Positions 1 through 46,211 of a DNA stretch of 46,211 bases are shown piece after piece. The stretch is from Bacteroidales bacterium (lineage in GTDB: Bacteria > Bacteroidota > Bacteroidia > Bacteroidales > UBA932), in NCBI GenBank assembly GCA_017544265.1, contig JAFYEM010000056.1, positions 1 through 46,211 of the forward strand, read 5' to 3'. The first letter of the stretch is position 1, and each line of letters opens with the position of its first letter. The position numbers and the translations under genes are program-made. The notes beneath the pieces are model-generated. The model did not search any database. It was given only the letters and a program-made list of their open reading frames with translations, and had not been told where the DNA came from.

Positions 1-982
1 ACAAATTATAAGACCGGATATAGTGACGATACTTCTCCGTGGTGCTTTGGGTCATCTGGAGAAAAATGATGTAGTTGTTCTCCAAATAGTATTTCTCGGA
101 GTGGCGTTCCGAGGACCAGATAGCGCCGCTTTCGCCATCGCTGGCCAGCTCTCCGTCGCTGAAGACAGCGCCTCCAAACGGGAGGAAAATGGCGTTCCCG
201 TTGGGGCCGATCACCTTATATCCTTTCACGCCGTCGCAGGCAGTAAGCTCCCAGGAGCATTTCAGGACCAGTTCTTCCATTTCCTTGTAGGACGGTGTGC
301 GCCAGCCCCCACCCCAAGGCACCTCGAACCCGAAGGGGACGTAATCGCCATATGCCTGGGGGGCATCAGCCCCGACATTCCGGTCGGCCCAGAATACACT
401 GAGACCCAGGTCTACGACGCGTGTATCCGCGATATGGAGCGTCGGGGCAGCAGGGCTTGCGGGAGGATTCACGGCCGGGATATCGACCTTCTTGCCGTCT
501 TCTCCAAGCCAGAAAACGCCGGAGTCCCTCTGGATCAGGAAAATCAGCTTGTCGCCGTAGTACCCCAGATTCAGAATACGGCCATCAGGGCCAACAAATA
601 TTATGGGCTCGATGACATAGCCGAAACTTCCCAGCTTTGGGTCCGTTTCCGGCCCCTCCACCTCCTGAAGGGCCATAACGCCGGAAGTATAACCGTAGTC
701 CTGAATCTCCATATAATCCGCCCCGGCTCCGGGCAGCCATCGAAGCCCGAGGGCCTCTACAGGGACCATCGCAAGCGAGAAATGGCACTGCCCTGCGGCA
801 TCCATCTCGGAATAGGCGATACCCAGCCCGCCCGCCTCCGAACGGAAGATCTGGTACCCGTTGCCCCGCACCAGGGTGCTCAGGTCCATTTTATAGGCCC
901 GGAGCATATCGGACCAGGTGTCAGCGTTGCAAAGCAACTGCGTGCCAAGCACCAGCAGGATTGATATTATGACCTTTTTCAT
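1..982 (-). CDS. Secreted FISUMP/DUF1566-like domain protein, 3' end cut by window edge
   Basis: The reading frame starts at an ATG at 982 and runs off the left edge, so only the first 327 residues are seen. It opens with a signal peptide (MKKVIISILLVLGTQLLCNA). From about residue 190 it carries the pattern VDLGLSVFWADRNVGA...YGDYVPFG...GWRTPSYKEMEEL, followed by GYKVIGPNGNAIFLPFGG. This is the repeat pattern of the 'Fibrobacter major paralogous'/DUF1566-like domains that are common on secreted Bacteroidetes proteins. Its start overlaps the stop of the upstream gene by four bases (ATGA), so translation is probably coupled. It is the last visible gene of the leftward operon that begins near 4743. 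No enzymatic residues are recognisable; the domain is usually found on surface proteins of unknown role. Confidence 0.75.
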   Translation of the reverse strand, partial: MKKVIISILLVLGTQLLCNADTWSDMLRAYKMDLSTLVRGNGYQIFRSEAGGLGIAYSEMDAAGQCHFSLAMVPVEALGLRWLPGAGADYMEIQDYGYTSGVMALQEVEGPETDPKLGSFGYVIEPIIFVGPDGRILNLGYYGDKLIFLIQRDSGVFWLGEDGKKVDIPAVNPPASPAAPTLHIADTRVVDLGLSVFWADRNVGADAPQAYGDYVPFGFEVPWGGGWRTPSYKEMEELVLKCSWELTACDGVKGYKVIGPNGNAIFLPFGGAVFSDGELASDGESGAIWSSERHSEKYYLENNYIIFLQMTQSTTEKYRHYIRSYNL

Positions 983-1803
983 AATCTGGTGACAGTTAGA
1001 ATCCGATAGCGGGTGCTGTTGTCGGTATAGACGCCAAGGCTATTGTTGTAAATGCTTGGCTCATTGATTCTTGCCGGGGGCATGTGCACCACCTTATGTT
1101 CGCGCCGGGTTGTCCCATCCTTGCCATATTTGACCTCATATTCCACCTTGACAGTAATTTCCTTGCTGGTAGGGTTGGAAAAGCGAAACTCGTTGAACCA
1201 GCCCTCTTCTCCGGGAATGGCCCCGAAAGAGAAATACTTGCATTCCTGCACCTTGCCTTCCAGGGTCCCGTCCGGCAGTTTGGTCCAGACCGTATCTTTA
1301 TACACAGGATAGTCCAGCGTGATATGCCTGGGAATATTGTTGGGAATCACCATTCTTGGAATAGCCGTACCAGAAGTATTCTCCGCCAGAGGCTGGACAT
1401 TCTTCAATTTGAAATGACTGGTGCGGGCATAGCGCCGGGCATTTTCCCTTGTTTTCTTCGACCGCGCATTCCACTTTTTCAGTTTGCGGGCATATTCCTT
1501 TTGGGCCCTGGATTGCTGTGGAGGACGGTATTTCTGCGTTCGGGCCGACGGCTTTTTGAATTTGCTCTTGGCGTCCCTGATGGCATCGGCCCCGGTGGTG
1601 CCTGAGCTATAATAAGAGCTGCCGGAAGAGGTGCTGTAACTTCCTGAACTATAGTTGGATCTGCTGACGCTTTGCCCTGACATTTCCTCCAGCTGGCCGA
1701 TAGCAGAGCTTGAGCGGAAACCCGTGTCGAAGAGGTCCGTATTCACCTGCGCCAAGACCGACAGGGGCAACAGCAGGCATACCAATAGAGTCAATCGTTT
1801 CAT
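979..1803 (-). CDS. Secreted protein of unknown function, Ser/Tyr-rich then basic
   Basis: The 274-residue protein starts with a clear signal peptide ending at VLAQ (residues 1-19). Residues about 45-70 are a low-complexity Ser/Tyr/Gly stretch, and residues about 75-130 are strongly basic (Lys/Arg with Gln and Ala). From about 160 to the end it looks like a folded beta-rich domain (TLDYPVYKDTVWTKLPDGTLEG ... FSNPTSKEITVKVEYEVKYG). The C-terminal part reads like a domain that measures or binds an extended partner, but I do not recognise a family. Both ends overlap the neighbouring genes by four bases (ATGA), so it is an integral part of the operon between the barrel protein and the FISUMP protein. 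The function is unknown. Confidence 0.7.
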   Translation of the reverse strand: MKRLTLLVCLLLPLSVLAQVNTDLFDTGFRSSSAIGQLEEMSGQSVSRSNYSSGSYSTSSGSSYYSSGTTGADAIRDAKSKFKKPSARTQKYRPPQQSRAQKEYARKLKKWNARSKKTRENARRYARTSHFKLKNVQPLAENTSGTAIPRMVIPNNIPRHITLDYPVYKDTVWTKLPDGTLEGKVQECKYFSFGAIPGEEGWFNEFRFSNPTSKEITVKVEYEVKYGKDGTTRREHKVVHMPPARINEPSIYNNSLGVYTDNSTRYRILTVTRL

Positions 1804-2447
1804 CTTCCAAATTCAAATCCAATTCTCAGTGATGCAAACCAGTCGTTTGTAATCTTGGCGTCGCTTTTTGCGCAGCGGTCAATAAAGCCGTGGTCTGCGG
1901 TCAAAGTAAAGCTCCATTTCCCCTTGATGACATATATGCCCAGTCCGGCAACGAGGTTCAGAGGCCGGTATCCGTAATCCTGCTTCATAAAGGAGAATGT
2001 ACGGTCATTGCCATTGTGAGACAAAATGCACCAGTCCAGCCTGGGACCCGCGTATGCGCCAAGGTAATCGAGAAAGCGAAGTGCACCCAAATCCTCCGTG
2101 GAGATGACGAAATTGAGGTTCAGCGGCACCGTGATATATTCTTCATTGAAGATTTCTCCGGCCGGAAGACCGGAAACCGGATGAACGCCACCGGATGGGA
2201 ACTGCATGAACTGATGGCGCCATTCCGCCCCGAAATCCAAATCAAAATAATAGGAAAAGTCTATGCTCCAGCGGGCATGGACCACAGGGCCGTGGAAAAC
2301 GTAGCTTTGTTTTCCCAGCGCGTCCGAGCGCGTTGTTCCGCCCACCATATAACCCGCCCCTACCCGTCCGCGTGCGGCTGCCGGGACAGCGGATAAACAT
2401 GACAGAATAAGTGCTATGATAAAAAGTGTCTTTCTCATAGGCCTCAT
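1800..2447 (-). CDS. Outer-membrane beta-barrel protein
   Basis: This 215-residue protein starts MRPMRKTLFIIALILSC and has a signal peptide ending near AAARG. I chose the ATG at 2447 (the ATG at 2438 is equally possible) because the longer in-frame extension upstream lacks a signal peptide and would overlap the previous gene. The mature part alternates hydrophobic and polar residues in strand-like blocks (VGAGYMVGG, WSIDFSYYFDLDFGAEWRH, GKWSFTLTADHGF) and ends in IGFEFGR, close to the aromatic-ending C-terminal signal of outer-membrane barrels. It resembles the PorT/OmpW-size barrels of Bacteroidetes. Its stop overlaps the next start by four bases. A structural or export-related role at the outer membrane is likely; no substrate can be inferred. 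Confidence 0.7.
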   Translation of the reverse strand: MRPMRKTLFIIALILSCLSAVPAAARGRVGAGYMVGGTTRSDALGKQSYVFHGPVVHARWSIDFSYYFDLDFGAEWRHQFMQFPSGGVHPVSGLPAGEIFNEEYITVPLNLNFVISTEDLGALRFLDYLGAYAGPRLDWCILSHNGNDRTFSFMKQDYGYRPLNLVAGLGIYVIKGKWSFTLTADHGFIDRCAKSDAKITNDWFASLRIGFEFGR

Positions 2448-2466
2448 TGTTTTCCGCAAAAATAGC

Positions 2467-2759
2467 TTATTTGAAGAACTGTTTTGTGGCGGATTCCGCC
2501 ACAAAGTTCTGATTGATAAGGGACTTGTCCATTGTGATTAAGCTTTGTTTGGTCCCAGGTTGATTAGATGCATGGAGTACGTAAACCTCGTCTTCTCCGT
2601 TTTCATCGGAAGTCAGGTAGTACCCCTCCTGATTGTATTCTACTGTTTCTCCCTGTTTGTCGATATATCCCCACAGCGGGAGGTAAAGGGAATTCCCGGT
2701 GTATTTGGAAATTAAATGATGCAGACTGACATCAGCAGGATGGGTAATGCTTTTTTCAT
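2467..2759 (-). pseudogene. Small exported protein gene interrupted by a one-base frameshift
   Basis: An ATG at 2759 opens MKKALPILLMSVCII, a typical signal-peptide start, and then meets TAA. One frame over, starting at the same place, the reading is open to 2467 and looks coding (ISKYTGNSLYLPLWGYIDKQG ... SDENGEDEVYVLHASNQPG). Adding one base near 2717, inside a short T/A run, joins the two into a 97-residue protein. The only in-frame start for the downstream half is a TTG at 2772, which gives no signal peptide. The gene sits 13 bases after the LamG gene and 19 before the barrel gene, as an operon member would. I cannot tell a true pseudogene from a sequencing error. The mature part has no recognised family. 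Confidence 0.55.
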
Positions 2760-2772
2760 GGCATGTATTCAA

Positions 2773-4743
2773 TTATTGGCGCGATATGCTTATTTCTGCT
2801 GGAGATGTCGCTTCCAGGGGGAGCCAGAGAACCAGTGAAGGACCGGACCAGAGTGTGTGGATGCCGGCTTTGAAGCCCTGCAGGGGTGCTCCGTTCACTT
2901 TTACTTCCCGGGGAAGGGTATCGGCTCCATTGATTATCAGGCACAGGCCTTTTGCCGGGTGCTCCGCCGACGCGTCGAGGCGGAAGAAGAGAGATTCCCC
3001 GGCATTGCCCGAAATGCCAGAAGTGTCGCTCGGACTCGAAATGACGTACGCCCGCTGGGTGACGTCGTATGGAACTTCATTGCCGTCTATGGTCATCTTC
3101 GGTGCGCGCAGCCAGGATTTCGCGAGCGGAACAAGGTCCGCCGCATCGCCTTCCGTGCAGCCGCATAGCATCAGTTTTGTGATTTTCAGCCCTTCTACGC
3201 TGTGCGGCGCATTGTACTGCGTGGCAGTGTAAGTATGCGACGGAGCGTCGGGGATGCAGGCATATCGGCCTATGACATAGTCCTGCGCCACAGGCCAGTG
3301 ATTGCGCCACGGAAAGTCGGAAAACTCCGACCAGCGGCCGGCATAACGGTCTATACGCGGGCCGGACTCGCCCTTCTCATTGACCCCGCCGCCATCCTCC
3401 AGAATCAGATACGGGTTCCACTTGCTCTTCAGGTATGTCACCTGGATGTTGACGCCGGGAATGGACTTGCCGTCCTGGCGGGCCTTGCCGTCAAAGTCCC
3501 AGCCGAAAGTCTCGCTGCGGCCGTCCATAGCTGCCACGGACATGATTTTCGACGCGTCCAGCACGTCCTCCGGCCGCTGCGAGGGGTGCAGCACCTGCAG
3601 GCTCTGGCACCACTCGTACCAGTCCCCGGGGGCGGAAGTCCACAACTCCATCTTGCGGACGCCGGTGCCGTCCGGATAGAAAATATAGCTTTCCTCGGAG
3701 CAGTCGCCCCACTGGGTCTCTTCGCTCTGATATGGAATCTTCTGATTGACTCCAACAGGGATGTTGCGCCATACCACGACCGTGCGGGCAGGAGTGTTTT
3801 CGATAATCCGTACAGATGAGAAATCGGCATGCTTGTCGCTCATCGATTCCGGACAGCCCCAGCCGGTGACCTTCTTGCGCTCGATGAACTCGTTGCACAT
3901 CCAGTTCCCCTTGTCGGTCACAAAGCAGGGAGCATAGGAAATGCCATGCCAGAAAACCACTTTCCAGGGCTGCTCGGGGCCGAATCCGACCACCACATCC
4001 GGCAGATTTCCCCGCCAGCGCGCGTCAAACGCCTTATAATATTTGAGCGGAATGTACCATGCCCCGAAGGCGAGGGAGTCCGGGCCGGAAGGAAGCACGC
4101 GCGCTTCGAACTCCGGCGCTGCCGGGCGTACGAATTTCTCTTTCAGCAGAGATTTATAGGCGTTCTTGTCGGAATATATTTTAAGTTCATCCAATGCGCC
4201 GTCCAGGCTGCTGTATATGGGAATATCCTTGTTTTCATAAAAAGATGGCGTCCGGACCTGTGTACGGCCTATCCAGAGGTCGTAGGCCGACTGTTCCACG
4301 AAGGGCAGTTCCAGAGGCGTTTTCGCCACTTCCTTTCCGTCTATCGCAAGGGAAAGCCCGCTTCCGGCGCGGAAATTCGCGCTCAGACGGGACCATTGCC
4401 GCAGCTGCAGGCCCGCGGGCGACTCGACCGAAACCCATTCTCCCGATGCCGCGACCTGAAAATGCACCTTCCCGAGCGCATCCAGCCAGAGCGACCATCC
4501 GCCGGGGGCGTCCGTCCGCTGACGGCACACTACCGGACATGGACTCTTCGGGAAAGCTGCGGGGCAAATCCAGACATCTACCGTGAAATGACTCTCCGGC
4601 GCCGGAACATCTGCGGCAGGAATGACGATTCGGCTGTCGAATCCGTCAAAAAATGCCGCCTGTCCGGACACACCCGGGACCGCCCCGTCATTGAAAGACA
4701 AGGCAAACAACGCCGAAAGCGCCGCCTGGAGAAAGATATTCAT
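2773..4743 (-). CDS. Secreted LamG-domain protein with large C-terminal domain, candidate glycan-active enzyme
   Basis: The protein has 656 residues from the ATG at 4743 (MNIFLQAALSALFAL..., signal peptide); a longer frame upstream has no signal and crosses the promoter. Residues about 25-205 form a LamG/concanavalin-like sandwich: AAFFDGFDSRIVIP, FTVDVWICP, WSLWLDALGKVHFQV, and LDGALDELKIY are its usual strand signatures. Residues about 215-656 are one large Trp-rich domain (VVFWHGISYAPCFV, WGDCSEESYIFYPDGTGVRKMELWTS, PFLWR/NHWPVAQ). I recall similar LamG-plus-this-domain proteins in polysaccharide loci of Bacteroidetes and Planctomycetes, so a lyase or hydrolase is possible, but I cannot assign a family or catalytic residues. 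It is the first gene of the leftward operon from the 4.8-kb divergent promoter region and shares its operator with the GH63-like gene. Confidence 0.75.
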   Translation of the reverse strand: MNIFLQAALSALFALSFNDGAVPGVSGQAAFFDGFDSRIVIPAADVPAPESHFTVDVWICPAAFPKSPCPVVCRQRTDAPGGWSLWLDALGKVHFQVAASGEWVSVESPAGLQLRQWSRLSANFRAGSGLSLAIDGKEVAKTPLELPFVEQSAYDLWIGRTQVRTPSFYENKDIPIYSSLDGALDELKIYSDKNAYKSLLKEKFVRPAAPEFEARVLPSGPDSLAFGAWYIPLKYYKAFDARWRGNLPDVVVGFGPEQPWKVVFWHGISYAPCFVTDKGNWMCNEFIERKKVTGWGCPESMSDKHADFSSVRIIENTPARTVVVWRNIPVGVNQKIPYQSEETQWGDCSEESYIFYPDGTGVRKMELWTSAPGDWYEWCQSLQVLHPSQRPEDVLDASKIMSVAAMDGRSETFGWDFDGKARQDGKSIPGVNIQVTYLKSKWNPYLILEDGGGVNEKGESGPRIDRYAGRWSEFSDFPWRNHWPVAQDYVIGRYACIPDAPSHTYTATQYNAPHSVEGLKITKLMLCGCTEGDAADLVPLAKSWLRAPKMTIDGNEVPYDVTQRAYVISSPSDTSGISGNAGESLFFRLDASAEHPAKGLCLIINGADTLPREVKVNGAPLQGFKAGIHTLWSGPSLVLWLPLEATSPAEISISRQ

Positions 4744-4772
4744 CGCATTAATTCCATAATAGTCAAAACATA

Positions 4773-4780
4773 CAAATATA
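4773..4780 (-). promoter_or_regulatory. Putative -7 box (TATATTTG) of the LamG operon
   Basis: On the minus strand this reads TATATTTG, an exact match to the Bacteroidetes -7 consensus TAnnTTTG. It lies 29 bases before the ATG at 4743. No good TTTG/TTG is seen 19-21 bases upstream, so the promoter may need an activator. The palindromic operator at 4819-4834 is centred about 50 bases upstream. Confidence 0.5.
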
Positions 4781-4818
4781 CAAAAATTAACAGACAAGCC
4801 AGCCGATGGACGGAATAA

Positions 4819-4834
4819 ATGTGCCCGCACACAT
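4819..4834. promoter_or_regulatory. Putative LacI-family operator, site 1
   Basis: ATGTGCCCGCACACAT is an imperfect palindrome with a central CG; the right half is perfect and the left half has two mismatches to the consensus ATGTGTGCGCACACAT shared by six sites in the window. It is almost exactly midway between the two divergent -7 boxes (about 50 bases to each), so one bound protein could control both operons. Confidence 0.65.
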
Positions 4835-4871
4835 AATTTGGAAAAAAGTTCCTCTTTTCAAGCGAAAGAGT

Positions 4872-4879
4872 TATATTTG
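4872..4879 (+). promoter_or_regulatory. Putative -7 box (TATATTTG) of the GH63-like operon
   Basis: TATATTTG matches TAnnTTTG exactly. It ends only two bases before the first ATG (4882), so a start site about seven bases downstream would fall at or inside the tandem ATGATG, giving a leaderless or nearly leaderless message. No -33 box is visible at the usual distance. The alternative is that the match is chance and the true promoter lies further upstream. Confidence 0.35.
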
Positions 4880-4881
4880 CA

Positions 4882-7032
4882 ATGATGAACAGATTTCTCA
4901 GACGCCTCTCTGCCTGCCTTGCGCTACTGCTACCTCTGGTAATGGAGGGCGCCGTATCGCACGATATCCCCAGTCTTTCCAAATGGGGACCCTATTCGAA
5001 AGAGTATTTCGGCATTTCGCACATTGACGATCTCGGTTCCGGAATCCAGGTGGAGTTCTGCCTGGTTCCGGGCGCCTACAGGCGCAACGTGAAAGTGCCT
5101 TGCGCGCTGTGGGAGTCGGACGTCCACCCCTGGATTGTTTCCGCCGACATGCGGCATATCACCTATCGCCATGAAATAGAATGGAAGGACAGGGTCTATG
5201 TGGACGCGACCTATCATGTCATAGACGAAAACAAGGTCCTGCTGGAGGCCCGCTGCGTCAACAGTACGGACTTGCTGCAGAACATCAGTCTCCAGCTGGC
5301 GGTACGCAAGTCGGGCGGTGCTCCGGAACAGTGGACGCCTGAAATCAGGCAGGGGGAGGGCTGGTTTACCGTGCGCTATCCGGAAGTGGATGCCACCTAC
5401 GGTGTGGCCTGGGACTATCCTATGAGCGAGGTCCGTCAGTGGAGATGCGCCAAACTGGAGCAGCTTATGCCCCGGAAGGTGCACGACCATGTGTTCAAGG
5501 ACCTGAAAGGTGACAGGAAAGGGCACTACACGGCTAATTTCCTGCGGCCGGTGGTGCTTCGTCCGCAGAGTGACACGACCTTGTGCATGGTGATTTTCAA
5601 GGGGGAGAAAGGGGATTTCTCGACTCCGGCTGCGCCTCCGCTCGAAATGACAAAAGCCCTGTCATTTCCCCCGGGCGGAGAAACCCCTCTCGGCATACAG
5701 TTGCTGCAGGCTACCCTGCTGACAAACGTCGTCTATCCCATAGACGCTTTCGGAGAGCCCATACGCCATTTCTGCCCCGGAAAAAACTGGAACAGCCTCT
5801 ATACCTGGGACTGCGGTTTCATAGGCTGGGCTATGGCGGAACTGGACCCGGAAAGAGCTTATGAAATCATCCGGCAGTACACGACGGCGCCGGAGGAAGA
5901 AGCGCCCTTCGTGCATCACGGCACCCCTCTCGCAACGCAGATTCTCGCAATCGGCGACGTCTGGGAGCGAGGCGGCTGCGATATGGACCATCTACGCGAA
6001 ATCTATCCCCGCCTGAAGCGTTTCTATGACTATATGACCGGGCCGCGTTTCCGCAAGGCCTCCGGTTTGCTGGAGACATGGAACCTGTTCTATAACAGCG
6101 GCGGCTGGGACGACTATCCGCCCCAGTGGACCCTCCGTCCGCAGAAGGAACTCCGCAGCCGTACCACCCCGATGGTATCCACCGCCTACTACATCCGTTG
6201 CGCGAAAATCCTCCGCCTTATCGCCGCCCATCTCGAGGCCTCGGCTAAAGGCAGACAGAAAAAGGCCTTCGCGGCCGATATCAAACAGTTCGGAGCCGAT
6301 ATCGCGGCAATGTCTAAAGGTATTCTCGACAATGCCTGGGACGCAGAGACCGGCTATTTCGGCTATGTTGAGCACGATTCCGCCGGCGTTCCCGGAGGAT
6401 TGTACCGGACTGAAGACGGAGTCAATTTCAATATGGGACTTGACGGCGTGACCCCGCTGGTCGCCGGGATAGTGGACGACAGCCAGAGGGAGGCGCTGCT
6501 CGCCCATATTTTCACCGAAGGGGAACTCTGGAGCAGCTGCGGCATCACCGCCGTGGACCAGGGCGCGCCCTACTACCGCAGGGACGGCTACTGGAACGGC
6601 ACTGTCTGGATGCCCCACCAGATGATACTCTGGAAAACCATGCTGGATCTGGGACGCCCCGATCTCGCCAAAAGGATTGCAGACACGGCACTGGAGAACT
6701 GGGAACGCGAATGCGCCGACTCCTACAACTGCTACGAGCACTTCATGATTGAAACCGGACGCGGCGGCGGCTGGAGCAATTTCTCCGGACTGTCCTCCCC
6801 GATACTCAACTGGTGGAATGCTTACAACAGGCCCGGGACCCTCTCCACCGGATTCAGCACGCTCGTGACCTCGGCGCTATGGCAGGACGGAAATGCTTCC
6901 GTAACCGTAACGCTCGAGTTCGACAGGGAACTCGCAGGGCGGGAGATTGCACTTGTCGCCTGTCTGTCGTCAGGGCCGAAGGAGTTCCGGATACGGGCGG
7001 GCAAAAAGCCGCTGACTATAACTCTCCGATAG
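4882..7032 (+). CDS. Exported GH63-like (clan GH-G, MGH1-type) glycoside hydrolase
   Basis: The 716-residue protein has a signal peptide (residues 1-24, ending LVMEGA) and then a beta-sandwich-like region to about residue 260. From about 270 it has an (alpha/alpha)6-barrel with the hallmarks of GH63/MGH1-type enzymes: NSLYTWDCGFIGWAMAEL, LREIYPRLKRFYDYM, NSGGWDDYP (candidate acid Asp410/Asp411), STAYYIRCAKIL, DGYWNGTVWMPHQM and CYEHFMIETG (candidate base Glu619 or Glu624). GH63 members cleave alpha-glucosidic or alpha-mannosidic bonds, and MGH members hydrolyse mannosyl- or glucosylglycerate; the substrate here cannot be read from the sequence. Either ATG of the tandem at 4882/4885 may be used. 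It is followed four bases later by the MBL-fold gene. The exported location and the SusC/D context suggest action on a glycan in the periplasm or at the surface. Confidence 0.75.
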   Translation: MMNRFLRRLSACLALLLPLVMEGAVSHDIPSLSKWGPYSKEYFGISHIDDLGSGIQVEFCLVPGAYRRNVKVPCALWESDVHPWIVSADMRHITYRHEIEWKDRVYVDATYHVIDENKVLLEARCVNSTDLLQNISLQLAVRKSGGAPEQWTPEIRQGEGWFTVRYPEVDATYGVAWDYPMSEVRQWRCAKLEQLMPRKVHDHVFKDLKGDRKGHYTANFLRPVVLRPQSDTTLCMVIFKGEKGDFSTPAAPPLEMTKALSFPPGGETPLGIQLLQATLLTNVVYPIDAFGEPIRHFCPGKNWNSLYTWDCGFIGWAMAELDPERAYEIIRQYTTAPEEEAPFVHHGTPLATQILAIGDVWERGGCDMDHLREIYPRLKRFYDYMTGPRFRKASGLLETWNLFYNSGGWDDYPPQWTLRPQKELRSRTTPMVSTAYYIRCAKILRLIAAHLEASAKGRQKKAFAADIKQFGADIAAMSKGILDNAWDAETGYFGYVEHDSAGVPGGLYRTEDGVNFNMGLDGVTPLVAGIVDDSQREALLAHIFTEGELWSSCGITAVDQGAPYYRRDGYWNGTVWMPHQMILWKTMLDLGRPDLAKRIADTALENWERECADSYNCYEHFMIETGRGGGWSNFSGLSSPILNWWNAYNRPGTLSTGFSTLVTSALWQDGNASVTVTLEFDRELAGREIALVACLSSGPKEFRIRAGKKPLTITLR

Positions 7033-7036
7033 ACAC

Positions 7037-8338
7037 ATGGACCGCAGGAATTTCATAAAGACATCTTTATTTGCCGGGGCGGCGCTCTGCCTGGACTGGG
7101 AGAAGGCGTTCGCAGCCGGGTGCCGTGACAGGCGCGTCGGAAAACCCTGGCATGGGTGGAAAGAAGGCCAGTTCCAGATTCACTTCATCTACACCGGCGT
7201 GGCCGAATCGATGTTCCTGATTTTCCCGGACGGGACGACGATGCTGCTGGACTGCGGCGATTTCGACGCCCTTGCCCGCGGAGAAAAGGCCGTTCCGCTG
7301 CTGCCGGATACGTCGAGGCACTCCGGCGAATGGATTGCCCGCTATGTGACAAGGGTCAATCCGTCCGTCACCGACGTGGACTATATGCTGCTTACGCATT
7401 ATCACAACGACCACGCCGGCAGCGACCGTTTCTATGCGGAGAAAATCATCCGCGACGGTCAGGAGTACTGCCTGAGCGGCTTCTCCCAGGCGGCGGAAAT
7501 CTTGAATTTCCGCAAGGCCATAGACCGCTGCTGGCCTTCCTATGACGACCCGATTCCGCATACGGCGGACGGCGGCGACCCCGACACGGTGGAGCATATC
7601 AGGCGTTTCTATAACTATATGCAGAAGCACCGCGGCCTCGAGATAGAAAAATTCCGTCTCGGTGCGACGGACCAGATCGTCCAGCTGCACCGCCCGGGCC
7701 GCTATCCCGGCTTCCAGGTCCGGAATATCTGCGCCAACGGCCGTATCGCCTTCCCGGACGGCAGGATAAAGGACCTTTTCGAGGCAAAGAAAACGCAGAA
7801 CCCGAAGAAACTTAGCGAGAACGCGATGTCGCTCGGGATGATATTCTCGTACGGCAATTTCCGTTTCTATACCGCCGGGGATTTCTCCGCCAAATTCCGC
7901 GACCCCGACGGGACGGTCCGCTTTATCGAAGACGATATCGCGGAGGTCTGCGGCCGCGCCAATGTCGCCAAACTCAATCATCACGGGCACAATTCCATGA
8001 GTCGGAAACTCATCGGCGCCCTCCGTAGCCAGGTCTATGTGAGTTGCGTCTGGGACCAGCTGCACAATCTCCCGGGCACGATGGAACTCCTTTCGGACCG
8101 GTCCATCTATCCGGATTACCGCATCATCTGTCCGACCATAATGCCGGCGGAGCGCCGCGCCAGCGACGGTGACGCCGCATGGATGAAAGACGTCGCCCCC
8201 GAATCCTTCGAGGGCTGCCACGTGGTAGTCAATGTCGAGAAGGGTGGTAAGCGCTACTCAGTGTCGTTCATAAGTGCCGCCGACGAGTCTATGACAGTCC
8301 GCAGCGTACTGCATTTCAAGGTAGCGCAGGACATTTAA
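7037..8338 (+). CDS. Tat-exported metallo-beta-lactamase-fold hydrolase
   Basis: The 433-residue protein starts DRRNFIKTSLFAGAALCL, a Tat-type signal of the RRxFxK form common in Bacteroidetes. The metal site of the MBL superfamily is intact: HYHNDH (His121, His123, Asp125, His126), then FYTAGDFS with a metal-bridging Asp, and LNHHGHN. LLDCGD precedes it at the usual place. The arrangement resembles the ComEC/Rec2-type soluble MBL domains. Such enzymes hydrolyse phosphodiesters, esters or lactones; a lactonase or phosphodiesterase would both make sense here, and the sequence does not choose. It is the second gene of the rightward pair. Its stop codon overlaps the stop of the opposing EEP gene by four bases. 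Confidence 0.75.
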   Translation: MDRRNFIKTSLFAGAALCLDWEKAFAAGCRDRRVGKPWHGWKEGQFQIHFIYTGVAESMFLIFPDGTTMLLDCGDFDALARGEKAVPLLPDTSRHSGEWIARYVTRVNPSVTDVDYMLLTHYHNDHAGSDRFYAEKIIRDGQEYCLSGFSQAAEILNFRKAIDRCWPSYDDPIPHTADGGDPDTVEHIRRFYNYMQKHRGLEIEKFRLGATDQIVQLHRPGRYPGFQVRNICANGRIAFPDGRIKDLFEAKKTQNPKKLSENAMSLGMIFSYGNFRFYTAGDFSAKFRDPDGTVRFIEDDIAEVCGRANVAKLNHHGHNSMSRKLIGALRSQVYVSCVWDQLHNLPGTMELLSDRSIYPDYRIICPTIMPAERRASDGDAAWMKDVAPESFEGCHVVVNVEKGGKRYSVSFISAADESMTVRSVLHFKVAQDI

Positions 8339-9207
8339 AACTCCAGTTCGGCTATGATCGGATAATGGTCGGAAAGGAAAGGGACGTCTTCGTAACTTTT
8401 CGTGATTGTCTCGTAGCTTACGCAGCGTGAGAAGCCTCTCCAGTAGATATAGTCCAGCGTCACCCTGTTTTTGCTCTTGTGCTCAGGGTCATAGAGATAG
8501 TCTCCGACGAAACGGCCGAAGCCGTGGAAGGTGGGCAGGTCGGAAATTACATTTTCCGCAGTGAGGCGGGCGTTCGGCATAATGGTGTCGAACTGGATTA
8601 TCTCGTCACAGTTCTGACGCATGTTGAAGTCCCCGGAAAGAATGACGGGAAGCCCTTCGGGATTGAGTGAAGAGCAGCGTTCATAGGCCATCTCGAGTCC
8701 CTTCCGCCTGGCTTCGGCGCTCTGGCTGTCGAGGTGGATGTTCATGAAGAAGAACTTCTCCCCGGTTTCCTTTAACTTGAATATGCCCCAGGTGGCAAGG
8801 TCGTAGTGGCGCGCCCCCCAGCTCTTGGAAGGGACTTCCGGGGTTTCGCTCATCCAGAACACACCCAGTTTAAGCGGCTTGATTTTCTTGCGGTTCCAGT
8901 AGATGGGTTCCGACTCCTTTTCCTTGCTGGAGGGGTCGCGCGGGATGTCGTATCCGGCATAGTTCCTGCAGGAACGGAGGATAAACTCATGCTGATCCCA
9001 TTCCGGCTCGTTTACTCCTATTATGTCCGGAGCGTAATCCTCGATGAGAGCCGGAGTCGCGGCCTGGCGGATTTTCCATTCGTATTCAGGCTTTTTTTCA
9101 CTGGCGGAGCCGAAGCGGATGTTGTAGGACATCACCTTGAGCCGGGTCTGGGCCTGCATGGCGAAGACCGCTCCAAGGCAAACTACGATGCAGAACAGTC
9201 TTCTCAT
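8335..9207 (-). CDS. Secreted endonuclease/exonuclease/phosphatase (EEP) family protein
   Basis: The protein has 290 residues with a signal peptide ending MQAQ (residues 1-19). EEP signature motifs follow in order: LKVMSYNIRF, DIIGVNEPEWDQ (metal-binding Glu), FFFMNIHLDS, ILSGDFNM, VTLDYIYW and LSDHYPI (catalytic Asp-His). All catalytic positions are present. Secreted EEP proteins are common beside SusC/D pairs and cleave phosphodiester or phosphomonoester bonds; the substrate here is unknown. It is the last gene of the nine-gene operon from 20731, coupled by a four-base overlap to the BACON gene before it. Its 3' end overlaps the convergent MBL gene with no terminator visible. A second EEP domain is encoded at 31219-32952. 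Confidence 0.85.
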   Translation of the reverse strand: MRRLFCIVVCLGAVFAMQAQTRLKVMSYNIRFGSASEKKPEYEWKIRQAATPALIEDYAPDIIGVNEPEWDQHEFILRSCRNYAGYDIPRDPSSKEKESEPIYWNRKKIKPLKLGVFWMSETPEVPSKSWGARHYDLATWGIFKLKETGEKFFFMNIHLDSQSAEARRKGLEMAYERCSSLNPEGLPVILSGDFNMRQNCDEIIQFDTIMPNARLTAENVISDLPTFHGFGRFVGDYLYDPEHKSKNRVTLDYIYWRGFSRCVSYETITKSYEDVPFLSDHYPIIAELEF

Positions 9208-9874
9208 CTTCCCGCCTCCTGCTGAAGGGTTACGCTTCCGCTCACCGTCTCGCCCCAGCCGTCAGGTGCAGAAACGGTAATGCTGATGCTCCGCCGGTCG
9301 CGGGACGGGCTCGGCCCGACTGTGAAAGTAACCAAGTTGTGGGACATTCCGTAATCCGTGATGCCTGCCGATCCGGAGATTTTGAGAAATGCCGGAAGCA
9401 TGTTGGTCTCCACGACGGCCTCATAGGTCCCGCCCTCTGCCGGGACCACCGGGTAGTTCCCCACAAGACGGATATATTCCAGGTAAATGCCCTCCTGCCT
9501 GACGGTCAGGGTGTCGGTGCGGCCTTCTGCACGCAGGACAATCCGGCGCTGCGGCGCAGACCGGCATTTGCGTCCAGATGCATTCTCAGTGGACCGCTTC
9601 CCCTCTTGTTAATGAAAGCCGTCCCGTTGTCGCCGAAAGCGACCCAGGATTGGTTGTCCAGTATTGCAGCCTCATAGTCTATGGGATTGCAATCCCTGGA
9701 ATTGACGTACTTGTCCGCATAGACAAAAAACTCACACTCGCTGTATTCTACTGGGCACTCTATGACCTTTTCGGATGCCCCGAGAGAAATAACACTCACG
9801 TATTCCGCATTCTGCTTTGTGCAGGAAGAGGCCAGAGGCACGAGTGAGATGCATATCAGTATCAGCTTTTTCAT
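9204..9874 (-). pseudogene. BACON-domain lipoprotein gene with a one-base frameshift
   Basis: The N-terminal half (from ATG 9874) reads MKKLILICISLVPLASSCTK, a lipoprotein signal with the Cys at residue 18, and continues to NAGLRRSAG before running out of frame. One frame over, the sequence RIVLRAEGRTDTLTVRQEG followed by VGNYPVVPAEGGTYEAVVETN and SGSVTLQQEAGR is a textbook BACON domain. Adding one C near 9555 (GCGCCGG to GCGCCCGG) restores a single 223-residue frame. Both ends keep the four-base overlaps typical of this operon, which suggests that the gene was recently intact or that the base was lost in sequencing. BACON domains sit on surface lipoproteins of glycan-utilisation loci, probably as spacers or glycan/mucin contact domains. 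Confidence 0.75.
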
Positions 9875-10242
9875 TTCGTGGCAGGTTGTGTAAGCTGGAC
9901 TCTTATCGTCTCCGCACCGGTGGAGGTGTCTTCGGGGACGATAACGGCATAAGCCACCCGGCTTTCAGGGAAAGGATTGGCGTCATATTCAATGCGAATG
10001 CAAACATTGTACCCCTTTCCGGATGTAATATCCGGATGGAGCCACTTTATGTCCGAGTCGCCATAATCGAAACTGAGGTTCCACGTGACGGTGGAATAGA
10101 CAGGAAGATACAGATGTCCGGCCAGATTGCCCGGCACGTCCACCTCCGTGCTGTTGACGGCAAGCGGAACGGTCCATTCCCACTTCTTCGAGCAGCCGAG
10201 AAGGGGAAGCATACACAAGAGTATTATCAGGAACTTTCTCAT
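9871..10242 (-). CDS. Small surface lipoprotein
   Basis: The 123-residue protein has a lipoprotein signal (MRKFLIILLCMLPLLGC, Cys17). The mature part is beta-rich (YLPVYSTVTWNLSFDYGDSDIKWLHPDIT ... RVAYAVIVPEDTSTGAETIRVQLTQPA) and ends with the IRVQLTQPA strand pattern that closes BACON-type domains, so a single diverged BACON-like sandwich is my best guess. It follows SusD with a four-base overlap and overlaps the next gene likewise. Its position directly after SusD is where auxiliary surface glycan-binding proteins are encoded in classic loci, which suggests a binding role; this is inference from position only. Confidence 0.65.
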   Translation of the reverse strand: MRKFLIILLCMLPLLGCSKKWEWTVPLAVNSTEVDVPGNLAGHLYLPVYSTVTWNLSFDYGDSDIKWLHPDITSGKGYNVCIRIEYDANPFPESRVAYAVIVPEDTSTGAETIRVQLTQPATK

Positions 10243-11903
10243 AGGCCGTACTGATTGTATTCGTTATTGTCGAGGGCTCCGCCAGAATAGGTAACCTGTA
10301 CCTGCGGGATGGGGCAGTAGCGGTGGCAGGGCCTCGCATTGGTCTTGAGCAAGGAACCGCCGTACTCCTGTATGGTTTCCCACCAGATTCCCCAGCGGAC
10401 CAGGTCGTGTTTGCGGTTGTACTCGCCGAACAGTTCACGTGCGCATTCGTCCTGTATCATTTTCAGAATGGCCTCCTCGTCGGCAAAATCCGCAGGCTTG
10501 ACCTCCGGTAGGCCGGCGCGCCGCCGCACCTGGTTGAGATAGGAGCAGGCCAAGTCTTCATCCCCCCTGCGAAGGTGCGCTTCAGCCATGTTGAGGACGG
10601 CCCCGGCGTAGCGGTAAATCTTGAAATTGTTGCTGTCCTGCTTGTACTGCATATTGAAGCACCAGAACTTGTCGCCGAGGTAAGGGCGGGAAGTGGCAGA
10701 CATTCCGTCGAAATATAGCCAGTGCGGTTTTACGACGCTGCGGTCGTCGTAAGCGTTGAAGCCGAACCATCCGCACTGCATCCATCCGCCGCCATCCTCG
10801 ACCTGTCCGGCCGCCGTGCAGCTGTGGCGTCTGCGGTCTCCGCTATTGTAGGGCATCAGATCCTTGTACATGTGGTTCGTGGGACGCAGCGGGGAATTGG
10901 TCCTGGAGGCGGAGCCGAGTTCCGGGATGCCGACTTCGGCATAGTAGTCGGTGGAGGTGTCGAATTCCGTCACTTCGGAGTTGTCGTCGCCTTCATCGTC
11001 GAGGTCCGGGTCGAAATTGCCGCGCATAGGCTCGCAGCGCGATGCGAGTTCGCCGTAAACCTTGTATCCATAGTCCGTCACCGTCTGCCCCATCTCAAGT
11101 ATGGATTCCCCGGTGTAGCGGTTGCGGAAAGCGACATCCGAAAGTTTGTATTTCTCCAGCGGACCGTACATTTCCTCCAGAAGGCTGAAGAAGTCTATGG
11201 CCTCGCTCCACATGCCCTCCCACAGGCACATCTTGCCGCCGACCATCAGGCCGACAGCAGCTCCGGCACGGTACTGCTTCGGATTTGCGGGGGCGTAGGT
11301 TGGATAGAAGGGCAGCGCCCTGTCCTCGATAATACATTTGCGGAGCTCCTGGATGAGGGTGCGGCGAGTCTCGGAGGCGCTCATTCTCGGGAGATGGGCT
11401 ATCCGGTCGTTGTTCCTGTCGGTTACTTCCTCCTCGTAGAAAGGCACGTCGCCGAAGTTGCAGGTGAGAAGGTAGTAGAAAAGGCTGCGCAGCACTACGG
11501 CCTCGGCCCGCAGAGCCGCCTTTTCACTTTCATCGACGGAGGACGCCTCTATTGTACTTAAAATGGTGTTGCAACGGGATACTCCCCTGTAGAGATTTGC
11601 CCAGAGATTGGCGCAGAACTGGGGATTCATCGTGGAATACTGGCAGTAGGCCTCGTACTGGCCGGAAGAGCCCATCTGCATCAGGTCGGTCTGCGCCTCG
11701 GTGATGTAGAAATACTTGACTTCCTTGAAAATATCCCTCAGGGGGAGGTAGCAGCCATTGAGACCGGTCTCTATCTGGACTGCCGTCTGATAGTAGGTTT
11801 TCCTTGTGGAAGAACCGTAGATGTCTTCCTTGAGGTAGCTGCAGGAAACTGAGCCGATGGTGAGCAAAGCGCCGCAGAGAATATGCAGAACGGTCTTTTT
11901 CAT
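10239..11903 (-). CDS. SusD/RagB-family surface glycan-binding lipoprotein
   Basis: From the ATG at 11903 the protein has 554 residues and begins MKKTVLHILCGALLTIGSVSC, a lipoprotein signal with Cys21. A longer in-frame extension overlaps SusC and lacks a signal. SusD landmarks are present: LNGCYLPLRDI, the TPR-like helices with ANLYRGVSRCNTIL and LRAEAVVLRSLFYYLLTCNFGDVPF, then YRYAGAVLNMAEAHLRRGDEDLACSYLNQVRRRAGLP, ERR-type DECARELFGEYNRKHDLVRWG, and a C-terminal NNEYNQYGL. SusD caps the SusC transporter and captures the glycan. It lies two bases after SusC and overlaps the next lipoprotein by four bases. Length and features are normal for the family. Confidence 0.97.
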   Translation of the reverse strand: MKKTVLHILCGALLTIGSVSCSYLKEDIYGSSTRKTYYQTAVQIETGLNGCYLPLRDIFKEVKYFYITEAQTDLMQMGSSGQYEAYCQYSTMNPQFCANLWANLYRGVSRCNTILSTIEASSVDESEKAALRAEAVVLRSLFYYLLTCNFGDVPFYEEEVTDRNNDRIAHLPRMSASETRRTLIQELRKCIIEDRALPFYPTYAPANPKQYRAGAAVGLMVGGKMCLWEGMWSEAIDFFSLLEEMYGPLEKYKLSDVAFRNRYTGESILEMGQTVTDYGYKVYGELASRCEPMRGNFDPDLDDEGDDNSEVTEFDTSTDYYAEVGIPELGSASRTNSPLRPTNHMYKDLMPYNSGDRRRHSCTAAGQVEDGGGWMQCGWFGFNAYDDRSVVKPHWLYFDGMSATSRPYLGDKFWCFNMQYKQDSNNFKIYRYAGAVLNMAEAHLRRGDEDLACSYLNQVRRRAGLPEVKPADFADEEAILKMIQDECARELFGEYNRKHDLVRWGIWWETIQEYGGSLLKTNARPCHRYCPIPQVQVTYSGGALDNNEYNQYGL

Positions 11904-11905
11904 AA

Positions 11906-14900
11906 TCAGAACTTCGCTTTGATACTTAGGGTGTAGGTTCTCGGATTGGGATACGAGGCGTTGTCTATCCTCCTTCCGGAGGACGAGATGTCCGGATCGT
12001 ATCCGTTGTAGGAGGTGAAGAGCCAGAGATTGTCGCCGTTCAGGGAAACGTTTATGCTCTTCATCCACTTGACCTTGTTTCGGAGGTCAAAGGTGTAGCC
12101 GACGCTGAGTGTCTTGATTCTCAGGAAGGAAGCGTCGTGGATCAGTGCGTCGCTGCCGTAGGTGTCCTCGTCGTATGGCGCGGGGATGTCAGACCAGGGG
12201 TTGCGTACGGGGTGCCAGCCGTCCAGCATGTAGCGGTACTTGTTGGTCGTGTAGGTGGTCATGCCGAGCTGGCGCTCGGAGATGTTGTAGAGTTTTCCCC
12301 CTATGGAATATGAGAGGAAGAGGTCCACGTGGACGTTCCAGATATTGAACGAGTTCTGGAGGCCGCCGTAAACGACCGGATCCCCCGAGCCCATATAGAC
12401 ATAATCGTTGCGGTCCAGCACGCCGTCGTGATTCACGTCGACATACTTCCGCACGCCGTTCTTGTCGTAGCGCGAGGCGAAGGCATGGGTCGCTTTGTTG
12501 CGCTCCCTTTCCTCGTCGTTGTGCCATACGCCGGCGCACTGGAAGCCCCAGAGCGCATTCGCCGGGTAGCCCTTCACGTAGCCGTAGTACATCTGGCCGT
12601 CGTAGTGGACGGTCGATATGTACTCGGTGTCGCCGATGTCGAGCACAATCTGGTTGTTGTGGCTTATGTTGAACACGGTCTCCCAGTTGAAGTGCTTCCT
12701 CGTGATATTGTGCGAGGTTATGGAGAACTCGATACCCATGTTGCGCGTCTTGCCGAAATTCTTCCAGCGGGAGGAGTATCCGGTTTGGACTGAGTTCGCC
12801 ACCGACATAAGAAGGTCGGTAGTGTAGGAAAGGTAGGCGTCCATGGTCATGGAAATCCTGTCGCGCCACAGCGAAACATCGATGCCGGCGTTGTAGGATG
12901 TGGTTTTCTCCCAGGTAAGGTTGGGATTGTCCAGCCTCGAGGGATAATACGCTACCGGCGACAGTTCGCCGAACATCCACTCGGACGCGCTGTTAGAGAG
13001 AGTCGCGCTGGACACGCCTGTGGAGACGGCGTCGTTGCCGGTCATACCCGCGCTTAGACGCAGTGACAGATCCGTCAGCCAGGTCGCGTTCGCAACCGCC
13101 AGCCAGAGCTCCTTGCTTATGTTCCACCTGAATGCGCCAGCGGGGAAGAACGCCCATTTATGGCCTTCTGCGAAGTTGGACGCGCCGTCGGCCCTGGCGG
13201 TGAAGGTCAGGAAGTAACGTCCGAGAGCCGAGTAATTGGCCCTTCCTATGAATGACATCCGTTTCATCAGGCTCTTGTCCGTGGAGGGCGAAAGGTTGCG
13301 GCGGTCCATCACCGACTCGAGATTGTAGAAGGTCACGTTGTCGTCGAGGTATCCCCGGCCGGAGAGCGAGGTGTAGTTTATCCAGCGGCCCTGCATGGTG
13401 AAGCCGCCCATGAGCTGCAGCTTGTGCCCTCCGTTGAAGTTGCGGTCATAGTTGAGCGTGTTTTCCCACAGGAAGGAGTTGCGCTCATCGTTGGAACGCA
13501 TCGCGTAGGCGCCGGTGTGCCTGGTCTTGCTCACCGGGAGGGTGGTCGGCTCGTATTTGAAGTCCTGATAGATGTTGTACTTGTAAGTGAATGAAGTCTT
13601 GAGTTTGAGCCGGTTGTTCTTGGTCAGGGTAAACTCGAGCCAGGGATTCAGGCTCAGGTAGTACTCCCTCACCCAGTAGGTCGACGAAGTGGCGACTATG
13701 TACGGATTGTCGTAAACGCTTCCGCCGTTGGTGCCGGTGTCGGCATACTTGTTCCATGTGGAAGTGGGGTCCAGCAGCGGCGAGATGCAGACGGCGGCGC
13801 TGGTCGATGTGCCGTTGAGCTGTATCTTGTTACGGTCGCGGTGCTTGAAGTTGAACTGCACGTTGGCTCCTATCTTGAGCCAGCGCCAGAGGCGCCTGTC
13901 CACCTTGATACGGCTCACGAGACGCTTCATGTCATTGCCTATGATGATTCCCTGGGTGTCGTCGTAGCCGAGCGAGAAATAGATGTGGGAACGGGACTCG
14001 CCGGTGTTTATGGCAAGGTTGTAGGACTGGTTCACGGCCTTGCGGGTCATGACATCCTGCCAGTCGGTGCCTTTGCCGAAGGAAGCGGGGTTCTCGTAAG
14101 GATAGACCTTGCTGCCTTCCACATCGGTGGACTGGGCGGTTGTGAGTTTGAAGATGCCGCGGTCAAGGTTGAAATCGTTGCGGTACTGGGCGAACTCGGC
14201 CGCGTTCATCACGTCCATCTTGCGGGGAAGTTCCGCGAGGCCGACCTTGGCGCTGAAAGTGATGTTGAGGGTCTGGCTGTCGCCGCCCTTGGTAGTGACC
14301 AGGATGACGCCGTTGGCGCCGCGGGAACCGTAGAGGGCCGTAGAGGAAGCGTCTTTCAGGACGGAAACGCTCTTGATGTCCTCGGGATTTATGTCAGAGA
14401 AACTGTCCACTGCGTCCACCACGCCATCGACCACGATGAGCGGGTCGTTGGAGGCGTTTATGGAGCGGGAGCCCCTGACGCGGATGGTCATGCCCTCGCC
14501 GGGCTCGCCGCCGGTGCTGGTAATCTCCATACCCGCGACCCTGCCCTGCAGCATCTGGTCCACGGAAACAGAAGCGTCGCTCTTGATCTTGTCCATATTG
14601 ACAACCGCGACGGAGCCGGTCAGGTCGCTCTTTTTCTGTGAGCCGTAGGCTATGACCACAACCTCGTCCAGCGAGGTCTGCTGGATTTTCATAACCACGT
14701 TGATGGACTTGCGGTTATCCACGCGGATGACCTGCTCCTCCATTCCTATCATGGAGAACACCAGCGAGTCGTCATTCTTGCAGGAAATGGTGTATTTTCC
14801 CTCGCTGTCGGTCATGACCCCGGTGGTAGTGCCCTGTATCAGGACTGCGAGGCCTTCTATGGGGAGACCGTCCTCGCCGACGACCTGTCCTTTCACCGTC

Positions 14901-14965
14901 ACCTGGGCAAAGGCTGAAACCGCACCGAGAAGCAGGGCTGAAAGTATTAGCAGTAGTTTTTTCAT
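11906..14965 (-). CDS. SusC/RagA-family TonB-dependent outer-membrane transporter
   Basis: The 1019-residue protein has a signal peptide (ending AFAQ, residue 21), then a carboxypeptidase-D-like regulatory domain (residues about 22-95: VKGQVVGEDGLPIEGLAVLIQGT) and the TonB box region around LDEVVVIAYGSQKKSDLTGSV. The plug follows (GRVAGMEITSTGGEPGEGMTIRVRGSRSINASNDPLIVVDGV ... LKDASSTALYGSRGANGVILVTTKGG), then the 22-strand barrel ending YTLSIKAKF. It imports oligosaccharides bound by SusD using TonB energy. There is no FecR-interacting N-terminal extension, which agrees with control by a LacI-type rather than an anti-sigma regulator. It overlaps the upstream lipoprotein gene by four bases. 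Full length, no missing parts. Confidence 0.97.
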   Translation of the reverse strand: MKKLLLILSALLLGAVSAFAQVTVKGQVVGEDGLPIEGLAVLIQGTTTGVMTDSEGKYTISCKNDDSLVFSMIGMEEQVIRVDNRKSINVVMKIQQTSLDEVVVIAYGSQKKSDLTGSVAVVNMDKIKSDASVSVDQMLQGRVAGMEITSTGGEPGEGMTIRVRGSRSINASNDPLIVVDGVVDAVDSFSDINPEDIKSVSVLKDASSTALYGSRGANGVILVTTKGGDSQTLNITFSAKVGLAELPRKMDVMNAAEFAQYRNDFNLDRGIFKLTTAQSTDVEGSKVYPYENPASFGKGTDWQDVMTRKAVNQSYNLAINTGESRSHIYFSLGYDDTQGIIIGNDMKRLVSRIKVDRRLWRWLKIGANVQFNFKHRDRNKIQLNGTSTSAAVCISPLLDPTSTWNKYADTGTNGGSVYDNPYIVATSSTYWVREYYLSLNPWLEFTLTKNNRLKLKTSFTYKYNIYQDFKYEPTTLPVSKTRHTGAYAMRSNDERNSFLWENTLNYDRNFNGGHKLQLMGGFTMQGRWINYTSLSGRGYLDDNVTFYNLESVMDRRNLSPSTDKSLMKRMSFIGRANYSALGRYFLTFTARADGASNFAEGHKWAFFPAGAFRWNISKELWLAVANATWLTDLSLRLSAGMTGNDAVSTGVSSATLSNSASEWMFGELSPVAYYPSRLDNPNLTWEKTTSYNAGIDVSLWRDRISMTMDAYLSYTTDLLMSVANSVQTGYSSRWKNFGKTRNMGIEFSITSHNITRKHFNWETVFNISHNNQIVLDIGDTEYISTVHYDGQMYYGYVKGYPANALWGFQCAGVWHNDEERERNKATHAFASRYDKNGVRKYVDVNHDGVLDRNDYVYMGSGDPVVYGGLQNSFNIWNVHVDLFLSYSIGGKLYNISERQLGMTTYTTNKYRYMLDGWHPVRNPWSDIPAPYDEDTYGSDALIHDASFLRIKTLSVGYTFDLRNKVKWMKSINVSLNGDNLWLFTSYNGYDPDISSSGRRIDNASYPNPRTYTLSIKAKF

Positions 14966-15675
14966 AGCCTCGACTCCTCTGCCCGGATAGTGAAACCGTA
15001 GAGCATCCCTCCGTCAAGGGGCTGCATCGACATATTTCTCAGCAGGCTCCAGATACCTGCAGAGGTGTAGAGATAATCGCTGCGTGAGCCCGCCATGGCG
15101 ACGGGGCCGAACTGTCCCGGCAGGCAGTCTGCGAAAGTCGCGTCCTCCAGCGCGGGGGACTCGTCGGAAAGCAGGAGCGCGTATATCCAGTCGGTGTCCG
15201 TCTCCTTGAACCAGGTTTCCTGGAGCAGAAGGGCGATGTCCGCTTCGGAAGGTGCCCCCAGGATGATGGCGAACTTGCCTTTCCGGATAAGCAGGGCCTG
15301 CAGGTTGCCTGAGGCGAGGGAGCTGAGCTCCATCCCTTCTCCGGCTGCGGCGAACAGGTATTTTTCACCGGCGGCAATGCCGAGGGTGTGCTTGGCGCAT
15401 GGCCATTTGGAAGCATGGGAAGAGAACCAGTCGTCAGCGCCGCCCTCAAATGAGAGGTCGGTGAGACACAGGGCAACATCGGCTCCGGAAGCTGAAACGG
15501 CGGGGTTGAGAGCGTCACCCCCGGTCGGGCATGAGGCCCAGATGACTGCAAGTGAGGAGGCCTTCTCCGCCGCCTCGAACTCGGCAGAGACGGGATGGTC
15601 TTTAGTCACGGGAATCTCCTTGCCGCAAGAGGCAGTCAGCAGAGCCGCAGTCATTATGAAGAATAATTTTCTCAT
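14962..15675 (-). CDS. Lipoprotein of unknown function upstream of SusC
   Basis: The 237-residue protein begins MRKLFFIMTAALLTASCGKE (lipobox Cys17). The body alternates short strands and helices (SSLAVIWASCPTGGD, YLFAAAGEGMELSSLA, GKFAIILGAPSEADIALLLQETWFKETDTDWIYALLL) and could be an alpha/beta fold. It seems to describe a small globular domain, but I recognise no family. It sits immediately before SusC with ATGA overlaps at both ends, a position unusual for the accessory lipoproteins, which more often follow SusD. Surface location is inferred from the lipoprotein signal and operon only. Confidence 0.7.
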   Translation of the reverse strand: MRKLFFIMTAALLTASCGKEIPVTKDHPVSAEFEAAEKASSLAVIWASCPTGGDALNPAVSASGADVALCLTDLSFEGGADDWFSSHASKWPCAKHTLGIAAGEKYLFAAAGEGMELSSLASGNLQALLIRKGKFAIILGAPSEADIALLLQETWFKETDTDWIYALLLSDESPALEDATFADCLPGQFGPVAMAGSRSDYLYTSAGIWSLLRNMSMQPLDGGMLYGFTIRAEESRL

Positions 15676-16313
15676 TGGCCGCCCTCCCGTTGTGAAATTT
15701 TACATCCGGCACTTGTCACAAGACCCCATTCGTCGGTAAAGGAAACAGTCAGCATCCCTTCGCGTGAACTTCCGGATTCTGCCGTAAACAATATGCTCCT
15801 GAAATCTGCGCCGATTTCGGGTGAGACTATCCAGCCTGCGTCGGAGCTGCAGCTGATGGAACCGCGCTGTGCCCCCGTGAGATTCGTGCGCAGGGGAATG
15901 TAGCAGCTTCCGCCCGAAGCCGGAACGGTCGCGTCTTCAAGCGAAATGAAGGCTTCGATGCCCTGCTGGCGGATGTAGAGGGTGTCCGCCGTGGCACCGT
16001 CGTAAGTCCGGACTATGACGTGGCCGAGCCGGTTGAAGCGAGGCGCACCCACCACGGACTCGTTGGAGTCGTAGCCGACGATTATCGCGCCCGCGTCCTT
16101 GAACAAGTCTGCCGGAACATGAACCCAAGTCTCGGGAGAGGACGCGCTCCAGACCCCGTCTGTGTCTATGAAGACAGAGAAATCACCCGCCGCCGGATAA
16201 ACTTCCACGGTCCCCAGGGACTTGCCCTGGGTTACGAGAACCTCCTGCGAGCATCCGGCAAGGCAGAGCGCAAGCCAGGTGGCCATAAAGAATATGCTGA
16301 AGTTCTTTTTCAT
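15672..16313 (-). CDS. BACON-like lipoprotein, two domains
   Basis: The 213-residue protein has a lipoprotein signal (MKKNFSIFFMATWLALCLAGCSQ, Cys21). Two BACON-like sandwiches follow. The first, about residues 30-120, has VEVYPAAGDFSVFIDTDGVWSASSPETWVHV and closes with DTLYIRQQGIEAF. The second, about 125-213, has VPASGGSCYIPLRTNLTG ... DAGWIVSPEIG and closes with TVSFTDEWGLVTSAGCKISQREGG. These are the Gly-Gly turn, the W-x-V strand and the Q-x-G closing strand of BACON domains. It belongs to the SusC/D operon (four-base overlaps on both sides) and would stand on the outer surface as a spacer or binding protein. Confidence 0.75.
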   Translation of the reverse strand: MKKNFSIFFMATWLALCLAGCSQEVLVTQGKSLGTVEVYPAAGDFSVFIDTDGVWSASSPETWVHVPADLFKDAGAIIVGYDSNESVVGAPRFNRLGHVIVRTYDGATADTLYIRQQGIEAFISLEDATVPASGGSCYIPLRTNLTGAQRGSISCSSDAGWIVSPEIGADFRSILFTAESGSSREGMLTVSFTDEWGLVTSAGCKISQREGGQ

Positions 16314-17158
16314 TCGTAAGATCCGTCAATGATAAGCAAATCCTCGTTTCCGGCCCTGTTCGGCGCAGCCTGGACGGCGACATCAAGCACGCCGCCCGAA
16401 ACCACTTTCAGGGGACCGTCAACCGCGGCGGAAAAAGCCTCGTCTGCGCTCACCGCCGTCACTGTCAGGTGTTCTAAAGTTCCTGAGGGCACCTGGGCCC
16501 AGACTTCCAGCGGGGCCTGCAAGGTGCAGGGCCTGCCCACTTTTGTCAGCGTAACTGTATGCGATCCTTCGGTCACTAGAGGTTCGGTGCCGGACTGCAT
16601 GGCCACGTTGCCGGCAAGCGGGGAGGCGGGACACTGCAGTACCACCTTTTCGACAAGCCCTTCCACGCTGCACTTTATCTTGAGATGCAAAAGCCCGGTA
16701 CAACCGTTCCCGTAGGAGAATTCGATTTTCCCTTCAGGGGAGGCCTCCGCGACCAGTATTGAGTTGAGTGCCAGGTGTCTGGCCGCCGATTCCCCGGCGA
16801 CCTGCTCGCAGAGTACTGGCTGGCGCCGCTCCGCGACGCAAGGATATCCCTTCTCGCTGAAGGGGTAATATGCCATGAGCGAACCGGAGACGGACATACC
16901 GTAGAAGGAGGCCGCTCCGCCCTTCAGGGCATATTCATTCATAATTGTATAGCGGCAGTTGCTCCGGCCTTTCCCGTCGTAAATGCCGATGCGGGCGGAT
17001 GCCGGCCAGACGAATGCCTGGGAGGCGTAATCCGCGACAGTTGCGCTCACCATGGTCCGGCCGCCGGAGTCTATCTCGGGGTCGGACGGGATATTCAGTT
17101 TCTTAGTGCAGGAGACTGTCGCAAGGAGCAGGGAGATGGCGAAAAGTATCTTCTTCAT
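16310..17158 (-). CDS. Fimbrillin-like lipoprotein
   Basis: The 282-residue protein begins MKKILFAISLLLATVSCTKK (lipobox Cys17). The early part (VSATVADYASQAFVWPASARIGIYDGKGRSNCRYTI followed by GGAASFYGMSVSGSLMAYYPFSEKG) is the pattern of the N-terminal fimbrillin-like/Mfa-type fold of Bacteroidetes: a 'W..GD.I.V..' type strand, then a 'AYYP' strand, then LLHLKIKCSVEGLVEKVVLQ. The second half continues that transthyretin-like double sandwich. Such domains occur both in fimbriae and as stalks of surface glycan-binding proteins; the latter fits this operon. It starts three bases after the GLUG gene stop and overlaps the next gene by four bases. Confidence 0.7.
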   Translation of the reverse strand: MKKILFAISLLLATVSCTKKLNIPSDPEIDSGGRTMVSATVADYASQAFVWPASARIGIYDGKGRSNCRYTIMNEYALKGGAASFYGMSVSGSLMAYYPFSEKGYPCVAERRQPVLCEQVAGESAARHLALNSILVAEASPEGKIEFSYGNGCTGLLHLKIKCSVEGLVEKVVLQCPASPLAGNVAMQSGTEPLVTEGSHTVTLTKVGRPCTLQAPLEVWAQVPSGTLEHLTVTAVSADEAFSAAVDGPLKVVSGGVLDVAVQAAPNRAGNEDLLIIDGSYE

Positions 17159-17161
17159 AGT

Positions 17162-20100
17162 CTAGTCCTCCCAGGGCAGTTTTGAGTGGTTGTCCCACAT
17201 TATACAATTCTGGAGGCATGATCCGGGCTTGCTCTCCCCGAAGGCCCGCGACGCCCACGAGGCATCGGCCGCGGCCCATTTCCCTCCGCGGGCCACCCAG
17301 CCGCCGGCGGCGCAGGAAGTAAAGGTCCCGGAGGCTTTGTCGCCGCTGAAATATCCTCCCAGGTCTGCTGAACCGCTCCCGGGATAATTGCGGACATGTC
17401 CGCTGTTCTTGCAGTGCTGGAAAACACTTCCTCCGCCGTATGAGCCCACAAGGCCGCCGGCGCAGGGGAGCGGCATGGCCGCAAGGCTGGATCCGGCTAC
17501 GTCTCCGCTGTTCCAGCAGTATTCCACAAGGGTATTTTCCGCATTTCTGTGTACTCCGCCTATGATGCCGCCGCTCACGACATAGCCCGTTCCGGAACCA
17601 TTTCCTACGGGAATATTGATGTCCCTTTCATAGACAAGGCCGCTGTTTTCAGAATCTGTCACCCTTGTCATGGTCTGTATCCATCCCACTATGCCGCCGA
17701 GCGTGCCGGAGGTCGAGAGCAGGCTTCCGGAATTCTTGCAGCCGGTGATTCGCAGACTGCCCCCGGAGGGAGCGGACACACCGGCGATACCGCCTCCTAT
17801 GGAGAAATTGGGGCTCAGCTCGATGCGTGAGCCGGAGCCTCCGAGCGGATCTTCGTCGCCGGCATTGGGATTAAAGTATATCAGCCCGCTGTGGACGCAA
17901 TCTTCAATTTCGGCCTGGACATAGGCGTCGGATACAACCTCGACGCTTATTTCCACGGTCTTTTCTCCGCCGGAAACATCTTCCGTTTCCCAGACCTGTC
18001 GAAGTCCGGCTGAACCTAGAATTCCGCCGGCTATACTGATGCTCGAGCGGTTGCTGGGAATCAGGGAAGTAATTCCGCTCACCTTGCGGCGGATGCTTCC
18101 GGAGGAGGAGCATCCGGCTATTCTTAGCTGTACCGTTTCCATGGAGGAGGCAGCGCCGGCATAGGCCACGATTCCGCCCGCTATGGGGGCTTCGGAGAGT
18201 TTTTTGTTTTCAAGGAGAGTAAGCGCTCCGGTGAAGCTGCTGTTTTCCACGGCAGCCGTCATGCCGTCGCTGTGGCTGTAGAACAGTCCCGCCACGCCGC
18301 CGAGCCTCGGTGAGGCAACGTCCCCTTCGACCTGGATGGAAGTCGATGAAGTGCAGTTGTCTATCGTCACGGAATTTACTGACGCCCCGCCGAGAATACC
18401 TCCGGCGCAGAGGCGCTCCGAGCCGGACGCTTTGGCAAATGAAATGGACCCGCCGGCGGTGCAGCCCGTGATGTTGAACGAATGGGCGCTTGAGGAATAT
18501 GCCTGCCCTGCTATTCCTCCGAAGAACTGCCTCTCGCTGGACGCAATGAGGGCTCCGTTGGAAGATATGCTGCCGGAGAACGTGCACGAAGTTATGTTTC
18601 CGTCGCAGGAACGGCTCAATCCGGCGATTCCGCCCGCCATCACAGGTTTGTCGGTGTACTTGCGTTGCAGGATTATCTTTGCGCCGGGGCCAACGGAGCA
18701 GGATGTGACAGCTCCGGTCGAGGATGCGGACGGGTCGTTGTCGCCGAGCTGGCCGATAATACCGCCGACGGCATTTCGCACGGATGAAAGCGGCACGAAC
18801 TCTATTTCGCCGTCGAACGAACAGTCGTGGACGTGGGTCGATACAGACGAACCGAGCACGCCGCCGGCGAATATGCCGCGCCGCGATGAGGTTATCGCGA
18901 TTTCGCTGCCGTCCACGACAATCCTGCCGCTGTTTTCAAGTTGGGATATGCCGGCCGCGTCCTTATAGACACTCTGGATGACGCCGCCGATGCAGAAAGA
19001 ATAGGATGGTGACGACTCCGGCAGGTAGGATACCACCCCTTCCGGGCCGTTGACGGCGCCCTTTACGGTGATATTTACATTGTCTATGATGCCATACACT
19101 CCGCCGACGCCGCCATAGCGGGCCTTGTCAGTGTCGGTGTTGACCGGCGCAGCGGTGACCTTGCCGTCGTTACGGTCGTTTTCGCAGGCGGAACTCCCTG
19201 ACAGATAGCCGAATATTCCTCCATAGCGGAGGGTGTTGAGCCAGGACCCGGTGAAAGAAAGGACTCCGCGCTGGATGTTGGAGGACGAGGTGCTGCCGGA
19301 AAGGCTTCCGGCGATGCCCCCGAAGTTGAGACCCTTGGATGTGTATGAGCCGGGGGAGCGGGAGGCCACTTCCATCCGGCCCTCGAAGCAGCAGCCCTGG
19401 ACAGATGATGAACTTGCCTGGCCGAAAAGGCCGCCGAAGTTGGCGTCAGCCGCCATGATTACCGATGATGGGACAAGGATTTCAGCTTCCACGCGGCAGC
19501 CTCTGGCGCTTCCGCCGCCGGTGAGCCGGCCGGCAATACCGCCGAAATAGGTGGTGGATGAAATTTCGCCGGAAGGAGAATAACTGTACTTGCCTTTTAG
19601 TGTGACATTCTCCACGGTTCCGGTAATCTGCGTGGCGACAAGGCCGGCGGACGGCCCGGCGTCAACGCTGAAGGCACTGTCCAGAACAAGGTTGCGGAGG
19701 GTCCCGCTCACGGTAGTGAACATGGGCCCGGAGAGCCCCTTTACGGTGTGTCCGCCGCCGTCAAGCATCGTGGATAGGGAGAACGGAACCCATTCGCGGC
19801 CGGACATGTCCAGATCGGCCACGATAAGGCAAGTCCCGGCCGACGGGTCGGCGGCAAAAGAGAGCAGCTGCTCCTCGTTCGATATGATCGTGAAACCGGA
19901 ATCTTCGGCAAACTGCCTGGAGGGGAATCGCACCAGGCGCGCGGCCTCCAGCCGGCCTTCCGGCGGAACATATCCGAGTCTCATCGCGCCTCCTCCCTCA
20001 GACTGGACCACGAACTGGAATCCGACAGGGTACTCGCCTGCGGGAACCGCGATGAAGAAAGATTTCGGCGAGGAGCCGAGGGCTGTTCCGCCACTGGGGC

Positions 20101-20731
20101 ATTCAAGAGTTACGACTGATGAAGCTCCGCTGATGGTGAAATTTCCGTTGAAAAGGCCTTTGGCGTCGGTATCCGGGATAAGGGACCCGGAAAGCGGCTT
20201 GCCGTCCGAAGACAGCACCATGATGCGGTCTATAGACTTGCCGGCCCCGCTCAGCCGCACTTCAAACACTGTCGAGAAGTGGGAGAGACGGATATCTGAC
20301 GGATTCCATCCCGAGCCGTACATGGGCAGGGCGGCTGGATCGCAGCTGCCTTCGATGTACTGCTGCGACTGAGGAAGAACTGCCGTTCCGCTTTCAGAAG
20401 CCGGATACAGCACGTTGAACGGAGCCTCCAGAGGCGTCGTGAAGCTGAAAACCGCCGAGGATTCTCCCGCTTCTTTCGATTTGAGGGGTTCCGAGATGGC
20501 GCTGCCGACCGAAATCCTGTCGCCCTCGGACCAGAGCACGGGGCGACGGCCGCCCTCTTCTTCTCCCAAGGTAGTCCTGGTCCCGCTTTCCGGAAGGCAA
20601 ACGCGCAAATCGCTCCCCTCACCTTGCGGCTGGAGGCCGGAATCCTGCTCCCTCATGCACGAGAACGCGAGAAGAAGCCCAGCCGGGACAATTTTAAGGA
20701 GTATTTTCGGTATCAAATAACTTGTGCGCAT
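17162..20731 (-). CDS. Large surface lipoprotein: fimbrillin-like domain plus GLUG-repeat beta-helix
   Basis: From the ATG at 20731 it has 1189 residues: MRTSYLIPKILLKIVPAGLLLAFSC gives a lipoprotein signal (Cys25); an upstream in-frame stretch crosses the promoter and was rejected. Residues about 35-270 are fimbrillin-like (TRTTLGEEEGGRRPVLWSEGDRISV ... FNVLYPAS). From about 280 to the end there are roughly 18 GLUG-type repeats, seen as FGGIAG, YGGIFG, AGGVLG, VGGIIG, LGGVAG, SGGIIGG and AGGLVG spaced about 30-60 residues apart, each followed by small-residue strands. These make a long right-handed beta-helix or beta-solenoid, a shape used by adhesins and some carbohydrate-active proteins. 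It is the first gene of the nine-gene operon containing SusC/D. Expect a surface-exposed rod; ligand unknown. Confidence 0.85.
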   Translation of the reverse strand: MRTSYLIPKILLKIVPAGLLLAFSCMREQDSGLQPQGEGSDLRVCLPESGTRTTLGEEEGGRRPVLWSEGDRISVGSAISEPLKSKEAGESSAVFSFTTPLEAPFNVLYPASESGTAVLPQSQQYIEGSCDPAALPMYGSGWNPSDIRLSHFSTVFEVRLSGAGKSIDRIMVLSSDGKPLSGSLIPDTDAKGLFNGNFTISGASSVVTLECPSGGTALGSSPKSFFIAVPAGEYPVGFQFVVQSEGGGAMRLGYVPPEGRLEAARLVRFPSRQFAEDSGFTIISNEEQLLSFAADPSAGTCLIVADLDMSGREWVPFSLSTMLDGGGHTVKGLSGPMFTTVSGTLRNLVLDSAFSVDAGPSAGLVATQITGTVENVTLKGKYSYSPSGEISSTTYFGGIAGRLTGGGSARGCRVEAEILVPSSVIMAADANFGGLFGQASSSSVQGCCFEGRMEVASRSPGSYTSKGLNFGGIAGSLSGSTSSSNIQRGVLSFTGSWLNTLRYGGIFGYLSGSSACENDRNDGKVTAAPVNTDTDKARYGGVGGVYGIIDNVNITVKGAVNGPEGVVSYLPESSPSYSFCIGGVIQSVYKDAAGISQLENSGRIVVDGSEIAITSSRRGIFAGGVLGSSVSTHVHDCSFDGEIEFVPLSSVRNAVGGIIGQLGDNDPSASSTGAVTSCSVGPGAKIILQRKYTDKPVMAGGIAGLSRSCDGNITSCTFSGSISSNGALIASSERQFFGGIAGQAYSSSAHSFNITGCTAGGSISFAKASGSERLCAGGILGGASVNSVTIDNCTSSTSIQVEGDVASPRLGGVAGLFYSHSDGMTAAVENSSFTGALTLLENKKLSEAPIAGGIVAYAGAASSMETVQLRIAGCSSSGSIRRKVSGITSLIPSNRSSISIAGGILGSAGLRQVWETEDVSGGEKTVEISVEVVSDAYVQAEIEDCVHSGLIYFNPNAGDEDPLGGSGSRIELSPNFSIGGGIAGVSAPSGGSLRITGCKNSGSLLSTSGTLGGIVGWIQTMTRVTDSENSGLVYERDINIPVGNGSGTGYVVSGGIIGGVHRNAENTLVEYCWNSGDVAGSSLAAMPLPCAGGLVGSYGGGSVFQHCKNSGHVRNYPGSGSADLGGYFSGDKASGTFTSCAAGGWVARGGKWAAADASWASRAFGESKPGSCLQNCIMWDNHSKLPWED

Positions 20732-20755
20732 AAGGCCGAAAGTCAATTCTCTTTG

Positions 20756-20784
20756 CAAAGATATGCATCTTTTTAAAATTTCAA
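20756..20784 (-). promoter_or_regulatory. Promoter of the SusC/D operon
   Basis: On the minus strand there is TTG (at 20784-20782), 18 bases, then TATCTTTG (20763-20756), a good match to the Bacteroidetes TTG/TTTG -N19- TAnnTTTG promoter. The -7 box is 24 bases before the ATG at 20731. Operator site 2 begins exactly where the -33 element ends. Confidence 0.7.
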
Positions 20785-20799
20785 TGTGTCCGCACACAT
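20784..20799. promoter_or_regulatory. Putative LacI-family operator, site 2
   Basis: ATGTGTCCGCACACAT, one mismatch from the perfect palindrome. It lies just upstream of both the leftward promoter (touching its -33 element) and the rightward promoter (four bases before its TTTG), so it can serve both divergent operons. Confidence 0.7.
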
Positions 20800-20802
20800 T
20801 TT

Positions 20803-20834
20803 TTTGTGTTTTTAAACTAATAATTCTACCTTTG
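20803..20834 (+). promoter_or_regulatory. Promoter of the CE15/modular lipoprotein operon
   Basis: TTTG at 20803-20806, 20 bases, then TACCTTTG at 20827-20834: a full match to the Bacteroidetes consensus. Transcription should begin near 20841, giving a leader of about 54 bases that contains operator site 3. Confidence 0.75.
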
Positions 20835-20877
20835 TGCTTAAAGAGCCGGGTGAGGCGCTTGTTGTTTTTATATTATA

Positions 20878-20893
20878 ATGTGACCGCACACAT
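20878..20893. promoter_or_regulatory. Putative LacI-family operator, site 3, in the leader
   Basis: ATGTGACCGCACACAT has a perfect right half and two mismatches in the left half. It ends one base before the ATG at 20895, so it occupies the ribosome-binding position of the leader. It is 94 bases, about nine helical turns, from site 2, a spacing that would allow looping. Confidence 0.6.
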
Positions 20894-20894
20894 A

Positions 20895-23800
20895 ATGAGA
20901 AGGTTTCTGAATATCTGGGTTTTATTCCCGCTTTTGGCTGGAGTTCTGTCCTGCGCTGAGAAAGAAGCCGGCCCCGGGGAAGGTTCCGGTGACAATCCGG
21001 ACCCCGTCGGTCCCGGAGGTGAGGTGGTTCCCGGACTGGTTTTCAAGGCTGTCCTGCCGGAAGGAGGAAAAATTTCCTGGACCGGGGGAGACAAGATAAG
21101 CATCAACGGTGCTGAATCCGAGCCGCTGGATGCTAAGAATATAGATGGTATTACAGCCAGGTTCACCGTAGCCGTGGAAGAGTCCTCGTCCTACCGTGCC
21201 GTATTCCCCTCCGGTGCCTTCGATGCCGGGAGCGGCGGAATTGTGTTTCCGGCCGTCCAGTCCTTCAGCGACGGCGGCGCCGACCCGGCCTCCCTCATTT
21301 GCGAAGGAGAGACATCCACGAGGACAGTCTCTCTTCAGCCGCGTTATTCCATTTTGAAGATTACCCCCGCCGCCGGAACCGGGAGCCTTTCTGTCACCGG
21401 GATTCGGGCGGCCTCCCTGGACGGAAACAAAATCGGCGGGCAGGATTATCTCAGCCTTTCCCTTCCGGAAGGAGGGCTCGGATTCGGCAAGCCTGTCTAT
21501 CTGGGCATCCCTTCCGGCGAATATCCCGAAGGACTCAGGTTTACAATATTTGCCTCCGACGGCAGCCGTATGTCCTATTCCAGGGCCGGGGTATTCAAAG
21601 CCATTGCCGGACAAAGCAGCACTATAGCCATTCCGAAATATTCTCCCACCATCGTGTCCATCAACTCCATCAGGGCCGTGACGGCTTCTTCAGTAGTTCT
21701 GACCTGGAGCGGCACCGACCCTGCCGGGAACAGCCTGACAGACTGGACGCTGCGCATTTACGGCGATGCCTCCTGCAAGACTCAGCTTCGGAGCATCAGC
21801 GTCCGTGGCGCTATGGCCCCGTCGGGGGAAGACTGCGGCCTCAGCGTCGGCGGTCTCGAACCGGGAAGTGAATACTGGTTCAGGGTGGAAGACGGAGCTT
21901 CCGGGAGTCCGAGTGAAGCGATTCCGGTGAAAATGCCGTCATCCACGCGCGTGGTGCTTCCCGCTGAAGTCCGGGCGGGGGGAGTCGTCCTTGCCGAGGA
22001 TTTCCGTTCTTCCGCCCTGGGCGACGATCCGTTCAGCGGATTTCCTGGCGTGACGGACGGGGTTCCGGAGGATATCTCCCAGATTGACGCTCTGTCGGAA
22101 TGGAAGTCGTCGGGGGATGTGTCTTTCCATCCTGGATACATCTCGGCCGCCGGTTCCGCAATGATCCTCACCCCTCCGGTCAACGTAGTGGGAGGCAAGA
22201 ACATAAGTGCGGACATTACCGTCAAGGCCGCCGGCACTCAATCTGCCCTGGCTGTATTCGTAACAGGGCAGGACGGGACCATGCCTGCGACAGACAATCC
22301 TTCAAAATACCGGGAGGTCTCCCTTTCCGGGGCTGAAAGCTGGAAAGAAATCCTCGTTTCCGGGCTCAACGTGGCGTCCGGACAACGGATCGCCGTAGGG
22401 GTTCCTGCAGGAGGTCAGGGCCGGCTGTTCGTCGGCGGACTGACGGCAGAGGCAAAGAGCGTAGCCTCTGTATTCGCGTCCTTTGCCGCCTCTACTTCAT
22501 CGACTCTTTCCTTCGCATGGACCAAGGGGGGAAGCGAGTCCGCTGATGCTGCATCCTCGTACAAGGTCAGCCTTTACGCAGACGCCTCCTGCACCAGTCC
22601 CGTGCAGTCTTACAATCTTGCTCCCCGTGCCTGCGGAGACGGCTCGCCCCGTTTTGTGTTCTCCGGACTCGAGCAGGGCAGGACGTATTATTTCAGGGTG
22701 GAAGATACCGGAAGCGGATTATCCTCCGACATCATATCCGCCACGACTGAGGCATTTACCGTCCGGCAGATTCCTGTCACTGTCACAGACAAGGGCATCG
22801 TACTCGCCGAAGACTTCAGCGAACTCCGCTGGGACTCCGATCCTATGGGCCGGAGCGCCGGCTACAAGCCCTCGGGCACCGGCTCGTTCGGGAACGGCCC
22901 CGGCACCTTCGTCCCTTACGGAGGAACTTCCTTATATTTGCTCAAGCAGCAAACGGACGCCCTTCCGTCCAGCCGCCTGAAAGGCTGGGCCAGCGACAGC
23001 GAGGTCTATATTCACCCGGGCATGCTGCAGATAGGACGCAGCGGCGCCAAAGGTTGGATATTCACTCCTGAGTTCAGAATTCCCGGCGGCGGCAACGCCA
23101 CAGTCAACGTAAGCATTGACGCAAGCACGGTTGCAAATACCGCTTCCGGCGTATGGTGCATAGCCGTCATGGACAGGGCCAACGCCAATGTTACGGGCTA
23201 TTCGGCGGATTTCAACCACCATCCCGACGCTGCCGACACCCAGAAAATCCAGTTTTTCACGCTCGACCGCCCGCTCCAGTGGCAGAAACTCTCCGCCGAG
23301 GGCCTGACGCTGGAAGACGGCGACAGGATAATGTTCGGCGTTAAGGGCAGTTACAGCGTTTCCGGAGACAACTGCAGGGCTCTTGTCAAAGATTTGACAG
23401 TCGAGGTGACCGACATTTTCGCCCCGGAGAATCCCCTGGTATTTGCCGACGGCACCTCAGTTGACGATAAGGACGACTGGGCGCTCCGCCGCGAAGAAAT
23501 CAAGGGAATCTTCCAAAGTGAGATGTACGGGACTATTCCCGCCCCCGCGCCTGTTATCATCGACCGTCTGGACTGGGCCAACACCGTTGTAAAAGGAGTC
23601 GACGCCGTGAGGGAGCAGTACCGGATGTGGTTCTCTGAGGACAGGAACGGACCTAAGATTGACTGGCTGGTCGTAAGGCCGCGCAACGCCAGCGGTCCGG
23701 TTCCGGTCATTCTCACCCTCAACTACTGGGGCAACCACACCTTTATTCCTGATCCGGAGGTGATAGTTCCCGACTGCTGGCTGGAAAGGGAACCGGATTT

Positions 23801-24626
23801 CGGCATCACCGGCAACAGCGCCAATCCCGCCTGGAGAGGAAAGATGCTCACCGGAGAACTCCGTTATCACTATCCCATAGATGTTTTCCTGCGCAAGGGC
23901 TACGCCTTAGTGACTGCCTGCTATGCGGAAGTGGCGCCGGATCCGGAGACGGTTGCGAAGCAGAAGGAAATCGCCTTCACCCGCATCTACGACCTGTGGG
24001 CCCCGAGAGACCCGTCCTCAAAGGACAACCCGATGTCGCTCGGAGTATGGGGTTGGAGCCTTATGAGGGCGGTGGATATGATAGAGACCCTGCCGGCCCT
24101 TGCCGCCGACAAGATAATTGTGACAGGATGTTCCCGACTCGGAAAGGCCGCGCTGATTGCCGGAGCTTTCGATGAGAGGTTCGCCCTTGTCGCCCCGGTC
24201 CAGACCGGCAGCGGCGGTGTGCCCATGACGAAACATATCACTCCGGACAAGGAGAGCATTGCTTCCGAGACCAGCACATACACCCATTGGTTCTCGCCCA
24301 AATATGCCAGCTGGGCGGGCCATGAGACCGAAATGCCCTTCGACCAGCACCTTCTTCTCAGCCTTGTCGCTCCGAGACCGCTGCTGGTGCTGGGATTCAA
24401 CAACCTGTGGTTCGACGCCTACGGCGAATTCCTTTCGCTCAAAGCTGCGGCTCCCGTCTGGGACTTCTTTGGAAAAGACGGCTCCTTCGGGGATACTTTC
24501 CCCGACACCGGCTCCTCGTCTGCAATCGGGACCGACCTCGGCTATGCCAGGCGCGACGGAGGCCACGGTGTAGTAGCGAGCGACTGGACCTGGATATTGG
24601 ATTTTTCTGACCGCCACTTGAAATGA
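20895..24626 (+). CDS. Modular surface lipoprotein with C-terminal CE15-like glucuronoyl esterase
   Basis: From the ATG at 20895 it has 1243 residues; the open frame upstream lies within the promoter. It has a lipobox (LAGVLSC, Cys20), a fimbrillin-like domain (about 45-250), two fibronectin-like domains (about 255-350 and 515-610) and two copies of the AEDF module (the first short; the second about 615-830 with LAEDFSELRW and SSRLKGW). The C-terminal part, about 830-1243, resembles bacterial CE15: the nucleophile motif GCSRLGK (Ser1080), APVQTGSGG, then HWF..., MPFDQHLLLSLVAPRPLLVLG, a candidate acid Glu1178 in YGEFL, and His1224 in GGHG. CE15 enzymes cleave esters of glucuronic acid, as in lignin-glucuronoxylan links. 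First gene of the rightward operon; overlaps the next gene by four bases. The esterase call is firm at fold level, less so for substrate. Confidence 0.8.
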   Translation: MRRFLNIWVLFPLLAGVLSCAEKEAGPGEGSGDNPDPVGPGGEVVPGLVFKAVLPEGGKISWTGGDKISINGAESEPLDAKNIDGITARFTVAVEESSSYRAVFPSGAFDAGSGGIVFPAVQSFSDGGADPASLICEGETSTRTVSLQPRYSILKITPAAGTGSLSVTGIRAASLDGNKIGGQDYLSLSLPEGGLGFGKPVYLGIPSGEYPEGLRFTIFASDGSRMSYSRAGVFKAIAGQSSTIAIPKYSPTIVSINSIRAVTASSVVLTWSGTDPAGNSLTDWTLRIYGDASCKTQLRSISVRGAMAPSGEDCGLSVGGLEPGSEYWFRVEDGASGSPSEAIPVKMPSSTRVVLPAEVRAGGVVLAEDFRSSALGDDPFSGFPGVTDGVPEDISQIDALSEWKSSGDVSFHPGYISAAGSAMILTPPVNVVGGKNISADITVKAAGTQSALAVFVTGQDGTMPATDNPSKYREVSLSGAESWKEILVSGLNVASGQRIAVGVPAGGQGRLFVGGLTAEAKSVASVFASFAASTSSTLSFAWTKGGSESADAASSYKVSLYADASCTSPVQSYNLAPRACGDGSPRFVFSGLEQGRTYYFRVEDTGSGLSSDIISATTEAFTVRQIPVTVTDKGIVLAEDFSELRWDSDPMGRSAGYKPSGTGSFGNGPGTFVPYGGTSLYLLKQQTDALPSSRLKGWASDSEVYIHPGMLQIGRSGAKGWIFTPEFRIPGGGNATVNVSIDASTVANTASGVWCIAVMDRANANVTGYSADFNHHPDAADTQKIQFFTLDRPLQWQKLSAEGLTLEDGDRIMFGVKGSYSVSGDNCRALVKDLTVEVTDIFAPENPLVFADGTSVDDKDDWALRREEIKGIFQSEMYGTIPAPAPVIIDRLDWANTVVKGVDAVREQYRMWFSEDRNGPKIDWLVVRPRNASGPVPVILTLNYWGNHTFIPDPEVIVPDCWLEREPDFGITGNSANPAWRGKMLTGELRYHYPIDVFLRKGYALVTACYAEVAPDPETVAKQKEIAFTRIYDLWAPRDPSSKDNPMSLGVWGWSLMRAVDMIETLPALAADKIIVTGCSRLGKAALIAGAFDERFALVAPVQTGSGGVPMTKHITPDKESIASETSTYTHWFSPKYASWAGHETEMPFDQHLLLSLVAPRPLLVLGFNNLWFDAYGEFLSLKAAAPVWDFFGKDGSFGDTFPDTGSSSAIGTDLGYARRDGGHGVVASDWTWILDFSDRHLK

Positions 24627-27010
24627 AAAGAGACCTGACACTGCTGATACCCCTTGTACTGCTTTTCTCCTGCCGTGGAGAGGAGAGTGTCCAGCCGTCC
24701 GCGGACGACAGGAATATGGTGACTGTAAGCGTTTCCAGAAGTTCGGGATGGGCCGAGGGGGAAAGAATCAGCGTAAACGGCAATATCTCAGACCCTCTGC
24801 CGGAGGCTATTGAGGAGGCGGAAGCTGCATTCAGCGTTCCCGCAACCGTCGCACCATATCATATTGCAAGCCCCTATAACGCCGTTTTTGCCTATTCTGA
24901 CGGCAGCGCGCACGTGGATCTTCCCGAGCACAGGTTTCCCTCCGGCTCCGACCGGCAGCTGTGGCTCGGCAGGGGCGACGGAGTCTGCGCCCTCTCCCCG
25001 GTCCTGAGTACGCTTACCCTTATGGGCGGATTGGAGAAGTACCGCCGTATCAAGCTGACGGCTCTCGGCGGCAAGATGATAGCGGGAGCATTCATTACCG
25101 ATTACCAGACTTTGTCTCCGGCTCCGTCAGGCGCGTCCGATTATATAGAAATACGTCCTTCCGGCGATGAAGGTATCACTCTTCCGTTGTCTGTATCGCT
25201 TCCTCCCGGAAACTATTCCGCGGACGGTTTCCGCCTTGTCGTGACAGAGGCCGGCGGGGAGACCAGGGAAGCCATGCTGACCCCGCCCCAGGCATATCAG
25301 GCGGGTGCCGCTTATTCCATAGACATTGCCGGCAGCATGCCTGGTCCGGTTAGCGGAAAAATCTCGGTTTCCCGTCCTGACAGGGCCTGGGAGGCTGGCG
25401 AAACCGTCAATGTGAACGGAGTCCGCTCAACAGCTCTTGCGGCAGCTGATGCCGGAAGCCGCACTGCGAGCTTTGAGATTGACGGAGTCGAGGCCCCTTA
25501 CTGCGTGATTTCTCCGGCCGAAGCTCTCGGTTCCTTCAATAACGAGCGCGGGACGCTGACCATTCCTTCATCCCAGACTGCCGGCGAGTCGGGGTCCGTG
25601 TTTATCGGCAGGGCAGACGATGCGATTGTCGCGCTTTCAGAAGCCACATGCACGGTCGATATCGTTTCCGAGACTCTTTCCGGAGATATCTCTTCCATCC
25701 GCATCGAATCGGAAGGCTCCGCAATGCTTGCCGGAGAGTTCCAGACCAATTTCTGGAGCATTTCCGGAGGCACATCGTCCGCGATTGAACTTGGCGGAGG
25801 GTCAGCAGGCAAATTCAAACTTCCGGCGTCCATTGTCATGGCGCCCGGGGATTACCGGGATGCCGGTTTTGTCGTCACAGTCAGCATGAGCGGAGGCGGC
25901 GAGACCTCGGTGGAGATCCTTCCCACGAAGATCTATGCGGCCGGAGAGACCTATACGCTGAGCCTGGAGGGCGCGGCCGGGGAGCCAGACATCGATCTGT
26001 CCCTGAAGGCATCGACCTCCTCCACTCTGACACTCGGGTGGTCCCTCGGCGGAACTGCCTCCGAAGATATCGCACAGGCATATATCCTTAGTTTGTACAA
26101 TGACAAGGCCGGAACAGAGCTTTTCAGGGAATACTCATTCCCCGCCGGTGCGGCATGCTGGGGTGGAAAGACACCCAGGTTCACTGTTCCTGTTTCCACT
26201 CCCGGAAAGACACTGTTCGCCCAGGTGAATTCCGCTGACCACTTCTCCGCCATGCTGGAAGTGACGACAGATGATTTCGACATAGTCCGGATGCCCTCCT
26301 CGATATCGGCCCCCGGAATGGTGCTCGCCGAAGATTTCGGTGAACTCAGCTGGGATTTCGACGCGGTTTCATCTGCCGCCGGAGTTTCCGCACCCTCATC
26401 GCCCTCAAGTTACGGAACTCCCGGGACAGGCTATGTCCCCTTCGCCGAAAGCGTCGGAAACTGCTCGCTGTTTTCCTACGGTACTGCTCTCCAGGCAAGC
26501 CGCCTCAGTAAATGGGCCCGCGATGTCGGCACGGATTCGAGGGTGAGGCTCCATCCCGGCTATGTAACGCTGGGTTCAATAGGCGTCGACAGGGCATGGA
26601 TACTGACTCCACCTTTCCCGATCGTCTCAGGTAAAAAAGCGACAGTCACTGTCACCATTACGGTCAGCAGGGCGTTCTCTTCGGCCCATACCGACTACGC
26701 TATAGGCGTTCTGGACAACTCCTCCCACAGCGGAGCGGAAGGCGGAGGGGCCAATATGAAGGATGCGAATACTTCCGATTTCTCCTGGCCGAACGAGCGT
26801 CCGGCAAGTATCTACCGCAGATTCTCCGTCCAGGAGACCGGTTCCTGGACGACACTCGTCTTCGAAGGGCTTGTACTTTCCCGTGACGACCGTATCATCA
26901 TCGGAGCGGCCCCGTCTTACTCCGACGGAGCCACCTATAAGAATGCCGACGGATTCCGTCCGGGTCTAAACCTTTCCGACATCATCGTGGAAGTGACAAA
27001 TGTAGAGTAA
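24623..27010 (+). CDS. Modular surface lipoprotein: two fimbrillin-like domains, fibronectin-like domain, AEDF module
   Basis: The 795-residue protein has a lipoprotein signal (MKRDLTLLIPLVLLFSC, Cys17). Two fimbrillin-like domains follow in tandem, about 28-240 (SGWAEGERISVNGNISDPL ... PYNAVF) and about 245-455 (DRAWEAGETVNVNGVRSTAL ... PYCVIS), both with the 'GE.I.VNG..S..L' opening. Then comes a fibronectin-like domain with the SSTLTLGW strand (about 460-545), and one AEDF module (about 550-795: GMVLAEDFGELSW, ASRLSKW, HPGYVTLG, AWILTPPFPI, DDRIIIG). No catalytic motif is seen. The gene overlaps the CE15 gene by four bases. A glycan-binding or scaffolding role on the cell surface is inferred from the signal and the context. 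Confidence 0.75.
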   Translation: MKRDLTLLIPLVLLFSCRGEESVQPSADDRNMVTVSVSRSSGWAEGERISVNGNISDPLPEAIEEAEAAFSVPATVAPYHIASPYNAVFAYSDGSAHVDLPEHRFPSGSDRQLWLGRGDGVCALSPVLSTLTLMGGLEKYRRIKLTALGGKMIAGAFITDYQTLSPAPSGASDYIEIRPSGDEGITLPLSVSLPPGNYSADGFRLVVTEAGGETREAMLTPPQAYQAGAAYSIDIAGSMPGPVSGKISVSRPDRAWEAGETVNVNGVRSTALAAADAGSRTASFEIDGVEAPYCVISPAEALGSFNNERGTLTIPSSQTAGESGSVFIGRADDAIVALSEATCTVDIVSETLSGDISSIRIESEGSAMLAGEFQTNFWSISGGTSSAIELGGGSAGKFKLPASIVMAPGDYRDAGFVVTVSMSGGGETSVEILPTKIYAAGETYTLSLEGAAGEPDIDLSLKASTSSTLTLGWSLGGTASEDIAQAYILSLYNDKAGTELFREYSFPAGAACWGGKTPRFTVPVSTPGKTLFAQVNSADHFSAMLEVTTDDFDIVRMPSSISAPGMVLAEDFGELSWDFDAVSSAAGVSAPSSPSSYGTPGTGYVPFAESVGNCSLFSYGTALQASRLSKWARDVGTDSRVRLHPGYVTLGSIGVDRAWILTPPFPIVSGKKATVTVTITVSRAFSSAHTDYAIGVLDNSSHSGAEGGGANMKDANTSDFSWPNERPASIYRRFSVQETGSWTTLVFEGLVLSRDDRIIIGAAPSYSDGATYKNADGFRPGLNLSDIIVEVTNVE

Positions 27011-27027
27011 CACTAAAAGCGCTCAAT

Positions 27028-27183
27028 ATGAAAAAAATGAAAATTCAAACGGCCCTGAAACGGCTCTATGTCGAGCCGGTTCTGAGAATCAGGCCTCTGG
27101 CTCTCGAGAACGGTCTTTGTGTAAGCGGCAGGCTGTCTCCTGTGGATGAGGAGGATGCCGGCATAAGCGAATGGGGGGTCTGA
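27028..27183 (+). CDS. 51-residue peptide preceding a giant modular lipoprotein (copy 1)
   Basis: ATG at 27028 to TGA at 27183 encodes 51 residues with no signal peptide: a basic N-terminal half (KKMKIQTALKRLYVEPVLRI), a middle LENGLCVSG, and an acidic tail DEEDAG-ISEWG. It lies 17 bases after the previous stop and three bases before the ATG at 27187. A second gene of exactly the same length (36776-36931) precedes the other giant modular lipoprotein, with the same plan: V/E.P...R, then E...L.SG, then an acidic EDAG..EW end. Similar short proteins with a Pro-containing start, 'SG' and acidic Trp tail are found in Bacteroidales, but I know of no assigned function. Same position, length and pattern argue it is a real gene. 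Confidence 0.7.
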   Translation: MKKMKIQTALKRLYVEPVLRIRPLALENGLCVSGRLSPVDEEDAGISEWGV

Positions 27184-27186
27184 GCT

Positions 27187-30100
27187 ATGAAAAAGTATCT
27201 CCTTCTTTCCCTGGCGGCCCTCGCATTTGCATGGGCGTGCACCAATGAAATCAACGAGCCTGAGGCCGTGGTTAAGGGCGGCAGCAAGACCATCAAGGCG
27301 GTTCTTTCCGAGACCAAGTCATATCTTGGTGATAAAGAGGGCTCTGCATATCCCAACTACTGGGCTGGTGGTGATGTCATCAACGTCAACGGAGTTGCGT
27401 CTGATCCCTTGGACAATTCCTTTGACGGCAGCAGTTCGGCCGAATTCACAGTCAGCGGCGTGGCGGCACCATACGAGGCTGTCTATCCCGGGGCGGCCGT
27501 TACTAATTATGCCGCCGGAGCAGTGGAACTGACTCTTCCGGAGGTGCAGAATTATGTCGCCGGATCCTATGATCCTGCCGCATTCATTATGCTGGCAAAG
27601 AACGACAGTGACGGCCCGCTCGCCTTCGAAGCGCAGATGGCCCTGTTTAAATTTATCCCCTCAGGGAGCGTCAATATCAAGAGCGTCAAGCTGATAGCTT
27701 CCTCCAGCAAGAAACTCTCCGGACCTTTCGGAACCGACTTCAGCAGTTTCAACGCGCTTGCAGGCGCCACCAACAGTGTCACCCTCAGTATGCCGGACGG
27801 GGGAGTCGCCCCCGGAACACCGCTGATCATGTCTATCCCCGCCGGTGACTATACCGACGGCATAGGCGTCATATTCACCGACGTCAACGGTGGCGTGATG
27901 GCCCGCAGAGCTACCCCCACGAAGCCATACGAGGCCGGCAAGATGTACAGCACCGACATCAACTACGAAGCCGCCATCCTCTTCTGCTCGGCGGATGTAC
28001 TGACATCATCCTCCATAATACTCAACTGGAGCAGCGTCAACCCGGAAGACAACGTCAACCGCGCCTTCGACCTTCTGGTCTATGGTGACGCGCAGTGCTC
28101 GAACCTGCTGGAGACCTACTCCATTCCGGCTAACGCCGCCTGCTGGGATGCGTCTTTGAAAAACTGGCACCTGCACTTTGTCATAGGCGGTCTCTCACAG
28201 GGTACCCAGTACTGGTTCAAGGTAAAGGACAAGACCGACGGCAGCGTCAGCGAGGCCTGCACGGCCACTACGACGGCTTTCACTCCGGTCGAGATGCCTG
28301 CCGAAATTGCCTCGACAGGAATCGTCTATGCCGAGGACTTCAGTGAATACGCCTGGGGCTGGGAACGCATTACCCAGGCCGGCGGTTACATCCCCGCAGA
28401 CCAGAGCAGCTTCTCCAACCACTCTACCGAGGGTGCGAGCTTCACCCGCGAGGAGACAGCTGCCAACTCCGGCATGCGCTCGGCCGCCATCAATGACGCC
28501 CTTTCCGCAAGCCGCCTCGACGGCTGGCTTTCCGAGGGCAACTCCTACTATCATCCCGGCTACCTCAAACTCGGTTCGGACAACAACTACGGTTACGCCC
28601 TCACTCCCAAATTCCCCGTTGCAGAAGATAAGGAAGCCGTTGTCAATGTGACTCTCACTGCATCCCGCTACGGAGAGGATGAATATGAGACCTGGATGGT
28701 ATGCGTTGTCAGCGCAGACGGAGACAAGGGTGGCCGTGAATCCGATTTCACCTGGGCGGATGAAACCAATCCCGACTTTTACCGTGAAGTGGAATTCGCC
28801 AACATCGGCAAGGACTGGAAGACCGTCACGGTCGAAGGGCTGAAAATGGCAAGAGGCAACCGCCTGGCCTTCGGCCGCATCAAGGGCGGAGACAAGACAA
28901 AAGCCCGCGTCTATCTGAGTGAAATAAGCGTGGAAGTAACTGCCATCAATGAAGAAATTCCGACACTTGCCGCTTCCGAGGCCGGCGGAAAGACTTCTTC
29001 CACCCTTGTATTCGAGTGGGACGGCAACAAGGAGCATTCCTTCACCGCCGCGCTTTACTCTGACGCCGCCTGCGAGAATGTCGTTTCTTCTTTCGACCTT
29101 CCAGCCGCAACGGCATCTATATGGATCAAGACCAACCCGACCTATGTCTTCGGCGGCCTGACTCCCAACACGACCTATTATTTCAAGGTCTCCGACACTT
29201 CCTTAGATCCGGCAATCGTTTCCAATGTCGTCGCAGCCAAAACTGAGGAATTCGACATAGTCCAGATGCCCGCTTCCATCACTTCGCCCGGCATCGTCCT
29301 CGCCGAGGACTTCGGCGAAATCCTGTGGAATGCCGACATGATAGCAAAAGCTACAGGATTCGTTCCTTCATCGACAAGCAGTTTCTCCGATAAGGATGTT
29401 GCCAACTTCGTTGCAGGCAACAGCAACAGCGGTGAGAAAAAATGGTCCAACTGCACGGACGCAATCGCTTCCAGCCGTCTCGCCGGCTGGGCTGCAGACA
29501 GCGGAGTCTATTTCCACTGCGGTAACCTCAAGATGGGAACTGCCAGCGGCAAGGGCTGGATCCTTACCCCTGAGTTCACCGTCCCGGAAGGCAAGAAAGC
29601 CACGGTCAAGGTGACTGTGACGGCTGCCCGCTACAATTCATCCCAGGCTACAGAATGGGCTATAGCCGTCCTCAACCCCGCTGAAGCCAAAGTGACTGGC
29701 ACTTCTGCAAACTTCGCCTGGCCTCCCTACGGTGCAGCGGAGAAATACCAGGAAGTGAGCCTCAGTTCCACCTCATGGAGTACCATAACAGCAGAGGGAC
29801 TTGAAGTTCTGCCAGGAGACCGTATCACCTTCGGTGCCAGAAACGGTTCTGCCAGCAATGAGGGCCGTGTCTTCGTCGGAGACATAAAGGTGGAAGTCAC
29901 TGCTGTTGAGGATGCGGGCGTATCCGTGATGGTTCTTGAAGAAACCTCCTCGACGGTCACTATAGGATGGACTCTCGGCGGCTCCTTCGACGACGACAAG
30001 GCCAAGGCATGGGATATCGCCCTGTATGACAATGCCTCCTGCAGCGGAGAAGCGGTACGCGCATTCAGCTTCGAGGCGAACTCAACTATATGGTACAGTT

Positions 30101-31002
30101 CGGCTTCCCCGAGATTCGTATTCACCGGTCTTGCCCCCGATACGACCTATTATGTAAAGGTATCCGACGGGGCAGGTGCTGAATCCAACGCAGTGGAGGT
30201 AAAGACCAAGGCCTTCAGCGTAGTGATTCTGCCTTCCGCCGTTTCTGCGACCGGAGTCATACTGGCCGAGGATTTCAGCGAACTCTGCTGGAACAGCGAC
30301 TTTGTCAACAAGGCCGCAGGTATCGACCCTGCAAGCGGAGATAGCGGTTTAACCACCCAGACCCCGCTGGACGGCTCCGACCCGTACGATCCGGTACGTC
30401 CTGCTGTATGGTGGCAGCTGTTCAAACAGAACTCTCTCTCATCCTCCAGGCTGGCTGACTGGGTCTATGATGCCGGCGGAAGCGATTCATCATACGGAGT
30501 AACAAAAGTCTCCGGAACCGGTGACGGAAGGCCGGTAATGATCGGTCCCGGCTACCTTCAGCTCGGAACGATGCAGGCGAGCAAGACTTCCGGTAAATTC
30601 GACTGCGCGAAAGCCTGGATCATGACTCCGGAAATCCCGGTCGAGGCCGGAAAGCTTGCGACCGTTGATGTGACTATCACTGCGACGACGCCAGGTACGC
30701 TTACCGGTGAATGGGCCATATTCATAGTAAATGACGGCAAAGTCATGGATTCCTATTGGTACAGCTTCAACTGGTGCGACGTGGAGAATCCCGATTTATA
30801 CCAGCTCGTTACTCTCAACGACCATTTCACCTCCTACACAAGGACAATCAAGGTCAAGAGCGGTGAAAGAATCGGCGTCGGGCCTAAGAGCGGCTTCAGC
30901 AATCCCACGTGGAAAGCCACCACTGAAAGCAATGCTTTGAAACCCATCATGATGCTCTCCGACATCACCCTCACCGTGACAGCGATTGAGGATGCCGAGT
31001 AG
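27187..31002 (+). CDS. Giant modular surface lipoprotein, three fibronectin-like/AEDF units
   Basis: The protein has 1271 residues and a lipoprotein signal (MKKYLLLSLAALAFAWAC, Cys18). A fimbrillin-like domain (about 30-255: TKSYLGDKEG, YWAGGDVINVNG, APYEAVYPGAA) is followed by three units, each a fibronectin-like domain of about 95 residues plus an AEDF module of about 210-250 residues. The modules start IVYAEDFSEYAW, IVLAEDFGEILW and VILAEDFSELCW, and each repeats SRLxxW, a H.G.L.LG or GPGYLQLG strand, and 'TPEF/TPEIPV'. No enzyme motif is present. Last gene of the operon from 20895, followed by a hairpin terminator at 31023. Its twin is the 32968-36762 protein on the other side. It probably binds or displays at the cell surface; the ligand is unknown. 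Confidence 0.8.
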   Translation: MKKYLLLSLAALAFAWACTNEINEPEAVVKGGSKTIKAVLSETKSYLGDKEGSAYPNYWAGGDVINVNGVASDPLDNSFDGSSSAEFTVSGVAAPYEAVYPGAAVTNYAAGAVELTLPEVQNYVAGSYDPAAFIMLAKNDSDGPLAFEAQMALFKFIPSGSVNIKSVKLIASSSKKLSGPFGTDFSSFNALAGATNSVTLSMPDGGVAPGTPLIMSIPAGDYTDGIGVIFTDVNGGVMARRATPTKPYEAGKMYSTDINYEAAILFCSADVLTSSSIILNWSSVNPEDNVNRAFDLLVYGDAQCSNLLETYSIPANAACWDASLKNWHLHFVIGGLSQGTQYWFKVKDKTDGSVSEACTATTTAFTPVEMPAEIASTGIVYAEDFSEYAWGWERITQAGGYIPADQSSFSNHSTEGASFTREETAANSGMRSAAINDALSASRLDGWLSEGNSYYHPGYLKLGSDNNYGYALTPKFPVAEDKEAVVNVTLTASRYGEDEYETWMVCVVSADGDKGGRESDFTWADETNPDFYREVEFANIGKDWKTVTVEGLKMARGNRLAFGRIKGGDKTKARVYLSEISVEVTAINEEIPTLAASEAGGKTSSTLVFEWDGNKEHSFTAALYSDAACENVVSSFDLPAATASIWIKTNPTYVFGGLTPNTTYYFKVSDTSLDPAIVSNVVAAKTEEFDIVQMPASITSPGIVLAEDFGEILWNADMIAKATGFVPSSTSSFSDKDVANFVAGNSNSGEKKWSNCTDAIASSRLAGWAADSGVYFHCGNLKMGTASGKGWILTPEFTVPEGKKATVKVTVTAARYNSSQATEWAIAVLNPAEAKVTGTSANFAWPPYGAAEKYQEVSLSSTSWSTITAEGLEVLPGDRITFGARNGSASNEGRVFVGDIKVEVTAVEDAGVSVMVLEETSSTVTIGWTLGGSFDDDKAKAWDIALYDNASCSGEAVRAFSFEANSTIWYSSASPRFVFTGLAPDTTYYVKVSDGAGAESNAVEVKTKAFSVVILPSAVSATGVILAEDFSELCWNSDFVNKAAGIDPASGDSGLTTQTPLDGSDPYDPVRPAVWWQLFKQNSLSSSRLADWVYDAGGSDSSYGVTKVSGTGDGRPVMIGPGYLQLGTMQASKTSGKFDCAKAWIMTPEIPVEAGKLATVDVTITATTPGTLTGEWAIFIVNDGKVMDSYWYSFNWCDVENPDLYQLVTLNDHFTSYTRTIKVKSGERIGVGPKSGFSNPTWKATTESNALKPIMMLSDITLTVTAIEDAE

Positions 31003-31022
31003 AAGGATGGTAGCTTAATCGA

Positions 31023-31057
31023 AAGGCCGGTTGCGAATCGCAGCCGGCCTTTTTTTT
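31023..31057 (+). terminator. Rho-independent terminator between convergent operons
   Basis: AAGGCCGG and CCGGCCTT form an eight-pair GC-rich stem, extended inside by GCGA/CGC pairing, and are followed by eight Ts. It lies 21 bases after the stop at 31002. On the other strand only TTT follows the stem, so it should be weaker for the leftward operon, which ends at 31071. Confidence 0.85.
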
Positions 31058-31070
31058 GATCTTGATTCTT

Positions 31071-31217
31071 CTAAAAGCGGATTACGCCCTGTCCGTCGTT
31101 AGGAATGGATTCGAGCTGCTGCTCGGCCTCCTTTTCCTCCTCTTCGATTTTTGGATCGGGAGTGCAGGAGGAAAAGGCCAGCAGGGCGCAAAGAAGAAAT
31201 ATAAAGACCTGTTTCAC
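31071..31217 (-). CDS. 48-residue acidic lipoprotein
   Basis: A GTG at 31217 opens MKQVFIFLLCALLAFSSC, a complete lipoprotein signal with Cys18, followed by only 30 residues, which are strongly acidic (TPDPKIEEEEKEAEQQLESIPNDGQG) and end VIRF. The GTG lies immediately after the stop of the fimbrillin-EEP gene (TAAAGTG), suggesting coupled translation, and the gene ends 14 bases from the terminator stem. The acidic run after the Cys resembles the lipoprotein export signal of Bacteroidetes, which uses acidic residues after the Cys to reach the cell surface. With so little mature sequence it may be a surface-anchored peptide or small partner of the EEP protein. No family is recognised. Confidence 0.65.
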   Translation of the reverse strand: MKQVFIFLLCALLAFSSCTPDPKIEEEEKEAEQQLESIPNDGQGVIRF

Positions 31218-31218
31218 T

Positions 31219-32952
31219 TTACTGATAATCAAAGATCAAAGTAGCGGTAATCGGCCAGTGGTCGGAAATGTAGGTTACTCCGGCATAGGGCTGGAAGTCA
31301 GTTCCGAAACTGCCGGGGACAAGACCGTGCTTGGAATTTTCATAGCAGTAGCGGTAGATTATATGGTCCAGGTTGGATCCTCCGTTGGAAACGGTTCCGC
31401 TGCTGTATATTGAAGAGAAACCTGCGCATCCTTCCACGAAGTTGTTGTAACTCACGGGGTAGTCCGTCTTGCTTGTCTTCCCGTCCACATTGCGGGCAAA
31501 GTAGTAGTTTGTCCACCCTATATAACCCTTCTCTTCTCCCATGATGACAGAAGCTGCTTCATTCAGGTCGCCGGTCACTATTACCGGAAGATGTTCAGTA
31601 TTGATGGCCTCGATCTGGTTGTACAGGATTTCCGCCTCCGCCTTGCGGGCCGCGTATGCCTCGCTGGTATAGTGGGCCGTAAAGTGGGTGTTGAAGAAAT
31701 AGAACACCTCGCCGGTCGCTTTTATGCGGAACTTGATCCAGGCGCAGTTGTGCCCGTCGTCGGAACCGACGCTGGAAGGATTTGACGACAGCCAGAACGT
31801 TCCCTTGTCCAGGACATCAAATTTGGAGGTCTTGTAGAAGATGGAGTTGGAAGAATCCGTGTTGTAGTCTTTCTTGTTCCAGAGGGAACCGGAGGAACCG
31901 CTGGATTCTTTACCGTAATCCACGCCAAGTCCGTAAGCCGCATAGCCGCTGGTATTGTCCAGAATATTGACTCTCTGCCGATACTCGCATTCCTGCGTGC
32001 CGATGATGTCCGGCTGGTTTTCGTTGAAGAACGCATAGATACCGCTCCTGCGCTTGCTCCAGTAGTGGCTGCTGCTCCAGCTGCTGTTGTCGTCGTTACT
32101 CTGGCAGGCGACGTTGAGGGACCATACCTGGAGCGAGGCGCGCGCAGCCGGCATAGTGGTTTCCATAGTCGTCTGGGCCGAACGGGTGATGGTGAACGGC
32201 TCTGTGAGACTCTTGGAAGAGATACTCCCGTCCGGAAGTATGGCATTCACGGTAAGGCTCGAATAAGAGCCGTCCGGAATGACCACGAAGAACTCCTTGG
32301 CGGAAGATGTACTCAGCTGCTGGGCGGAACTGCAATTGACCGCAACAGTCTTGTAGCTGTCCGCGGAACCGGTCATCGACAGTGTGTTGCCGCCGCGGCT
32401 AACGGTTCCGGGGCCTGAGACAGCTTTGTCAAAGGTGAGTTCGAGGCGGGAAACCTTGATGCTTCCCTTCAGCTGGAGTTTCAGAACCCCGCAGAGATTC
32501 TTCATGGTAAAGCTGCCGAATGTGCTGGCTGTACCGGATAGCATAGGATTGCTGTCTGTCGCGAACGTCCCTGCGGTGTATTCCACCTCGGAAGGAAGAG
32601 TGAAAGTAAATGTACTGCTTCCGTTATAGGTGGCCGTTGAGGGGTATGCAACGAAGTAGTTCTCGCTGCTGACATACTGTGGCCTGACGCCGCTGAAAGT
32701 GCCGTTTCCTGTTCCGGCTCCGCTTTGCAGAGTGAACTTGTTGCCTGTAGAATTACCATTGGCGAATACTGCAAGCTGGTCACCTTCGGACCATAGTACG
32801 CTGCTCCCGGAAAGGCTGGTTTTGGCCTCTTCCTCCTGACCGACGGTAATCTCGGTCAGGAGGTATTCGGGCTCTGATGGTTCAGATTTACTGCATGCCG
32901 CCAGCACGGCGAGGCCGGCAAGGAGGAAGGACAGTCTGATCCTTTTGTTCAT
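31219..32952 (-). CDS. Surface lipoprotein: fimbrillin-like domain fused to an EEP phosphoesterase
   Basis: The 577-residue protein has a lipoprotein signal (MNKRIRLSFLLAGLAVLAACSK, Cys20). Residues about 35-275 are fimbrillin-like (AKTSLSGSSVLWSEGDQLAVFANG ... NYFVAYPSTATY ... LCGVLKLQLKG). Residues about 280-577 are an EEP domain: QVWSLNVACQS, DIIGTQECEYRQ (metal Glu), FFNTHFTAH, VIVTGDLNEA, SNLDHIIYR and ISDHWPITATL, with all the catalytic positions kept. The fusion anchors a phosphodiesterase-like or phosphatase enzyme on a surface stalk; I am not aware of a described role for this pairing. It lies 15 bases after the giant modular gene and is followed at once by the 48-residue lipoprotein. 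The other EEP protein of the locus (8335-9207) lacks the stalk and the lipid anchor. Confidence 0.85.
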   Translation of the reverse strand: MNKRIRLSFLLAGLAVLAACSKSEPSEPEYLLTEITVGQEEEAKTSLSGSSVLWSEGDQLAVFANGNSTGNKFTLQSGAGTGNGTFSGVRPQYVSSENYFVAYPSTATYNGSSTFTFTLPSEVEYTAGTFATDSNPMLSGTASTFGSFTMKNLCGVLKLQLKGSIKVSRLELTFDKAVSGPGTVSRGGNTLSMTGSADSYKTVAVNCSSAQQLSTSSAKEFFVVIPDGSYSSLTVNAILPDGSISSKSLTEPFTITRSAQTTMETTMPAARASLQVWSLNVACQSNDDNSSWSSSHYWSKRRSGIYAFFNENQPDIIGTQECEYRQRVNILDNTSGYAAYGLGVDYGKESSGSSGSLWNKKDYNTDSSNSIFYKTSKFDVLDKGTFWLSSNPSSVGSDDGHNCAWIKFRIKATGEVFYFFNTHFTAHYTSEAYAARKAEAEILYNQIEAINTEHLPVIVTGDLNEAASVIMGEEKGYIGWTNYYFARNVDGKTSKTDYPVSYNNFVEGCAGFSSIYSSGTVSNGGSNLDHIIYRYCYENSKHGLVPGSFGTDFQPYAGVTYISDHWPITATLIFDYQ

Positions 32953-32967
32953 GATATTCTGTTTTTA

Positions 32968-35900
32968 CTATATGCCGACATTGATATTCTCGGGCGTTCC
33001 TTCGTCGTTGACGGCCGTCACTTCCACCTTGATGTCGGAGAGGTTGAGGCAGCAGATGGAACTGGAATAGCTTGTTGAGGCCTGTGCGCCCACGACAACG
33101 CGGTCATCCTTCCGTATCAGCATATTCTTATACGTCTTTGTCTCCCAGACATCATCACTCGCGACGGTAAAATTGTTGTATATCGTCGCCGGGCGGTCAT
33201 TGGGCCAGGAAAAATCAGAGGTGTTCTCATTCTGCATATTGGCTCCGCCGCCATTGGCTCCGCTGTTGGAAGTGTTGCTGAGTATGCCGACGGCATGCTT
33301 TCCGGAGCAGGAGGTCTTGCCTTTGCGCACAGTCAAGGTAATGGTCACCGTGGCAACCTTGCCTTCCGGAACCGGGAACGGCGGCGTAAGGATCCAGGCC
33401 TTCTGGTTATTGCTGAACGTACCCAGAGTTACGTAACCGGGATGGATCATTACTCTTGCGTCAGTTCCGGCATCGCGGGCCCATTTGTTCAGGCGGCTGG
33501 AAGCAAAGGCGGAAGAAGTGAAGAGTTGGTAGGCGCCGTTGCTTTCCGAGAACTTCACGGGAGTCGTGCCCCTGTCTGTAAAGCTTGACGGCGAAGACGG
33601 TGCTTCAAGACCGACGGAGCCGGTGCCATATTCGAAGTCCCAAACAAACAGCGAGAAGTCCTCGGCAAGTACAACGCCAGGCTCAGTGATGGAGGAAGGC
33701 ATAGTGACTACAGTGAAGGCGAGTGTCTTGGCGGCAATCACTTCCGACTCCTGGTTGGAGCCATCGATCACCTTCAAGAAGTAAGGGGTGTTCTGCTCAA
33801 GGCCGGCGAAAATGAACTTAGGATACTTCCCGCTCCGCCAAAGCGTCTGTCCGGCGGAACCGGAAGGGAATGTATAGGACTGAACCGGCGTCGTGCATTC
33901 GGCGTCGCTATAAAGCGTAGCCGTGTAGCCGATCTGGTTGTCCGTATTCTCAGCGCCGCCTTCGTTCCAGGTGAAAGCAAGGGTGGAAGATGTCCGTTCA
34001 AGTACGGATACCCTGATGGGAACATCCTCGATTGCAGTAACCTCCACCTTGATGTCGCTGATGAACACACGTCCCTTGGAACTGGATGAACCCTCCGCGG
34101 CACCGAAGGTGATGCGGTCTCCCGGAAGGACGGTCAGTCCCTCGGCGGTAACCGTCGTCCACTCTGTTCCGAGCGCTACGGTCTGGTACTTGTCAGACGT
34201 GCCGCCCGCCGGCCAGCTGAAGTTCGCGGCATAGCCGCTCACATTGGCCTCGTCTGCGTTGAGCACGGCAATTCCCCAGCTGTTCTCCTGGCTGGAATTG
34301 TACTTCGCGGCAGTGACGGTCACGTTGACTATGGCCTTCTTGCCTTCCGGCACCGTAAACTGCGGTGTCAGTATCCAGCCCTTGCCGTCGGACTTACCCA
34401 TCTTGAGGTATCCGCAGTGGTAATAGACATTGCTGTCGTAGGCCCAATCCGCAAGGCGGCTGGAGGCAAGCGGCGCCGTGGTGGTCATCTTGACCTCACC
34501 GGCGGTGCTGTTGCCCGCAACATAATTCTTCACATCCGTTGAAGAGAAGGAAGATGTCGTGTTGGGAACGAATCCGGCCGCACCGGAGAGCATATCGGAG
34601 TGCCAGAGGAGCTCACCGAAGTCTTCGGCGAGAGCGACGCCCGTAGAAGTAATGGAAGCAGGCATCGGCACGATGCTGAACGCTTCGGTAGTTGCGGAAG
34701 CGACGTTGGACTCAATGCTGTCAGTCGTATCCGCCACCTTAAGATAATAGGTAGTGGCAGGGGTCAGGCCGCCGAATACGAATTTCGGCTGGGAACTACT
34801 CCAGCAGGCGTCTGAGGCCGGGATGTCGAAGGAAGCGACCTGAGCCGTGCAGGCGGCATCGCTGTAAAGGCTTGCCGTGAATGCGTGGGAAGGATCCCCG
34901 CTCCAGGAGAAGGGCAGTGTCGAAGAGGTCGCACCTTCTGCGGCAAAGGCGAAGAACGACGAGTTCGAAAGCGCCTTGACTTCCACGGAGATATCATCGA
35001 AAAGGACACGGGCCTTAGAATTGCTGCCGCTTTTGGTGCGTCCGAATGCTATCCTGTCGCCTCTCTGCAGCCTCATACCACTCACTGTCACTGTTTCCCA
35101 TGGAGAGGATTCATCCCTGTGTTTAGCAGTGGAAACTACCCTGTAGAGAGAGGCGTCATTTACATCCGGCCAGGTGAAGTCTGACTGGCGTCCGCCCTTG
35201 TCTCCGTCTTCGCTGACCACGCAGACCATAAAGTCATCGGACTGGTCTGCATTGTATTTTGTGAAACTGACGGTAACATCGGCAAGCGCCGTTTTGCCGT
35301 CCTCGATGGGGAATTCAGGAGTAAGGGCGAAGCCGTAAGTGCTGCTGGTTCCAAGTTTCAGATATCCGGGGTGAATGTAAACCTTGCCTTCGGACAGCCA
35401 GTCGGCAAGGCGGCTGTTGGCGATAGCCGTGGAGAAATTACCGGTGCTGCGGAAATCCTTCTCGTCAGGATTGATTGTCGCTCCGGACAGTGAACGGTTG
35501 GAGAAACTGCTCTGGTCGGAAGGAATAAATCCGACGCCGTTTTTAACGTAATCCGTTCCCCATGCATATTCGCCGAAATCCTCAGCATAGACAACTGCGG
35601 GGGCGGTAATATCCGACGTCGGCATCGGGACCACGGTAAACGCCTTGGTGCTTTCAGCGACCGGATCGCTCATTGCACCAGAGGTGGGATCCTCGACCTT
35701 GAACCAGTAGTCGGTTCCGGGGGCGAGACCGGCGATGGCAAAGCGCGGAGCTTCACCGACTATCCACTCTGCTGAAGCAGGCAGGTCGTAGCTTGCGAAT
35801 TCAGAAGCGCATGCGCTGTCGGTATAGACATGGATTCTCCAGGGCTTCTTGCTGTCGTTGGCAGGATTGGAACCATGCCAGCGGAGAGTGATGACTGAAG

Positions 35901-36762
35901 AATTGACGCTCCAGTGACCGGTGATGGTAACTGCTGAAGGTACGTAGGCAGGGGCCGTAATCGGATACAGTGTACTCGCTGCGGCGGTGAAGGCTGAAGT
36001 GCGGGAGAAAGCCATGGTGGTGCCGTCAGACGCGCTGATGACAAAGCGGAGACCGCTCGCATAATTCTGCGCAGGAATCGCCAGTGTAATCGGAGTGCCG
36101 AACGGGATACCGCCGGAAGGAGCCGCAACCTCTACATAATTGTTCTCGCCGCCGGAAAGGGACGAGAAGTCGGTCGTAAAGGCACCGCTCATCTTTTCCG
36201 TACCCAGAGCCTCCAGTTTGACGGAGGTGATGTTCAGTGATCCCTCGGCCGGGGCGGTCGGGGTGATCTTGAAGAGCGACATCATCGGGTTGAAGCTCAG
36301 CAAGGTAGAATTGGAAGTGCCGAGCATTATGTAAGCGGCGGGATCGTGCTGCCCGGCTACATAGGTCTGCTGAGCGGGAACGGTGACCGTCGCTGCTCCG
36401 GCGGAATAGCCGGAAATTGCAGAGGCAGGTGAAGCTGAATAATACGGTGCCGAAGATGTTCCGGAAATGGAGAACTGGGCATAATTGGTGCCGACGAAAC
36501 CATCGCCGTCCTCAAGCGCTGCGCTCAGGTTGCCGTTTACGCTGATAACGTCGCCAGCCTGCCATAGGGTAGGGTAGCCGTCTGCACCCTTCTCTCCGAG
36601 GTAAACCTTTGTCTCGGGGAGGGATGCCTTGAATACCATGATAGTGGCTTCAGGGGAATCGGCTTCCGTTGTCACTTCTGGGCTGTTATCCTGAATTTCT
36701 TTGGTGCAGGAAAAAGCAAGAGCAAGGGCAAGAAGGCTTGCAAGCAAAAGAATCTTTTTCAT
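32968..36762 (-). CDS. Giant modular surface lipoprotein, twin of the 27187 protein
   Basis: From the ATG at 36762 it has 1264 residues: MKKILLLASLLALALAFSC gives the lipobox Cys19. An alternative ATG at 36774 adds MTTA and would sit two bases from the stop of the 51-residue gene. The layout matches the 27187 protein: a fimbrillin-like domain (ETKVYLGEKGADGYPTLWQAGDVISVNG), then three fibronectin-like plus AEDF units with VVYAEDFGEYAW, VALAEDFGELLW and VVLAEDFSLFVW, and the motifs SRLADW, HPGYLKLG or HCGYLKMG, and TPEFPI. The two proteins are clearly paralogous along their full length, with the closest likeness in units 1 and 2, while the third unit resembles the module of the 24623 protein. 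Role inferred as glycan or surface binding. Confidence 0.8.
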   Translation of the reverse strand: MKKILLLASLLALALAFSCTKEIQDNSPEVTTEADSPEATIMVFKASLPETKVYLGEKGADGYPTLWQAGDVISVNGNLSAALEDGDGFVGTNYAQFSISGTSSAPYYSASPASAISGYSAGAATVTVPAQQTYVAGQHDPAAYIMLGTSNSTLLSFNPMMSLFKITPTAPAEGSLNITSVKLEALGTEKMSGAFTTDFSSLSGGENNYVEVAAPSGGIPFGTPITLAIPAQNYASGLRFVISASDGTTMAFSRTSAFTAAASTLYPITAPAYVPSAVTITGHWSVNSSVITLRWHGSNPANDSKKPWRIHVYTDSACASEFASYDLPASAEWIVGEAPRFAIAGLAPGTDYWFKVEDPTSGAMSDPVAESTKAFTVVPMPTSDITAPAVVYAEDFGEYAWGTDYVKNGVGFIPSDQSSFSNRSLSGATINPDEKDFRSTGNFSTAIANSRLADWLSEGKVYIHPGYLKLGTSSTYGFALTPEFPIEDGKTALADVTVSFTKYNADQSDDFMVCVVSEDGDKGGRQSDFTWPDVNDASLYRVVSTAKHRDESSPWETVTVSGMRLQRGDRIAFGRTKSGSNSKARVLFDDISVEVKALSNSSFFAFAAEGATSSTLPFSWSGDPSHAFTASLYSDAACTAQVASFDIPASDACWSSSQPKFVFGGLTPATTYYLKVADTTDSIESNVASATTEAFSIVPMPASITSTGVALAEDFGELLWHSDMLSGAAGFVPNTTSSFSSTDVKNYVAGNSTAGEVKMTTTAPLASSRLADWAYDSNVYYHCGYLKMGKSDGKGWILTPQFTVPEGKKAIVNVTVTAAKYNSSQENSWGIAVLNADEANVSGYAANFSWPAGGTSDKYQTVALGTEWTTVTAEGLTVLPGDRITFGAAEGSSSSKGRVFISDIKVEVTAIEDVPIRVSVLERTSSTLAFTWNEGGAENTDNQIGYTATLYSDAECTTPVQSYTFPSGSAGQTLWRSGKYPKFIFAGLEQNTPYFLKVIDGSNQESEVIAAKTLAFTVVTMPSSITEPGVVLAEDFSLFVWDFEYGTGSVGLEAPSSPSSFTDRGTTPVKFSESNGAYQLFTSSAFASSRLNKWARDAGTDARVMIHPGYVTLGTFSNNQKAWILTPPFPVPEGKVATVTITLTVRKGKTSCSGKHAVGILSNTSNSGANGGGANMQNENTSDFSWPNDRPATIYNNFTVASDDVWETKTYKNMLIRKDDRVVVGAQASTSYSSSICCLNLSDIKVEVTAVNDEGTPENINVGI

Positions 36763-36775
36763 CGCCGTCGTCATT

Positions 36776-36931
36776 TTAGTTGAACCATTCGTCTTCGCCG
36801 GCATCTCCTTCACCGACGTTGCCAAGTTGCCCGCTTTCCAGGAAGTTCTTCTCGGATTTGAGAAAGATGAGTTCTGCTTCGGGGCGGCTGTAGGAAGCAG
36901 GAGCCTTCACTTCAAAGGTTTTGTGTATCAT
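36776..36931 (-). CDS. 51-residue peptide preceding a giant modular lipoprotein (copy 2)
   Basis: ATG at 36931 to TAA at 36776 encodes 51 residues, the same length as copy 1 at 27028. It reads EVKAPASYSRPE, then EKNFLESGQLGNVG and an acidic end EGDAGEDEWFN. It has no signal peptide or membrane segment. Shared with copy 1 are the Pro-containing N-terminal block followed by Arg, the 'L.SG' in the middle and the EDAG..EW tail. It is the first gene of the leftward operon: operator site 4 ends 22 bases before its ATG, and the next gene starts within 2-14 bases of its stop. It may be a small cytoplasmic partner, a secreted peptide using the tail as signal, or a regulatory leader; the sequence does not decide. 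Confidence 0.7.
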   Translation of the reverse strand: MIHKTFEVKAPASYSRPEAELIFLKSEKNFLESGQLGNVGEGDAGEDEWFN

Positions 36932-36952
36932 AACTCAAATAATTTTCCAAAT

Positions 36953-36970
36953 AGTGTGTGCGCACACACT
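36953..36970. promoter_or_regulatory. Putative LacI-family operator, site 4, perfect palindrome in the leader
   Basis: AGTGTGTGCGCACACACT is a perfect 18-bp palindrome with central CG. It lies in the leader, about 18-35 bases after the expected start of transcription (near 36988), and 59 bases centre to centre... from site 5 it is about 68 bases away, so the pair straddles the promoter as sites 2 and 3 do. Confidence 0.75.
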
Positions 36971-36993
36971 TTAATAAATTCATTTCAACGCGG

Positions 36994-37001
36994 CAAATAT
37001 A
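36994..37001 (-). promoter_or_regulatory. Putative -7 box (TATATTTG) of the 51-residue peptide/giant lipoprotein operon
   Basis: Minus-strand TATATTTG, an exact TAnnTTTG match, 62 bases before the ATG at 36931. No TTG is present 19-21 bases upstream; operator site 5 occupies that place instead. Confidence 0.55.
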
Positions 37002-37021
37002 AGAATAATTTTCCGTATATT

Positions 37022-37037
37022 TTGTGTGCGCGCACAT
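37022..37037. promoter_or_regulatory. Putative LacI-family operator, site 5
   Basis: TTGTGTGCGCGCACAT, one mismatch per half to ATGTGTGCGCACACAT. It lies 20 bases upstream of the -7 box of the leftward operon, where a -33 element would be, and about 46 bases beyond the end of the LacI-family gene. Confidence 0.65.
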
Positions 37038-37083
37038 TTTTGGGCAACTTTTTCTTCACTGCGGCTTCCTAGCTGTCTGGAAA

Positions 37084-38151
37084 TTACAGTTCTTCTGTCC
37101 AGAAATCGATGTTTTCGCGTAAGACTATATCTATTGGCAGATACTCCCGGAGCGTATGGTCAGGGACTCCGTAGAGCAGATAGTGCAGCATGGACTCCAC
37201 TGCGTTGAAGCCCTGCCGCTCCGGATGCTGGTTTATCAGGAAGTCCAGCGAGCCTTCGCGTATGCAGCGCTCATTTCCGCTTGTTACGTCGAAGCCGCCT
37301 ATTACCGGCCGGCCGCGCCTGCCCTTCAGGGCGTCGGAAATAAGATAGCCGGTCGATATGACTACGGCGACACCGCCGACCCCGGGATTTGCCTTGATGA
37401 ATGAACGTATTTCTTCGTGGGCCTCATCCGGGCTGCCCGCAGTGAAACTTACCTCGCGCAGAGTCCTTTCCCTGTCGTGCTCCTTGAAAAACGCCTTGAA
37501 GGCCGCAAGGCGGATAGCCGAGTTGTTGGACATCTGGGTGCCTATTCGCCTGGGCAGCAGCAGTGCCAGTTCCTTTCCTTCGGGGGTAAACCCGTCCATA
37601 AGGCGCGCCATCAGTCGCCCGCAGGTTTCCTGATGGGCCATGTAGGATGCAACCGGATTGGTGTCGGACACTTTTCCGTCCACGAAGACGTATGGGATAT
37701 GCCGCCCGTCAAGGCGGCTGCACAGCTCCCGTGTCTCTTCCACGAAGGTGGTGCCCAGAATGACCGCGGAGCAGTCCATCGCTGCAATCTGCCCGAAGGC
37801 CTCACGGCAGGACAGGGAATTGAACTGGTCGAAGAAGATGTATTCGCTCTTGATGGAGATGTCGCCGTACTCGCGGAATGCTTTGTCGAAGCCCTTGAGG
37901 ACCAGGTCCCAGTATTCTCCTTTCTCCGAAGATGGGATGGACACGACGATCCGGAAGGTCTTGCCGGTCTTCTTGAATGCCACGGCGGAAGTATGGAGGT
38001 TGTATTTGTAATTCTGCTTCTCCAGAACAGCCTGTACGGCGGCCATCGCCGCCTCGGACACCCGGCCGCGGTTATGCAGCACGCGGTCCACGGTCCCTAC
38101 GGAGACTCCGGCGAGTGCTGCAATCTGCTTGATGGTGAGTTGTTGTGACAT
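37084..38151 (-). CDS. LacI-family transcriptional regulator, likely controller of the locus
   Basis: From the ATG at 38151, preceded by AAGGAG, the protein has 355 residues. The N-terminal helix-turn-helix is typical: LTIKQIAALAGVSVGTVDRVLHNRGRVSEAAMAAV (residues 6-39). The hinge helix pattern Y..N..A..L is kept in outline (Tyr50, Ala56), but the Leu that normally intercalates at the central CG is Phe59. From about 65 a periplasmic-binding-like sugar-sensing domain follows (FRIVVSIPSSEKGEYWDLVLKGFDKAF ... IGGFDVTSGNERCIREGSLDFLINQHPERQGFNAVESM). It is the only DNA-binding regulator in the window and is flanked by operator sites 4-5 on one side and 6 on the other. The effector is probably a sugar acid or an intermediate of the adjacent catabolic operon (inference). 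Confidence 0.9.
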   Translation of the reverse strand: MSQQLTIKQIAALAGVSVGTVDRVLHNRGRVSEAAMAAVQAVLEKQNYKYNLHTSAVAFKKTGKTFRIVVSIPSSEKGEYWDLVLKGFDKAFREYGDISIKSEYIFFDQFNSLSCREAFGQIAAMDCSAVILGTTFVEETRELCSRLDGRHIPYVFVDGKVSDTNPVASYMAHQETCGRLMARLMDGFTPEGKELALLLPRRIGTQMSNNSAIRLAAFKAFFKEHDRERTLREVSFTAGSPDEAHEEIRSFIKANPGVGGVAVVISTGYLISDALKGRRGRPVIGGFDVTSGNERCIREGSLDFLINQHPERQGFNAVESMLHYLLYGVPDHTLREYLPIDIVLRENIDFWTEEL

Positions 38152-38169
38152 AAACTCCTTTGCCGACTG

Positions 38170-38201
38170 CAAAGATAAAATAATCTAATGTAAATGCACA
38201 A
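38170..38201 (-). promoter_or_regulatory. Promoter of the LacI-family gene
   Basis: On the minus strand TTG (38201-38199), 21 bases, then TATCTTTG (38177-38170), 18 bases before the ATG at 38151. Operator site 6 is about 60 bases upstream of the -7 box, so autoregulation is possible but would be from a distance. Confidence 0.55.
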
Positions 38202-38215
38202 GTTTGCTGGCTTGA

Positions 38216-38247
38216 TTTGCATTATTATGTTTTTTTATCTATTTTTG
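38216..38247 (+). promoter_or_regulatory. Promoter of the SDR-transporter-kinase-Gnd operon
   Basis: TTTG at 38216-38219, 20 bases, then TATTTTTG at 38240-38247, a full consensus match. Transcription should start near 38254, inside operator site 6, giving a leader of only about 18 bases before the ATG at 38272. Confidence 0.7.
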
Positions 38248-38260
38248 TGTGCGGACACAT
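38245..38260. promoter_or_regulatory. Putative LacI-family operator, site 6, over the start site
   Basis: TTGTGTGCGGACACAT, two mismatches to the consensus. It overlaps the last three bases of the -7 box and covers the expected transcription start, the classic place for repression. Confidence 0.65.
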
Positions 38261-38271
38261 AAACAAGTGAA

Positions 38272-39027
38272 ATGAACGGTTTGAAAGGAAAAGTAGCGGT
38301 CGTTACCGGCGGTTCCCGGGATATCGGCCGGGCCATCTCGATGAAGCTGGCGGCGGAAGGCGCAAAAGTTTGCATCAATTATTGCCACAGTGAAGCCAAG
38401 GCTCAGGAAACTCTGGAAGCAATCCGGAGCCGGGGCGGGGATGCTATCATAGTAAAAGCGGATGTCTCCAGGTCGGAAGATGTAAAAAGGCTGTTCGAGG
38501 AGGCTTCAAAGGCTTTCTGCGGCCGTATAGACATTCTGGTGAATAACGCCGGCGGCATTGTCGGGCGCAAGAAAATCGAGGAGCAGGACGAGCAGTGGTA
38601 CCAGGACCTGATGGACCTGAACTTCAAGAGTTGCTGGCTATGCACCCGCGACGTGCTTCCCTATATGGGCAAAGGCGGCAGCATCGTGAACATTTCTTCC
38701 CAGGCGGCGCGCGACGGCGGCGGCCCCGGCTCGTCTGTCTATGCGTGCGGCAAGGCCGCGATGCTCTGCCATACCCGCGCGATGGCCAAGGAACTCGGTC
38801 CACGCGGCATCCGCGTCAATGCTGTCTGCCCCGGAATGATCAATACTTATTTCCATGACACCTTCACTGCGCCGGAAGGCCGGGAAGCCCTGCACCGCAG
38901 CGCTCCGCTCCGCCGCGAAGGTGAGGCGGCGGAGGTGGCGGACCTCGTCGCTTTCCTCGCCGGCGATGATTCGGCCTATATCACAGGCAACGGCATAGAC
39001 ATCAACGGCGGCTGCTTGTTTTCCTGA
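38272..39027 (+). CDS. Short-chain dehydrogenase/reductase (FabG/KduD/IdnO-like)
   Basis: The 251-residue protein is a classical SDR: the nucleotide motif TGGSRDIGR (residues about 13-21), NNAGG, catalytic Ser143 (NISSQAA), Tyr157 and Lys161 in YACGK, and the usual C-terminal YITGNGIDINGG. The residues after the second strand (INYCHSEAKA) lack the acidic residue that selects NAD, hinting at NADP(H). In this operon it is most likely a sugar-acid oxidoreductase, for example a keto-gluconate reductase or a deoxy-gluconate dehydrogenase, rather than a fatty-acid enzyme. It is the first gene after operator site 6, and its TGA overlaps the next ATG by one base (TGATG). Confidence 0.85.
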   Translation: MNGLKGKVAVVTGGSRDIGRAISMKLAAEGAKVCINYCHSEAKAQETLEAIRSRGGDAIIVKADVSRSEDVKRLFEEASKAFCGRIDILVNNAGGIVGRKKIEEQDEQWYQDLMDLNFKSCWLCTRDVLPYMGKGGSIVNISSQAARDGGGPGSSVYACGKAAMLCHTRAMAKELGPRGIRVNAVCPGMINTYFHDTFTAPEGREALHRSAPLRREGEAAEVADLVAFLAGDDSAYITGNGIDINGGCLFS

Positions 39028-40286
39028 TGAAGAACCTTCTGAAAACGATACTGCGTTGGATTGCGCTGGTGGGGCCCGGGCTTTTTTGTCTGGGCTTTAC
39101 CATCGGTACCGGCAGCGTAACCTCGATGGTCAAGTCCGGCAGCATGTTCGGAACCGGCCTCCTATGGGTGCTCGCCATCAGCGCCTTCTTTACCTGGGTT
39201 ATGACCCATGCCTACGGAAGCTATGGCATCGTGACGGGCGACACCGCCATCCACGGCGTCAAGACGCATCTTAAGGGTGGAAAAATATGGGCCATGATCC
39301 TGATCGCCGGTCTTGTGGTCAGCCAGTGGATCAGCCTTTCCAGCATACTCAACATAACCTCAAATGCCGTATCGGAAGTCCTGTATCTCTGCATACCGGG
39401 ACTGACCCCCGCGGCCAGCTACTGGATCGTGCTCGGGGCGGCCGTCCTGATTGCCGGGGTGGTGTGGACCATACTCAACAAGGGCAATTATTCCAGCTTC
39501 GAGAAGATTCTCTCGGTGCTGGTCACGCTGATGGGCTTCGCCTTCATCCTGTCGATGTTCATCTCCCTCCCATCTCCCGGCACCATCGCCCGCGGATTCG
39601 TTCCGTCCATCCCGGAATCGGCCGACGCCAAACTGTTCATCGCGGCTTTCGTGGGCACGACCATGTCTTCGCCGACCTTCGTAATCAGGCCTATGATTCT
39701 CAAGAGCAAGGGCTGGGGAAAGGGTGACGGCAAACTGCAGCGGCGGGACGCCATAGTGAGCGCTTCGCTGACATTTATAATCAGCGCGTCAATTATGATT
39801 TGTGCTACCGGCGTGCTTTTCACGCGGGGCATTAGGGTCGAGAAGGTCCTGGACATGATCTATGTCCTCGAGCCGGTCGCGGGCCGTTTCGCCGTCGCGC
39901 TCTTCGTCACGGGCCTGCTGAGTGCCGGTCTCTCGTCCATTTTTCCCATTATGATGCTCGCGCCGGAACTCATCAGCGATTACCGCGAAGGGGAAATGAA
40001 GACGGGCACGCCGCTGTTCCGGATTCTCACTGGCATCGCGGCCATCGTCGGGCTTACCATTCCCATACTGGGCACGCAGCCGGTCATCACGCAGATTGCC
40101 TCGCAGGTGACGCTTGTTTTCGTGCTCCCGCTGGTGATACTGTCCATGATCTTCCTTATAAATAAAAAGTCGGTGATGGGCTCTGCCCGTCCCGGCATTG
40201 TCTTCAATATACTGATGGCTTTGGCGCTGGTGTTTGCCTGCATCGTATCCTATACGGGCATCGTCGCGCTCGGCAAATTGCTCTGA
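39027..40286 (+). CDS. Nramp-fold membrane transporter lacking the metal-binding motifs
   Basis: The 419-residue membrane protein has about 11 transmembrane segments. The start GPGLFCLGFTIGTGSVTSMVKSGSMFGTGLLWVL aligns by eye with the first helix region of Nramp transporters (GPGL...DPGN......G...G..LLWVL). The Asp-Pro-Gly-Asn that binds the metal is here Gly-Thr-Gly-Ser. In the sixth-helix region the Met-Pro-His motif is also absent (VGTTMSSPTFVIRP). Both ligand sets of the metal site are therefore missing, while the fold-defining glycines remain. Placed between a dehydrogenase and a sugar-acid kinase and co-translated with them, it probably imports the organic substrate of the operon; that is inference. 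Classical Nramp metal uptake is unlikely. The next gene starts two bases after its stop. Confidence 0.75.
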   Translation: MKNLLKTILRWIALVGPGLFCLGFTIGTGSVTSMVKSGSMFGTGLLWVLAISAFFTWVMTHAYGSYGIVTGDTAIHGVKTHLKGGKIWAMILIAGLVVSQWISLSSILNITSNAVSEVLYLCIPGLTPAASYWIVLGAAVLIAGVVWTILNKGNYSSFEKILSVLVTLMGFAFILSMFISLPSPGTIARGFVPSIPESADAKLFIAAFVGTTMSSPTFVIRPMILKSKGWGKGDGKLQRRDAIVSASLTFIISASIMICATGVLFTRGIRVEKVLDMIYVLEPVAGRFAVALFVTGLLSAGLSSIFPIMMLAPELISDYREGEMKTGTPLFRILTGIAAIVGLTIPILGTQPVITQIASQVTLVFVLPLVILSMIFLINKKSVMGSARPGIVFNILMALALVFACIVSYTGIVALGKLL

Positions 40287-40288
40287 TC

Positions 40289-41335
40289 ATGAAATATTCC
40301 CTCCTGGTTCCCACCAGCATGGGGGTCCGCCTGACTCCCGCCGGCCGCCAGCCAGCATATACTGGCGGATCCTTCACCATTCAGGCCACCAGTGCCGAAA
40401 CCAATGTGGCCAGCGTATCCTCTTACCTGGGCCTTCCCGTGAAGGTGCTGACTGCCTTTGTCAAGGGACATCCTTTCGCCTCGTTCATCAAGGCTGATCT
40501 TCGCAGCCGGGGGATGGATGTCGAGGGGGTGGAAGTGCCACAGGGCGGTCCGTGGGGCTATAGGCACCAAATCAATATTGCGGACAGCGGCGCCGGGCTG
40601 AGGGGGCCGAGGGTATGGAACGACAGGGCCGGAGAGGTGGGCCGGACGCTCAGGGCAGAGGATTTCGACCTGGAGCATATCTTCGGGGATGACGACGTGG
40701 AAATGGTGCACCTGAGCGGGCTAATAGCGGCTCTCTCGCCCTCTTTCTGCCTTTCGCTTGCCGAAACGGCGATGCAGTATGGCGCCCGCGTCAGTTTCGA
40801 CCTCAATTACCGGGCTTCTTTCTGGGAGGGCCGCGAGGCGGAACTCCGGGACAGTTTCAAGGCCATAGCCTCCCTTTCGGACATACTTATCGGCAACGAG
40901 GAAGATTTTCAGCTGTGCCTGGGAATCAAAGGGCCCGCTGCCGGAGGGAAGGACCTTGCCGCCAAGACGGATGCCTTCCGGTCTATGATTGAGGATATCA
41001 GGATGCAATATCCGCAGGCGAAGGTGGTTGCAACGACGCTTCGCGAGGTTATCGACGCGGGCAGGCATCTCTGGGGCGCCATTGTTTCCGGCCCGGAGCA
41101 GACTGTCGTGATTCCGCCAAGGGAGATCAGTGTTCTCGACCGTATAGGCGGCGGCGACGGATTCGTAGGCGGACTGCTGTATGGTCTTCTGAAGGGGTGG
41201 AACACCGAGCGCTGCGCCCAGTTCGCATGGGCCTGCGGCGTTCTCGCGGTGACGCTTCTGACGGACTACGCACATCCGGCCGATGAAGAACAGGTCTGGG
41301 GAATATGGAATGGTAATGCCAGGGTTCAGCGATGA
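40289..41335 (+). CDS. PfkB-family sugar (acid) kinase, KDG-kinase-like
   Basis: The 348-residue protein has ribokinase/PfkB features: an N-terminal substrate block with GGSFTIQATSAETNVASVSSYLGLPV, FDLNYRASFW and GNEEDFQLCLG in the middle, ATTLREV, and the signature DRIGGGDGFVGGLLYGLL with catalytic Asp290. The FDLNYR and TTLREV blocks are those I associate with 2-keto-3-deoxygluconate kinases (KdgK) of Bacteroidetes, so a six-carbon sugar acid is the likely substrate. The product would be a 6-phosphate. With Gnd encoded next, a product of 6-phosphogluconate itself is an alternative; PfkB-type gluconate kinases would be unusual. The gene overlaps gnd by four bases (ATGA). Confidence 0.85.
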   Translation: MKYSLLVPTSMGVRLTPAGRQPAYTGGSFTIQATSAETNVASVSSYLGLPVKVLTAFVKGHPFASFIKADLRSRGMDVEGVEVPQGGPWGYRHQINIADSGAGLRGPRVWNDRAGEVGRTLRAEDFDLEHIFGDDDVEMVHLSGLIAALSPSFCLSLAETAMQYGARVSFDLNYRASFWEGREAELRDSFKAIASLSDILIGNEEDFQLCLGIKGPAAGGKDLAAKTDAFRSMIEDIRMQYPQAKVVATTLREVIDAGRHLWGAIVSGPEQTVVIPPREISVLDRIGGGDGFVGGLLYGLLKGWNTERCAQFAWACGVLAVTLLTDYAHPADEEQVWGIWNGNARVQR

Positions 41336-42750
41336 ATAATCTTTGTGATATCGGCCTTGTCGGCCTCGGCGTGATGGGCGCGTCTCTTGCCCGCAATATG
41401 GAGTCCAGGGGATTCCGCGTCGGCGTATTCAATTATATTCCTTCCGTGACCGCGGAGTTTCTCGAAGGCCCCGGAAAAGGAAAAAACTTCTATGGGGCCG
41501 ATTCATATACGTCTCTTGTCGCTTCGCTTTCGGTGCCGCGGAAGGTCTTCCTGATGGTCACTGCCGGGAAGGCGGTGGATGCCGTGCTCTCCGAGCTGGT
41601 CCCGCTGCTTTCTCCGGGCGATGTCGTCATAGACGGTGGAAATTCGGACTTCCATGATACCCGCAGGCGCTATGAACAGCTTTCCGGCAAAGGCATCCAT
41701 TTTGTCGGTTGCGGGGTTTCCGGCGGTGAAGAAGGGGCGCTGAAAGGGCCTGCAATGATGCCGGGCGGGTCTTCGGCGGCCTGGCCGCTGGTCAGGCCGC
41801 TGTTCCAGTCCATTTCCGCCAGGGCGGCGGACGGTGCTCCCTGCTGCGACTGGATAGGCCCCGACGGCAGCGGGCATTTCGTCAAAATGGTCCATAACGG
41901 AATTGAGTACGGGGATATAGAACTTATCTGCGAATGTTATCAACTGATGCGGGACTGTCTTGGAATGTCGAATCCTGAGATGCAGGAGACGTTTGCAAGG
42001 TGGAATGAGGGTGAACTGGGCAGTTATCTTATCGGCATCACTGCGCAGATTCTTGGGAAAATGGAGCCGTCGGGAGAGAAATTCCTGCTGGATTCCGTAC
42101 TGGACACGGCAGGGCAGAAGGGAACGGGAAAATGGACCGTCGAGGCCGCGTTGGACGAGGGCGTTCCGCTGACGCTCATCGGCGAAGCGGTGTTTGCCCG
42201 CTGCCTGTCCGCGCGCAAGGAGGAGCGTGTCCATGCTTCCGCGGTGCTCTCAGGGCCCGCCGCCTGTCATTTCGACCGGAGCGGGGCGGAGTGGAAAAAT
42301 CTCCTCTCCTCCGCTCTTCTCGCTGCTAAAATAGTTTCCTACGCCCAGGGTTTCGACCTTCTTCGGGCTGCTTCTGAAGAATATGGCTGGCAGTTGGACT
42401 GCGGACGTATCGCCCGGCTATGGAGAGGCGGCTGCATCATCCGCAGCGTCTTCCTGGACACTATACACAATGCTTTTTCGGAGCAGCCCGAACTGAAGAA
42501 CCTGATGCTGTCTCCCTGGTTCCGCAACACACTTGCGCGTGCCCAGGACGGGTGGCGGAAGGTGGTCTGCATGGCGGTCAGCTGCGGCATCCCTGTCCCC
42601 GCCCTGAGCAGCGCCCTATCCTATTACGACGGCTATCGCTGCGCCCGTTCGGGTGCCAACCTGCTACAGGCCCAGCGGGACTTTTTCGGCGCCCACACTT
42701 ACGAGCGCACTGACCGTCCCCGCGGGGAATTCTTCCACACCAGGTGGTAA
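41332..42750 (+). CDS. gnd: 6-phosphogluconate dehydrogenase, decarboxylating
   Basis: The 472-residue protein is a full-length Gnd: the NADP-binding GLVGLGVMGASLARNM at residues about 8-23, then DGGNSDFHDTRRR, GCGVSGGEEGALKGPAMMPGG, the active-site VKMVHNGIEYGD (Lys185, Asn189, Glu192), QKGTGKWT, and the C-terminal RDFFGAHTYERTDRPRGEFFHTRW. It oxidises and decarboxylates 6-phosphogluconate to ribulose 5-phosphate in the cytoplasm. Its place as last gene of a regulated catabolic operon, rather than with glucose-6-phosphate dehydrogenase, is notable and suggests that the operon feeds gluconate-type acids into the pentose pathway. All catalytic residues are present. It ends 27 bases from the convergent lipoprotein gene, with no clear terminator between. 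Confidence 0.93.
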   Translation: MNNLCDIGLVGLGVMGASLARNMESRGFRVGVFNYIPSVTAEFLEGPGKGKNFYGADSYTSLVASLSVPRKVFLMVTAGKAVDAVLSELVPLLSPGDVVIDGGNSDFHDTRRRYEQLSGKGIHFVGCGVSGGEEGALKGPAMMPGGSSAAWPLVRPLFQSISARAADGAPCCDWIGPDGSGHFVKMVHNGIEYGDIELICECYQLMRDCLGMSNPEMQETFARWNEGELGSYLIGITAQILGKMEPSGEKFLLDSVLDTAGQKGTGKWTVEAALDEGVPLTLIGEAVFARCLSARKEERVHASAVLSGPAACHFDRSGAEWKNLLSSALLAAKIVSYAQGFDLLRAASEEYGWQLDCGRIARLWRGGCIIRSVFLDTIHNAFSEQPELKNLMLSPWFRNTLARAQDGWRKVVCMAVSCGIPVPALSSALSYYDGYRCARSGANLLQAQRDFFGAHTYERTDRPRGEFFHTRW

Positions 42751-42777
42751 TCTGTAAGTCCGTCCCGGCAAGTATTC

Positions 42778-43452
42778 TTATTCTTTAACCGACTCGGCTG
42801 TGAGGCCGTCCTCGTCCGTTACTATCCTGTAGTGGAACTTGTATGAATTCAGCTGGTTCTCTTTGAAATTGTTGCTCTCCTCTCCGTTTATTTTGACAGC
42901 CAGTGAGCTGATACTCATCTCAGCTCCGAATCCGTGAGTCTCGACCACCTGCCCTTCATTCGTAACCGCGTAATTTTTGAGAGTAGAGCCGTAATAGCCC
43001 TCATACATCGGTTGTCCGGAAGCGTCATAGTTCTTTATCTGGAGGCTGACCAGGCAGTTGTTGTTGAAGATGACATATTCATATTCTTTAGAGCCTTGCG
43101 TCTTGGTTGCAGTTTCATACTCGACGTCTTTAGGCGTGCAGATTATTTCGAAGACCACATCGGCTTCCGATGTGTAGTAAAACGTCTTGCTCCAGTTTGA
43201 ACGGGTGTTCTCCTCCGGTGCGACAAGGTTTTCGGTCTTTATGCTGCCGCCTTCGGGATATTTTACCTGGAAGTCAGCATAACGGAAATAGTCGGCATTG
43301 AAATTCGCAATCAGTTTCATTTCTACCTTGGTGCTGACTCTGCCGGAATTACCTCCGGATTTACCATTATTCTTGTCAGCATTGCTTTTGTTACAGGACG
43401 CTAATGCGGCCACAAGCAGTATTGAGGCCAGGATAAATACAAATTTTTTCAT
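42778..43452 (-). CDS. Lipoprotein of unknown function
   Basis: The 224-residue protein has a lipoprotein signal (MKKFVFILASILLVAALASCNK, Cys20), then a Lys/Asn/Gly/Ser linker (about 21-38) and a beta-rich domain (VEMKLIANFNADYFRYADFQVKYPEGG ... FYYTSEADVVFEIICTPKDVEYETATK ... EYEYVIFNNNCLVSLQIKNYDASG). It looks like a single immunoglobulin-like or jelly-roll sandwich of some 180 residues. No family is recognised. A -7 box at 43562-43569 gives it its own promoter with a leader of about 100 bases, and it lacks the palindromic operator of the locus to its left, so it is probably not part of that regulon. Confidence 0.75.
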   Translation of the reverse strand: MKKFVFILASILLVAALASCNKSNADKNNGKSGGNSGRVSTKVEMKLIANFNADYFRYADFQVKYPEGGSIKTENLVAPEENTRSNWSKTFYYTSEADVVFEIICTPKDVEYETATKTQGSKEYEYVIFNNNCLVSLQIKNYDASGQPMYEGYYGSTLKNYAVTNEGQVVETHGFGAEMSISSLAVKINGEESNNFKENQLNSYKFHYRIVTDEDGLTAESVKE

Positions 43453-43561
43453 TGTAACAGATTTTATTTAAATATAAGTTGTTCCTTCGCTTAAGTCTAT
43501 TCTTTCGCCGCCAGTAACATTTCATTGTCGTATAAAAAACCGGGCAAAACGGCTGGCAGGG

Positions 43562-43569
43562 CAAAGATA
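43562..43569 (-). promoter_or_regulatory. Putative -7 box (TATCTTTG) of the 42778 lipoprotein gene
   Basis: Minus-strand TATCTTTG, an exact TAnnTTTG match, 109 bases before the ATG at 43452 and directly after the stop of the broken small gene. No -33 element is evident in the A-rich stretch upstream. The leader between it and the gene shows no other open frame worth naming. Confidence 0.45.
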
Positions 43570-43866
43570 TTATTTTTTTCTAATTATAGCGTCACCATGG
43601 ACGTCATAATAGCTGCCGGGTTCGAGTTCGGCTTTGCTGTATTCGGTGCTTTCACAGAACCAGTTATTGATTCCCGGGTCTGCAGGGGAGTAGTCAACGT
43701 CGATAATAAGCTGGCTCCAGCATTTCATATTCTCGGCATTTGTGTCCCGCGGTCAGCGGTCGATAGAAACGATTTCGTAGTTGAGGCTGCCCAGGCCGAT
43801 GGCCGCGGCGGCCATAGATCCCAGGAGGAAGGCCAGGCAGACGAGGAAGGACAGGACTCTTTTCAT
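43570..43866 (-). pseudogene. Small exported protein gene with an in-frame TGA
   Basis: The ATG at 43866 opens a signal peptide (MKRVLSFLVCLAFLLGSMAAAA) followed by IGLGSLNYEIVSIDR and a TGA at 43755-43753. The same frame then stays open for 60 more codons (PRDTNAENMKCWSQLIIDVDY ... ESTEYSKAELEPGSYYDVHGD) to a TAA at 43570, and that stretch looks coding. One substitution (TGA from CGA or TGG) would explain it. Other genes here use TGA as a normal stop, so recoding of the code is not likely. The alternative is that a 37-residue protein is the real product and the rest is untranslated. It starts six bases after the flavin-reductase-like gene. Confidence 0.5.
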
Positions 43867-43872
43867 GGCGTT

Positions 43873-44436
43873 TTATTTCAGTTGCAGGCCGTCTTTGAAG
43901 GCATTCCCGACCGTATTGCCGAGGGCGACATAACGGTTGTTGAAGGGGTCGAAAGTGATGGGTTGGAGTTTGGTCACATCGACATTCCCCTCCCCGTCCA
44001 GGATGCATTCGTCAGCGCTGACGTTGACGATTTCGCCCTTGAGGATACCAGTTTCCTCATTGTAGGAGAGCACTTTGCACTCGAGGGCGAGCGGCAACTC
44101 CCGGATCAGCGGCGCATCGACGAAAGCGGACTTCTCCACATGCCATCCGGCGCGGGCCACCTTGTCGGGGACCTTGTTGCCGGAGACCACGCCCACATAG
44201 TCGCAGGCGACCAGTTGCGGGACGGTGCCCATGCTCACGGTAAAGGCCCCGCGGGCGCGGAGGTCCTTCACGGTCTTATGGCCCTTGGAAAGGTCCATGG
44301 TGATTTCCTTATAGTCGGAAATCCCGCCCCATGCGGCGTTCATGGCCGAGGGAATGTCGTTTTCGCCGTATGCGGCGATAATAAATACGGGCTGTGGATA
44401 GGTGTAAGGCTTCGCCCCGAAATTTTTTCTTGCCAT
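43873..44436 (-). CDS. Flavin reductase-like (FMN-binding split-barrel) protein
   Basis: From the ATG at 44436 the protein has 187 residues and begins MARKNFGAKPYTYPQPVFIIAAYGENDIPSAMNAAWGGISDYKEITMDL. This is the opening of the flavin-reductase-like split barrel: a 'YP.PV.ii....d..pN.m.aaW' strand-turn followed by 'hkT..nl...g.Ftvs'. The later AFVDAPLIRELPLALECKVLSYNEETG and ILDGEGNVDVTKLQPITFDPFNNRYVALG agree with small FMN-binding proteins of Bacteroidetes. It likely binds FMN in the cytoplasm; the electron partner and substrate are unknown. The start choice drops an eight-residue extension (MFIHIQNI) that looks like leader. The broken small gene follows six bases after it. Confidence 0.85.
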   Translation of the reverse strand: MARKNFGAKPYTYPQPVFIIAAYGENDIPSAMNAAWGGISDYKEITMDLSKGHKTVKDLRARGAFTVSMGTVPQLVACDYVGVVSGNKVPDKVARAGWHVEKSAFVDAPLIRELPLALECKVLSYNEETGILKGEIVNVSADECILDGEGNVDVTKLQPITFDPFNNRYVALGNTVGNAFKDGLQLK

Positions 44437-44583
44437 AATATTTTGTATGTGAATAAACAACGCAAGTTAACAATTTCCCCGGATTTGGCAATACTCTTGT
44501 TGAGAAAAGGCTTTGCAATCCCTGGCCGACATTGTCGCCCGCCTCTTCAAGATGTACCAGGAATTGACAGATTAACGGTCTGT

Positions 44584-45198
44584 CTATTGTTGTAGGCGCT
44601 TCCACGTCAAAAGTGGAATCTCCAAATCCATATTTTTCATGACAATAGTGGAATCAGTACGTTCCACTATGCGATAGTTTCCTTCAAGCAAGACCTCAAA
44701 AGCATCGCCATAGAAGTCAGTGAAATAGTGCTCCATCATCCATTTGCCTTTCTTCACGTCCTCATTGGTCGGGAAATCTCTCTTCCACTGGGCTACAACC
44801 TGCTTCTTATAATCGCCGTAGTCGGATAGTTCCCGCGTGCTGTACGGCTCATCCAGCCAGGCAGTAACAGATACAGACGGCTTTCCGACTTGCTTGACAA
44901 CAAAGGTTGAATCGCTCAGGGAAACACTGACACCTACTTTCTTGCTCCCTTTCACCAGAAAATAGTATCCACCTGTCGTCCGAAACGTTCCCCAAAACTG
45001 GCTACCTTCGCCGTAAGGAACCGCTTCAGAGCGACGGATAAGGGATAAATCCGCATTGCCGGAGCCTCCGGATGCAATAGTTACAACAAGTTCAGAACCA
45101 TCGCTTCCTTCATACACAAGCCATTTGCCAGCCAATCTTTGGGCAAAGAGAGGGCTGGCAATCAGGATGGCATATGCAAGAAAGAGGATTCTCCTCAT
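44584..45198 (-). CDS. Secreted protein of unknown function
   Basis: The 204-residue protein has a signal peptide (MRRILFLAYAILIASPLFAQ). The mature part is beta-rich in its first two thirds (GKWLVYEGSDGSELVVTIASGGSG, FWGTFRTTGGYYFLVKGSKKVGVSVSLSDSTFVVKQVG) and more helical around 125-160 (YKKQVVAQWKRDFPTNEDVKKGKWMMEHYFTD). The opening looks like a lipocalin- or DUF-type small barrel, but I cannot name a family. Its ATG overlaps the stop of the upstream gene (TAATG), so the two are co-translated. It ends about 150 bases before the flavin-reductase-like gene; that gap holds a short helical fragment on the other strand but no clear gene. Confidence 0.7.
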   Translation of the reverse strand: MRRILFLAYAILIASPLFAQRLAGKWLVYEGSDGSELVVTIASGGSGNADLSLIRRSEAVPYGEGSQFWGTFRTTGGYYFLVKGSKKVGVSVSLSDSTFVVKQVGKPSVSVTAWLDEPYSTRELSDYGDYKKQVVAQWKRDFPTNEDVKKGKWMMEHYFTDFYGDAFEVLLEGNYRIVERTDSTIVMKNMDLEIPLLTWKRLQQ

Positions 45199-46211
45199 TA
45201 CTCAACAGTATACTTGGTTGAGTGGTATTCAGTCGTAGGCATAGCTGTCAATACCTCCACCCAAATGTAATTGGAATAACGCACTCGCTCATTTTCGAAG
45301 GCCAGATAAATGGTCTTTGCACCCTTGGTGGGAATACGGCCGTTGCAGGACTGAGTGCCCAATGTTGAGTAATCTACATCGTATTGAAGTTGAGATGCTT
45401 GTTTGTTCCCATCTTGAAACTGCTTTGCCGCCCATTGGCTACGGAAAACGTACATATTGCAGTATGCATCTTCCTCTCTGATTGGACGGTTGTCATCAAG
45501 CAAGGTGCTGAACAAACCGCTACCTCTGGAGGTTTCATATAGAGGAAGCCCCAGGAAGCGAACCTTCTTATAGGAAAGGTTCATCTTGTCAGGGAATTTG
45601 CCATCAGAACTCTTGTCCTGCTCGCTGGTCGAAATGCGAAGATTGTAGAGAACATCAGTTGCTCCTGCAGGAATCTGAACTGCGACGAGCGCAATTGACT
45701 TAGCTGCGCTGGTAAACGTGGATTTGAACTGACTGGAAAGCGTGAATTTCCTGGGCTGATCAAAAACGGTGCGCATCGAAACGCCCTTGTTCGAGACCGC
45801 ACGGAAGTCTCCCGCCTTGCAGGGGATTTCCTCGCTGTGGACCGTCTTGACGGGGTGATATTCGCCCATACGGAACTGGATATCTATGGACGCGTATTGC
45901 GTCTTTCCGGGAACTATTTCCACCAGGTAGATGCCTTTGTTGGCCACCACAAGTGAATCGGCCACCTTTGTCTTCTGCGCGTAGGTCTTGAGAGTCTGGC
46001 GGGCATCGGCATTGTATAGCTTTACCGTTCCGGGATTCTGGAGGCCGATATTGTAGTACAGGACATCTCCTCTTTCCAGATAGACGGGGTAGGCCGATGT
46101 GCCTTCCAGCAGGCAGTCGGGGTTGGAATGCGCGGTATAGCGGAATCGAAGTCGAGCCTCATTGATCATTACGCCCGCATCCCTTTTCAGGATGGATACT
46201 CTGTTTTTCAA
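45198..46211 (-). CDS. Protein of unknown function, 5' end cut by window edge
   Basis: The frame is open from the right edge to a TAA at 45198, giving the last 337 residues; the true start and any signal peptide lie outside. The sequence begins LKNRVSILKRDAGVMINEARLRFRYTAHSNP, then LERGDVLYYNIGLQNPGTVKLYNADARQTLKTYAQK and GIYLVEIVPGKTQYASIDIQFRMGEYHPV, which suggest a beta-sandwich that senses or binds a partner. The rest is strand-rich, with an ISTSEQDKSSDGKFPDKMN loop and a C-terminal KTIYLAFENERVRYSNYIWVEVLTAMPTTEYHS. I recognise no family. It overlaps the next gene, so the two probably act together. Confidence 0.65.
   Translation of the reverse strand: MKNRVSILKRDAGVMINEARLRFRYTAHSNPDCLLEGTSAYPVYLERGDVLYYNIGLQNPGTVKLYNADARQTLKTYAQKTKVADSLVVANKGIYLVEIVPGKTQYASIDIQFRMGEYHPVKTVHSEEIPCKAGDFRAVSNKGVSMRTVFDQPRKFTLSSQFKSTFTSAAKSIALVAVQIPAGATDVLYNLRISTSEQDKSSDGKFPDKMNLSYKKVRFLGLPLYETSRGSGLFSTLLDDNRPIREEDAYCNMYVFRSQWAAKQFQDGNKQASQLQYDVDYSTLGTQSCNGRIPTKGAKTIYLAFENERVRYSNYIWVEVLTAMPTTEYHSTKYTVE

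Follow-up and report, generated by a model that had tools for sequence, protein, structure and literature searches.

The locus and its predicted operators

The window, a 46,211-nucleotide stretch of contig JAFYEM010000056.1 from a Bacteroidales bacterium, carries surface, extracellular and catabolic genes together with a gene for a LacI-type regulator (Table 1; gene starts are the chosen ATG codons). The long minus-strand chain that contains the SusC/D pair is headed by the gene at 17162, and the spacing of the four genes upstream of SusC suggests that they probably form one operon with it. Comparison with solved structures, made in search of a substrate clue, gave a single weak match for the lamG-domain protein (E 0.0021) and no match for the metallo-beta-lactamase-fold (MBL) protein.

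Table 1. Genes and predicted operators of the locus, in order of position
Feature	Position	Strand	Remarks
lamG-domain protein	2773..4743	-	Pfam; chosen start
Operator 1	4819..4834		lamG-domain gene (-) / GH63-like gene (+); -7 elements at +45 (+) and +46 (-)
GH63/MGH1-like glycoside hydrolase	4882..7032	+	Pfam
MBL protein	7037..8338	+	Pfam
Endonuclease/exonuclease/phosphatase (EEP) family protein	8335..9207	-	Pfam
SusD-like surface protein	10239..11903	-	Pfam; chosen start
SusC-like TonB-dependent receptor	11906..14965	-	Pfam
Four adjoining or overlapping genes upstream of SusC	14962..20731	-	no Pfam match
Operator 2	20784..20799		17162 gene (-) / GE gene (+); -7 elements at +28 (-) and +35 (+)
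Operator 3	20878..20893		ends one base short of the probable GE start codon (ATG at 20895)
GE: fn3 protein with C-terminal glucuronoyl-esterase-type domain	20895..24626	+	Pfam; chosen start
Two more large proteins	24623..31002	+	the first (24623-27010) has no Pfam match, the second (27187-31002) has fn3-type domains
Protein with C-terminal EEP domain	31219..32952	-	Pfam
Large fn3-type protein	32968..36774	-	downstream of operators 4 and 5; chosen start
Operator 4	36954..36969		5' of 32968 gene; follows a minus-strand -7 element
Operator 5	37022..37037		precedes the -7 element that operator 4 follows
LacI-type regulator	37084..38151	-	HTH PF00356 and Peripla_BP_4 PF13407, both above cut-off
Operator 6	38245..38260		lacI (-) / SDR operon (+); overlaps the SDR -7 element
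SDR-family dehydrogenase	38272..39027	+	opens the catabolic operon
Nramp-family membrane protein	39027..40286	+	metal-site residues missing (GTGS where DPGN); candidate sugar-acid importer
PfkB-family sugar(-acid) kinase	40289..41335	+	closest solved structure is 2-keto-3-deoxygluconate kinase
6-phosphogluconate dehydrogenase (Gnd)	41332..42750	+	sole match in the draft genome

Six copies of a 16-bp CG-centred palindrome were found in the window at up to three mismatches, at exactly the coordinates given in the earlier note, against a mean of 0.10 and a maximum of two in shuffled sequence (0 of 100 shuffles reached six). The central CG is present in all six, although mismatches were tolerated at any position. 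Whereas the earlier note had described the copies as perfect or with one to three mismatches, none is identical to the 16-mer that it quoted, and all lie within one (20784) or two (the other five) mismatches of it; the copy at 36954 is nevertheless a perfect palindrome in itself. The same note had placed every copy in one of three divergent promoter regions. The sites in fact fill four intergenic gaps, of which three are divergent (lamG/GH63 and lacI/SDR with one site each, the 17162 gene/GE gene gap with two) and the fourth, downstream of lacI and leading into the 32968 gene, is tandem and holds the sites at 36954 and 37022. The centre of one site lies about 102 bp upstream of the start of lacI itself.

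Distribution of the operator in the genome

The draft genome (1,867,360 bases in 65 contigs, 90.5% complete) was scanned with the quoted 16-mer at up to three mismatches, which gave nine places, the six of the window and three elsewhere, with one place for the reversed-pattern control. The three additional places are weaker, each with three mismatches and on other contigs, so that the hundreds of unrelated promoters by which a global regulator would have been recognized did not appear. A looser core, TGTGNNCGNNCACA, occurs at seven places, six of them inside the window (reversed control, one), and the seventh falls within a 387-codon open frame. A matrix built from 27 sites of other genomes ranked exactly the six operators at the top of the window (20.4–29.3 bits, the next-best non-overlapping place scoring 5.6 bits), a ranking that is not fully independent because the training sites were chosen with the core pattern. 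A small number of sites, six of nine at the locus, is the distribution of a local LacI/GalR regulator, and a global regulator of the CcpA or CRP kind was rejected on the same grounds.

Co-occurrence of the operator with the LacI-type regulator

The 37084–38151 protein combines a LacI helix-turn-helix with a sugar-type, periplasmic-binding-protein-like sensor domain, which bears out its earlier designation as LacI-type. Close orthologues (66–75% identity) were found in 5 of the 199 other genomes of the genus, and a scan of genome contigs added two relatives of 90–91% identity in named records. When 393 genomes of the order were searched at E 1e-70, the regulator was recovered in four: its own, two of the same genus and one of another family.

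A strict operator, TGTGTSCGSACACA, which matches three of the six window sites, was counted across 200 genomes of the genus. All six genomes with a LacI orthologue of 66–100% identity hold three to four copies, while any copy at all occurs in only 4 of the 194 without a close orthologue; the reversed control was absent from all 200. Because the strict sites co-occur with its close orthologues, the palindrome is assigned to the LacI-type protein, and the proposal of one local regulon tied to this protein is thereby supported at the level of predicted sites. In one exception, G141, two strict sites lie beside SusC/D-like genes, and no close LacI was found in that draft. The looser core is not exclusive, being present in 31 of 40 genomes scanned and, at zero to three copies each, in 9 of 17 that lack a homologue of at least 37% identity. 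Among distant homologues (37–48% identity) the core motif lies within 400 bp upstream of the homologue's own gene in 15 of 22 and is absent in 7. No site was found within the 20-kb stretch around a 35% homologue from another family, nor near four homologues at 30–32% identity.

Promoter geometry and proposed regulation

The position of the operators relative to promoters was analysed for 33 locus sites from eight genomes, leaving aside seven core sites from other parts of G082, G152 and G034; the sites are drawn from related species and so are not independent observations. The Bacteroidota -7/-33 consensus was taken from the promoter description in PMC7366714. A -7 element (TAnnTTTG) lies within 60 bp of 31 of the 33 sites, leaving two without one nearby, compared with a mean of 7.1 and a maximum of 14 in 500 shuffles. 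Three spacings are preferred: offset -13 (10 occurrences, 1.56 expected), offsets -25 to -18 (8, 0.50 expected) and offsets +27/+28 (7, 0.10 expected). At the SDR promoter the operator stands at -13 in all seven genomes where the promoter was seen, and six close site pairs each bracket one -7 element. At these offsets the operator covers the -7 element, or else the stretch where transcription would start or where the -33 region would lie, and a protein bound there would block the promoter. Operator 1, at 45–46 bp from both flanking -7 elements, fits repression less well.

Taken from sequence comparison, the most probable reading (about 0.82) is that the LacI-type protein is a dedicated local repressor of six operons, acting through six operators in a 40-kb sugar-harvesting cluster. 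In the absence of ligand, a dimer would bind the CG-centred 16-bp operators and exclude RNA polymerase from six putative operons, namely lamG, GH63-MBL, the long SusC/D chain, GE, 32968-EEP and SDR-Nramp-PfkB-Gnd, with one operator also upstream of the regulator's own gene. The repressor would probably be released by a sugar acid, or by the phosphate of one, that is present whenever the glycan is in supply, and release would switch on surface capture, hydrolysis, import and catabolism together.

Mixed control, in which the same protein binds the sites but activates some promoters, is an unlikely alternative. Operator 1, midway between two -7 elements and upstream of both core promoters, could act in this way, and the +27/+28 sites lie upstream of the -7 element at a distance that also allows contact between an activator and polymerase. 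However, 18 of 44 -7 offsets are -25 to -18 or -13, so that the operator covers the -7 element or directly follows it, as suits blocking, and the lamG/GH63 operators of other genomes lie closer to their -7 elements (-22 in L069; -15 and +28 in L073; -13 and +27 in L074). That a different protein, CRP-like or global, reads the palindrome in place of the neighbouring LacI-type one is very improbable: the TGTG...CACA half-sites do resemble CRP sites, but the motif is confined to the locus, its strict form tracks close lacI orthologues over 200 genomes, 15 of 22 more distant LacI homologues have their own genes preceded by related sites, and operator length and central CG fit the LacI-family operators described in PMC4052901. 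A functionless chance or repeat-derived motif can be dismissed, given the shuffles and the recurrence of sites at corresponding promoters in other species, with the same SDR offset throughout.

Over eight genomes the operator sites, the regulator, the operons that it would control and the promoter spacings are concordant, so that the regulon of this uncultured Bacteroidales genus is firm on computational grounds. It predicts that all of a glycan-use locus, down to its SusC/D pair, can be placed under a single cytoplasmic LacI-type switch.

Relation to known regulators

The best NCBIfam match of the regulator is RbsR, far below its cut-off (50.7 bits against 382). Similarity to GntR and IdnR, the LacI-family gluconate/idonate regulators of E. 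coli, is likewise weak (27 and 26 bits against cut-offs of 400 and 500). Their operators are also CG-centred and their pathway likewise has a sugar-acid kinase and Gnd, but the kinase of the window is of the PfkB type, and an Nramp-family protein stands in place of the GntP/IdnT transporters.

UxuR, the glucuronate regulator of Bacteroides, is another LacI-family protein in Bacteroidota (PMC3878776 Table 2; PMC4052901). The genus homologues at 37–48% identity were taken as UxuR on the strength of the uxuB and uxuA genes found close to lacI in both of two scanned loci, and they have the TGTG..CG..CACA core in common with the window operator. The bases flanking the central CG differ, however: both are G/C in 30 of 33 close-clade sites, and both are A/T in 14 of 16 UxuR-like sites. 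The window operon has neither uxuA nor uxuB, and uxuA gave no match in the 90.5% complete draft. Identity with UxuR was therefore rejected, the targets being SDR-Nramp-PfkB-Gnd instead; by neighbourhood, UxuR-like proteins are the nearest relatives of the window regulator, but the predicted pathway under control differs. The paralogous LacI regulators of one genome, whose operators differ beside the central CG, provide a ready-made case for testing how such proteins tell operators apart. Aligned with the corresponding segment of E. coli PurR, the close clade has a three-residue insertion and Phe for Leu. A hinge-helix basis for the operator difference between the two clades was dropped, as this Phe is not clearly at the intercalating position when counted from the conserved Asn and the comparison covers two clades only.

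Loci controlled by hybrid two-component systems (HTCS) or ECF/anti-sigma pairs have the same type of SusC/D target under another class of regulator; a Pfam scan of 29 window proteins showed neither. The earlier note held a local LacI-type master over SusC/D genes to be unusual, and although the local regulon stands, its rarity was overstated, judging by PMC4052901 and PMC3878776. The former describes nearly 90% of the LacI-family regulators studied as local, with mostly CG-centred operators. The latter reports that in B. thetaiotaomicron a SusC/D operon is under a local one-component regulator, ManR, and that KdgR, UxmR and other local regulators control a few extracellular genes. As in the window, ManR is one local regulator over SusC/D, extracellular enzymes and cytoplasmic catabolism, but it belongs to the GntR family and serves another sugar (PMC3878776). 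Local LacI regulons, those for uronates in Bacteroides included, are thus already published, and the regulon of the window is another well-supported example.

The catabolic operon and its Nramp-family protein

Tentatively, at somewhat short of even odds, the Nramp-family protein may import a sugar acid and not a metal, representing a carboxylate branch of the Nramp fold in Bacteroidales glycan-use loci; PfkB would then replace gluconokinase, and Gnd would be catabolic without glucose 6-phosphate dehydrogenase. No Nramp-type sugar-acid transporter was among the literature matches listed, by which absence is not proven. An uncharacterised branch of the family is in this way placed in a likely sugar-acid pathway, where its role is directly testable. 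SDR-Nramp-PfkB-Gnd, with the operator at its promoter, is kept in all five other genus genomes that have the regulator orthologue, in one of which (G011) it lies on a different contig from lacI, and the four genes are also kept in the 91% relative, L107.

A LacI-type regulator and its predicted operator, nearly confined to one locus, co-occur within the genus

The CG-centred 16-bp palindrome was found in the window exactly six times at up to three mismatches, at 4819, 20784, 20878, 36954, 37022 and 38245, as the earlier note had placed it, against 0.10 expected; no shuffle out of 100 gave as many. The central CG is retained in all six copies; these had been described as perfect or with one to three mismatches, and mismatches are indeed few (one or two per copy against the quoted 16-mer), with no copy identical to that 16-mer. 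Every copy had also been assigned to a divergent promoter region. This holds for 4819, the 20784/20878 pair and 38245, but 36954 and 37022 occupy a tandem gap: the end of lacI bounds it on one side and the start of the 32968 gene, which has the same orientation, on the other. SusC and SusD belong to a run of minus-strand genes that abut or overlap, beginning at 20731. Site 20784 is thus positioned to control them, and the run would form one operon.

Gene starts and extents of the features discussed
Feature	Extent (strand)	Start	Start codon
lamG gene		4743	ATG, chosen start
GH63 gene		4882	ATG, chosen start
17162 gene (first of the SusC/D chain)		20731	ATG, chosen start
GE gene	20895-24626	20895	ATG, chosen start
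32968 gene		36774	ATG, chosen start
lacI	37084-38151 (-)	38151	ATG, chosen start
SDR gene		38272	ATG, chosen start
Nramp-family gene	39027-40286
gnd	41332-42750

A scan of the whole draft genome (1.87 Mb, 65 contigs, 90.5% complete, the window being contig C40) had been proposed to separate a local from a global regulator. With up to three mismatches allowed, the 16-mer occurred in nine places, six of them in the window (reversed control, one), and the looser core TGTGNNCGNNCACA in seven, six in the window (reversed control, one), with the seventh falling inside a 387-codon open frame.

Among 200 genus genomes (own included), 86 gave some match to the LacI-type protein at 1e-30, and close orthologues were present in six: the window's own genome (G000) and G082, G011, G184, G152 and G034, the five at 66–75%. 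The strict operator TGTGTSCGSACACA, matched by three of the six sites in the window, occurred in 10 of the 200, with the reversed control at zero in all 200. The six genomes with a close orthologue carried 3, 4, 4, 3, 4 and 3 copies, in the order named; G043, G109 and G138 held one each and G141 two in the absence of a close orthologue. The odds of this split are 2.5e-9 when relatedness is ignored. The G043 and G138 sites fall within ORFs and that of G109 between ORFs. Both G141 sites (stretches L151 and L152) precede genes in the vicinity of SusC/D-like genes, and one is also close to an EEP gene sharing 63% identity with that of the window. No close LacI orthologue was found in the G141 draft; this genome may retain a portion of the regulon, its regulator being absent from the draft or lost. 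The core was less exclusive, being present in 31 of 40 chosen genomes: 8, 5, 3, 7 and 5 copies in G082, G011, G184, G152 and G034, 0–5 in each of 18 genomes having only a 37–48% homologue, and 1–3 in 9 of 17 with neither. The co-occurrence argument is based on the strict operator and not the core.

Among the LacI-family regulators covered by PMC4052901, nearly 90% are local and most have a central CG; there the Bacteroides regulators UxaR, UxuR and KdgR share one branch. Bacteroides thetaiotaomicron has four LacI-type uronate regulators, and its GntR-type ManR regulon takes in a SusC/D operon (PMC3878776); LacI-family or HTCS control of known beta-1,4-xylan systems is remarked on in passing in PMC12125979. 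Given these published regulons, local LacI-family control is already known, and the predicted window regulon is well supported as a new instance of it.

Predicted operators lie close to promoter elements

Promoter geometry was analysed for 33 core sites from 15 stretches of 8 genomes, leaving out seven sites elsewhere in G082 (three), G152 (two) and G034 (two), including the two that precede UxuR-like paralogues. The Bacteroidota -7 element TAnnTTTG (PMC7366714) was found within 60 bp of 31 of the 33 sites (500 flank shuffles: mean 7.1, maximum 14), and not for L070 4303 and L072 14594. Offsets of element start from operator centre clustered at -13 (10 occurrences), -25 to -18 (8) and +27/+28 (7). 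At -13 the TTTG of the element runs into the operator, an offset that the operator sequence itself makes somewhat more likely, for which the shuffles account (1.56 expected against 10); it was observed at the SDR promoter in all seven genomes where that promoter was seen. Each of the six site pairs separated by under 100 bp (window, two pairs; L107, two; L108 and L068, one each) brackets a -7 element, with spacings of 94, 68, 70, 68, 57 and 61 bp. Site 4819 has -7 elements at +45 and +46 only, which weighs against simple blocking at this site.

The regulator is kept with a predicted catabolic operon

In all five other close-orthologue genomes lacI accompanies SDR-Nramp-PfkB-Gnd (split over two contigs in G011) with an operator at the SDR promoter, and additional operators stand in front of, or close to, EEP, SusC, lamG or GH63 genes. 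The loci of two 90–91% LacI relatives, L107 (uncultured Bacteroidales bacterium isolate RUG603) and L108, also contain sites; L107 has the catabolic operon plus its operator, and the operon was not seen in the L108 stretch examined. The GE protein is a large fn3 protein with a C-terminal glucuronoyl-esterase-like domain, part of which has a 46% relative in the G011 locus L091.

The regulator is probably distinct from its UxuR-like homologues

A core site lies within 400 bp upstream of the gene itself in 15 of 22 distant LacI homologues (37–48% identity; partial homologues, those below 36% and those lacking an examined locus excluded). These were taken for UxuR because D-mannonate oxidoreductase and mannonate dehydratase genes are near lacI in both loci scanned for neighbours (2 of the 22), adjoining it in L080 and about 2.4 kb away in L097. 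Many of the other 20 loci have a 28–31% SDR nearby. No core site was found in the stretch examined of L140, a 35% homologue in another family, or within 400 bp of four homologues at 30–32%. Close-clade sites have G/C on both sides of the central CG in 30 of 33 cases, whereas UxuR-like sites have A/T on both sides in 14 of 16. Relative to UxuR-like homologues, the window protein has three extra residues in its hinge region, and Phe in place of Leu. G082 (L068, L100) and G034 (L074, L095) each hold a window-type regulator and a UxuR-like paralogue, and the operators of the two kinds differ next to the central CG. No uxuA match was found in the window's 90.5% complete draft.

Proposed substrate of the operon

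The operon enzymes, the Nramp residues and the neighbourhoods of Nramp homologues suggest a pathway that might import and oxidise a gluconate-like acid, a proposal we rate at a little below an even chance. The operon Gnd scores above the 6-phosphogluconate dehydrogenase cut-off and is the only gnd match in the genome; zwf (G6P dehydrogenase) was not found in the 90.5% complete draft, an absence that is not proof. The use of sugar acids may thus be the sole role of Gnd. Gluconate fits less well than KDG with the PfkB-family kinase, which is nearest to 2-keto-3-deoxygluconate kinases. The SDR is above the cut-off of the broad 'glucose 1-dehydrogenase' subfamily.

When the Nramp-family protein is aligned with metal transporters, DPGN and MPH of the best-matching transporter are replaced by GTGS and SSP. 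All 15 proteins compared (window included) retain GTGS, along with an arginine in the sixth-segment stretch. Nramp-related groups beyond the NRMT-like and MntG's are described as entirely uncharacterised (preprint PMC12873925). For five homologues at 48–56% from other Bacteroidales families, ten neighbouring genes were scanned, and genes of glycan type lie alongside each: BNR and fucosidase; BNR together with a lectin domain; GFO/IDH/MocA and ThuA; GH76, plus one gene lacking any match; and, in L134, MFS and alginate lyase. In L134 the Nramp gene is flanked by a GntK/IdnK-type gluconokinase and an SDR.
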